A stretch of 54,017 bases of DNA, taken from the NCBI GenBank assembly GCA_013176395.1, contig JABMLP010000050.1:1-54017 (forward strand), written 5' to 3'. A program made the translations under genes and the position numbers. Numbering within the stretch: position 1 is the stretch's first letter; every line of letters begins with the position of its first letter. Of this stretch, positions 1 to 54,017 are shown piece by piece. The stretch is from Venturia oleaginea (taxonomy: Eukaryota > Ascomycota > Dothideomycetes > Venturiales > Venturiaceae). The notes under the pieces were generated by a model, which had not been told where the DNA came from, made no database searches, and saw only the letters and a list, made by a program, of their open reading frames with translations.

Positions 1-367
1 GCTCTACCGAAACCGTGTTCCCCTTCTCAATGTACTCCAGCAAAACATCGAGTATCTTGTCCTGGTGGTGGAGGACCTGTGGCAAGTTGTCGCATAGCGA
101 GCCGACGTCGCGCGAGAAGTTTGAGAAGTCCTCGGAAAGATTGGTCTCCCTCCACTTTTCCAGAGCATTCCTGAAGTGCGAGGCGAGTTCCTGCTTGCTG
201 GCGTCGTCGTCGACTATGCGCACTCGTCGGACAGGGTCGATCCTGAGTTTTTGGATGCGGGTGGTGAAGCCTTCGAAGTGGTGACGGACGGGAGGATTCG
301 GTCGTGGGTTTCTTTTTGGCGGAGAAGGCCTTTCGGAGGGCCAATTTCTGGCGCGCTGCCTTTTCAT
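1..367 (-). CDS. UTP20: UTP20 (U3 snoRNP component), N-terminal part only
   Basis: Reading leftward from an ATG at 367, the frame stays open to the window edge (122 codons). It contains HHFEGFTTRIQKLRIDP, FRNALEKWRETNLSEDF and LHHQDKILDVLLEYIEKGN. These match in order the conserved start of UTP20/DRIM proteins (human: FLTFAERLGNVNID, LLKWRELNLTEHF, LVYHQNEIV). UTP20 is a very large HEAT-repeat protein of the small-subunit processome in the nucleolus, needed for 18S rRNA processing; only the first few percent is here. The start is uncertain: a lysine/arginine-rich stretch at about 372-540 in another frame could be a spliced upstream exon. The gene is divergent from the DRN1 homologue starting at 553. 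Family assignment is confident; the exact 5' model is not. Confidence 0.82.
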   Translation of the reverse strand, partial: MKRQRARNWPSERPSPPKRNPRPNPPVRHHFEGFTTRIQKLRIDPVRRVRIVDDDASKQELASHFRNALEKWRETNLSEDFSNFSRDVGSLCDNLPQVLHHQDKILDVLLEYIEKGNTVSVE

Positions 368-552
368 TCATGGCTGCATCGTACCGTTCGGATTCGGGAT
401 TTAGGTGTAGTGTTGAAGAGTATCTATTCTTGACTTCAACTTTTTTCGTATCACCGCCACGGCCACTCTTTGGACCCTTCTTTCGGGCTGCAGCTGTGGC
501 GTTCACCTTTCCCTTTGACGCCTTTCTCACCGCAAACAATATCATATCAAAC
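368..552. promoter_or_regulatory. Short divergent intergenic region between UTP20 and the DRN1 homologue
   Basis: If UTP20 starts at 367 and the DRN1 homologue at 553, about 185 bp separate two divergent start codons, so they probably share a bidirectional promoter. One serves ribosome assembly and the other RNA lariat metabolism. No specific factor site is recognised. This is inference from layout, and it depends on the uncertain UTP20 start. Confidence 0.3.
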
Positions 553-2420
553 ATGTCTTCCTCGAAAATGTGAGTTGTCCATTTCTCTACCAACCCATTC
601 AACGTATTCACACGGCCGAATCGAGGGTGGCATCTTTGAGCCGTCTCCAACGACTTTGAAGCAAGCGGAAGAGCCTTCTGGCACATTTCAATGACTGAAG
701 TTTGCCAGAAGCCTTCCGTTCTTGCATCTGGACGAGGAGCCCGAATATAAATCCAGCAATTTCGGATATTTCGCTATCGATTCAGGCATTCATTTGCATT
801 ACCGAGCCTCATTCACTAACATCTTGCAGTGCAGTAGTTGGCGACGTCAATGGTCAATTCCTGACAGTATTCAAGAAGTTGGAGGCTCTCCATAGCAAGA
901 ACGCATTTGCTTTTGGTCTAATTGTTGGAAACCTCTTCGCCAGTCCGGACCTCTCGACCCCGGACGATGAACAGAATGTACGAAACCTCATCAACGGAGT
1001 CACAAAAGTAGCTCTTCCAACATATTTCGGAATTGGAACTCATGCTTTGCCGCAACCAGTTATCGATCAGCTTGAAAAGTCCGACGACGAGCTACGTCCA
1101 AATCTGCTCTTCTTGGGCAAGCGAACGACGACCAAGACATCCGAAGGCGTGAGGATCGTTGCGCTCGGCGGCACTCTTGACTCCAGCCTTAAGGGTACAT
1201 CCAAGGACAAATACTCCCCTTACTACTCCGAAGATGACTCGAAAGCTCTCCGTGGCGCAAATCAAGCAGACATTCTCGTCACAAGTCAATGGCCATCTGG
1301 TGTCCGGAAAGGCTCCAAGGTTGACTTCGACGAGAGTGCGGAGCCAAGCTCACAAAAATGCTTGACAGATCTAGCCGCGCATTTGAAGCCACGCTACTAC
1401 TTCTCGGCATCGCCAGCCGTCTTCTACGAGCGAGAACCATTCTTCAATCCTCCCTCTGAGACGTCACCTGATGCCGTTCACGTCACGCGTTTTCTCAGCC
1501 TAGCTGCATTTGGAAACACGCTCAAACAGAAATGGATATATGCCTTCTCAATAGATCCAACTGCTCCCGCTCCCGTCACATTACCTTCCGGATTTCAAGC
1601 CTCGCCATTTTCCATCCCGACCAAGAAGCGTGCCGCTCTGCCAGACCAGAATTCGTTCCGCTTCTCGAATGGCAATGGCCAAGGGGACAATTACTCGCGC
1701 CCAAAGAAACGTCAGCGGGGTCCTCCGCTAAGCCAGTCCCAGTGCTTCTTTTGCCTTTCGAACAAAGACCTCGCAACTCATCTTATCGCTTCTATTGGAA
1801 CCGAGGCATACTTGACCACGGCCAAAGGTCCACTGAGTACTTCATCAACCTATCCAAGCCTCGATTTTCCCGGCCACACACTGATAATACCGATGGCTCA
1901 CGCTCCTACTCTTTCCTTGATACCAGGTGCAGAATCACGGAGCAACGCTATCAATGAAATGCATCAATACCGCAGTGCCATGCAAGAAATGCTCTTGAGT
2001 CGGAGCAAAGGCGAACTGGGTGCCGTGACCTATGATATCAGTCGGCCGTCAGGATTTCACGGACATTGGCAGTTCATCCCTGTACCTGCAGACCTCATCG
2101 CGTCGGGCCTCGTCGAAGTAGCATTCAAGGTTGAGGCCGAGAATAACAAATATGCCCCATTCGAGGAGGGAGAACCAGACGAATCTTCCGACTACATCAG
2201 ATTATGGATCTGGGATCCAGCTACCAAAAAGGATAAGAGCTTGTGGCTGCCTCTCGATGCGATGTTCCGGGACTTGCAGTACCCCAGACGTGTCCTGGCA
2301 AAGTTGCTGGGATTGGAAAATCGAGTCGCGTGGCAGAATTGTGCACAGACCCAGGAAGACGAGGAAGCAGATACAGAGGCCTTCAAAGAGGCCTTCAAAC
2401 CATTCGACTTCACAGAATAA
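553..2420 (+). CDS. DRN1: CWF19-like protein, homologue of yeast Drn1 / human CWF19L1
   Basis: Two exons: 553-569 and 830-2420, joined across a 260-bp intron (donor GTGAGT, branch-like CACTAAC at 814-820, acceptor CTTGCAG). Splicing gives MSSSKIAVVGDVNGQF, the family's usual start, and a 535-aa protein. The N-terminal half is the metallophosphatase-like fold of Drn1 (GDVNGQ, GLIVGN, LVTSQWP). The C-terminal half carries the HIT-like CwfJ_C_1 domain (CFFCLSNK, PGHTLIIPMAH, GFHGHWQFIPVP) and CwfJ_C_2 (WLPLDAMFRDLQYPRR, WQNC). A basic stretch (RPKKRQRG) could be a nuclear signal. In yeast Drn1 associates with the lariat debranching enzyme Dbr1 and helps turn over intron lariats. A longer unspliced reading from 702 lacks the GDVNGQ-proximal residues and is rejected. 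Confidence 0.92.
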
Positions 2421-3922
2421 GAGGTCAGTGAGGTATTTACCTTTTGGTTTGTACATAGGACCACAGATAGCGAAGTAGGGCATGTTCAAATCAACAACCC
2501 GCGTGCAAAATCGAAGTTCTGGGACGTTTGCTGCATTCACTCCAAGCCCGGTCATCGTTTTTGTGAATGCTACCCAACCTCGCACCACGCGAACAGCACA
2601 GACCAGGAAAACTCCAACGCCGGCGCCACAATTGGGTTGAGGAGCCCAGTTGGGGACACAAGAAGATGGTGGCTGCATACCATCCCACATTTTGGTGCGA
2701 TGGTGGACGGTGAAAGCCGGGAGAGAAGGTTATGGACCGCCTGATTGTTTAAGGACTTCGATGTTGGCTTGGAACTAGTTCTCTAGTATCCCTACCGGTG
2801 CAGCCAGGACATAGTTGTCGAGTAACTTGAGGCAGGTAGTTTAACGTATCAGCGAGAATTTGACCGGTATTATTGGTCAAAAAGATTAGTTGATGTCGAG
2901 CTTAAAAACGGGCCTCTTTTGGTTAAATTGCGTTCCGGTGGCATTTCAGTCTCTTTGCCAAACATGAAAGACTGGAGCGGTAAGCCGCAGGGTTCCAGTC
3001 AAACAATTTATAAGACCTACCCTAGGAACTCTTAGAACACTCTCTATCCTAACTAAGACTAGGTCTCGAAATATTTTAGGTGCTAGAATAATCTTAAGCA
3101 TTGAGATAATTTTAAGATAAGCGTAGAAAATATATTAAGCTTTTTTATTTTCATAGCTTTCCATAATAAAATAATACTCTATTTACCGGCGTCAGTAGCA
3201 CCTCCCTGCACCTCGCTGTCGCCGCGAGTACGTTCCGGAGGTGTGAAGCAAAGATGAATCCACCGACGAACGACGCGACGACACAACACCACCACGCCCT
3301 AAATCATCGAATACGCGCCAATACCAGCTTGAATGGGCTATAAGATTACATAGGCATAGCAATACGCGTTGGCAAGAGGCAATGGCAACGTGGACACGGT
3401 AGGATTCGTTACCTGGTCGCAAACCAGATGCTCGCTCAGTCATAACAAGCAGAAACAAGAAATAAAGGGATATCAGGATACGAAAACCATCCGACTCTCT
3501 TCTACCTAGCTAGTAACTAGGCCGGGCTACGAAAGCGGCTGTGGTACTCCTAGGAGAGAGAGATAGGACACCCTGTTGCAATATGGTGGTAACACCAACG
3601 GTTTCAAAGCCGTTTCAAACCTGTTTGTTCTCACTCTTATTTGCTCGGTATCTCTGCGGTGTCAGAACCTACGTCAGTACTCTCTCTTTGTATAGATAGC
3701 CCTCATTTTCCACTCAGTTCGAGGGGAATGCAGTCACTCATCGAATTCATACTTTGTGTTGTTCTACTTCAAACACACCCTTGAGCCCGCCTGCACTCTG
3801 AGATCAGTCGAACCGTAGAGGGAACTGACGAGGGAAAGCAGATCTCCTGTACTACAGACGTATGGCCTAAGAATACAACTAATAGGGATAGATCTCGTTA
3901 ATACCTCCCGCCTAACCTCTTC
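2421..3922. other. Gene-free stretch with an AT-rich core
   Basis: No convincing gene. From about 2880 to 3190 the sequence turns AT-rich with short runs of A or T, unlike the flanking GC-balanced sequence. It could be an old repeat weathered by C-to-T change, but no family is recognisable. From about 3890 to 3927 it contains the left part of the degenerate array (units like TTAATACCTC) that the gypsy element entered. Confidence 0.5.
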
Positions 3923-3927
3923 GTTAA

Positions 3928-4099
3928 TGTTATAGGCATGGCCCATGGTTGGTATAGGCTAAGAGCCTAAGCCTGATTGAGCCTAGTATAGAGACAGAAC
4001 CTCATTGAGGTTCTCTGTAGATACCTTCACTCCTTAACTGAATCTAAACAATCTTTGGCTACGAGTATGCTGCGTCTTTCCAGCTACCGTTCCGTAATA
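3928..4099 (+). repeat. 5' LTR of gypsy element
   Basis: A 172-bp terminal repeat matching 9340-9515. It differs by small substitutions and a short indel (CTCTGTAGATACC versus CTTTGTTTGTCGATACC). It contains the palindromic GGCATGGCCCATGG and AACTGAATCTA at 4036-4046, the complement of the adjacent primer site. Confidence 0.92.
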
Positions 4100-4110
4100 T
4101 AGATTCAGTT
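4100..4110 (+). other. Self-complementary primer-binding site (Tf1-like)
   Basis: The 11 bases directly after the 5' LTR, TAGATTCAGTT, are the exact reverse complement of AACTGAATCTA at 4036-4046 inside the LTR. Tf1 of fission yeast primes reverse transcription by annealing the first 11 bases of its own mRNA to the site after the LTR, instead of using a tRNA. The same length and position here suggest the same mechanism, with the transcript starting near 4036. Function is inferred. Confidence 0.7.
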
Positions 4111-4124
4111 CTTTACAAACCTAG

Positions 4125-5228
4125 GTGTACTTGATGCGTAGCAACAGTATCCTATCGACTCCTACAATCTACACCCCTACTACTGACGACGACCCAATCG
4201 CGAGCATTATGCAAGGAATCGATAAATTCTCAATGGCTCGAGCAAATTCGCCTGACATCGTACAACAATTGGTGGCAGCTCTGACCGCAGTCAGTGTTGA
4301 TGGGAACACCGGTGCAAAAGCTATTGCATGGCCTAAATGGGACGAAAAAAGAGACAACTACACGCTGTTCAGATGGCAGATCAAGACAAAAATCACTGTT
4401 GAAAATGGGAAGCTTGGAAGCAACCAAGGAATATGCGCGAACATCTTCAACGGGCTTCCGACAGAGTAACAACAACGCGTTATCCAATGGCTAAGCAATG
4501 GAGAGCAACATGATAACTACAAACCCGAGTCCTTCATCAAGCATATGGACGACAAGTTCTTAGATCACGAAGCGGAAGCTAAAGCTCTCGACGAACTGAG
4601 CAAGATTAGCCAAGGCAGCAGACAACCGTTCGAAGACTTCCGCCAGCAGTTCGAACAACTGACATCGCAAGCTGGATCCCTAGCGCCGCAAAGAGCCTCA
4701 AAGATCACTATCATAAACAACGCGCTCAACTACTCCCTCCAACAGACCTTGAAATCAGTGCGATTGTCCAGAGACGACTACGACACCTACGTAAAGAATG
4801 TACAGTACTTCGCGACGAAGACAGAGGCTCTATCCCACCAACGCCGCTATCCAAGTACGGATAAGGAGACGCCAACGACTCGAGGGAGGCCACAATCATC
4901 CCAAACAGTCAGTCGTGACGCAGAAGGCGATGTCGAAATGACTGGCATCAACGTCCTTTCGGCGCAGATCGCAGCACTGATAGCTCGGGTCGATACACTC
5001 GGAAAGGATGCGAAGAAGGACCGACGACCCAGAGCAAAATGGCGATCCCAAACAGAGTTCTTGGCACTTATACAAGCGGGCAAATGTGGGCGCTGTAAGA
5101 AGCCCAAGCACCACCCGAACGTATGCGAATTCCGACCAGCAATACGTCCAAAGACTCAGGTCACTGCGGTAATCATACAGCATACCGATGACTCCCTACA
5201 GGAAGCCTCATCAGAGTCGGAAAACTAG
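4125..5228 (+). pseudogene. gag of the gypsy element, interrupted
   Basis: Capsid-like reading frame broken by a TAA at 4467-4469 and resuming in the same frame to a stop at 5226-5228. The second half has the helical, glutamine-rich look of gypsy Gag (FEDFRQQFEQLTSQAG, YATYVKN-like repeats) and ends with a canonical CX2CX4HX4C knuckle (CGRCKKPKHHPNVC, about nt 5089-5130). The knuckle would bind the element RNA during particle assembly. The internal stop makes it nonfunctional unless read through. Confidence 0.8.
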
Positions 5229-5236
5229 CTACCCTT

Positions 5237-8200
5237 GTGCATCGTCGCGCACGAGGGTCTGAGGTAGATGTACATGGCGAAGACATTACAAAGCTATCAA
5301 GCATAAGAGAAATCAAAGCAGCAAAGGATAGGATGGAAAGTACACCCTTCTTGATAGATACCTTGATCAATGGAACTTCTTTCACCGAATCCTTCTTTGA
5401 TAACGGCTGCCTCCCTTATGCTGCTTTCAGCGAGAAGAGTGTCCAAGCACATCGTCTACCGCGCATCCCAATTGACACCAAACAATTGGCACTGGCTAAA
5501 GAGAGCCACGAGAACGGAGAAGACCTCCGTATTACGCACATGACCTACGCTACGATCGACATTGATGGTCGAGCAGAGCGAGTCTATGGGTATATAGTGA
5601 AAGGATTGAGCTTCCCTATTATCCTAGGCAAGGCATGGGCAGAGAGGAACTGGGTGCGATATATAGCAGCTAAGAGAAAGCTGCTTATTGGTCAAGGATC
5701 CCAGCGCATCACGATAAGAGAAAAGGGGTGGCTAGAACAGAACACCAAAGCGCGAGACCGGCTCGCTCACGTGCGGGCGGCTTCGTCTAGTGTCAGGATC
5801 TGTATTTGCAGCTATTGTTGGAAGGGCCCAGCGACGGTTGAGAAGAGATGGACCGGATGGTACAGCAAGTGCTGGCTATCTCGATGTCGGATATCAACAA
5901 GGCCCTAAGCAAGTTAGCAGAAAGAAAACAGAGAAAGACTGAGGAAGAAATCCGACAAGAGATACCAGAAGAAATAGCAGAGCATGCTGATACCTTTCTC
6001 GACGACGAAGACGGAGAGATCGCGCCCCATCAAGAGGGTCGCGATCACGTTATCGAATTGATACGAGATGAACAAGGTCGCGAGGCAGAAGTTCCTTGGG
6101 GCCCATTATACGGCATGTCGAGGGAAGAGCTATTAGTCCTACGAAAAACACTTTCGGACTATATGGACAAGGGCTGGATACGCGCCAGCAACTCACCAGC
6201 GGCAGCCCCAGTCTTATTTGTAAGGAAACCAGGTGGAGGCATTCGGATGTGTGTAGACTATCGGGCACTGAATCGAATCACTCGATCGGACCGCTACCCA
6301 TTGCCACTAATCCGAGAAACCCTACGAAATCTAGCAACAGCGCGTTGGTACACCAAACTTGACGTCAGAGCGGCATTTCATCGGCTCCGCATCAAGCACG
6401 GCGATGAGTGGAAAACGGCTTTTCGCACTCGATTTGGACTATTCGAATGGCTAGTTACCCCCTTCGGACTAGCTGGCGCACCCGCGAGCTTTCAACGATA
6501 CATCAACGGAGTCCTACGGAATCCCTAGATATCTGCTGTTCAGCCTACATGGACGATGTCTTGATATGGAGCGACGGCGACTATCTGGATCACATGGTTA
6601 AGGTTAACCTAAATTCTTGCCAAGCTCAAGACTGCTGGACTTCGGCTAGACTTAAGCAAGTGCGAGTTTGCTAGTTCAGGAGGTCAAATATCTAGGGTTC
6701 ATTATCACTGCAGGAGAAGGGATCAAAGTCGACCCAGAGAAAGTTGCCGCGATTAAAGAATGGGAGGCTCCAGTCAATGTCACAGGCGTACGCTCCTTCC
6801 TAGGCTTTGCAAATTTCTACCGAGACTTCATCGACAACTTCTCAGAGCTCTCCGACCCCTTAATCAAGTTAACACGGAAGGCCGTCGCTTTTGTCTGGAA
6901 CAAAGAACATGAGAACGCCTTTCAAGTCTTGAAGGAGCTATTCATCTCCGCCCCAATACTGGCTCACTGGAATCCAGACCTGGATACGGTACTCGAGTGC
7001 GACTGCTCTGGCTACGCGCTGGGAGGCACGTTGTCGCAGAAGGATATGAAAGGAAAACTACGACCAGTAGCATACTTCTCCCGCAAGCTCACTGCGGCTG
7101 AATGTAACTACGAGATTCACGATAAGGAATTACTGGCAGTAATCAAGTCCTATTGAACACTGGAGAGGAGAACTACGCAGTGTTGCAGCACCTTTCAAAG
7201 TCCTTACCGATCACAAGAATCTCCGCTACTTTATGACTAGCGCAGCGTTTGTCAGAGAGACAAGCAAGATGGTCGCTAATTCTATCTGAGTACCAATTCC
7301 AGCTGGAATTTCGCGCCGGAAAACTAGCGCAAAGACCAGACGCACTATCAAGAAGACATCAAGATATGTCCACATGACAAGAACGACGAGAGACTACAAG
7401 AGCGAGTGGCCCAGTTGATCAAGGACGAATGGCTTCCTCCTCTTTCCGAGAGGACGATCCGAAACAATCGCAATACAAGCCCTTATCTGCCCAGTCAATA
7501 CACCGAATACATCCAATAGTACATGGGACGTTATACGTGAGCCCCAGCAAAATACTAGGACTGGACGGTCGACACCAGCTGACTGCCGAAAACGGTCAAC
7601 ACCGGTCCACTACTAGGTACAGGTCAAAACCGGTCAGTTGCAAAAGGATGCGATCTTTTCGAGAAACCAGAGTTACAACTTCTCTGGGATCGCGCAATAG
7701 CAGAGGACCAATCCTACGAAGCTATTCATACGGCTATAGTTACTGGCGAACGTTCCTTTCCTCCAGAGCTCAAGTTGTCGGTACAGCTACCCGAATGCGA
7801 AGTAGACGACCACGGCGCGGTCACGAGAAGAGGGATCCTATGGGTACCAGATTGGGAACCGCTGCGAACAACGCTGGTCCAACAAACTCACGATTCCCAT
7901 ATTACTAGGACACCCAGGGAGAGATAGCACGCTTGCGATTCTATCCAGAAGTTTCTTTTGGCCCCAACAATACAAGACAGTCCGGACAGTTTGTACGTAA
8001 TTGCGACGTATGTGGGAGAACAGGAATATGGCGTGATAAGAAGCGAGGTCTTCTGAAACCACTTACCAATCCCGGCCCGCTTCACAGCGAGCTATCAATC
8101 GATTTCATGACTGATTTGCCCGCAGAGGAAAACGGCCCAAAATACCTCATGGTTATCACAGATCGCCTCCTCAAAAGTGTTACGTTGGAGGCTATGACTA

Positions 8201-9327
8201 CAATGAGCGCCAAAGAGTGCGCGAAAAGGTTCTTACAATGCCACTATCGCTACCACGGATTTCCCATGGCATTGACGTCGGACAGAGGCAGCAATTGGAC
8301 AGGTCGTTTTTGGAGGAAGCTTTGCGAACTTACAAAGATTGAGCAGAGACTCTCTACAGCCTTTCATCCACAGACCGATGGCGCGACCGAGCGTATGAAC
8401 CAGGAAGTTCTACGCTATCTCCGCGCCTTCATCGCATACTCCCAACTAGACTGGCCAACGCTACTACCTACGGCTATGTTAGCACTGAACAATCGTGACT
8501 CTTCAGTCACAGGGATGAGTCCATTCTATCTAACCCACGGCTAGCCATGCGGAACCAATCCAGAAAGTACAACGAATCTCACCCAGTAACTCACCAACAG
8601 TCCGATGCCGAGACCTTCGTGCAACGAATAGAAGAGGCACAGGAATATGCACAAGGCAGCGATGGCCTGGTCCCAGCAGAAGATGGAGAACGACGCCAAC
8701 AGGTCACGTCAAGCTGCCGAAACGTTAAAAAAGGGCGACAAAGTCTGGTTGAACCTTAGGAATATCAATACTCCGCAGCTATCAAAGAAACTGTCGTGGA
8801 CGCAAGCCAAATACACTGTCGAGAACCAGATCTCCCCGATGGTATACGAGCTGGCTGACCTGCCAAGTGGTATCCATAACCGTTTCCACGTTGACCTACT
8901 CCGCCGAGCCGCAACCGACACACTGCCCTCACAAGAATCCGATGATACCCAGCCGCCACCATTAGTGCCTCAAACCGAAGAAACAGAGGCTGAGTTTGAA
9001 GTAGAACGTATACTTCGCGCAGAGAAGAAACGGGTTGGGCGAGGCTGGGTTCGTCAGTTATTAATCAAATGGAAAGGCTATGCAGATCCCGATTGGCAGC
9101 CACGTTCATTATTTACAGAAGTCGAGGACTTAGACCGCTTCGAGGCGGAGTATGGCAAGGGCGACGGTGTCGGCGAAGATATAGGAGCTCAAACAGGGGC
9201 CCGAAGGAACCGAGTAGCGGTGGCCAGCGCCTTCGAATCTGCTACAAGCTGGCAGAAGCGATGTATGGCGTTTATCTGTTTAATTATCCCACCTACCACA
9301 CCCTCTTTAGTCCTGTACACCCGGTAA
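5237..9327 (+). pseudogene. pol of the gypsy element: protease, RT, RNase H, integrase, chromodomain
   Basis: Segments lie in several frames. Protease is at about 5330-5650, with a DNG in place of the usual DTG/DSG (FFDNGCLPYAAF), followed by PIILGKAW. Reverse transcriptase is at about 6090-6720 (VRKPGGGIRMCVDYRALN, YTKLDVRAAFHRLRI, and YMDDVLIW at about 6547 after a frame change). RNase H is at about 6960-7350 (LECDCSGYALGGTLSQ). Integrase is at about 7950-8544 (CDVCGRTGIW, SIDFMTDLP, LTSDRGSNW, FHPQTDGATERMNQ). A chromodomain is at about 8995-9170 (EVERILRAEKKR, LIKWKGYADPDW, LFTEVEDL). Chromodomains in such integrases steer insertion toward marked heterochromatin. Frame breaks are seen near 5850-5900, 6526, 6665, 7154, 8542 and 8655, so the copy is dead. 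Confidence 0.88.
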
Positions 9328-9339
9328 GGAGGGGGGTAA

Positions 9340-9515
9340 TGTTATGGGCATGGCCCATGGTTGGTATAGGCTAAGAGCCTAAGCCTGATTGAGCCTAGTA
9401 TAGAGACAGAACCTCATTGAGGTTCTTTGTTTGTCGATACCTTCACTCCTTAACTGAATCAAAACAATCTTTGGCTATGAGTATGCTGCGTCTTTCCAGC
9501 TACCTTCCCGTAATA
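9340..9515 (+). repeat. 3' LTR of gypsy element
   Basis: A 176-bp repeat partner of 3928-4099, starting TGTTATGGGC after the polypurine tract and ending CGTAATA, followed by the 5-bp duplication GTTAA at 9516-9520. The same LTR occurs inverted at 52295-52470. Confidence 0.92.
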
Positions 9516-9720
9516 GTTAATACCTCACACAAGTCTACTTCATTAATACCTCACCCGATCTACTTTGTTAATACCGAACGCCCTACACTTCGTTAAGTCC
9601 CAGACACGGAGCCTTGGAAAGGCGAGAAACACGGAGTATTAGAAAAGGTAGAGATACGGAGCATTAGATGAGTGAAAAATACGGAGCATAGGGACAGCGG
9701 GAGAAACGGACTCTATAACT
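9516..9720. repeat. Degenerate 25-bp repeat array (two unit types) split by the gypsy element
   Basis: Directly right of the LTR, units near TTAATACCTCACCCGATCTA recur every 25 bp (starts near 9517, 9542, 9567), continuing the single unit left of the element at about 3898-3924. From about 9607 a second 25-bp phased set follows, each unit beginning CGGAG, or CGGAC in the last (starts near 9607, 9632, 9657, 9682, 9707). The conserved part is ACGGAG-ATTAG. The fixed spacing is read directly; the role is unknown. It may be a minisatellite or the 5' region of the LINE remnant downstream. Confidence 0.6.
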
Positions 9721-10255
9721 GTAAGTAGTATTCCGTTTGTTAAGGTACTGGGGAAACAGGCTTGGTTAGTACGGGACCACCGGACCTCTCTCGCTGGCAA
9801 CAGAGATTGGCATACGGAACCCGTGCAAGACATGGTCGGCCTATTCGGAGGAAACTCCTCTAGGTAACGCGAAACGGGCGTCAAAAACCCGCGGGGCGTG
9901 GTATACAATGGCAACCAGTGCTGGTCCCTAAGACCTTATCCCTTTGATGGGCTCTGACCTTCGGATAGCCTCGTGGGAGGTAGGATCAAGTCCTAATCAG
10001 AGAGACTGTCTGTATAGCCCGAGAGGACGGATGCGCATGTTGGTGTACTAAGAGTAAAGAAGCCGGAACGAGGTGCAAACTCGGAAAGACGTGCCCTTGG
10101 TGTATGCTTAAGGAACAAACTAGGTGTTAACTGGGCAGGAAGGGCTTCGTTCACCCTGAATGCTAAGCCGGCTTGAAGGCCAGGCTAAATAGGGCAAAGA
10201 CTCGCTACCTTTGTGGCTCTATCTACAAGGATAGAGGCTAACATCTGGCCAGCCA

Positions 10256-10702
10256 ATGGATCTATACGTGGAGCAGCTCGTCCTGGAACGAGTGGGAGCG
10301 GTAAAGGACCATCCGATGGGAAAAGAGATACAAGACACAGTAGAACTCATGTGGAAGGACATGGAGGCTGTTCCCCCACCACCAAGGGGGAGAAGAAGGA
10401 GAGAAAGACCCAGGGTACTTCCCCGGCAACCGGAGATACCAGCAGAGATGGGAGCTGCTAGACTAGCACTACGGGAGAAGCAGTCCAACGAAATGCCTCC
10501 GTATGCTCCCACAGAGCTACCCAACTTATACTATGGAGGATCGGAGCCAGAGCCAAGACTAACGCTAGGGAGACCTACACATGAAGTGGAACCCTACAAC
10601 CAGAGACGGGCCATTGCCAGGACAAGAAGGGAGAGAGGAAGGCCCGACGCTGAGGAACCGAGAGCCGAAAATAGGAGAAAGAGAGCTCGAAGGGGGAGGT
10701 AA
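10256..10702 (+). other. Open reading frame next to the LINE remnant, not recognised
   Basis: A 148-codon frame, very basic at its end (RKRARRGR) and proline/arginine-rich in the middle (VPPPPRGRRRRERP), with no domain I recognise. The sequence around 9920-10250 (GCTAAGCCGGCTTGAAGGCC and surroundings) resembles leader segments of Tad-type fungal LINEs. The frame lies just before the LINE 3' remnant. The best guess is a remnant of the LINE's first ORF, but this is weak. Confidence 0.3.
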
Positions 10703-10704
10703 AC

Positions 10705-11209
10705 CTGCATAAATATAGGCTGCCCTCCAAAATCTCCGCGCTGCTGGAGGAGATATGGAGGGCAAGGTGGGAGGAGAAGAGAAGGAACAAGGCCGGTGCG
10801 ACTTGGTCTAAGGAGTGGGAGGACGAGACACTGGGGCTGTACGATGGCCTCACGAAACTTGAAGCTACAGCGGTGTTTTTGATGAGAACAGAGGTATTGG
10901 GACTCCGGTCCTGGCTGGCAGCGATACATGTGCCAGGGATAACTCCGGAATGCGCGTGTGAATGGCGACACCAGACACTAATCCATGTATTCGACTTCTG
11001 CCCCAGATAAAAGAGAGACCATCTGAGTAGCGAAACTGGTACAACATCGATACGTATGGCACTCAATACCCGCAAGGGATGCAAAGCTGCTGCTAGGTGG
11101 ATGCTCGACAATAATATCCTACCCTATCTTACCGTGGCAAACAACGCACAAAAGGAGGACGGGTCAAACTTCTCCGCGGCGCCGTGCCTGGTGGGGAGAT
11201 TTGAGTAAG
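10705..11209 (+). pseudogene. Non-LTR retrotransposon (Tad-like LINE), C-terminal remnant of the RT ORF
   Basis: Near 10735 to 11008 a frame reads LLEEIWRARWEEKRRN, LYDGLTKLEATAVFLMRTE, LRSWLAAIHVPGITPECAC and HQTLIHVFDFCP. This is the region after RNase H in fungal LINE polyproteins, with its CxC...H...C knuckle. After a stop at 11006-11008, a shifted frame continues NTRKGCKAAARWMLDNNILP to a stop near 11208, again typical of the extreme LINE C-terminus. The RT itself is missing. Family assignment rests on motif memory. Confidence 0.72.
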
Positions 11210-11427
11210 AAGACACAGGATAGGAGGGGGACGAGCAGAGACTACGGACGGGAAGGAGGAGAAACTAAAGTGAGAAATGAGCGGAATTCCCGGACCATGG
11301 ACGGTACGAACACCGTCCATCAGTACGAACTCCAGCCAACCAGGAGAAAGCGTTGGAGAGCTGAAGGTGCGATGAGGGTCTTGAGGAGGGACTGGGGAGA
11401 GGAGAGGAGAGGAGGTGTGGACTTAAG

Positions 11428-11588
11428 ATTGCTGTGAGGTGAAGGAAGAAGGAGAGATTGGGGTGGAAGTTGTTTATATATTAACGGCGCGTTACCAGGG
11501 CGGACTGAAAATTGCTGTGAAGTGAAGGAGGGAGGAGAGATTGCGGTGGAAGTTGTTTATTTATTAACGGCGCGTTACCAGGGCGCGC
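11428..11588. repeat. 83-bp direct tandem duplication
   Basis: ATTGCTGTGAGGTGAAGG at 11428 is repeated as ATTGCTGTGAAGTGAAGG at 11511. Each is followed by GGTGGAAGTTGTTTAT and TTAACGGCGCGTTACCAGGG; the period is 83 bp with a few differences. The stretch 11210-11980 holds no gene I can support. Confidence 0.75.
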
Positions 11589-12906
11589 CATGTCCGTTAC
11601 CACGCCCTCACCTGGACTCGCAATGTTTGGTCCTCACGATGCTTGGCATATTGGATCCTGGCGTTGTAAAAATCCTGGACCCTGGATTTACAACAACAAT
11701 GGCCAACTCGGAATCTGGACAATACCGGACCCGGAACAGAGAATTGGGAGCATCAGGACCGGAGGGTGTCTTATACTGACCACAGTATAGATGACTCGGG
11801 TAGTGAACGGGGGGGCATAGTTCGACGGCGCCGGTCCATGGACGGGGCGCGGTCTGGAAAGTGACGAAAGGCCTTTTTATCCCAGAGAGTTGGGTTTTTG
11901 CAATTGTAGTAGATAGAGATTGTGGGCACACGGCACATACGCTTTTATATACCACGTAAAATCCGATTATTATTATTATTAACGTATTCCACCACCGAGC
12001 CGGCTACTTTTCCTTGGCACGACCAGCTCATGTTACAACTCTTCAATTTTATCGCTATCAACAATAGATTCCAAGTCTGTCGTGCTACTATCTGATTCGG
12101 AGGATATCTCGATATCCTTTTTACACGTTCGCGCATTGTGCCCAGTCGCGCCGCAGTTCCCACAGCGCCTTTGAGTTGGTTGGGCTGTTTCTTGATCACC
12201 ACTACTAGGAGTATTCTTTGATCTCTGAGGCGCAACAGACGCCACAGCAGCTACCCGCGCTGCTGCAGTCCCATACTCTATAGTACCACCTTGCTAGATC
12301 CGCTTCCTTTTACGCGATTTTCGCTTCGTCATTACTGCCAATTGCTCTTCAAGCTCGTGGTTTCGTGCAATAAGTAGAGCGTTCTGGTGTAGCATTAATT
12401 CAGCGCCTTTAGCAAGCTGTGAAAAGCCTGCCTGCGCAATAACTGGTGACCGAGTAAAAGACTCACTTACGAGCTTGGATTGAAATCCAAATTCTTGAGT
12501 ATTGCTTGGAGTCATCGACTGCCACGGCGTCTCCTGTGGTGGGGGTGCTGGTGGGGTACGTAGCCGTACTTCAAGGCGATCCAAAACTACCTGCTCGTTA
12601 ATAGGGACTAGCCCTACTGCCTCAAAGACCTTTCGACAATTCTCTTCCGTGAATACGTCGAAAAACGCGTCTTTGAAGGCAGGGAGAAAGCCTTCCTTAT
12701 TGATATGGTAGACGCATCGGCGTGCCAAGTCCCGGACGCGTTGGGAGTACTTGCGCTTCAATGGCGGGAAACAGACCACGTCAAGAGGCTGGAGTATATG
12801 AGACGATTGCGTGGCATATAGAGGGTTAGGATCTTGTTTTCGAGGCAGTAGTCCTTGAAATCCTGGTTGAGATGGCTCTCATAGCCGTCCAAAATGAGTA
12901 GCCTAT

Positions 12907-14144
12907 CCCTTTGGAGGCGGGGGTTGGGCACTTACTTTTTACCACAATATACCTCGTACTTGCACCACAACCCCGCCGTCAATTAAGCTCAAATAATGCT
13001 ATAACTTTATAGGCTTGCTAAGAAAGGTACAATAATGCTCTAATTAATTAACTACATCGATAGCATCAGGGTGGTTGCTCCAACAATCCCCATTCTTGCA
13101 AAGTGATACTTTGCACACGTCACACCCATATAAAGTACGTGGTGTACGTACTCTCCTTCCTTTGAATGTAGTGTCTGGTATTGTACGAATACTCTGGGCA
13201 CTTAATTCAATAGATACACGCCTCGGTTTTCGTGGTACAACCTCCCTACCAGCTTCTTGACAAGCCTTACAATACCCCCCTTTTCCTGGAAGTCGAAGAT
13301 GCCTATGTTCTTGTATATCTACTGCCTGCTCACGGAGGACTGTACGTGTAGGAGGGTAAGGCCGTGGGTTCGTAGAGGACGAGGAGGAGCGTCCAAGAAG
13401 GCCGTCAGTTAGGTCTGCAAGGAAGCGACGGTGCGGAGAGCGTTAAATCTGGCCTGGCTCACCGTAGATCGATTGTTTGTAGCAATTGCAGGCAACGGTA
13501 TCAATCAGGAAGTGCCAGAGAGGCTTCCAAGTCTAGTGGTGACGTCGCTGGCTCGTATAGTAGGCTCTAAGTTGATCTGCAATGTCAACGCCGTTCATGT
13601 AGTGGTTGTATTGATCGATAAATACTCCAGCATGCACCTCTCTCTGCCTCCTGATGTAGGCCAAAGGTTAGGGTGACTCCGATACACGCGTATATCTCCT
13701 CCCTTGTACACGGAATCCACCTCTTCTTGTGGCCCTTCAGATCCTCCTCTTGCGATGGATTCAGCTCAGCATTTCGGTTTGTATACGTGGTAATCTCTTC
13801 GACGACGGCCTCAGGTAGAAAGAGGTCAAATAGCTGCAAAGGATCTGCCCTATCGACGCTGGGAGGAAGGTTTGAGTGGCGAGAACCTTGGGAGCGGCTG
13901 GGGCTTTGGGATAGGCTACTTTGGGCGATGCACCTTGGGAGCAGGTGGAACAAGATCAATATCATTCGAGAACTTAGCAGGCATGCCTGCAAGCAAGTGG
14001 TTGAGATGAAATTTGTGTGTTTATTGATTCACTACATAACTTGCCACATTGGTGTTGCAGTTGCCAAGGCAAGGCGTTCTGAGATATTCTACGTACGTGC
14101 TGTAGTATTCAGAATTAAAAGTTAGTGCTCCCGCCTCCAAAGGG
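12907..14144 (-). mobile_element. piggyBac-like element, internally deleted, nested in Fot1-like copy 1
   Basis: Comparison with the uninterrupted Fot1-like copies at 19058 and 45366 defines the insert exactly. Its ends are inverted repeats: CCCTTTGGAGGCGGG at 12907 and CCCGCCTCCAAAGGG ending 14144, with further similarity inward (GCACTTACTTTT versus AAAAGTTAGTGC). The flanks share AT (or TA if one more base is placed in the TIR). No TTAA duplication, the piggyBac hallmark, is visible. The internal gene nevertheless encodes piggyBac family motifs. Confidence 0.8.
13044..13992 (-). pseudogene. piggyBac-type transposase (DDE_Tnp_1_7) with the catalytic middle deleted
   Basis: The N-terminal block LFLPEAVVEEITTYTNRNA and RWIPCTREEIYACIGVTL is typical of the piggyBac amino region. 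It then jumps to DQYNHYMNGVDIADQLRAYY, the conserved block following the catalytic core, and ends with a cysteine-rich tail (CDVCKVSLCKNGDCW) before a stop at 13044. The catalytic aspartates between the two blocks are missing, and stops interrupt the distal half (after SQRRHH and after YGEPGQI). The copy therefore cannot be autonomous. Confidence 0.8.
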
Positions 14145-15036
14145 ATACCCCCCACCTGCCGCGCCTTTGTATACGCGTCAAAATGCTTCAACCACCCAAG
14201 ACCAAGCGCGTTTTTTGTCCAGCCGTTCTCAGAGACCGAGAGCTTCCAATTCCGTGGTATATCTGCCTCCTCATACCACGCAGAGATGTGAACGCGTTCT
14301 TTATAGATAATAAATGGCGGGGTCGCATACCCAGCTGCGCAGAAGCTCTGAATAACCGTAACCCATTCGCGATCGCCCGGCTGGATGAGTTCAGGCCTTG
14401 CACGTCTTTCAGAGGCTGTAACGACCTTCATTGACCCAATAACGCCCATCTGGAAGCCAATCTCGTCAAAGTTGTGCGTATCCTCGTCGTGGACGCCGTA
14501 CTTGGCTTTAGTATCTGCAACTAGCTTGAACCACGCGCCAATTACTTCTGGATCTTCCTGTAGTATCCTCTGCCTATCCTTTGCTCGATTGAAGGCTATT
14601 TTGAGCTCATCTGAGCGCGTTACGAAACTCTCAGTCCAGTTTTTGCCTAATGGCTCTCCACCGCGTATACCCAGTAGTCTATCCGCCATATCTGCCACCT
14701 CATACAGCCGTGGTGCGAATCCTCGCGAATCGAGAGCGAGGATATATCGAATAATCGTTTGCTCTTCTATCGTAGTGAGCTTATGAGAGTTTGGGCGAGT
14801 TTGAGATCGAGAGGTGATTCCGCGGAGCTGATCAGAGAGCCTTTGGTGTTTAGCGTTAAAGACTGTAGCAGCGCGCCGTAGGCTTTGAAATTGGCCAGAG
14901 GTATAAGCCTGAAGAGCGAGATCATTTCTACATCCTTCTTGAACGGCTATCGCATTGCGTTGTTGAGACATTACGTGTTAAAGAGGATAAGGGCTGTGCC
15001 AAGGAAAAGTGGCCGGCTCGGTGGTGGAATACGTTA

Positions 15037-15370
15037 TATCTATATTATAACTCTAGTAAGCCACGCATTCCCCCCGTTTGGGGGAAAACGAGACGGGTTA
15101 TTATAGATTCTATAACCCGCCCCAAACCATCTCCCCCCGATCCGTTAACGGGGCGGGTTTAGAACCCCAAAACCCGCCCCAATCCGTCCCGTTGGGGACC
15201 CTACTCTTTATATCTCATAAAGAACCTCCTACCAAAAGTCCCCAGAGCAATCCAGCCCTACCAATCCCTCTATTACCCTTCCCAAAATCCTCGCCATATC
15301 CTCATCCTCCAATTCACCCTTCCCAAAATCCTCGCCATAAACTCTATCCTCCACGCCCATCACATCGAAA
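15037..15370. other. GC-rich intergenic with repeated AACCCGCCCC motifs
   Basis: AACCCGCCCC occurs at 15114-15123 and 15171-15180, and its reverse complement GGGGCGGGTT at 15150-15159. GGGTTATTATAG/ATTCTATAACCC forms a short hairpin near 15096-15118. It may be a worn terminal-inverted-repeat element. No gene is seen. Confidence 0.35.
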
Positions 15371-16162
15371 ATGAAGCCCAATTACACAATCCAACCCTGG
15401 TACATAGCAGACGCACCCGCCCTAGCAACAATAACAATCTCCGCCTTCTGGACAGACCCGATCTGGTCCGCCATCTGGCCCGGAAAAACAAAAGAATACC
15501 TCATAAAACAGAGTACAAGAAGAATGCCCTTCCACCTCCTCACAGATTGCACACACCGGCGACACACCGGCGACATCAGAAAGTCGTTGATTCAAACACG
15601 GGACGTGTGGTTGGGTATGCGCGGTGGACTTTACCCCGATTGCGAGATGGAGATGTTCATGTGGAGGGTTTATGGGTTTCGGGACTGGTTCCTGGTGTTA
15701 GTGCGGAAGAGGGGAAGAAGGTTGAGAGGGAGTTTGGTGAGGCAAATTATGGGTATGATGGTACTTTTGATGTACTCGATGAGCCGGTTGGGGAGATAAT
15801 GGCGGGGATTGTGGGGGGAGGTTACTAGTAAGTTTTCCATGATGAAGAAAGATGTAATGCTCTTTTTTTCTCGAGGATTGGGTTGATGGGATGTAGTTCT
15901 TGATATCTTGGCTGTGCATCCTGATTACTGGCGGAGGGGGATCGGTAAGTTGTTGCTTGAGAGTGGGATTGAGGAGATTGAGGGGATGGATGGGGTGGGG
16001 GTTGATGTTTTTGTTCAGACGAAGGGGGCTGGGCTGAGGGTTTATGAGAAGGTGGGGTTTGAGCTTGTGGATTCGATTGTGCAGGATGCGTCGGTTTGGG
16101 GGTTAAAGAGGATTACGGAGCTTTCTTTTTGGTTAGAAAGACTAGGAGCAAGTAGTAAGTGA
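15371..16162 (+). pseudogene. GNAT-family N-acetyltransferase, frameshifted
   Basis: The start matches fungal GNAT proteins (IADAPALATITISAFWTDPI). The frame is lost at about 15552 because the 11-mer ACACACCGGCG is duplicated in tandem; the downstream family sequence (SNTGRVVGYARWTLP) continues in the shifted frame. The acetyl-CoA-binding block lies at 15908 onward (LAVHPDYWRRGIGKLLLESG, VYEKVGFELV). Between them, 15829 to about 15896 looks like an intron (GTAAGT ... GATGTAG), but the phases do not join cleanly, suggesting a second lesion. The ancestral role was probably acetylation of a small molecule; the substrate is unknown. Confidence 0.75.
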
Positions 16163-16595
16163 GGAAGTGTAGGAGGCTGAATAATGAAGGCGCCGAAGAT
16201 GTTGAGATAGATGGCGGGATGCGAGGCAGAAGTCGACGGTTCAGTGAGGTGCAGTAGAGTGCATAAGCGGCAAGCAAGGCGTCAGAAGTCTCGTTTTATG
16301 TATTCTCCGTGTCAATAAATAGCATAGTAACTATTGACATTAATTTGCTCGTTGATGATATTCTTCAGACGAAGCTGGCCGTCATACGGATCCCCATTTC
16401 CCCATGGATCCTCTCAACGCTTTCCCGCCAGCCACCTACGACCCCCCTGGACAGCAGACTCCACCGACAAACGATTGTTGCACCTCCACCCACCAAACAG
16501 CACTATCCTTACAATCCACCACGACGTGTCCCGCTCCCATGCCCACCAACATGCCGCGCGCCTGAGCTGGACCTGAGCACCCATATCGAGACACT

Positions 16596-18500
16596 ATGGC
16601 TTCGCTATCACCACCCACTCCCGACCATGTCAGCCGCATCGCGAACCACCATATGGGCGTTCGCCGCGTCAATACCCTCCCGTCCAGATTGAACAGTCCG
16701 TCTCCGAGGTCCACTCCCAGTGCTGGTCCATCACCAGATAGTGTAGAGACTTTATTTATACACGCCGGGACAAAGGTTGTATCCTTCACTGTACAAGCAA
16801 TCTCGATTACGAGGCCCGGATCGAGCGCCGGGCGACGACATGCCCAAGATGTTGCCGAGGGCACACTGGCATGGGACTCTCCGAGCGAGAGGACTATGGC
16901 TGCCGGTATATTCCATGTACTCGATACATGCCTTGTTCTTCACTAACATGACTATCTAGGCCCTCTAAGAATCTATCGCGTCCCCAGTTCCGGTGTCTCA
17001 TTTCTCAATTCCGGATCCTTACTACACCCCATCTTACCGAGGTCACAATGCTGGTGTGTCGACGACAAATCGACTTTCGTCCTACGCGTAAGAGAGGGAA
17101 ATTTCTATCGCATCGAGCTCCCATTCGAGACGGACGAAGAGAGGAGCAAGGTCGAGGAGTTTAGGTCTGTGCTTGCTGCTGTCCTGCTATTCGAGCGTAC
17201 GCCTTCTCCATTTCGACGAGGATATGTAGAGGAGGAAGCAAGACCACAGACACCCGTGAGAAGATTGTCGCTCGTGGAACAACCAAAGGCCAAGAAGTGG
17301 CGGCTTAACAAAGTGTGGGAGCCTGAAGATGTATCGCAAAAGGACAACCCATCTCCGACTACCCAGGGGCACTTACTGTCCCCGTGGCATGGGAAGAGGC
17401 GAGCACTCAGTTCAAGCGGGAGCAGCCGGAGTGGCGAGTCTACTGGGGATGAGGATACAATCACAGATGCCAGCGTGCAAGAGGAGGACGAGAACGAAGC
17501 ATCAGAAGCACAGGTCAATCATCGAGCAACATCACCAAATCTTCTCCCGTTCCCAGTGCGAGTGCGACCGATGCATCGATCAGCAACAGCACCTCCGCCT
17601 CTCGGGCTCGGTACACCCTCTCCATCCTCGTCGACACCTCTTCTCAACAGAAGAAACACCCGAGATACGGATACCCAGAGCATTGCCTCCAGCGGCCGCG
17701 ACTCTTTCTTCTCCATGGACGGAAGCCCGTCGAAGGGAGACTTGCAAGAATCGCCACAAGAATCCATCTCAAATCCTACCTTTTCCATGCTTAAGGAACG
17801 CACACACCAACGACAAATTTCCGAGATCACAGTAGTTCCCGACACGCCTACACCACTCTCCGCACATTCTCTCGACCCTCCCCGCAATCCTTCCCATTCC
17901 ACGACTCCTACGTTGACTGACGACACCGATTCGAATTCTTCTGACCATGACACATTATTCCAAAGCGCGCCAACACCACCAGATACCCTTCGTCTTCGTC
18001 GACTGCCGAGGAGTCTCTCCTCCGCATCCGCTTCTTCTTCCACAATCGCCCTTGAGCCCTTGAGCTCGCCAAAGTTATTCTCCACCCCTCGGCAGCCCAA
18101 CAAGGCACAGCTCATTTCTACAGCATTGGTACAAAAAGCATACTCCCTTATCGTCAGCCCACCCGTTCACCTCGTGCACGTAATGCTCGAAATCGCCGCG
18201 CGAATAATGCGAGGAGTGAGGTGGGATTCATCGAGTGTTCTTGGAGAAAGAGTTGACAAAGTTCCCGGCGGCTGGATCGACGATGACGAGTGGTCCGGCG
18301 ACGAGAGCGAAGAAGAGGATGATTTTGGCTTCCTCATTAGTAATCCGAGACGAGGCAGTGATGTTTCGCAGCGTAGTCGACATTCGAGAGCTAGCTTTAC
18401 TAGTAGTCCGAGGAGAGGTATTGCTATGAAAAGCATTCGCTCGCCCAGGACTGATGCTAGTCCTGTAAGTTTGAGGAGTTCGGGCAGTAGTGTTGATTGA
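16596..18500 (+). CDS. INP1: Inp1-type peroxisome inheritance protein
   Basis: Two exons, 16596-16905 and 16960-18500, across a 54-bp intron (GTATAT ... CACTAAC ... TCTAG), give 616 aa. The join creates ERTMAAGPLRIYRVPSSGVS, followed by HPILPRSQCWCVDDKSTFVL and YRIELPFETDEERSKV. This is the conserved Inp1 domain (about residues 95-210). The rest is low-complexity, rich in Ser, Pro and Arg, with acidic patches (GDESEEEDDFGF), as usual for filamentous-fungal Inp1. In yeast Inp1 anchors peroxisomes to the cell cortex so that a share stays in the mother cell. The start could lie further upstream, since another frame is open from about 16405. Confidence 0.85.
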
Positions 18501-19055
18501 ACCGAACCGTATGTACGCTGGCTGGGATGTGTTTGTACAAAAATTATTGTACAAGATGATGCAAATTTCGCCCTATGTGGTGGGTCGGCGTTTTTGATGT
18601 GAACATGTATGGATGCTAGGATTTTGTTAGCATATAGTCTTTTTGGGATGGGAATAAGTAGTTCACCAATGGCGCTTTTGACCTTGCGGTGGCTGGGCGT
18701 GCTCTCGCGATTTGTTCGACGACGAAGGAGAGTTTGGGTGTATCTATTCTGTAGATTTTCTTCTCAAGCCGTATATCACTAGAAATCTTGAAAGATTATT
18801 CTGGATCGGAGATTATCAGACGTCCGTTCTTCATAGTCGTGGTCTGCTTGTTATCCCCGCGTTGTCTTTGTCTTATATATCGGATGCAGTACCCCCAACC
18901 CAACCGTACTATCTTCTTCGTCCCTATATTCCAATACAAAGTAGTAGCAAGGCTTCATATTTATTTATCGATCACGCCGGTAAGATCTCGTTGACGCTCT
19001 TGAAGATAAGAAATACTATCGGGATGGGTACGTAGATGAGAAGAATGGGTATGTA
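18501..19055. other. Intergenic region after INP1
   Basis: Contains an inverted repeat TTGTACAAAAATTATTGTACAA at about 18530-18551, close after the INP1 stop, which could form a hairpin in the 3' untranslated region. Nothing else is supported. Confidence 0.35.
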
Positions 19056-19057
19056 TA

Positions 19058-20906
19058 ACGTATTCCACCATCAAGCGGGTCAACCCATCGAGCGGGTCAA
19101 AAAGGCTTGGCACGACCAACTTATGTTACGACTCTTCAATTTAATCGCTATCAACAATAGATTCTAAGTCCGTCGTGCTGCTATCTGATTCAGAAGATAT
19201 CTTGATATCTTTTTTACAAGTTCGCGCATTATGCCCAGCTGCGCCGCAGTTCCCACAGCGCCGTTGAATTGGTCGGGCTGTTTCTTGACCACCACTACCA
19301 CGAGCCTTCTTTGATCCCTGAGGCGCTATAGACGCCTCTGCAGCTACCTGCGCTGCTGCAGTCCCATACTCAATAGTACCACCTTGCTGGATCCACTTCC
19401 TTTTGCGCGATTTTCGGTTCGTTGTCACTGCTAATTGCTCTTCAAGCTCGCGGTTACGCGCAACAAGCAGAGCGTTTTGGTGTAGCATCAATTCAGCGTC
19501 CTTAACAAGCTGGGAAAAGCCTGCCTGCGCAGTAACTGGTGACCGAGTAAAAGACTCGCTTACGAGCTTGGATTGGGATCCAAATTCATAAGTATTACTT
19601 GGAGTCTTGGACTGCCACGGCGTTTCTGGGAGATGGGTTTCTGGCGGGGTTCGTAGCCGTACTTCAAGGCGATCCAACACCACCTGCACGTCGATAGGGA
19701 CTAGCCCTACTGCCTCAAAAGCCTTTTGACAGTTCTCTTTCATAAACACGTCGAAAAACGCGTCTTTGAAGGCAGGGAGAAAGCCTTCCTTGTTGATATG
19801 GTACACGCGTCGGCGTGCCAAGTCCCGGACGCGTTGGGAGTACTGGCGCTTCAACGGCGAGAAGCAGACCACGTCAAGGGGCTGGAGTATATGCGACGAG
19901 TGCGATGGCATGCAGAGGGTTATAATCTTGTTTTCGAGACAGTAGTCCTTGAAATCCTGGCTGAGATGGCTCTCATGGCCGTCCAAAATAAGCAGCCTGT
20001 ATACCCCCACCTGCCGCGTCTTTGTATACGCGTTAAAGTGCTTCAACCACTCAAGACCAAGCGCATTATTTGTCCAGCCGTTCTCAGAGACCGAGAGCTT
20101 CCAATTCCGTGGTATATCTGCCTCCTCATACCACGCAGAGATATGAACGCGTCCTTTGTAGATAATGAATGGCGGGGTCGCATACCCGGCGGCGCAGATG
20201 CTCTGGATAACTGTAACCCACTCGCGATCGCCTGGCTGGATTAAATTAGGCCGTGTACGTCTTTCAGAAGCTGTGACGACCTTCATTGTCCCAATAACGC
20301 CCATCTGGAAGCCAATCTCGTCAAAGTTGTGCGTATCCTCGTCGTGGATACCGTACTTTGCCTTGGTGTCTGTAACGAGCTTGAACCACGCGCCAATAAT
20401 CTCTGGATCTTCCTGTAGTATCCTCTGCCTATCCTTAGCTCGATTGAAGGCCATCTTGAGCTCATCTGAGCTCGTTATGAACCTCTCAACCCAGTTTTTC
20501 CCTACTGGCTCTCCACCGCGTACACCCAGTAGTTTATCCGCCATATCTGCTACCTCACACAGCCGGGGCGCGAATCCTCGCGAATCGAGGTCGAGGATGT
20601 ATTGGAAAATTGTCTGCTCTTCAGTCGTAGTGAGCTTGTGTCGGGCGTTGCGAGTATCTAGGCGATACGTAATTCCGTTATATCGCCTAGTTAATGTTGA
20701 AGGAGGTATATCAAACGCCTCAGCAGCGCGCCGGAGGCTTCGGAATTGGTGGGTATTGTAGGCAGAAAGGGCAAGCTGGATTCTGCCTTCTCTGTTAGAT
20801 GATTGCGCGTTTTGTTGTTGAGACATACTGTGTTGATAAGGGAGCAGCTGGTCTTGGCATAAACTGACCCGCTCGATGGGTTGACCCACTCGATGGTGGA
20901 ATACGT
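19058..20906 (-). mobile_element. Fot1/pogo-like DNA transposon, copy 2, apparently complete
   Basis: 1849 bp flanked by TA (19056-19057 and 20907-20908). TIRs start ACGTATTCCACCATC, and the right end reads GATGGTGGAATACGT. Inside each TIR a 16-bp box occurs twice in tandem (cores CGAGCGGGTCA and CGAGTGGGTCA); the same box is found at both ends but not in the other copies. One uninterrupted transposase frame fills the element, so this is the only copy here that could still supply transposase. Confidence 0.92.
19141..20826 (-). CDS. Fot1/pogo-like transposase with C-terminal CCHC knuckle, intact
   Basis: 561 aa from MSQQQNAQ; an upstream in-frame ATG at 20889 lies inside the TIR and is less likely. 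Domains in order: psq-type HTH (about 12-50, SLRRAAEAFDIPPSTLTRRY); CENP-B/Tc5 HTH (about 60-120, HKLTTTEEQTIFQYILDLD ... GKNWVERF); DDE_1 nuclease with NFDEIGFQMG, LLILDGHESHLS and SSHILQPLDVVCFSPLK carrying the three acidic residues; then a coiled segment (LHQNALLVARNRELEEQL), a basic patch (RKSRKRK) likely for nuclear entry, and a knuckle CGNCGAAGHNARTC. It would cut and paste the element at TA sites. The zinc knuckle at the C-terminus is uncommon for a DNA transposase. Confidence 0.93.
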   Translation of the reverse strand: MSQQQNAQSSNREGRIQLALSAYNTHQFRSLRRAAEAFDIPPSTLTRRYNGITYRLDTRNARHKLTTTEEQTIFQYILDLDSRGFAPRLCEVADMADKLLGVRGGEPVGKNWVERFITSSDELKMAFNRAKDRQRILQEDPEIIGAWFKLVTDTKAKYGIHDEDTHNFDEIGFQMGVIGTMKVVTASERRTRPNLIQPGDREWVTVIQSICAAGYATPPFIIYKGRVHISAWYEEADIPRNWKLSVSENGWTNNALGLEWLKHFNAYTKTRQVGVYRLLILDGHESHLSQDFKDYCLENKIITLCMPSHSSHILQPLDVVCFSPLKRQYSQRVRDLARRRVYHINKEGFLPAFKDAFFDVFMKENCQKAFEAVGLVPIDVQVVLDRLEVRLRTPPETHLPETPWQSKTPSNTYEFGSQSKLVSESFTRSPVTAQAGFSQLVKDAELMLHQNALLVARNRELEEQLAVTTNRKSRKRKWIQQGGTIEYGTAAAQVAAEASIAPQGSKKARGSGGQETARPIQRRCGNCGAAGHNARTCKKDIKISSESDSSTTDLESIVDSD

Positions 20907-21280
20907 TAGTATCTACCTACCTTGTTGAATACTGTCTTTTTAAGAGTTATGTTGATTGCTGAAGTTGGTGTAGGGGGATCTTATTTACTGACTGACGATT
21001 GTTTGAAAGTGACATGTTTGAGGGAGTTTGAGGGAGGGATGGGGATGGGATGATGGACTGTATGTTTGGCAATTCGTCGGGAAGTGAACGGAATTCATCG
21101 TCCTCTGCCGGGGTCTCGCGAGCTTCTTGAATGGATTCGTATGGACGAAGGCGAGGAGTTAATGTCCTCGTTGTACCATTTCACTTCGAAAATCTTCAAC
21201 AATACCCCGAAAAATTGTTCTTCTCAGAAGACTGAGATGCAACGTCTTTATTCACAAACTCATCATCTTCAATCAAAAGC

Positions 21281-23736
21281 TCAAGACCTTCCCCCAACCA
21301 ACCCCCTCGCTCGACTCCTCTCCCCCCTCTCCAAAACCCAAACAACACCGCCCTCTTCACCCTCTAGAGCCTTCATCTCCTCCCACTCTTCATCCTCCAT
21401 CCCAGCAACCATAACAATCTGCACACATCTCCCAAAAGTATCACGCAATTCATACCTCGCCTCCCCACAAGCAGCAGCAACAATACCAGCGACATCCCTT
21501 TCCAACCTCGTCGTACCAATCTCGCTCACCCTCCCTGTCAAAGCCCAGATGCGCTTCTCGAGCGCCGAAGCAATCTGCGGTAACGTCGTTGATAACAGTT
21601 TATCCCAAGCTTTGGAGGTCATGATGCGTTTCAGGGGACGCGTGAGGGAATTCCAAAGCGAGCTGAATCTCTGCGTCACCAATTCCGAAGTCTCGTCGTC
21701 TATTTCGAGGTCAGCCTTGTCAGTGCTGGATGTGTTGTAATCCATGTCTCTGAAGGCGTCGGCGAGGATGGGGCGGATGCGGGGTTTGAGGACTTGGTGG
21801 TATGTTACTTCGATACCATCGTTCATGAGCTGGGTGCATTTCGAGGAGAACGTAGTTTCCATGTTGTGCAGAGTGGTCACAACGAAGGTGGCATCGTTTG
21901 AGAATGGGAAGCTTTCTCCCAATAATTCCGAACTTGCAACATGGCCACCATTCGTGGTTACGTCAGGTGCTAGCTGACCAAGGTGCGACGCGATGATTCG
22001 CTTGATATAATCTGTCGCAATATCGAGATTGTTGATCAAGACGAGAAACTGAATGATTTTGTCCTCGGGTGGCAGAGCACCCTGGATAGCAGCTTTGGGA
22101 TAACTTTCGTCCCGCATCTTGCGTTGGATCATACCTATGAAATCAGAGCCGAGAACGCGGCCGATGGTAGGAACAACACCTGCCACGACTGAGCGCTGAG
22201 ATGTTGCTAGTGACCTTTGTAGCACTTGATTGACAATATACATAACATCGTCTACTGCGGAGGTAATGAATGGCGGATTTGCTTCCAATGGTTTTTTAAT
22301 GTTGAGGGTGAGATCTGAGGGAGATTCGTCCAGTTGGAAAGCTTTCTCCACAGATCGACGGAAAAAGAATGTCGTCATGGCATTGAACGGTTCTGTGAGT
22401 AGTTTGGACGCTTTTTTGTTTAGATTGCTGGCCAAGACATAATCCGGGATTGTGAGCGTGCCGTCGTGGTGATTGCCATTCGTGGGGACAGAGAGGGTTT
22501 CAGAATGCTGGACAGAGTAAGTATAACTTCACCCATGCGCAGCAATAGCACACGTACATGAGTTTGCGAGGCGAGGAATCGAGTGTACAGAGACCATCGT
22601 CCGAGCATGACAGCAGATTCGCCCAACAGGCTCTCTACCTCCTTCATGTCCACACCTTCGTCTTCACTATTGCGTCCGACAGGTGTGCCATGTCGTGCTG
22701 GTGATTCTGATCTCATGATTCCGCCTGCCGACTTTTGCTGTGGTAAAAAGCTCTGCACGAGGAATGAAAAGGCATAAGACTTGATGTCAGTGAGCCGGCG
22801 ATCAACCAGTCGTTCTTCACTCCAGGTATCAAGAATGATGCCACCTTGGACATCTGCTTCCATTTGCAAGCGCTCGATTACCTTGACCATACGCCCAGCG
22901 CCATAGTGCTGTTCAACCAGTGGTTGATGGCCTTCAACGATTTGAGCAATATGCTCAAACAGTTTGGTGAGGCAATTGGCATAAAAGTAGCCATCTTTGC
23001 GCCCACCAGCCGAAGAGTTGAGGTTGGCTCTAGCCCTCGCAGCGACACCTTGACATACATAGCGGCCATATGCGTCAAGTCCTACATCTGATTTACCGAT
23101 CAGGGGAAACAATTTGAAAAATCGAGTGACTCGCGCGCCATCGGCTTCTTTGGTAGCTTTCTCAAACTCTCTCAAGAACAGACCGCACAAAGACTCTGCC
23201 GCATTGGCCAACGTCACCCTAGGAGTATCTGGAACCTCAGCAGTAGGCACAATTTCTTCTGCAAAGCTGCCATCAATGACGTCGTCTGGTATTTTCGAAG
23301 CCCGATGTATATATCCAGCCGCAGTTTCCCAGTCTTGAGGCGCGCCCATGGAGCCGTGTACTCCCAGCACGCATGCCTTCAACTCAGCCACCTGCTCGAC
23401 CACTTCCAATGTTGACTTCACGTTCTCTTGCTCTTGATCCAATCGCTTCACGGCGCTTGATATTCGGTGGGCGGTGGTTGCGGCATCGGAGAGCATGCCA
23501 TTGCTGATTGCGCGTGTGCTCACGACCTGGGTTCCTAGGTGTGCTCGTAGGAGGTCCAAACGGCCAAGCTCTCTCGATAGATGGTTTTGAGACGCAATGA
23601 GAGCATCGAGTTGGGCAGTGACTGTAGCTTCATGACGTCCTAGCTTAGCAAGGGTGGCCTCAATCTCGTCGATGGAGGTTGCGGTATAGATGTTTCTGGG
23701 GGGGGTATGGCTGTCGCCATTGGCGAGGGAATCCAT
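21281..23736 (-). CDS. COG4: Conserved oligomeric Golgi complex subunit 4
   Basis: Two exons, 22558-23736 and 21281-22507, separated by a 50-bp intron (GTACGT ... TGTCCAG) in phase 0; the product is 801 aa. The N-terminal coiled coil (EATLAKLGRHEATVTAQLDAL, SAVKRLDQEQENVKST) is typical of COG4. The Cog4 core follows (ARVTRFFKLFPLIG, GLDAYGRYVCQGVAARAR, GGIILDTWSEERLVDRRLTD), and after the intron IPDYVLASNLNKKASKLLTE and TALVINNLD-type segments (QFLVLINNLDIATDYIKRII). COG4 belongs to lobe A of the tethering complex for retrograde vesicle traffic within the Golgi. Length and motif order match fungal orthologues. Confidence 0.92.
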
Positions 23737-24861
23737 TTGTATTTTTCTGACAGGCGATTCCCAAGACTTAGCATCTGGACCGGTTTCAAACAGAGGGCGT
23801 GGTGGGTTTCAATTGGAATAAGAATTGTGTAACTCGGCTCAAGCTTTACCAAGACGACACCATGGCGTCTCTGTTCCAAATCATTGATTGGCTGTTGGAG
23901 TGTTGTTGCAAGTGAGACGCGTCGTGATTGATGCTCGTCGGATTGCGTAGGTACCGCTGGATGGAATTCACTGTTCAGCCGCTAGAACGCGTGGCTTCGG
24001 CGGAGGAGGGCGGAAGATTGCTTACTGTAGATCATTACAGCTCGTATTCTATACCTTACTCATGTTGTTTGTGAGTAAGACAAGGAGTTATCAAATCTTC
24101 CTACGAGTTTCTTCATTCAATCTTCACTGGGCAGATGGCGATGAGATTGACGAGAGTAACTGACGCTTCAATATCAAGATAATATTCAAAGGGAATAGCA
24201 ATAAGATCAGGCTTTTTGGACGATTGCATCTCGAAAGAGAAATGGTATTCTATCGTGCTGCCCTGTCAAGCTAGTAGAGACATATAACGCTCTCCCGCCG
24301 ACCAAAGAAGAAGCAAGGCAGGAGATATACAGGCACATATTCCCTTCTCACACCCAGAACATTGAAACAATTTAGCGCCGCGTATGCTCTCCTGCTGCCA
24401 GAAGTTCAATCAGCTCTCGGATCGGCCCATTTGTGTAAACACCAAGACTTACATGCCAGGCAATCAGAGTGCATACTGAACCAACCAATTCCCGCTCCCA
24501 TACACTCAGCCCGCACATACACCAGCGAGACAAGGCGAATACTCAACACTCGCTAGTCACTCTTCGGGATTCTCGCTACTCGCTAGTATTCCAGCGCCTC
24601 CTCAGCTCTCACTCAGCCTCCCCAACACACGTCGTCTCAGATAACCACTTATCGCATATACCTCAGGATAGCCCGGTAAAACACAACAAATAATACAGAT
24701 GTCACCACAACGCCTAACCAAACATTAATCAATTTCTCCACTTTCCCTGGGAGTCTGGCTTGGGTTTCCCGTTCTGCTCGCCGCTGTTCAGATAGCACCC
24801 ACCCACCTCCAAATCCACTGCAGTTTCTTCCGCAAGCGCACCGCGCTGCACAGGATCCAAC
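23737..24861. promoter_or_regulatory. Divergent intergenic region between COG4 and the NIPA-like gene
   Basis: 1.1 kb between divergent starts. CT-rich tracts lie within the 350 bp before the NIPA-like ATG, as common in fungal promoters. A short direct repeat CTCGCTA occurs near 24550-24590. No coding region is supported. Confidence 0.4.
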
Positions 24862-27180
24862 ATGGACGCCGTTGGGGCAACTCTCTCGGTCGCAAACCAA
24901 CTCTACGCCCGCGCAAATACCACCGAACATGCGAAAGCCGCAGATGAAAAACCCTCTTCCTACAAGATTATTGGTCTGGTCCTGGCTATAGCTTCTGGTC
25001 TATTCATTGGCGTCTCGTTCGTTCTCAAAAAGCATGGATTACTCAAGGCCAATATCAAATACAACCAGGAGGCAGGAGAAGGATATGGATACTTGAAGAA
25101 CGTGTGGTGGTGGACTGGCATGACCTTGATGATACTGGGTGGTACGCGAATGCTCTTCAAGCATCTACAGTTCCGTGCTGACATTGGACAGAGATTTGCA
25201 ACTTCGCAGCCTACCTTTTCGCCGACGCTATTCTCGTCACCCCTCTTGGAGCCCTCTCTGTCGTGATCTGCGCCATTCTGTCTTCCATATTCTTAAAAGA
25301 GCGTCTGAGTTTCGTGGGCAAGATTGGATGCTTCCAATGCATTGTTGGGTCCGTGGTCATTGCAGCCAATGCGCCCGAACAGGGTGCTGTAAATACCATA
25401 CAGGACATGCAGAAACTAGTCATTTCGCCTGGCTTTCTTAGTTATGCGGGCGTCATTATTCTCGCTTGTGCCTTCATCGCTTTCTGGCTTGGTCCACGAT
25501 ACGGAAAGAAGACTATGATGGTGTATATCACCGTGTGCAGTCTCATCGGTGGTCTCAGTGTGGTGAGCATCCAAGGCATCGGCGCAGCTATCACAGCACA
25601 GGCCCGGGGGACGGATGGACCACAATTCAAGAACTGGTTCATCTATGTCCTGATCGTCTTCATCATCACTACTCTGGTGACTGAGATCATATTCTTGAAC
25701 GTAAGTTTGGTAATGGATCATTGGATAATGGACGTTCTGACAACCACCACAGAAAGCGTTGAATTTGTACAACGCAGCCTTGGTCACACCAACATATTAT
25801 GTGTACTTTACGAGTGCGACAATCGTCAGTTCAGCCGTCCTCTTCAGAGGTTTCAAAGGAACGCCAATCCAGATTCTCACCGTGGTGCTCGGGTTCTTGC
25901 AGATCTGTACGGGCGTGATCCTGCTTCAATTATCGAAGTCGGCAAAAGATGTGCCAGATGCAGCAGTATTCAAAGGTGATCTTGATCAAGTGCGAACTGT
26001 CGCTGAACAAGAGGAACCAGAATATGAGCCTCGAGCGGATACTATGCGCGGCGCCGGAGCTATCATCAGATCCATATCGAAGGCGCGACAATCGAGACAA
26101 TTCGAGGAAGCAAAGCGGTTACAAGACGAACACCGCGAAAGTATGACACCACTTGGCGAAAACGAACATGTTGAGTTCGATGGAATTCGCCGACGACGAA
26201 CGATCGTCGGACAGCCGGGAACGAGGGGCTCGGTCCGCGCTCTTGCTGGCTCGCCCCTTAATCCAGAAAACCGACCAACCTCAACATCGACCTATACTGG
26301 ATCAGTTGCTAGGCACAAGTCTCTTCACCCACCTCTTGGTATGTCACACTTTCCAGAAAACGACGATCAAGAAGAGGATCTGCATCCTGGTTTCCTGGAT
26401 CGGTTTCGAAGAAAAAACCACAGCTCCAAAACATTGCCGCCAATCCCAGGACAAGATGATGTTCCTATGAGCCCTGTTAAGACAGATGTCTCGACAGTCA
26501 TATCGCGGGATAGCAGGAGTACTCCACGCGAACATATCTATGGCCTCCCAGAAGGCCTAAAACATGAAGATACCAGCTATCACCCTCAGACAGATGGAGC
26601 TCACATTCACTTTCGGGAGCCAGAGCGTCCATCATCTAGACCCACTGGACTGCTTTCACCTCCACCTCCCACGCCCCCACCACATGCCGGCTCAGGTGGC
26701 ACAAGGCGACAATTCTCATTCCAAAATCCGTTCCACAAACGAGGTCCAAGCGGCGAAGCATCGACAAGCAGGCCCGTGTCCCGTGGCGGCCATAGCTTCA
26801 CAGGAAGGAGCAAGAGTAACACCGTCACATCCAATGATGGCGTCACCGAAGAAGAGCAACTAGGTCTTGTCCACGGCGATTCAAACAATACCATCAACCT
26901 TGTCCGAACTGAGTCGCCGCCCCAGTACTCGGATCCGGAAGAGGAGTGGCAGATTACAGGTAATTCGCCGCCGAGACAGCGAGCAGGGACATTTTTAGAC
27001 GTGACGCAGACACGATTACCGAGGTATGCGAGTGGGCCTGATGATCCTGCTAGTCCCTCCTTGCTACCGGGACAAGGAAGATTTAGGAGTGACAGTGATG
27101 AGAGTGTGGAATCGAATCCAGGTGCTGCTGCTGCCCCGAGGTGGACGGGGGATGGCAGGGATCGACAGGCTTTTATTTGA
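24862..27180 (+). CDS. NIPA-type (DUF803) membrane transporter with long cytosolic tail
   Basis: Three exons, 24862-25141, 25192-25700 and 25753-27180, with introns of 50 and 52 bp; the product is 738 aa. Splicing restores TLMILGEICNFAAYLFADA, a hallmark of the family, and later NWFIYVLIVFIITTLVTEI and KALNLYNAALVTPTYYVYFT. About nine hydrophobic helices occupy the first 310 residues, followed by some 430 residues of Ser/Pro/Arg-rich tail. The tail has LPPIPGQDD and a polyproline run (SPPPPTPPPHAG). NIPA proteins move magnesium and related cations at plasma or endosomal membranes; the substrate here is not shown. The long tail is common in filamentous ascomycetes. Confidence 0.9.
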
Positions 27181-27439
27181 TGTAGTAATTTTGCCCCATT
27201 CTTTGCTGGAATAATTTGGACGGCTTTTGTTGGATTATACATGAGGCACTTTTGGAAGCAAAGAAAAGGGAGGGGCAGAGGGGTTTTGTGTGTTGTGTGC
27301 GTAATTAGATACCCCACAAGATTGTCGTCTGTAATGATTGCAAACCTGGGCGATCTTTGTTGTAATGAGTAAACAAACGAGCGAGAGGTATTCATTGGAG
27401 ACGTTTTGGGAGGAGAACTTAGTCGATGGATAAATATTA

Positions 27440-27507
27440 ACGTGTTCCACCACCGAGCTGGTCAAAAAGGCTTGGCACGACCAACTCATATTACGACTCT
27501 TCTAACA
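27440..27507 (-). mobile_element. Fot1-like element, isolated left-end fragment (copy 3)
   Basis: After TA at 27438-27439, ACGTGTTCCACCACCGAGC, a box CCACCGAGCTGGTCAAA, then CTTGGCACGACC and ACGACTCTTCT match the 3' end of the other copies. Similarity stops abruptly near 27507, and no partner end is found before the copia element. It is a truncated relic with its own box variant. Confidence 0.75.
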
Positions 27508-28561
27508 CAGATTCTTGGGGATTACGCCGTAATCCGAGTTATCATTGGTTGATTCGCACTTATCGATAAGAAGCACAGACATTGTCCACCATAATCTACA
27601 CCATAATCCGTTTCACAAGATTCTCTACCATTCCACCTATTGTAGACACCCAAAACACCACTGATAATGTCTAGTACAGCATATCAACTACCTTCGTTCT
27701 TAAGTGCCCGCACAGATTCCTGCGTGGTTGTCTGTTCTGACCATGGCTCGTCTTAGGTGAAGGCAAACTTGGATCGACAGCTTCGCGATGGGCACCTTCT
27801 CAACTCAAAAGCGAGAGCGCCTGTCCTTGCACACATCAACTCTATCGGTATTGCCAATGGGATAGAGGATGTAGTCGGTCCAATTGACAGAATTAGGCCA
27901 ATTCCTGGTCTCCCTATTTACGTTGCATTTCTTTGTCCTTTCGACAATGAAGACTGCCGCCACCTCTCCATCAACAAAGACGCTATGAACAAAGATTGGC
28001 GGTCTAGACACCATGTAGGATCGGGGTTAGAAGGAAGAGGTAGAAAAGACAGTTTAGTTCAGGCGGAATAGTCCCAACATCGAGTTCAGACATTGTTTGC
28101 GGAAAAGAAATACATTGATTATTTTATTGTAAATGTTGAACAGGAGGAAAATGACCAGGAACAGACCAGTCCAGGACTTTTAGGTTTAGGGTTAGGGTTA
28201 GGGTTGAGAAGGAGTAGGGGTAGGAGGACGAGGAGGAAGCAGACTTCGGCTAGGACAAGGTGGGGAGAAGGTAGGCCTTGTGATGGTTTTCCCTGATATT
28301 ACCTACTCCAGAGTATTGTCTGTTTCGACTGTTATCGGCTGAGATGGACGTATCTTACCGTCAAATAATGGTTGCACTGCCTATCATCATCGCACATCTT
28401 GTACAACGAGTTGCACCGTATCACATATCACCAACCGTCGATGCCAATGCTGCCTGGCAGGCTAAAGGCAACTCCCTTGCATGAAACACAGTCATCTTAC
28501 GTCAATCACACAACTCTGGTCCAATCGAGATGCTCGGATCAGTAGCTGTGCTCCATGGTTG
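27508..28561. other. Gene-poor region with a short interstitial telomere tract
   Basis: No recognised gene. Small frames exist (for example 27757-28071) without family resemblance. The region holds telomere-like repeats at 28184-28206. Confidence 0.4.
28184..28206 (+). repeat. Interstitial telomeric repeats
   Basis: GTTTAGGG, GTTAGGG, GTTAGGG and GTTG form about three telomere units 25.6 kb inward from the chromosome end, in the same orientation as the terminal array. Such tracts can mark healed breaks or telomere-repair events. Confidence 0.7.
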
Positions 28562-28566
28562 GCAGA

Positions 28567-28734
28567 TGTTGGAAGGAGTATCCTCATGCTATTGCCTCCA
28601 CCTGCGCCAGCGTGGCTACTCTCTGTCACTGGAGTTTGTTTACTGCCCAATTGGGCTTAGTGTATTACTATATAGCTGAGATCCTCCGGATCTCACCCTC
28701 AATACACTTGTTACTCAACTTTCATACTTCAACA
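28567..28734 (+). repeat. 5' LTR of copia element
   Basis: 168 bp, same sequence as 33632-33799 by direct reading. Contains an inverted GAGATCCTCCGGATCTC near its 3' third. Confidence 0.95.
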
Positions 28735-28752
28735 GGTTATGAGCCCGGCATC
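28735..28752 (+). other. Primer-binding site matching the anticodon arm of initiator tRNA-Met
   Basis: Directly after the LTR, GGTTATGAGCCCGGCATC is the complement of a sequence containing GGGCTCATAACC, the anticodon stem-loop of eukaryotic initiator tRNA-Met (loop CTCATAA). Drosophila copia primes from a half tRNA-iMet cut in this loop. Similar priming is inferred here. Confidence 0.7.
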
Positions 28753-28932
28753 ACGCCGCGCGCTCCTCCGATATACAGCACCTTACTGAGCATCACTGCT
28801 TCACATTTGTTGTTCATCATCGCTGCTGTTGTTGCTGCCGACGCTCCGCTACCCGGCGTACAGCACACCGTACCAGCACAGCACGGCACCCACCTTTACC
28901 TCTGAAGCAGACTTCAGACCACCTCTGTCATC

Positions 28933-31900
28933 ATGTCATCTTCCTTCAGCTTCAAGCTTGACCCCAACTCGCTGCCCAAGCTTTCTGCCCGCGGCGATAA
29001 CTACACAGAATGGCGCTCCGCGTGGACTGTCGCACTCAGGTACGCTGGCCTCTGGCCGATCGTGTCTGGCAAGAAGACAAAGCCCGCCGCCGTCGCTGGG
29101 ACTGGCGCAGAAGCTCGCGAGGAGCTCATCGACAAGTGGGACGCCGACGACAACAAGGCCATGGTCATGCTGCTCTCGTCGGTACACAACGACCTCACGA
29201 TGTCCATCGCGTCGTGCGACACGTCACCCGAGGCCTGGAAACACCTCGGCAGCCGATTCGACCGCGATACCGGCAACGCGTCCATCACCCTCTTCCGGTC
29301 GCTCACAAACCTCCGCTACGCGGATGGAGACGACCTCAGACTACACCTGGACGAGTTCCATCAGCGATGGACTCGCATGGCAAAGCGATGCGCTGGCTCT
29401 TCACAGAGCGTCGCAAAAGCCATGAAGGCAATGTTTGAATCGGATGAGGTCAAGGGCTCATTCTTCCTGGCTACCCTACCAGATACTATGGACCACGTCA
29501 TCGACAACCTCAGCTCTCGTGACGTTACCAAGTTTGTCGACATCGAACCCAAGATCCTCGACATCTCCGACAAGCACTCCCTCGACGCTGACTCCTCTAC
29601 CGCGTACGCTGCGAAACAATCCGCCGCGCGCGGCGCCAAACAGAACCAAGGTGGCGCACGCGGAACGCGTCCGGCTACTAATACTACCGAATGCTCCTGG
29701 TGCCGCAAGCACAACATGACGTTCATTGGGCACGCCTACACGAACTGTAACGAGCTCAAGAAACACAAGGAGCAACAGCAGCGCAAAGGCAACGGCGCGC
29801 CAAAGGAGACGAAGAATGGCGCAAAACGTCAAAAGGCGAACAACGCGAACGCCGCTGAATCATCAGACGATGAGGACGACGAGGACAGCGCAACTGAGGT
29901 GGTGAGCTTCATAGCACATTACCGCGCCACCAACGCCACTGCCGGCGCAACCATTGACCTGACTGGATCACCACCGCAGTCGACGCGGACCACGATGATC
30001 AACGTAAACGGCAAGCAATCACGCGAAAATATAAGTGCTCACGCCGCAATACGTCGGCCCTCAGCAATCGATCCTCCCACGGTATGGCTTCTTGACACTG
30101 GTGCCTCGCGGCACATGACTGGCTGCGCCGATGATTTCGTGTCCTTGTCACCCAAGCAAGGAACGATCACGGTGGCCGGCGGTATCAAGTTACCCATCAA
30201 TGGTGTTGGACTCGTTCGATTACGCTGCAGAATGCCTGACAGATCCACAAAGATCGTCGAACTGACCAACGTCCTCTACAGTAGCGAGCTCTATGGTACA
30301 CGGCTCTTCTCCTGGAGTTATGTCCGTCACCATCACAACCTCGAATTGCACGGCAAAGCAAACGACATCTTCCTCACGCGCAACGGCGCCACGGTACTGT
30401 GGGCACGGCACGCGGACGGCGTTGTACAAATCCAAACTAAAACGAAACCCACAGCGCACGTTGCCTCGACCGAATCCCACGCGCCAACTAACCGAGACCT
30501 GACGCGCAAATCGTCACTACACAAAACCGAGACCGCACCTGCTGCAACCGTCAGTGCACCATCTTGGCCAACACTGGCGCAGAAGACTGCATGCTTCTCA
30601 TCGTATACGGAGTTTCATCACTCAGTCGGTCATCTTCACGTCCCAAACCCTGCAAGGATATACAATGATGGGCACCTGGTACCGGCGAAACCTCATGACT
30701 TCCACTGCGACATGTGCTCCCTCAGCAAGTCCAAGCGACAGCGGCCTGCGCCATCCCCACCAGTACTGGCGCGCACCATCAAGCCGCTCGAAGTCATACA
30801 CTCAGACTTGTCAGGGAAGTTTCCTCGCCCAAGCCTTGGAGGCGCACGTTACTTCATATCCTTCATCTGCCAAGCAACTCGCTACTCCTGGATCAAGCTT
30901 CTTAAGCTGAAGTCTGATGGCCCCCAGGCGATCCGCGAATTCATCGCCTTCGCAAATACTCAATACAACGCTCAGATGAGTACTGCGAACATCCACATAC
31001 ACAGCTCTACGGTAAAACGCTTCAAGTCTGACAACGGCGGCGAATACCGCGCCGCTGCCCAGGACCTTCGGCGCATGGGCATACAACATGACATGGTCCC
31101 ACCTTACCATCATGAGCTCAATGGCGTCGCAGAACGGTGGAATCAGTCCATCATTCAGATCGCTCGATCAATGATCCCTACTGACAGTCAGCTGTTCCTT
31201 TGGGGTGAGGCTGTGCAGACAGCCAATTTCCTCAAGAACATATCCCCTCACGCTGCTGACAAACTGGGTCGTACGCCGCATGAATTACTCATTGGCGCGA
31301 AACCATCCATCAAGCATCTGCACCCATTCGGCTCCAAAATCTTCGCTCACATACCTGTAGAAGCTCGCAAGCCTGGCTCCAAGCTCTTGCATAGAGCGGA
31401 GGAAGGCATCTTCGTTGGGTATGGGCGCAACACCAAAACTGCGAGGGTCTACATCCCATCGCGTCATGTCATCATGGAAACTCGCAACCTGCGCTTTGAG
31501 CCTTTCTCAAGGTCTCAGACTGCGCCGTATTTCCAACCTGTGGCGGAGAATGAGATACCAGCTGCTGAACCAGTCTCTACATCTCCAAGACGGCCTCAAA
31601 ACAAAGATCGTCGGCCGTCGGGGGACACTTTTGCCACACCTCCTACATCACCAACGTGGTCCACGACGACAGCGTACACCCCATCCCGGCTTGAAGCTGG
31701 GGTACCTTTGGACCACTCGTACGATCAGCCTGCGCCAACGCCTGTGCAGCCCAGCGCAGAAAATGGACAACACACGCGCTCCGCTCCACCCACCTCTGCA
31801 CCCGGCGCTGGAGCAAGAGGAACTCGAAGGGAGACGCGACCGTCACAGGACCTGTCTGATCCAGTCGAGCTCCGACGCTCCAAACGAGTTGCTAAGCCTT

Positions 31901-33582
31901 CACGCAAAGCCGCAGACAACGCTGAAGCGTCATTGGCTTTGGAAGACATGCTTGCGCCAGATGATGAGAACATGGCGCACGCTGTGGCTTGCGTCACCAA
32001 GGCAGACATCGACCACGAGATACCTCGCACGTTCAATGAAGCTGTCAACGCCACTAACTCCCCTTTGTGGGTTACACCGATCAACAAAGAAATCCAAGCA
32101 CATCGTGACAATGGCACATGGGTGATGGAACACAATCCTCCGCCAAACCTCAAGCTCGTTGGCACACGCTGGGTCTTTGACATCAAGCGCGACGAGCATG
32201 GAAAGGTCGTCAAGCGCAAAGCCCGCCTGGTGGCACAAGGCTTCTCACAACGTCCTGGGGTGGATTTTGACGACACATATTCCCCAGTGGTGCGCTACGA
32301 CAGTCTGCGTCTCATCATCGCTATCGCTTCGTGGCGACAATGGATCATGCACCAAGTGGACTTTGACGCCGCCTACCTCAATGGACGACTGCAACACGCC
32401 ATATACGCCAAAGTCCCGCCAGGAGTACCCTCTCACGGCGCAACAGTGATCCGTATTGTTCGCGCTTTGTATGGGCTCAAGCAATCAGGCCGCGAATGGT
32501 ATGCTCTACTGTCTCAATGGCTTGTTGGTCAGGGCTTCACACAGGCCAGCTTTGATCCATGCGTCTTCATCTCAGATGATCTCATTCTTGGAATCTACGT
32601 AGATGACGTCCTGATGGCCGGCACGCCCAAGGCAATCAGCGCCATGCTCGATGCCACCCGCGCAAGGTTCAAATTCAGAGACATGGGTCGACCACGTCTG
32701 CTCCTCGGTCTTGAAATTGACCATCACGCGGACCACGTCAAGCTGCACCAACGTACTTACATCGCAGCGATATTGCGGCGCTACGGCATGGATGATTGTA
32801 ATGGGCGCCACACACCGCTTGACCCTAACTCGTTCCCACCAAGGTCAACCGACTCAGTGGACCTTGATCGCCAGAAACTGTATCAATCCATCATCGGCTC
32901 GATCAACTTCCTTGCCATCGTCAGTCGCCCAGACCTGTCCTACACGGTCAGCATGCTGGGTTCATACAACTCCAACCCATCAGACCTGCATCTGAAGATG
33001 GCTTACCAGACTCTACGTTACATTCAAGCCACCCGAGCTGTTGAACTTGACGTACGATCTCCTGCGCCGTCTGATCGCTCTGCAGCGCGGACCGCGTCCA
33101 TTCCTACGCTCGTCATGTTCTCAGATGCGTCTTTCGGGTCTGACCCAGACAACTCCAAGTCCTTCTCTGGTTACCTCATGAAGGTCGGTGGATCGACAGT
33201 CTCATGGTCTTCAAAGCGTCAGTCATGCGTGGCAAGGAGCACTTGTGAAGCCGAGTACATGGCATCATCCCACGCCGCCAGCCACCTCGTGTGGTCGCGC
33301 CAGGCCATCAAGGAGCTTATGGGTCACGCCAAGTACCCCAACTGTTGGCTCATGGTTGACAACGAGCCCGCCCTGTCGCTCATCAAGGACCACAGGATCA
33401 GCAATCGTTCTAAACATATCAACGTTCACTACCACTTCGTCCGGGAGCGATTCGTCCTGGGTGACTACGCCATCGAGCATGTCTGCTCCGCTGACAACCT
33501 CGCCGACATTGGTACTAAATCACTACCACGACCCCTCCTGGATAACCTCCGAGGCCGTATTTGTGCAACTACTGCGCCATGA
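28933..33582 (+). CDS. copia Gag-Pol polyprotein
   Basis: 1549 aa in one frame. Gag: UBN2-like region (YTEWRSAWTVALRYAGLWP, about 20-220), then an unusual knuckle with a stretched loop (CSWC, then H and C, CX2CX9HX4C, about residue 255). Protease: VWLLDTGASRHMTG (about 385). GAG-pre-integrase zinc motif: HHSVGHLHVP ... CDMCSLSK (about 565-600). Integrase core: HSDLSGKFP, KSDNGGEYR and HHELNGVAERWNQ (DDE). RVT_2: RWVFDIKRDEHGKV, VDFDAAYLNG, YVDDVLMAG (about 1080-1240). RNase H: FSDASFGSDPDNS, STCEAEYMA, MVDNEPALSLIKD (about 1395-1500). It would make the particle, copy the RNA to DNA and insert it. No stops or frame breaks are seen. Confidence 0.96.
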   Translation: MSSSFSFKLDPNSLPKLSARGDNYTEWRSAWTVALRYAGLWPIVSGKKTKPAAVAGTGAEAREELIDKWDADDNKAMVMLLSSVHNDLTMSIASCDTSPEAWKHLGSRFDRDTGNASITLFRSLTNLRYADGDDLRLHLDEFHQRWTRMAKRCAGSSQSVAKAMKAMFESDEVKGSFFLATLPDTMDHVIDNLSSRDVTKFVDIEPKILDISDKHSLDADSSTAYAAKQSAARGAKQNQGGARGTRPATNTTECSWCRKHNMTFIGHAYTNCNELKKHKEQQQRKGNGAPKETKNGAKRQKANNANAAESSDDEDDEDSATEVVSFIAHYRATNATAGATIDLTGSPPQSTRTTMINVNGKQSRENISAHAAIRRPSAIDPPTVWLLDTGASRHMTGCADDFVSLSPKQGTITVAGGIKLPINGVGLVRLRCRMPDRSTKIVELTNVLYSSELYGTRLFSWSYVRHHHNLELHGKANDIFLTRNGATVLWARHADGVVQIQTKTKPTAHVASTESHAPTNRDLTRKSSLHKTETAPAATVSAPSWPTLAQKTACFSSYTEFHHSVGHLHVPNPARIYNDGHLVPAKPHDFHCDMCSLSKSKRQRPAPSPPVLARTIKPLEVIHSDLSGKFPRPSLGGARYFISFICQATRYSWIKLLKLKSDGPQAIREFIAFANTQYNAQMSTANIHIHSSTVKRFKSDNGGEYRAAAQDLRRMGIQHDMVPPYHHELNGVAERWNQSIIQIARSMIPTDSQLFLWGEAVQTANFLKNISPHAADKLGRTPHELLIGAKPSIKHLHPFGSKIFAHIPVEARKPGSKLLHRAEEGIFVGYGRNTKTARVYIPSRHVIMETRNLRFEPFSRSQTAPYFQPVAENEIPAAEPVSTSPRRPQNKDRRPSGDTFATPPTSPTWSTTTAYTPSRLEAGVPLDHSYDQPAPTPVQPSAENGQHTRSAPPTSAPGAGARGTRRETRPSQDLSDPVELRRSKRVAKPSRKAADNAEASLALEDMLAPDDENMAHAVACVTKADIDHEIPRTFNEAVNATNSPLWVTPINKEIQAHRDNGTWVMEHNPPPNLKLVGTRWVFDIKRDEHGKVVKRKARLVAQGFSQRPGVDFDDTYSPVVRYDSLRLIIAIASWRQWIMHQVDFDAAYLNGRLQHAIYAKVPPGVPSHGATVIRIVRALYGLKQSGREWYALLSQWLVGQGFTQASFDPCVFISDDLILGIYVDDVLMAGTPKAISAMLDATRARFKFRDMGRPRLLLGLEIDHHADHVKLHQRTYIAAILRRYGMDDCNGRHTPLDPNSFPPRSTDSVDLDRQKLYQSIIGSINFLAIVSRPDLSYTVSMLGSYNSNPSDLHLKMAYQTLRYIQATRAVELDVRSPAPSDRSAARTASIPTLVMFSDASFGSDPDNSKSFSGYLMKVGGSTVSWSSKRQSCVARSTCEAEYMASSHAASHLVWSRQAIKELMGHAKYPNCWLMVDNEPALSLIKDHRISNRSKHINVHYHFVRERFVLGDYAIEHVCSADNLADIGTKSLPRPLLDNLRGRICATTAP

Positions 33583-33631
33583 ATGGGGGGACTGGCACTG
33601 ATGGGAGGAACATCGTTCGGATTCGGGGGAC

Positions 33632-33799
33632 TGTTGGAAGGAGTATCCTCATGCTATTGCCTCCACCTGCGCCAGCGTGGCTACTCTCTGTCACTGGAGT
33701 TTGTTTACTGCCCAATTGGGCTTAGTGTATTACTATATAGCTGAGATCCTCCGGATCTCACCCTCAATACACTTGTTACTCAACTTTCATACTTCAACA
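33632..33799 (+). repeat. 3' LTR of copia element
   Basis: Partner of 28567-28734, followed by the duplicated target GCAGA, after which GCAGACTGGCAGACTGG continues the host sequence. Confidence 0.95.
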
Positions 33800-33804
33800 G
33801 CAGA

Positions 33805-36342
33805 CTGGCAGACTGGCAAATTCCACCATGCGCCCAACGAGACGCGGCACAGCTTTCTACCTCTCCAGCAATCAATGCACCAAGCTAACACCAATCAGAA
33901 CACCCCTCATGTCCCGAGGTGTCAAGAGGCGGGCCTCAGGGATGCAGACAGGGTGGTGAATGTGGAGAAAGGAGTGCAATCCGCAAAACTGCATTGGATG
34001 GGGCAATTGGCCTGGCAGAGAAGCCCCTTCCTATATACTTATTTGGACCCGGCTTGGGCGGCCTCAGCATCGGCTGTGTCTTGATCTATGCAAGACATAT
34101 ATGGATGGCGTATTTCTGGCATCCCCGGCTTTGCCTCCACCCATGTCCAGCCTTTCCACCCGTACACTTGACTTCGTTGCCAACTGCTTCCGAGAGTCAC
34201 AATCTGTCACAAAATCAGGTACTTTGCAACACAATCCCTACTCATCCACCATTGCCAGTCCAACGCCTTCTTCTACGCCCAGATGAGAAACCCCATACCT
34301 TCCAGGAAGACTAGGAAGTTCATCGTGGCGGCCGCAGCTACAAGAGTTGCCAATCGGATATGAGCTATGGCTTGCACGGGCGACGTACCCACTCTGATCT
34401 GGCATGGGAAATACAGTGGAGACGCAGACCTGCCGGGAGCAAACGCCTATTTGAGACTATCGCATCCTGGGACAAACGGTTATCGCTGTACGCACACAGT
34501 CGGCACGAACTGTGGAACGATCTGGATCAAGATCACGATTGTTTTGAGGTTCTTCCATAGATGGAGACTCATTTGTGATGGGATGACCGTAAAAACAAAA
34601 ACGATTCCGTCAATTTTTCCAAAAAAATATGATAATTCGCCAGGACAGTCGCACCACTATCTCCTTCCGAATCACCAGTCATCCATCAGCAAACATCGGC
34701 CCGAACATTTTCTCTAGCAAGCTTGGAAACGACGGAAACTACTATGGAGTGAGCTCTCACGCGTTGTATCACGATACTACCACATCGGCCCACTCCATCT
34801 TCATCTTCGTTCAACTCTTCCTCATCGTAATGCTCGTAAGCTCTGTCTACAGCGCAGTCTCAAACAGGGCCTGGGTATATACAACGATGGAGAGAAGCGT
34901 CCACATTCACCCTGGTATGGTCGGCACGTAGGTCTTCGTGCCTGAATAATTGGTCCCCGAGTCACAAATTGCTGCAGCAAGCTCCTGGCGGGGAAGCAAG
35001 AGTGCTCTATCAACCATTTCGTGGGCTCGACGATCTAATGATTTGGCGCATTGGACATGGCAGATTCGAACTGTGGGCAGCCTTCTTAAGAGCGCTAACT
35101 AGCATACTACTAGACCAAGTTGGTTATGGATACTGATGTCCCTTTAATTGTTTCATCCATTGCCTCAGTACCACTGCCCAATAAAAAAAGTCAGATACGG
35201 TCAAACTTGTTGGCTGAAGTACCTTACACCAGCTACCTGGCGTTTGATCCAATCGGTCTCCGGTCGAGATGATCCATTGCAACTTCATGAAGTCCTCAAT
35301 TTGATAGCTCGCACAGCGGTCAGTGCGATGGCCATGTCCTTGATATCGATCGCGGGCATATTTGTCGACTTATTGCGAAAAACCCAGACTTAATAGCTTC
35401 GGCAGGGAAATCGTCGCGGGCTCTGCGCGAGCATGTCCCTGCCTGCGATCGCTGCTTCCTCAAATCGGCGGTTTTGGTTCTTTATTTGGCTTGAGTCCAT
35501 GGCTCTGAAATGATGTGAATGCTGGGCCTTTTGGATGGTAAAGTCAAGGCTATAAAGGTCGGCGAAGACGTTTGTTGCGGATATTTCTGACGCAAGGGAT
35601 TCTAAAAATGTCCATCGCCAACGACGGGTCCCAGCTGGCAGAAGCCACTCGACAAACCGGATCTGTGGATCGCATGGTCGCGGCACGCGTTTCGGTTGGT
35701 ACGCACCTCAGTCGCAATGCCATCTTCACCTTCGTTACGGCAATTATCTAGGAAGTCATCTGTTACTTGTTCGCCTCTCTATTCGGTAACTGATTGAATC
35801 TTTTCTTGGAATCCGCTGAGCAGCTTTTTCAAAGGGAACTGGTCGTGCGACTGCCGACTTGGTTTTTGACCTGGCGCTACAAACGGGCTCTGGCTGTAAC
35901 ACTAGATTTAATTGAGACAACCAAGCGCGCGCGCCTCATTCGAGCATCATCAGATTGGGTACGATAGACGAGCAGGTACCCGGCACCGAAGCCGTCACCC
36001 GGCTGTCGACATCGTCAAGAAATCCATCTGGGCCCTTTCCGGCTTGGTGTTTGCTCGAATCTCAAATCTGGGCCCAGTGATAGGTACGAACAGATTACGC
36101 CGGCGGAAAGCCGCATTTCACCCAACCCACCAATGCAAACTACAGCAGCCTTCCTGTCTTGTACATATCTCTTGCTCCTCTACAGTTTGGATGGCTCATA
36201 CAACACTGGAATGCTCATTTGGACCATCGCCGTACTTCTATGATTCCTCTGCCGGTCTGGTGAAACAGCAAACCATTCCTTCTCGCAGTACCAGACAACA
36301 AACTCCGTTGTACGAGCGAGGTAAAAGACATTAAACGCCGCC
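33805..36342. other. 2.5-kb region without a supported gene
   Basis: Several frames of 60-130 codons overlap on the plus strand between 33919 and 34717 and one of 98 codons lies on the minus strand at 35390-35686. None shows a known motif, and the overlapping frames look like chance. It may contain decayed genes; I cannot identify one. Confidence 0.4.
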
Positions 36343-38097
36343 ATGTCTCGTTTCCAACAACTATCACCGGCAACACTGAACATGACAGACCACGCCCCAA
36401 CCGCAGTACAATTCGATCCACGTGGATCGCGAAAGTCAGCAAACATCAGACTCCACGTGAAGAGCTATCCAAAAGTCGTTGGCATCGTTCTTGCCCTCAT
36501 TCCAGCCGTTTTGCTCTTTGGTTACGATGCCGTTGCCGTGAGCTCCATTGTGTCCTTACCATCTTTCACGTGAGTGAAGTTCAAACTTTCCCCATACAAC
36601 ACTAACACCGTTTAGCGCACAATATGGCGTCCTTCATGGGAAGAGGCATATCATCCCCGCCATGTGGCTCGGTCTCTGGCAAGCAGGAAGTCCGGTAGGT
36701 ATCATGCTGGGAGCCATGATAGCAGGTTTGGTGCAAGAGAAGACCGGTCGACGTATCTGCCTTATCCTTGGAGCTTTGATTGGCATCTTTGGCATCGCAA
36801 CATGCTTCGGTTCCAGCTACGTGAGCTCCCTAGGTGCTCGCCGAGTTGTTTTTCTCCTCGGTAAATTGGTCGAGGGCGTCTGTTCCGGTATGGTCATTTG
36901 CAAGACCCAGACATATGTGGCTGAAATTACGCCTCACGTCCTGCATGGAGCTGCCTTCGCCATCTTTCCCGCCATGATGCTTTTGGGTCAACTTCTCGGT
37001 GCGATTGCGCTTTGGAGACAGTCTAAGGTCACAACTCCGGATGGATACCTTACAGTCATCGCCTCGCAATGGGTCCTCAACATCCTCGTCATCATCGTGG
37101 CCGTTTTTCTTCCCGAAAGTCCCATCTGGCTGATTCGCAGCAAAGGAGACATGTCCGCCGCCCTCAAGGCCGAAAGACGCCTTCAACGACAAAGCGTCAA
37201 CTGCGTTAACAATATCAACCACCTTGCCCTACTGTTGGAACAGGAGCGTCTCAACAAGGACGCCCAAGGCGCTGTGACGTACGGAGAATGTCTCACCGGC
37301 GCCAACAGAAGACGTACTCTTATCGTTATCTTTGGAAATATCATGCCTCAATTTTTCGGCTTGGTCTTGCTCAGCAATGCTTCCTACTTCATGCAGCAGC
37401 TGGGCATGAAATCTCATCAGTCACTTGAGATTTTGAACATCGGAATCGCCATCGGTCTGGTCGCCAATTTGGCTGGTGTTTACACAATGCAACGCTTCAC
37501 GACCAAGCCAATTGCCATCTACACCCTTGCAATTTGTGCTGTTTTCTTCCTCGGCATCGGTATCGGAGGCTTCTGGGACGGCGATGTTGTCATGTGGTAA
37601 GTCTAATCATCACTTTCTCTGACCTATATGCCCACGCTAACCTTCTTCAACCTAGGTGGACAGCCATCTCTTTCATCCTAATCATCCTCACCGCCGGCAT
37701 CGGTGCCTGGCCGGCCTCTGTCCTTGTCTCCTCCCTAGCCTCGTCTCTCCGTCTTCGTGGCAAGACCCAAGGTCTCGGCTGGATTTGTCACGGACTTTCT
37801 CAAGGTACTTTCTCCATCGTCTTACCTTATGTCTACAACCCGGACGCCGGCGCCGCCAAGGGCAAAGTCGGTTTCCTGTTCATGGGTCTTTGTATTATCG
37901 CTGCGGTCATCACGTGGCTGTGGGTGCCGGAAATGGCTGGTTTGAGCCCGCAGGCCATCGATGATAAATTTGAGATGGGAATTGGAGCTAGGAAGTGGGA
38001 AGAGTTTGGCGAGGGGGAGTGGGTTGAGAAGAGGATGAGGGAGAGTGAGGTCTTCCCACCGGAGCAGAGGGAGGATATTGAGATTCAACTCAAGTGA
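36343..38097 (+). CDS. MFS sugar-porter-type transporter
   Basis: Three exons, 36343-36569, 36616-37596 and 37656-38097 (introns 46 and 59 bp, GTGAGT and GTAAGT donors); 549 aa, or 536 aa from the next ATG at 36382. Splicing gives VSLPSFTAQYGVLHG and DVVMWWTAISFILI. Twelve hydrophobic helices can be drawn. Signatures include VQEKTGRR (loop 2-3) and PESPIWLIRSKG (after helix 6), typical of fungal sugar porters of the alpha-glucoside/hexose type, and QGLGWICHGLSQG. The C-terminal tail is charged. The substrate cannot be told. It is convergent with the aldehyde dehydrogenase gene, with no clear sign of co-regulation. Confidence 0.88.
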
Positions 38098-38197
38098 TCC
38101 GTCCTCACTCGCGTGATTTGGTCGATTGCCGAACGGAGGCTCTTTGGTGGAAAAGGTGATCTCTCTTTGAAGAATGAACGTTTCATATATCAATACT

Positions 38198-38540
38198 GGG
38201 TACGGGAAGAGCATGGAAGCATTAAAGCATGGTTCGGAATTGTAAGACTGTTCTTGCTAGGCGCCTTGGGAGAATATGGATTTGGTTCGATACCGATAGG
38301 CCTTTTGTTTGAAACTGGGCCTTCGTTTAACGGGCTTTGGGTTGGGCTTTGGAATGGACATTGGGATGGGTACGGGAAGAGCATGGAAGCATTAAAGCAT
38401 GGTTCGGAATTGTAAGACTGTTCTTGCTAGGCGCCGTGGGAGAATATGGATTTGGTTCGATACCGATAGGCCTTTTGTTTGAAACTGGGCCTTCATTTAA
38501 CGGGCTTTGGGTTGGGCTTTGGAATGGACATTGGGATGGG
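38198..38540 (+). repeat. 170-bp direct tandem duplication downstream of the MFS gene
   Basis: GGGTACGGGAAGAGCATGG at 38198 recurs at 38368, and the two 170-bp units are almost identical (CTTGGG versus CGTGGG, TTCGTTT versus TTCATTT). The duplication lies about 100 bp after the stop codon. Within each unit GGGCTTTGGGTTGGGCTTTGG is itself internally repetitive. Confidence 0.9.
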
Positions 38541-39159
38541 TAACGAGATTATCTCTTTGACGGATTCTAACCGATGGACTCTTGGGGCTGTATATGCACT
38601 TCGGCTTATAGGTATTTGAGACTGGCCGTTCCTTCCCCCCATCATGAGGCTCGCTGACCTCGATGTGGACTTTGTATACGTTAATTACTTTATTAATATG
38701 GATGTCAAGAGGCACTTCAATGTCGTTTTTGAAATATCAGTTAGCCGAGGAAATAAGCCGACCGAGCTTGATGATCGAGATGTTGATGCTAAGTAATATA
38801 GCACATTAAGGCGGAGTGTTCAGCGAGCGGGCAATGAGCACGAGACGAATTCATGGCTATCAGGAAGACTCGCTGTGAGAAGTTGAGGTTGGAAAGCTGC
38901 CTGAGAACGTTGGAAGGCGGGTCGTTCTCAGCCACATAACGTTCCTCCCTACCCTAACTTCTCCTTCCCTACGTAGGATTACAGCAAAGATCATCCCATC
39001 TACAGGAAAAGAAAAAGTAGGAGACTAGACTCGCAGAGCCGATAAGGAAAAACTTACCATGGCCGAAAGACAACCTGAGCGTATAGACCAAGGAAGGAAG
39101 GGATATTTATCAACTCTTTTCTTTTTTTTGCCCTGTCGATATGTACCAGTCAATCGAAA
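38541..39159. other. Intergenic region between convergent MFS and ALDH genes
   Basis: No gene, RNA or repeat that I can support. Confidence 0.4.
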
Positions 39160-40905
39160 TCAGACCTTCTTACGCAACCACATCGATTGGGGATTACACC
39201 ACCCCTTCAAACCCACAACGCCCCACTCCATCCCAAGACCAGACCACTTGAAAAAGTCAGCATAATCAACGATTCAGCGAAGGAGAAAAAGAGAGGAGAA
39301 GAGAGAGAAAACTTACTTTATGGCCTCCAAAAGGCACCAAAGGCGATAGTTCAGCATGAGAATTAATCCACACAGATCCCGCCTCAAGCTGCCCCGCAAT
39401 CCTCTCCCCCTTCTTAATATCATTCGTCCACACACTCCCCCCCAACCCCATCTTCGAATCATTAGCCCGCGCAATCACATCATTCTCGTCACTCCACTTC
39501 AAAAGCAGCACAATGGGTCCAAATGGCTCCTCGGTTACAATCCTCGCCTTCTCATCCGGATCATCGATTATGCAGGGTTCAATGTAGTATCCCTTTCCCT
39601 TTGAGATCTCGCCTGGATCGCCGCCGTAGGCGACGTTCCATTTTTGGGGTTTGATGTCGGCATAGATATCTACGACTTTGTCGTGCTGCATTTTGTTTTG
39701 GAGGGGGCCTATGAAGACGGTTTCGTCGGTTGCGGGACCGGTTTTTAGGGTTTGCATATGCGTTACTAAGGCGGTTTTGAAGGCAGGGTAGATGGAGGTG
39801 TGGATGTAGATGCGTTTTATGTCCATGCAGATTTGGCCTGAGGACATGAAGGCGAGGGTTGCGATCTGGGGTGGGTGTTAGGATTTGGTTTCAGTGGAGA
39901 AAGGGAGGGGCAATGTACCTTGGGCACGACAGTCGCGATATCGATGTCGTCGCAGATGATGGCTGCATCGTTCCCACCGAGCTCGAGCGACACGCGTTTG
40001 AGTGTTTTGGCGCAACTTTTCATCACTAGCTTTCCAGTGGCTGAGGAACCAGTAAAGGACACTTTGTCGATGTCGGGATGCTCTGTCAGCATCGGTCCAA
40101 GGTCATCACCTCCACTCAATACCTGCAAAACCCCAGGAGGAAAGATCTTGGACGCCAGCTCTCCAAGCTTGAGCCCAACATATGGCGTAAAGGGCGATGG
40201 CTTCATAATAACCGTATTGCCCGTCAACATGGAAGGCCCAATCTTACCAACAGCGAGAACAAGTGGCCAATTCCACGGCACAATCGCAGCGCCAACACCG
40301 ATAGGAATATATCGCACATAAGCTCGTCGATCATCATTGTCCTCGATCATCTCCGGTTCAAGACGCAATGTGGTGAAGCCTCGAAGCATGGCGATGGCCA
40401 TCCCGACTTCCATCGTTGCTGTCTGAGCAGGTTTTCCAGATTCCATAATCACCCATTTCTTGAACTCGTCATAGTTCGCTTCGATCGCATCGGCGAGCTT
40501 TGAAACACATTCGGCGCGTTGGTCGAAGGTGAGTTTTGCCCAGGGTTTGAACGCTTTTCTAGCGTGCCTCACAGCTTCGTCTACATCTTCTTGAGTTGCG
40601 ATGGGCACCTCTGGTAGATCTTCGCCGGTAGATGGATCGATTCCGTGACGTGTGTTCTTGGTTGATTTGAACTCGTTGTTGATGACGTTGCGGAAATTCT
40701 GCGCCGTTGTTAGTCAAGATTCTCAAGAACCATTGAGTTTGACAAGATACAAGTAGCATGGAGATACACAGCGACATGCTTGAATTGCGCGGAAACGAGT
40801 AAATCATTATCATATCAATCTTTCCCCAGTTGGGAAAGCCATTGCTAACACAAAATCACGTACCGTGAAGTCGAACGACGGTGGTTCTTCAGCATGCGGT
40901 GCCAT
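39160..40905 (-). CDS. NAD(P)-dependent aldehyde dehydrogenase
   Basis: Four exons read on the minus strand: 40864-40905, 39919-40698, 39317-39865 and 39160-39246, all joined in phase 0 by GT-AG introns of 165, 53 and 70 bp; the product is 485 aa. N-terminus MAPHAEEPPSFDFT, then FRNVINNEFKSTK. Cofactor-binding region: VPWNWPLVLAVGKIGPS, KPSPFTPYVGLKLGEL, FTGSSATGKLVM. The general base is the Glu in VSLELGGNDAAI and the nucleophile the Cys in SSGQICMDIKR. C-terminal motifs are EEPFGPIVLLLKW and PFGGHK-WSGLGMEWG. It oxidises an aldehyde to the acid, with substrate unknown. Length and motifs are complete. It lies beside a transporter in a repeat-rich region, so a shared catabolic role is possible but not shown. 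Confidence 0.92.
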
Positions 40906-41989
40906 AATTGACAAAAAAATATCACAAATAATTGTCGTTATAATTCTGAAGTGAATGCCCAAGGGAGAGTTAAGATGTAGGATTGAAGGCGTACGTACGT
41001 GAAGTGCTCCATGCCACGCCTTTATATGACAAGAGACGCAACCGTATGACAATGATTACCGTGAGATTCTTCCAGTCAACCAACAACCTGTTGCCATTCC
41101 CTGCCGAAGATTGGGTACTGAGGCACAAGCCGAGTCTCGGGTTAGATGTTGACTTAGATGTTGAACATGTTGCACTCCACATGTCGAGCAGCTCCAACCA
41201 ACGGCAAACCAGGACAATATCCGCCCCTCCGGCTCATGAGACTTCTCTCCACATTGGCTTGGTCTTAGATAATCATCTTGCGGGGCGGGGAAAGGCATCG
41301 CGATGAACGCGGCATGATTGATGGAGCTGGTGGATAGTAAGCTGACTGCGGGCCGCGTGAAGAGGCCAAGGAAGCCGATATCGCATGCACGTTTCTCGGC
41401 TGAGAAGGTCGAAGCTGCAAGAGAACAGACAAGAGTGCGGCCAACATGTGTACGTGAGAACAATCCAGGAACGTGAAATGTATTCTATCATGATACCGAT
41501 TATGAAGACTAAATCTAGTATGTTGGGTCTCGAAGTTATGCCCTTCATGAAGCCCCAGGGTTGAAAAAGATAAAAGAAAATTACCTCGTCCATCAAAGGT
41601 AGTTGTCGACACCGATTTAGGCAAGGGAAACATGAGCCCCATTGAATCCATGTCATGAAATAGAATGTCACCCGCTTGAAATTCTAAGAAGGCGAGGCAA
41701 CTCCGTAATGAACCTCGCTCGGATAGTGAGCATGAAGACCAGCAGACGTTGATTGTCAGGACGTCTCAATGGGGGAGGAAGCTTATGTTGCCAAAATGGG
41801 TAGAGTATCTCACTGGCTTGGGTTTGACCCTGCGGTAAATGCAGTCCATGCAGATCTAATAAGCGTGGACAACCTAACTTTACGCGGAATTCGGGTTTAG
41901 CAAACCCAAGGCGGGTTGTGATCATGATGGCCATTCTTGATGGGGATTCTTTGGAGCAATTTGTCGAACTTGAGCGAAGGGGATAATCC
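40906..41989. other. Upstream region of the ALDH gene, no supported gene
   Basis: Overlapping frames on the minus strand between 41056 and 41934 have no recognisable motif. The promoter of the ALDH gene must lie in the right-adjacent few hundred bases. Confidence 0.4.
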
Positions 41990-41991
41990 TA

Positions 41992-42601
41992 ACGTATTCC
42001 ACCACCCGAACCGCCACACCACCCAACCCGCCAAAATATGCCAAGACTACCACTTCCCCCATTATCTGATTATGTCTCAACAACACAACTCGTTATTACT
42101 TGAACACGAAGGGAGACTTCAGCTTGCTGCGCAGGCAGGCTTTTCACAGCTTGTTAAAGGCGCTGAATTGATGCTGCACCAGAACGCCCTACTTGTTGCA
42201 CGAAACCACGAGCTTGAAGAGCAATTGGCAGTAATGACGAAGCGAAAATCGCGAAAAAGAAAGCGGATCCAGCAATGTGGTACTATGGAGTATGGGACTG
42301 CAGCAGCGCGGGTAGCTGCTGAGGCGTCTGTTGCGCCTCAGGGATCAAAGAATGCTCATAGTAGTAGTGGTTAAGAAACAGCCCGACCAACTCAAAGGCA
42401 CTGTGGGAACTGCGGCGCGACTGGGCACAATGCGCGAAGGTGTTAAAAGGATATTGAGATATCTTTCTGAATCAGATAGCAGTACGACAGACTTGGAATA
42501 TATTGTTGATAGCGAGAAAATTGAAGAGTCGTAAGATGAGTTGGTCGTGCCAAGAGATTTTGGCGGGTTGGGTGGTGTGGCGGTTTGGGTGGTGAATACG
42601 T
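41992..42601 (+). mobile_element. Fot1-like element, copy 4, short internally deleted form
   Basis: 610 bp flanked by TA (41990-41991 and 42602-42603). TIRs carry their own box pair (cores GAACCGCCACA / CCCAACCCGCCAAAA) at both ends. Inside, the first codons of the transposase are fused directly to its C-terminal third, so it is a MITE-like deletion derivative, orientated opposite to the other copies. Confidence 0.9.
42072..42534 (+). pseudogene. Fot1-like transposase remnant (N-terminus fused to C-terminus)
   Basis: MSQQHNSLLLEHEGRLQLA joins AQAGFSQLVKGAELMLHQNA. All HTH and catalytic domains are lost. The junction sits in GCGCAGGCAGGC, where both parents share several bases, suggesting microhomology deletion. 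The distal basic patch and a damaged knuckle region follow in another frame, ending TTDLEYIVDSEKIEES. Confidence 0.85.
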
Positions 42602-42712
42602 TAACATAATAATATTGACGGTGCGAATGCCATCTTTATTGTAGCCGTCCATCTCTCCCCTTCCCCTAGCCCTCAGTCGCCTCTCCGTCAATCCTCACAC
42701 ACCCCTCTGCCC

Positions 42713-42934
42713 TCACACCGTCCTTCCCCTTCTCTCTTCCCTCGTCCACCTATTTTTTTCTTCACAACACCAAATCGTCCTGAGAGGAGGAGGCCCGACA
42801 ACCTGGGGTACACATTTTTTGGCCGCGTTGTTTTCGCACAAATGTTTGCAGTCAGTGACTCTATCGTAGCAGACTGCGTTTACGTTGAGGGTGAAGGTGA
42901 GGAGGGTAAAGAGGGTAGAGTGGAGGAGGTACAT
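42713..42934 (-). CDS. Small secreted cysteine-rich protein, paralogue 1
   Basis: 73 aa, with a clear signal peptide (MYLLHSTLFTLLTFTLNVNA) then six cysteines spaced C-X6-C-X3-C-X7-C ... WCC. The spacing and the signal peptide match the protein at 44499-44702. The C-terminal tail after WCC is longer and very basic (REERRGRTV). It is unrecognised; the form (short, secreted, paired cysteines, subtelomeric, next to transposons) is that of candidate effectors or antimicrobial peptides, which is inference only. Upstream sequence also resembles that of paralogue 2, including ACATGATGATRGTAG around the start. Confidence 0.65.
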   Translation of the reverse strand: MYLLHSTLFTLLTFTLNVNAVCYDRVTDCKHLCENNAAKKCVPQVVGPPPLRTIWCCEEKNRWTREERRGRTV

Positions 42935-44093
42935 GATGATGGTAGTTGGAAGGTAGTTTTGAAGAGTTTGTTTGTATACTTTTGTATATTTGATTGGAAG
43001 AGTTGGAATTTGGACGTCTGAAAATGCGAAAAGATGGGGAGAAACGATTTTTATAAGCTCTACAATCGGAATTTTTTTGAGTAGATTGTGTATATATAGT
43101 CGACATGGTTATTTGAGACAACGAGCGAGGCCCCGAAGTTTTACCAGCTACGACACGCAGGACATTTATATATATCCTGCGAGATTATCGAGGTTCTCGG
43201 TCCTTTTCCCTCCCCACCGCACAGCCGCTCCTTAATGTCCGGGGAAAAATCTCATGGGAAAAATCTCGTGTACAAAACTTGTCTATTCATCGAGTCTACT
43301 TTCCCTTCCCTTCCTACGTCCCTTACCTGGTCCGTGATTTTTTCAGTACATTCGTCGCGCGGTGCACAGGCACCCACCAAATCTATAGGAGTAATAGGTG
43401 GAGACAAAGTAAAAATCATCCTCCCATTGTCCTATGGTTTTGGTTGAGGACCTGAATTGCCGAAACACCCCTACACGCCGAAAACTAGGTATGGGGTAAC
43501 CCTCAGATCCTAAAAAGATAACCTCACTTCCTCTTCCCTTCCCCACCCCCTCACTCTCTGTCCGCTTCCCTCAATCCTCGCATCCCATCGCATCCCGGTT
43601 CGGGAGTTGGCGGATGGAAGGTGGATGGTATATTGATGGACGACATGCTAATTTGCGGACAGGCGATCCCTTAGAGTGTTTTCAGCGTGGTTATCTAGAC
43701 AATGATCAGGCCAACGAAGGCTCAGCAACTAGCCAACTACAACACGGATGATATTTATATCGTGCTTTCAGGGGCAACCAGGCCAACCACTTTTCAAGAG
43801 GACTTGTTTTCTGGGCGGCGAAGACAGCGGTTGACCGGAATCCGAAGGACCTACATGAGATCTTTACGTTTTACGTGCCCGTAATAGGATTCTGATTAAA
43901 GCTTGGGAATAGCACCATGGAATAGGAAGATTATGGATAAGAATCGACGTGTTTGATTGATAGTACGAGTCTGCTTGGTTGTATTGGCTACTCCGAAACG
44001 AAGTCATTTCGACTTGCATTTGTCCTCGTTGTCTCTGAAAGCGCAGTAGAGGGACCGACCCCTACCAATCTCGTATACAGGGCAAATTCTTTG
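42935..44093. other. Region between the secreted-protein gene and the minisatellite
   Basis: The first 250 bp is probably the promoter of paralogue 1 (TATATATAG near 43091). The rest holds no gene I can support. Confidence 0.4.
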
Positions 44094-44496
44094 CTCCCTC
44101 ACCTCCCTCACCTCCCTCACCTCCCTCACCTCCCTCACCTCCCTCACCTCCCTCACCTCCCTCACCTCCCTCACCTCCCTCACCTCCCTCACCTCCCTCA
44201 CCTCCCTCACCTCCCTCACCTCCCTCACCTCCCTCACCTCCCTCACCTCCCTCACCTCCCTCACCTCCCTCACCTCCCTCACCTCCCTCACCTCCCTCAC
44301 CTCCCTCACCTCCCTCACCTCCCTCACCTCCCTCACCTCCCTCACCTCCCTCACCTCCCTCACCTCCCTCACCTCCCTCTCCTCCCTCTCCTCCCTCCTC
44401 CCTCCCTCTCCTCCCTCTCCTCCCTCTCCTCCCTCTCCTCCCTCTCCTCCCTCTCCTCCCTCTCCTCCCTCTCCTCCCTCTCCTCCCTCTCCTCTC
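44094..44496. repeat. 9-bp minisatellite, CTCCCTCAC then CTCCCTCTC
   Basis: About 31 near-perfect copies of CTCCCTCAC (44094 to about 44374), followed by about 13 of the variant CTCCCTCTC with one shifted unit near 44395. It is open in several frames, which produces long artificial repeats of Leu-Pro-His or Gly-Glu-Gly. It ends 3 bases beyond the stop codon of paralogue 2. Confidence 0.97.
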
Positions 44497-44498
44497 CT

Positions 44499-44702
44499 TT
44501 ACTGAGGACCACAGCACCATTGTATCTTGATAGTTGTCTTCCCATTTTCACTTCCAACGTTAACAGGCGTCTGCGTGCATCTCTTGCCCGGTTGATCAGA
44601 GCAAGGAATTTGGCATGCAAGTGGTCCATCCCTGCATTGCTGCGCATTGGCGTTGAAGGTGAGGGCAAGGAGGGTAAAGGCGATGGAGTAGAGGAAGTAC
44701 AT
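44499..44702 (-). CDS. Small secreted cysteine-rich protein, paralogue 2
   Basis: 67 aa with signal peptide MYFLYSIAFTLLALTFNANA, then QQCRDGPLACQIPC, KRC and a terminal WCCGPQ. Six cysteines follow C-X6-C-X3-C-X7-C ... WCC, identical in spacing to paralogue 1 apart from the last loop. The minisatellite begins immediately after the stop and would be transcribed in the 3' untranslated region if the message is long enough. The frame is open further upstream, but the signal peptide fixes the start. Function is unknown; candidate effector or defence peptide by form only. Confidence 0.7.
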   Translation of the reverse strand: MYFLYSIAFTLLALTFNANAQQCRDGPLACQIPCSDQPGKRCTQTPVNVGSENGKTTIKIQWCCGPQ

Positions 44703-45363
44703 GATGATAGTAGTGGTTGGTTGTATATCCGATTGAAAGAATTGAGGATGGCTGGTTTGGACTTTTATACTGGTGGATCTGTGAGGGTGTACGGTGTTGT
44801 GGAGAAATCTGTAAAACATATGAGTAAGGTGTGTACTTATAGTAGACATGTAGTCGACATGTAAGTATACGATGGTTTGCTTCGAAGTTATCGAGAGCGA
44901 ACCACGAGTCGACATGTTGGTATACGATAGTGTGCTTTCAAGTTTAACCAGGACAAACCACAAGCCGACTTCACTTGTTTTCTGAGAGCCAAGATAGCTA
45001 ATGTTGAAAATCTTGCTGATCAATCGCTTCGTTGAACGTCGTTTAACTCTTAAGAATCCTATCCGTATCAACTGGTGTCTAATCCGCGGGCTCTGTCATG
45101 GCATTCAGGCTTGAAAGTGGGCCTCATCTGATTCCATAAATAGGGATTCATACACCAGCCAGCAATACTAAGTTTTATATGTACTAGAAGGTAGCCTGTG
45201 GTTAAACGTGACATACGTAGTAATGTGTCATCGGAGTCCGCGGATTAATCCCTATAGCCCTAAGACCGGACACCAGTTAATACGGTATTAGGTCTTTAAT
45301 CTATAGCCATCTTGGCTCTTAGAACAACACTCGATCGCATAAGTTACTGAAAATGTCCTGGCT
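44703..45363. other. Upstream region of paralogue 2
   Basis: Contains repeated GTCGACATGT at 44851 and 44910 with GTATACGATRGT following each, a short direct repeat of about 59-bp spacing. No gene supported. Confidence 0.4.
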
Positions 45364-45365
45364 TA

Positions 45366-47197
45366 ACGTACTCCACCACCCAACCGCTCAAACCATCCAA
45401 CCGCTCAAATTTCTTGGCACGACCATCTCATGTTACGACTCTTTAATTTTTTCGTTATCAACAATAGATTCTAAGTCCGTCGTGCTACTATCTGATTCAG
45501 AAGATATCTCGATATCTTTTTTACGAGTTCGCGCATTATGCCCAGTTACGCCGCAGTTCCCACAGCGCCGTTCAGTTGGTCGGGCTATTTCTTGATCACC
45601 GATACCACGAGCCTTCTTCGATCCCTGAGGCGCTACAGACGCCTCTGCAGCTACCTGCGCTGCTGCAGTCCCATACTCCATAGTACCACCTTGCTGAACC
45701 CGCTTCCTTTTGCGCGATTTTCGCTTCGTTATTACTGCCAATTGCTCTTCAAGCTCGTGGTTGCGCGCAACGAGTAGAGCGTTTTGGTGAAGCATCAATT
45801 CAGCGCCCTTGACAAGCTGGGAAAAGCCAGCCTGCGCAGTAACTGGTGACCGAGTAAAAGAGTCGCTTACGAGCTTGGATTGGGATCCAAATTCATGAGT
45901 ATTGCTTGGAGTCTTTGACTGCCACGGCGTTTCTGGGAGACGGGGTTCTGGCGAGGTACGTAGCCGTACTTCAAGGCGGTCCAATACCGCCTGCGCGTCG
46001 ATAGGGACTAGCCCTACTGCCTCAAAGGCCTTTTGACAATTCTCTTTTGTAAACACGTCGAAAAACGCGTCTTTGAAGGCAGGGAGAAAGCCTCCCTTGT
46101 TGATATGGTACACGCGTCGGCGTGCCAAGTCCCGGACGCGTTGGGAGTACTTGCGCTTCAACGGCGAGAAGCAGACCACGTCAAGGGCTGGAGTATATGC
46201 GACGAGTGCGATAGCATGCAGAGGGTTAGGATCTTATTTTCGAGGCAGTAGTCCTTAAAATTCTGGTTGAGATGGCTCTCATGGCCGTCCAAAATGAGTA
46301 GCCTGTACCCCCCCCCACCTGCCGCGCCTTTGTATGCGTGTCAAAATGCTTCAACCACTCAAGACCAAGCGCGTTATTTGTGCAGCCGTTCTCAGAGACT
46401 GAAAGCTTCCAATTGCGCGGTACATCTGCCTCCTCGTACCACGCAGAGATGTGAACGCGTCCTTTATAGATAATGAAGGATGGGGTTGCATACCCAGCGA
46501 CGCAGATACTCTGGATAACCGTAACCAATTCGCGATCGCCCGGCTGAATGAGTTCCGGCCTTGTACGTCTCTCGGAGGCTGTAACGACCTTCATTGACCC
46601 AATAACACCCATTTGGAAGCCAATCTCGTCAAAGTTGTGTGTATCCTCGTCGTGGACGCCGTACTTGGCTTTGGTATCTGCAACGAGCTTGAACCACGCG
46701 CCAATAATCTCTGGATCTTCCTGTAGTATCCTCTGCCTATCCTTGGCTCGATTGAAGGCCATCTTGAGCTCATCTGAGCGCGTAACGAACCTCTCAGCCC
46801 AGTTTTTGCCCACTGGCTCTCCACCGCGTATAGCTAGCAGTTTATCGGCCATATCTGCTACCTCACAAAGCCGGGGCGCCAATCCTCGCGAACCGAGGTC
46901 AAGGATGTATCGGGCAAGCGTTTGCTCTTCGGTAAGGGTAAGTTTCCGACCATTTGGTGGTGTTTCGAGGATAAATGGGACTCCTTTAACGCGCTCAGAG
47001 AGAATTCGCTGTTTAACGTCAAAGGCACGAGCGGCGGCCCGTTGGCTTCGGAATTGGCCGGCTTGGAGGGCTTGGAGTGCGAGCTGGATTCTCCCTTCGT
47101 GTTGGAGTAATAGTGCGTTTCGTTGTTCAGATATAATCACATAAGAGGAATGGTAGAAGTCTTGGCAGATTTTGAGCGGTTGGGTGGTGGAACACAT
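45366..47197 (-). mobile_element. Fot1-like element, copy 5
   Basis: 1832 bp flanked by TA (45364-45365 and 47198-47199). The outer TIR is worn (ACGTACTCC; right end GGAACACAT). The left end has two tandem boxes with core CCAACCGCTCAAA and the right end one (its complement TTTTGAGCGGTTGG), again private to this copy. Confidence 0.9.
45433..47134 (-). pseudogene. Fot1-like transposase, copy 5, frameshifted
   Basis: The body is very close to copy 2 (GKNWAERF, NFDEIGFQMGVIG, RKSRKRKR, knuckle CGNCGVTGHNARTR with the last Cys changed to Arg). The psq HTH recognition segment is different (FDVKQRILSERVKG). The usual start codon reads ATA (ISEQRNALL). A C-run expansion near 46310 (CCCCCCCCCC where copy 2 has TACCCCC) and a one-base loss in AAGGGCTGG near 46186 break the frame. 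Dead copy. Confidence 0.88.
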
Positions 47198-47324
47198 TAA
47201 ACAAAGAACAAATGAAGATAGTTGGGAAGGGAAATAAAGAATTAACTTACTTCTAAGTCCTCTACATCAAGGCACTTGCAAATATCCGCAGGGTCTTTGA
47301 TATTTGCCAGGCGATCGTCAATCT

Positions 47325-47982
47325 TCACCACCAACATTTCCCGCGCATACTGCCAGCTCTTTCTTGCTGTGCGCAATACGAGATTGGATGGCGTGCATAA
47401 TGGTTTTTGCTAAGAATATCCACCGCCTCCTCATCCTCTACATCCAAATGTGTAGCCTGCCCTTTCAAATTCACTGGATCCTCAATTTCATCGTTGGACT
47501 CGGAAAGATTGCCCTCGGGGTCGGACTCGAAGGGTAGGAAAGTAATTGTTTCATTTTTAGGGGCTTTGAGGAGGTTGGGGTGAGTTCCATTTGCCATTCT
47601 AAGCTTAATTAGTATACGTGAAACTACCAGGGATCTATCAGAAACCTGGAACCTACCGCTTGTTATTGACCTCCTTTATGGCGGCGTCGATTTTAATTTG
47701 TCGTTCCTCTTCAGACAACAAGTCAAAGCCAAGCGCCTTCTTCACCTTGATACGCGCATCAGATTCCGCTGACTTCAGTGCACGCTTACTCTTAGCGAGA
47801 GTTGCGGCAAAACCAATGAGCTTACATCGACGGGCCGTCTCTTTAATTGTATGCGGGTTTTTGGATCGGCGCTGGGGGTCTTTGGTTGAGCCCATTGTAC
47901 CCCCAAAGCCAAAGCCAAAGCCACAGGCAAACGCGGCATTGTTCCTACACGTGGCGGTAAAAACACCATCCTTGGTGCGCAA
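47325..47982 (-). CDS. Unrecognised two-exon gene
   Basis: Exon 1 47657-47982 and exon 2 47325-47598 join across a 58-bp intron with good signals (GTAGGT, ATACTAAT, TTAG), giving about 199 aa. It has a glycine-phenylalanine stretch (GFGFGFGG), a lysine-rich helical part (KSKRALKSAESDARIKVKK, EEERQIKIDAAIKEVNNK) and an acidic part (ESNDEIEDP, LDVEDEEAVDI). No family recognised. Its start codon overlaps, on the other strand, the 5' part of the histone H3-like gene, so at least one of the two 5' models must be wrong or they truly overlap. The good intron argues that it was once a real gene. Confidence 0.45.
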
Positions 47983-48616
47983 AACAGTTCAAGGCCATCA
48001 CCCTCAAGCCCCAGCAAGAAAGAAACATCGCTACAAACCAGGGAGTGTGACGGCACGGCATATCCATACGAAGGCACAAGGCACTTCAGAAAATGGCACC
48101 GAATTACACTTAGGATCTAAGGTAGAGGGGTAGGAGTTTCGTAAGGAAACTTCGACTAAGTAGAAAGTGCACGAGCCATGGCACGTGATTTAATGGTCAC
48201 ATGCCGTGCCGTCACAGGGAGTAAGTTTATCCATTGTTTACATGGTTCAAGTAGTTTCCTCATAGTCTAACATGCATGTAGCCGTCGCGTTACGTGAGAT
48301 CCGTCGATACCAGAAGTGCACTGAACTCCTCTTCAAAAAGACACCTATATATCGTCTGATTCGCGAGATTACCATGGAGATCAAGCAGGGTTTGCGCTTC
48401 CGGGCGGAGGCACTTGAGGCTCTCCATGAGGCTACTCAGTCCTCACCAGTTGTTTTCTTCGAAGGTCTATTATTGTTCCTCTTTATTTCTTACCACTATT
48501 AACGCTCAATTCTAGATACAAATTTGTGTGCTATTCACGCCAAGCGCGTTACAATTCAAAAGAAAGATATGGAATTGGCAAGAAGACTTCGTGGCAACAT
48601 CGACCGTTGGGCTTGA
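47957..48616 (+). CDS. Divergent histone H3-like variant
   Basis: Exons: ...-48044, 48282-48464 and 48516-48616. Reading: [12 protein letters not shown], then [39 protein letters not shown], and after a 51-bp intron [20 protein letters not shown] and [13 protein letters not shown], then stop. This is a complete H3 histone fold. Loop 1 has the canonical H3 length, not the longer CENP-A form. Helix 2 is strongly changed ([13 protein letters not shown] where H3 has EASEAYLVGLFED). The N-terminal tail ([16 protein letters not shown]) has lost the ARTKQTARKS pattern, and the start codon is not found. The first intron contains a solo-LTR-like element sitting on the splice donor. It may be a fast-evolving variant or a decaying gene. 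Confidence 0.75.
48046..48216. mobile_element. Solo-LTR-like element 1, in the splice donor of the H3-like gene
   Basis: 171 bp beginning TGTGACGGCACGGCAT and ending with its exact complement ATGCCGTGCCGTCACA, flanked by a 5-bp duplication GGGAG (48041-48045 and 48217-48221). TG...CA ends and a 5-bp duplication fit a solo LTR. The unusually long 16-bp inverted ends would also fit a small inverted-repeat element. Nothing is coded. Confidence 0.75.
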
Positions 48617-48805
48617 GAATTGAGATGGAGGTGGAGTAGTTGCTTACAATGTGCATTTTTGGAGTTCTAAACCCACAGGAACTATGATTTGGGTGTCCGC
48701 GTGGTCTTGTCGAGATGTTTACAATACAAATCAATGAAATTATGCTACCTTGGTCAATTCTGCATCTGTGACTATCTGGAAACTTTCGGGAGTTTAGGAC
48801 TCTAT

Positions 48806-48996
48806 TGTCACGGCAGCGATAGGATGTATAGAATGAACTAGGGTTCTAAGAACTGAGTGTGATAATAGAATTTACGGTAGAGAACGAGTTACTACGAGGG
48901 CGCGAAGATATCGCGCCTTAGCCACAATGTGGCTAAGCCGATACGCCCGAGCCATGAAGTAACGTGACGGCAAAGGAGCCATGCCGTGCCGTCACA
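48806..48996. mobile_element. Solo-LTR-like element 2, related to element 1
   Basis: 191 bp from TGTCACGGCAG to CCATGCCGTGCCGTCACA, flanked by a 5-bp duplication TCTAT (48801-48805 and 48997-49001). It shares the right end and the motif CGAGCCATG with element 1 but is otherwise diverged. It lies about 190 bp after the H3-like stop. Confidence 0.72.
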
Positions 48997-49001
48997 TCTA
49001 T

Positions 49002-49774
49002 ATTTTTGAATAATAGAGTCTAGGAGACTTCATTAGTACTTTTCTACCATAAACCCTACGTTCAACGTTGCGTGATTAATATTGATATAATAATTTGTTC
49101 GAGGAATGAACAAAAAAATTCCATCCTTAAACACAAACGAATACAACAATATTCCAACGATGGGATTTTCTAATACTTTATAGATCTACCAAGAGCACAT
49201 CAATAACCCCAGCTATTGAGTTTAGAACATGTATCAAAGGCTACTTCGAGAATCTCTTCTTATTTCAGCTCCTTCGTAAGGTTTTTGACTTTTTGTTTGA
49301 AGAATGAATAAAGATATTCGATTCTTAAACAAAACACAATACTGTTACGGGGAACTCGTTTCTCAACACAGTTGATTATGTCAAGACCTTCTTGACACCT
49401 GTGTTCTCTTGTTCTGGTCCGCGGGTTTGGGGTAAGGGCAATATCAGTCTGGAAGTACTTACCTTAAGTACCTTCCCTTGCTCAGGTTCTTTGGAGGCTC
49501 ACTACACTACGGTCACAAACACATTGTAAACGCCAAAATTACGGAAAATACAACCAAATCACCGTTTTTCACGGGATTTCTCTCAGGAATTCTCATTGTA
49601 CTCAAAAAAAGTCCGTAAACAATCTAGCATTCAGTCTATTGTAAATTTCAGCCCTTTTTTTGGTTTTTGGCGGGGAGATCCCCCCCTCCCCCCCCAAAAG
49701 TCACGTGCACTGCATCGCCGCATCGCCGCAAAAACAACAACAAATCTAGCTCTATCACCAGATTAACTATATAA
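49002..49774. other. AT-rich gene-free stretch with a diverged direct repeat
   Basis: About 57 bp at 49094 (TTGTTCGAGGAATGAAC ... CCTTAAACACAAACG) is related to 49292 (TTGTTTGAAGAATGAAT ... TCTTAAACAAAACAC), a period near 198 bp. C-runs occur at 49681-49697. No gene is seen. Confidence 0.45.
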
Positions 49775-49823
49775 TTACAGCGACATAGGCAGATAGCCTC
49801 CAATCCAGGCCCTAAACTGGGGG

Positions 49824-51082
49824 CTATGCATCCTCCGCGTCCAGGGTCTTTGCCTCAATGAAGCACTCGTACGTGCAGACTCTTCCAAATGCCATCTTCT
49901 TGTTATATACCGTGGAAGCGATGATATACCATGACTCTGATTCTTCGTCAATTTCGGGTAATTGGCCACTCAGTGACTTGAACCAACTGCTTCCTTTCTG
50001 ACGTACCAGGGCTGCATCTTGCTGTGTCTTCTTTTTCAATGCAAGAGCTTGTTTGGCCAAAGAATCTTTCTTTCAGCTCTCTTTCTCTCGTTATTATCGT
50101 TAACATCCACCACAATTGACGTTTTTTGAAAGCTTCTTTTAGCACTCGGGGCCAATATAAGAGTAGGGTCTTGAGGGTCTCGTTCCTTGCGCTTTTTCGA
50201 GGCTATCTGAGTAGATTGTAGAGTAGAATCTAGCGCTTCAAGGTCGCCATCAATCTCGTCAATTCGAGCGCCGTAGTCATCGCGTTGGTCATCGCTATAG
50301 ACGCTAATATCATCATCGATATTGATCTGATCCTGAGAGTCCTCGAAATCGGCGGCCTCATCGTCGTATGTATATGGCAAAGATGGCTCGGCAGAAACCG
50401 ACCTCGAATAGATACCAGGTGTAGCAAGCACCTCGGCGACATGAGAGGACTGTTTTGATGGCTTTGAAGGTGTAAAATCGATCATTCTGGCACCCTCGGT
50501 GTCTTGACTTGCTAATGAAGTTGGTGTAGATATCGGTGTAGATTTCAACTTTGCCCTGCCATTTTTTCGAGGAACCTTTGGTGTCATTATAACCTTTCTT
50601 CGTCGGCACTCTTCGGTACGAATATAGTCCAACTTGATCTTTAGTAAGGCTGCGGAGGGCCAATAGCCTACGTATCTGGATAGAGTAGGACTTTCGGTAT
50701 GGAGGGCGGTGAACAGATTTTGACGATCTGTATGACTCTGAGATTTAAAAGGCTTGGTTTGCTTAACGGGATTAAAACGTGTACTAAAAGAGAGAGATAA
50801 GTAGCTTTCTTTGATGAGATATTGAGTAGTTACTAACGCTTCAAGATTCAGAGTCCCATCACCATTGCGAATCGGAACCGACTCCTTTTGACTATAAGAT
50901 CTCGCGATATTGAGTGACTTCGCTACCGCAGATTTATAGTCTGCAATCAGCTCCTTGCGAATATTCTCCGGGTAGTTCCGCACGGCCAGATTAATGGTGA
51001 CGAGGATGTCTGCCAAGGTGGTGATCTCGGTATCAAGAGGTTGCTCAATCGGGCGTTCACTCAAAGCTGTTTTTAACGCCAT
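49824..51082 (-). CDS. Unrecognised protein with a probable frame break near its end
   Basis: An uninterrupted 348-codon frame from the ATG at 51082 ends at 50036. An overlapping frame from 50060 to 49824 continues in keeping composition (LAKQALALKKKTQQDAALVR, then SSWFKSLSGQLPEIDEESES), suggesting that one base near 50055-50065 has been gained or lost. The N-terminal half is helical (ITTLADILVTINLAVRNYPE, ELIADYKSAVAKSLNIARSY). The middle is basic and Ser/Thr/Pro-rich (RKNGRAKLKSTPISTPTS), then acidic (DDEAADFEDSQDQINIDDD), with a possible nuclear signal (ASKKRKERD). No family recognised. It is divergent from the transposase-like fragment starting near 51250, so it could be a companion gene of that element; this is a guess. 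Confidence 0.5.
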
Positions 51083-51460
51083 TATAAGTCTTTGAAAGGT
51101 TGTAATCGTGAAGGTAGAATTATCTACAGCTAGATTCTCCTATTATACACCTCAACCCCACCTTAGCATGACACCTAGACCGTTTCATACACCGACAATA
51201 ACGATATGTCCGAATCAGTAGCCGTTTCAAACGTCTCGAGTCAATCCGGAGGTGGATTCTGCGGCCGGTAGCCTCAGAATCTCACACCTCTATTGTGACT
51301 CGAACACATCACTCTCGCTGGCATACCAAAAATGGCTGTATTCTGCTTTTTTGAACGAGATCTCGGCGAATCTATACATCGATGTTCTATCCGGACTCGT
51401 ACAAGACATCGTGAGGCTTGAATACGACGTCAAAACCTCAATCTTCCTACCTATAACGCT

Positions 51461-52057
51461 GCAGATGAGCCCGCCGGCATCGAGACCGATGACGAGATAG
51501 TCGATGATGAGTTTCACACCCCGCCAAGCCCTCAGAATGAGCAGAATGAGCCACTAGGTTACGATTCTGATATCGATATTGGTGATGGAATCGACTTTGA
51601 GCGAAGTAAGTTGAAGTCAACTTTGAGATAAATAGGAACCTTCAGCGATTGAGCAACTTCAATTCTTTTCGAGGACGATATAACCTCATTCTACACTACT
51701 TTTAATCCCTGTAACGTCCTTTTAGCAGAATTGGCCTTTCATTTACGCTGGAGGTCCCCAAGTTAACATAAAGCTAACTTTCTTTAAGTACGTCAACTCT
51801 CCGACGCCCAATTACGGTATCTTCAACTCTCTGAATGGGTTGATTACCATGTCAGCCGAGAACAATACAATATGCTACGCTATATCGTCGAGGATGGATG
51901 GTCTACACAGTTGCCAGATCTAAGCCACCGCGGCGATGTTCTTACGGCACTGACGAGGCTCGAGGGTAGAACCTTTGACTGCTGTATCAAGAGTTGTATT
52001 GCATACACTGGCGATTACGCTAATCTAGAGGGTTGCAGTAGTTGTAACGAACCCTAG
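51461..52057 (+). pseudogene. N-terminal fragment resembling fungal Tnp2/Plavaka-type DDE transposases
   Basis: An acidic leader (ETDDEIVDDEFHTPPSPQ, 51480 on) is followed, after an apparent intron or break, by LSDAQLRYLQLSEWVDYHVS and by FDCCIKSCIAYTGDYANLEG then CSSCNEP at about 51973-52054. The CC-X3-C ... C-X2-C finger with YTGDYANLE is typical of the amino region of large fungal Tnp2/Plavaka-like transposases, where it is normally followed by PRY. Here a stop follows at once and no catalytic domain is found before the gypsy LTR at 52295. The same frame before 51461 (near 51320-51430, FLNEISANLYIDVLSGLVQD) may belong too, with a frame shift at about 51430. Confidence 0.5.
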
Positions 52058-52294
52058 TCTATTTCTCACATGTTCAACCCAGGTAATATCCTTTTGAATA
52101 CCATTTTTTTACATAATAAATTCCGACAACCATTTGAACTGGTCCTCAAGTGAGATCTTTCCGAGAAGCGAGTGTAAGCGACCTTGCTGTCGCAAACCTC
52201 TCTCTAGAGACTGACCCTTCCGACTGGGAGCGACCCTACTACAGCAGGATTCCCATCCGTATTTTGCCCTTGATGAGCGACTACCTTAGGAGAT

Positions 52295-52470
52295 TATTAC
52301 GGGACGGTAGCTGGAAAGACGCAGCATACTCGTAGCCAAAGATTGTTTAGATTCAGTTAAGGAGTGAAGGTATCTACAAACAGAGAACCTCAATGAGGTT
52401 CTTTCTCTATACTAGGCTCAATCAGGCTTAGGCTCTTAGCCTATACCAACCATGGGCCATGCCCATAACA
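52295..52470 (-). repeat. 3' LTR of truncated gypsy copy
   Basis: 176 bp, reverse complement of the LTR at 9340-9515 with few differences, from TATTACGGGACGG to CCATGCCCATAACA on the plus strand. Confidence 0.92.
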
Positions 52471-52482
52471 TTACCCCCCTCC

Positions 52483-53844
52483 TTACCGGGTGTGCAGGAC
52501 TAAAGAGGGTGTGGTAGGTGGGATAATTAAACAGACAAACGCTATACATCGCTTCTGCCAGCTTGTAGCAGATTCGAAGGCGCTGGCCACCGCTACTCGG
52601 TCTCTTCGGGCCCCTGTTTGAGCTCCTATATCTTCGCCGACACCGTCGCCCTTGCCATACTCTGCCTCGAAGCGGTCTAAGTCCTCGACTTCTGTGAATA
52701 ATGAACGTGGCTGCCAATCGGGATCTGCATAGCCTTTCCATTTGATTAATAACTGACGAACCCAGCCTCGCCCAACCCGTTTCTTCTCTGCGCGAAGTAT
52801 ACGTTCTACTTCAAACTCAGCCTCTGTTTCTTCGGTTTGAGGCACTAATGGTGGCGGCTGGGTATCATCGGATTCTTGTGAGGGCAGTGTGTCGGTTGCG
52901 GCTCGGCGGAGTAGGTCAACGTGGAAACGGTTATGGATACCACTTGGCAGGTCAGCCAGCTCGTATACCATCGGGGAGATCTGGTTCTCGACAGTGTATT
53001 TGGCTTGCGTCCACGACAGTTTCTTTGATAGCTGCGGAGTATTGATATTCCTAAGGTTCAACCAGACTTTGTCGCCCTTTTTTAACGTTTCGGCAGCTTG
53101 ACGTGACCTGTTGGCGTCGTTCTCCATCTTCTGCTGGGACCAGGCCATCGCTGCCTGTGCATATTCTTGTGCCTCTTCTATTCGTTGCACAAAGGTCTCG
53201 GCATCGGCTGTTGGTGAGTTACTGGGTGAGATTCGTTGTACTTTCTGGATTGGTTCCGCATGGCTAGCCGTGGGTTAGATAGAATGGACTCATCCCTGTG
53301 ACTGAAGAGTCACGATTGTTCAGTGCTAACATAGCCGTAGGTAGTAGCGTTGGCCAGTCTAGTTGGGAGTATGCGATGAAGGCGCGGAGATAGCGTAGAA
53401 CTTCCTGGTTCATACGCTCGGTCGCGCCATCGGTCTGTGGATGAAAGGCTGTAGAGAGTCTCTGCTCAATCTTTGTAAGTTCGCAAAGCTTCCTCCAAAA
53501 ACGACCTGTCCAATTGCTGCCTCTGTCCGACGTCAATGCCATGGGAAATCCGTGGTAGCGATAGTGGCATTGTAAGAACCTTTTCGCGCACTCTTTGGCG
53601 CTCATTGTAGTCATAGCCTCCAACGTAACACTTTTGAGGAGGCGATCTGTGATAACCATGAGGTATTTTGGGCCGTTTTCCTCTGCGGGCAAATCAGTCA
53701 TGAAATCGATTGATAGCTCGCTGTGGAAGCGGGCCGGGATTGGAAGTGGTTTCAGAAGACCTCGCTTCTTATCACGCCATATTCCTGTTCTCCCACATAC
53801 GTCGCAATTACGTACAAACTGCCGGACTGTCTTGTATTGTTGGG
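52483..53844 (-). pseudogene. Integrase and chromodomain of truncated gypsy copy
   Basis: The integrase catalytic part (LTSDRGSNW, FHPQTDGATERMNQ) ends at a TAG at 53264-53266, and a downstream frame (53190 to 52483) holds the connecting region and chromodomain (EVERILRAEKKR, LIKWKGYADPDW). The TAG results from the same extra G (GGCTAGCCATGCGG) as in copy 1 at 8542-8544, so both descend from an already damaged parent. The stretch around 53170 lacks the extra A present in copy 1 near 8655 and keeps its frame there. Confidence 0.88.
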
Positions 53845-54017
53845 TTAGGGTTAGGGTTAGGGTTAGGGTTAGGGTTAGGGTTAGGGTTAGGGTTAGGGTT
53901 AGGGTTAGGGTTAGGGTTAGGGTTAGGGTTAGGGTTAGGGTTAGGGTTAGGGTTAGGGTTAGGGTTAGGGTTAGGGTTAGGGTTAGGGTTAGGGTTAGGG
54001 TTAGGGTTAGGGTTAGG
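53845..54017 (+). repeat. Telomere, TTAGGG array
   Basis: 173 bp of unbroken TTAGGG (about 29 units) to the window end, with the G-rich strand pointing outward as at a right-hand chromosome end. It follows TATTGTTGGG of the gypsy element without any subtelomeric spacer. Confidence 0.98.

Follow-up and report, generated by a model that had tools for sequence, protein, structure and literature searches.

Fot1-like transposons of Venturia oleaginea appear to keep old pairs of DNA-binding module and terminal box around a shared, recombining catalytic body

We found that the Fot1-like elements of Venturia oleaginea, which are Fot1/pogo-type cut-and-paste transposons, form lineages that are each defined by an N-terminal psq helix-turn-helix (HTH; codons 1-72, next to the 5′ tip) and by a box of about 13-17 bp, present in one to three repeats at both tips. 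The second HTH, the catalytic domain, the tail and the 3′ UTR are a shared, mosaic part. We consider it likely that these lineages retain an old coupled pair, psq and the box of both tips, and that recombination meanwhile homogenizes the catalytic body. From the sequences we infer that psq binds the box and that the matched pair probably decides which enzyme mobilizes which copies.

The window is the whole 54,017-nt stretch of contig JABMLP010000050.1, to which all coordinates refer. Its copies and their parts are as follows.
11980-15036, minus strand: copy 1, Fot1-like element of end type A, TA at both tips
14756-14971, minus strand: copy 1 psq module, codons 1-72, class A
14996-15036, minus strand: copy 1 5′ tip, one A box, inverted pair I15
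11980-12024, plus strand: copy 1 3′ tip, one A box and inner TTGGCACGACC
19056-20908, minus strand: copy 2, complete element of end type B, 1853 bp
19141-20826, minus strand: copy 2 transposase, 561 aa, HTH_psq and DDE_1
20611-20826, minus strand: copy 2 psq module, codons 1-72, class B/D
20865-20908, minus strand: copy 2 5′ tip, two B boxes, inverted pair I14
19056-19117, plus strand: copy 2 3′ tip, two B boxes and inner TTGGCACGACC
27438-27502, plus strand: copy 3, a lone 3′ end, box type D
41990-42603, plus strand: copy 4, internally deleted element of end type C, about 0.6 kb
45364-47199, minus strand: copy 5, frame-shifted element of end type E, 1836 bp
46919-47134, minus strand: copy 5 psq module, codons 1-72, class C/E/F
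45364-45424, plus strand: copy 5 3′ tip, two E boxes and inner TTGGCACGACC
47160-47199, minus strand: copy 5 5′ tip, one E box and inner TGCCAAGAC
A COG4-like host gene also lies in the window, at 22420-23736.

An earlier note on this DNA held that copies 1, 2 and 5 encode transposases. Within the window, an open frame (561 aa) is preserved in copy 2 alone; copy 1 contains a disruptive nested insert, approximately 1.24 kb long, at roughly 12907-14147, and copy 5 is broken as well, with ATA at the site where its sister L100 has a start codon. The contrast between module and body that the note described was confirmed: residues 36-62, the recognition segment of psq, are identical at 8 of 27 positions in each of the pairs 1/2, 5/2 and 1/5, and residues 73-270 are identical at 174 (1/2), 175 (5/2) and 173 (1/5) of 198 positions, the lowest 27-residue window there still holding 20-22 matches.

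Reading the tips directly, we found that the box does differ copy by copy, and the rest of the proposed tip layout needed amendment. The outer inverted repeat is not fully constant: copy 5 has ACGTACTCC at one of its ends, the piece at 27438 has ACGTGTTCC, and one family outside the window has the outer tip TTCGATCA. The inner sequence TTGGCACGACC, thought to be constant, is found at 3′ ends and is absent from 5′ ends, which carry TGCCAAGAC in types B-F and CCTTGGCACAGCC in type A; the constant inner sequence may be read by the constant second HTH. Tandem boxes, claimed for copies 2, 4 and 5, are present in copy 2; in copy 5 the 3′ end has two boxes and the 5′ end a single one, copy 4 has two unlike units per end, and the box count per end (1 to 3) varies even inside one type. 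Elements are about 1.8-2.3 kb long with tips that begin ACGT, and at least 45 of the 50 element rows read genome-wide at both ends have TA at both tips, a few tips having CA, AA or TT instead (L010, L019 and L064).

Genome-wide, there are six end types (A-F) and three psq classes (A, B/D and C/E/F). Both ends were read in 49 distinct elements (50 rows, since L001 is window copy 2), and the box is the same at both ends in 45 of these, 28 of the 49 being B/B, as the note had proposed from the window. The four mismatched copies read at both tips are L029, L061, L098 and L102; linkage added two more, giving six in total. Copies with unlike ends are present solely as one-off combinations, every one seen once. 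A further candidate, a B/C chimera on contig C29, was discarded: its listed 3′ end points away from the listed gene. In a second linkage that overlaps the first, psq type agrees with the far-end (3′) box in 86 of 89 linked modules, a count to be read with 61 of 150 psq modules having no listed 3′ end, where mismatches could hide, with copies within a family not being independent, and with about 20 of the 42 F/F cases being short deletion copies, perhaps one lineage.

Matched ends might also come from single founders through common descent plus tip-to-tip conversion only, with psq uninvolved. We found that the sequence adjoining the 3′ box is almost as good a predictor of box type as psq (71-80 of 75-83 nearest neighbors, A vs C excepted), and this local sequence tracks box type within families. 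Hence, much of the agreement is accounted for by common descent. In addition, the 5′ box is physically linked to psq, and the two tips of type A are alike for about 15 bp past the box, which is not so in the other types, as tip-to-tip conversion would give. However, types A and C differ in psq and in the box at both ends despite a common body and a common 3′ sequence up to the box (94.2% identity between types, 94.6 and 94.9% within), the matched-end mosaics L068 and L095 retain their 3′ box across a foreign body tract, and the six mismatched copies are all one-offs; we regard this account as very improbable.

The body trees conflict with the psq groups, as the comparison of psq and catalytic trees proposed in the note had anticipated: module-defined groups are rejected in four of six tests. 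With body positions 900-1790 each of the psq groups is rejected (p = 0.007, 2.6e-7 and 0.0095), whereas with positions 300-900 only group A is (p = 3.5e-5), the values for C/E/F and B/D being p = 0.13 and p = 0.33. These tests used 22 of the 85 aligned element rows (21 for 900-1790), chosen by end type and completeness, and left out the mismatched copies, which a companion run added with one more A row. Tracts are visible within single copies: L095 reads F-E-F and L068 reads A-D-A, L060 carries a B tract, and L097 has C ends on an A-like body, so that L068, L095 and L097 hold the interior of another subfamily between matched tips. With tree conflict and visible tracts, exchange as such is real. 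The note's view that a local module exchange or rapid co-evolution changes binding specificity is partly supported: the coupling of psq and box at both ends was borne out, but what is homogenized is mainly the catalytic body and psq is not simply a fast changer.

The same tree conflict is predicted if one body lineage repeatedly captured psq and tips from other, diverged families. The step in divergence is sharp near codon 73, as capture would give (low type A values past position 900 in the step profile reflect truncated A copies that align badly, and that profile is superseded by the 85-row alignment), and L097 fits either direction. However, capture needs two separate events per type, one per end, where conversion of the body needs one internal tract, and internal tracts are seen in L095 and L068; we hold capture to be unlikely. 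Repeats this similar are prone to assembly or polishing artefacts, but a class A psq on a B/D-like body is found at four places on four contigs (L068, L069, L070 and L072) and the module classes recur in proteins of other assemblies, which makes this explanation extremely unlikely.

The earlier note also allowed that psq and box were changed quickly by selection in one lineage, in place and without exchange. In 53 proteins, psq is more variable than the body: the recognition helix (42-49) reaches 1.89 bits, the third helix of the second HTH 0.99 and the DDE part 0.42, and the unstructured N-terminus (1.95) and the linker (1.75) are as variable as the recognition helix. However, four-fold synonymous sites between classes are far more diverged in psq (0.38-0.75) than in the body (0.08-0.25), with p < 0.05 in 14 of 15 between-class pairs, which are not independent; for copy 1 vs copy 2 the excess is not significant (p = 0.11). 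In between-class comparisons, divergence at synonymous sites equals that of the amino acids. Hence, fast amino-acid change alone is insufficient, and across all between-type comparisons the psq part has a pN lower than pS. The four-fold excess is not significant inside C/E/F or for B vs D, where helix and box may have changed together in the course of ordinary divergence.

Foreign proteins bear on the same question. We compared this genome with the 120 listed of 2236 matched proteins, 43 of them 535-600 aa long, and built a tree with 22 of the 43, hand-picked after their identities had been seen and mostly of clear class or high body identity; hence, class sizes are no census. The same module classes recur among the foreign proteins listed, and the bodies of this genome form one clade (100/99). 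Constraining this genome's own psq segments to one clade in the tree with foreign proteins was rejected (p = 2.3e-5); in this psq tree class A is weakly supported (81/82), and the C/E/F list without P0009 and P0016 is rejected as a clade (p = 0.03). In classes A and B, psq is slightly less conserved than the body against same-class foreign proteins (P0008 is 83% identical to A in psq and 85-88% in the body; for P0002 the values are 78% to B and 83-87%). In class C/E/F, seven foreign proteins have psq 63-70% identical to their nearest own type and bodies 81-88%. Here psq is clearly less conserved; hence, some of the extra speed that the note ascribed to psq is real. The E-type psq segment searched alone gave two foreign proteins at 65 and 67%. 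As the sole cause of the differences between the three classes, rapid co-evolution is already contradicted by the four-fold sites, by the trees with their visible tracts and by the foreign recurrence, and as a general account it is decidedly unlikely.

Retention of coupled pairs around a homogenized body could work as follows. Ectopic gene conversion, or template switching in gap repair after excision, would carry body tracts between lineages, and the bodies within one genome would thereby undergo concerted evolution. Older modules would survive because both tips must carry a box that the psq recognition helix can read. One crossover in the body would leave two unlike ends, probably a poor substrate, and two breakpoints inside the body would keep the ends matched and allow the exchange to spread. 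More tentatively, and judging from sequence, it is possible that the psq and box pairs are long-lived specificity types that predate the split of host lineages, coexist because unlike types do not cross-mobilize, and share a recombining common engine. If so, the transposon population would act as several compatibility groups with a single catalytic gene in common. Type I restriction-modification specificity subunits likewise combine old recognition segments with a conserved, recombining frame; their DNA site lies outside the exchanged unit, unlike here.

How a cut-and-paste transposon changes its recognized ends without dying is an old puzzle because any change in the enzyme has to be accompanied by one in each of the two ends. 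In this genome, hundreds of copies allow engine, reader and address to be traced separately, and one-off mismatched copies coexist with recurring matched recombinants. Catalytic-domain trees, a usual basis of classing, can group copies that may not cross-mobilize.

The elements resemble Fot1/pogo-type families of Sclerotinia sclerotiorum in size (1.8-2.3 kb), ACGT tips, TA target, HTH_psq and DDE domains and in having many families within one genome; each pair of ends and transposase gives some specificity there, according to the authors (PMC4188875). The available part of that paper reports tips without direct repeats, where the boxes here are tandem, and describes neither a shared mosaic body nor psq/box coupling, both present here. 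In Galileo (P superfamily) of Drosophila mojavensis, the available text defines subfamilies by tip sequence, considers tandem tip repeats to hold transposase binding sites, describes 12 chimeric copies with unlike tips and proposes exchange as the origin of new subfamilies (PMC3573991). Both systems have copies with unlike tips and copies with the tips of one subfamily and the interior of another. In the elements here the target-site duplication is just TA and common to almost every copy. Galileo differs, in that same text, in having no intact transposase, in a transposase alignment of 12 copies that did not reject the tip topology and in that no link of a DNA-binding segment to tip type is described (PMC3573991). 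Searches of the openly licensed PMC literature gave no description of elements in which psq and tips are coupled around a shared body, including the available parts of PMC4188875, PMC5915480, PMC7325037, PMC4168063 and PMC3573991; most subscription papers fall outside this scope.

Copy 2 scores 27.4 bits for HTH_psq (cut-off 20.4) and 98.7 for DDE_1 (cut-off 22), and copies 1 and 5 exceed the cut-off for DDE_1 only. The second HTH scores 14-17 bits as HTH_Tnp_Tc5, below the cut-off of 22.2, and its region is predicted by a structure model to form helices at 67-82, 89-102 and 112-118. One scan of viral contigs gave no match, and a sequence search of solved structures gave two weak matches that both look unrelated. 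In a second-look structure comparison PDB 1HLV was the best match, and this CENP-B DNA-binding domain on the CENP-B box is among the closest known systems.

The earlier note had claimed that Fot1-like copies in this stretch (C46:1-54017 of a fungal genome whose 61 contigs total 46.08 Mb) encode transposases that agree closely from the CENP-B-type HTH onwards and diverge in the recognition part of the N-terminal psq HTH, with a box in the tips differing in parallel. We found five Fot1-like pieces:

Copy 1, from 11980: outline whole, broken
Copy 2, 19056-20908: whole element, 561-aa frame with HTH_psq and DDE_1
Copy 3, from 27438: lone 3' end
Copy 4, from 41990: internally deleted
Copy 5, from 45364: outline whole, broken

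The residue counts of the note hold: each pair of copies 1, 2 and 5 shares 8 of 27 residues in the psq recognition segment, and behind psq 173-175 of 198 residues are identical. Copy 1 also bears a nested insertion of about 1.24 kb (about 12907-14147) with no long open frame in any of six frames.

Reading psq segments (codons 1-72) jointly with the boxes (units of about 13-17 bp in the element tips), we found six end types genome-wide, and there may be more; by psq they fall into three: class A, class B/D and class C/E/F. The strict 3'-end pattern gave 266 genome matches (positions listed for 100) and none in the backward control. Two further patterns gave 113 matches, which include double counts of tandem boxes and overlap the strict pattern in type C, and 93 matches.

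End types, with box and psq helix
Type A: box CCGAGCCGGCCA; helix KHQRLSDRLR
Type B: box TCGAGCGGGTCA; helix PPSTLTRRYN
Type D: box CCGAGCTGGTCA; helix PPSTLTSRYN
Type C: boxes CCCGAACCGCCACA and CCCAACCCGCCAAAA; helix KHQNLSDRAR
Type E: box CCCAACCGCTCAAA; helix KQRILSERVK
Type F: boxes CCCAACCCGTCAGAT and CCCAACCGGTCAAAA, outer tip TTCGATCA; helix KQQTLSDRVR

The two tips of type A carry nearly the same inner sequence in inverted orientation (12010-12024 and 14992-15010; copies such as L067 and L068), whereas types B-F have a TGCCAAG motif in the same orientation at both ends. In about twenty F-type deletion copies (L083, L084 and others) the 3' end lies 259-313 bp behind the psq segment, and type A also has short copies of 338-372 bp (L033, L034, L036); these short F and A copies look like derivatives moved in trans.

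In 45 of 49 distinct elements whose two ends were read, the end types matched (28 with B, 5 each with A and D, 4 with E, 2 with F and 1 with C), the excess of B arising because the first search used copy 2. The other four had unlike ends: L029 (D/B), L061 (D/F), L098 (C/A) and L102 (F/E). Similarly, psq and 3' end agreed in 86 of 89 linked pairs of listed modules and listed 3' ends (C/C 8, E/E 36, F/F 42), type E being assigned from 90% identity to copy 5 upwards. The three mismatches were C/F (C56:1723834), E/C (C34:530659) and F/E, which is L102 again. For 61 of 150 psq modules there was no 3' end among the exact matches listed, and these could conceal mismatches with A, B and D ends; L098 is one mismatch among the modules so left. 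Links on contigs 1-10 covered 16 of 26 B/D proteins, every one to B ends, as well as 7 of 13 A ends (each to A) and 2 of 2 B ends (both to B); one of four D ends was linked (L061, to F), the others remaining unlinked because D tips fell outside the search patterns. Mismatched copies number six, four known from reading the two ends and two from linkage, and represent six distinct combinations, each seen once among the copies examined. Hence, psq type and end type are strongly associated, though not through an equal number of separate events, since the linkage sets overlap and family copies are not independent.

Within families, the box could instead follow the neighbouring 3' sequence, which is nearly as good a predictor (71-80 of 75-83 nearest neighbours). 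Types A and C speak for the box following psq: their 3' sequences up to the box are as alike between types (94.2%) as within them (94.6 and 94.9%), although the two types have different boxes and different psq.

In DNA trees of 22 elements, from which copies with mismatched ends were left out, psq grouped B/D (100/100), C/E/F (100/100) and A (93/95). Body positions 900-1790 rejected all three groups (A 0.007, C/E/F 2.6e-7, B/D 0.0095); positions 300-900 rejected group A (3.5e-5) and did not reject C/E/F (0.13) or B/D (0.33). In protein trees of 10 own and 22 foreign proteins, our own bodies formed a single clade (100/99), and our own psq rows fell in three places amid foreign rows, with a one-clade constraint rejected (p 2.3e-5). 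The body protein tree rejected the psq classes as clades (3.5e-6, 9.5e-80, 8.4e-58). The psq protein tree did not reject the B (0.26) and A (0.09) lists and rejected the C/E/F list (0.03), because P0009 and P0016, omitted from that list, nest inside it. One group of ten foreign bodies (97/93) from several sources mixes the psq classes: A, P0008; B, P0001, P0004 and P0010; C/E/F, P0005, P0006, P0007, P0009 (Parastagonospora nodorum) and P0016; plus P0044. The psq of P0008 is 83% identical to our own A and 56% to our own B, and its body is 85-88% identical to every own type.

DNA identity between classes was 40-71% over the 5' UTR and codons 1-72 (60-base windows), and 87-96% between type representatives behind codon 72. 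Between-class pS was 0.45-0.65 for codons 1-52, 0.58-0.92 for codons 53-72 and 0.10-0.33 in three body parts. In 14 of 15 between-class pairs, divergence at four-fold sites was 0.38-0.75 for psq and a lower 0.08-0.25 for the body (p<0.05), the sole exception being copy 1 versus copy 2 (0.35 and 0.20, p 0.11). Within classes, no psq excess was significant: 0/35 in psq versus 26/172 in the body for B/D, 0.29 and 0.16 for E/F (p 0.064), 0.22 and 0.20 for E/C, and 0.17 and 0.13 for F/C. The common ancestor of the three modules thus seems much older than that of the bodies carrying them.

Mosaic copies were read at sites separating two types. L095 has F sites, 20 consecutive E sites (702-985) and F again, its listed 3' box being F; L097 has 47 consecutive A-like sites (543-1771) between C ends; and L060, whose 3' end was read, has 17 B sites (978-1395) ahead of that C end. 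In L029 the D part runs to 558 and the B part starts at 666; either side is matched at 98-100% identity, so this exchange is recent. L068 has tips and psq of type A, with sites between about 305 and 1227 that are mostly D-like and A sites returning close to its 3' end. A B/D-like body under a class A psq occurs in L068, L069, L070 and L072 on four contigs, so this recombinant, or the precursor it came from, has spread. The exchange may have run by body conversion or by module capture.

Exchange in itself is not new, since copies with unlike tips and foreign interiors are already known from Galileo (PMC3573991). Two features may be new, as neither was found in the openly licensed papers searched: a DNA-binding segment coupled to the box at either end while the body in between evolves in concert, and the reappearance of these binding classes in other genomes.

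The nearest named relatives of the transposase are from Pleosporales (Parastagonospora, Pyrenophora), unlike those of a COG4-like host gene (22420-23736) among the matches listed. Horizontal transfer is possible. TTAGGG telomeric repeats (53842-54017) form the right contig end, so the Fot1-like elements of the window lie in a subtelomere. An inverted pair of about 1.5 kb (7987-9515 and 52295-53821, 98% alike) has a third, partial copy at 3925-4099; the reading frames may be pieces of a chromodomain-bearing LTR retrotransposon. An LTR retrotransposon at 28567-33800, whose two 169-bp LTRs are identical and which has an open frame of 1549 aa and CAGA on either flank, appears to have inserted recently. 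At 44013-44560, a 9-bp unit forms a long array whose frame reads Gly/Glu or Arg-rich.
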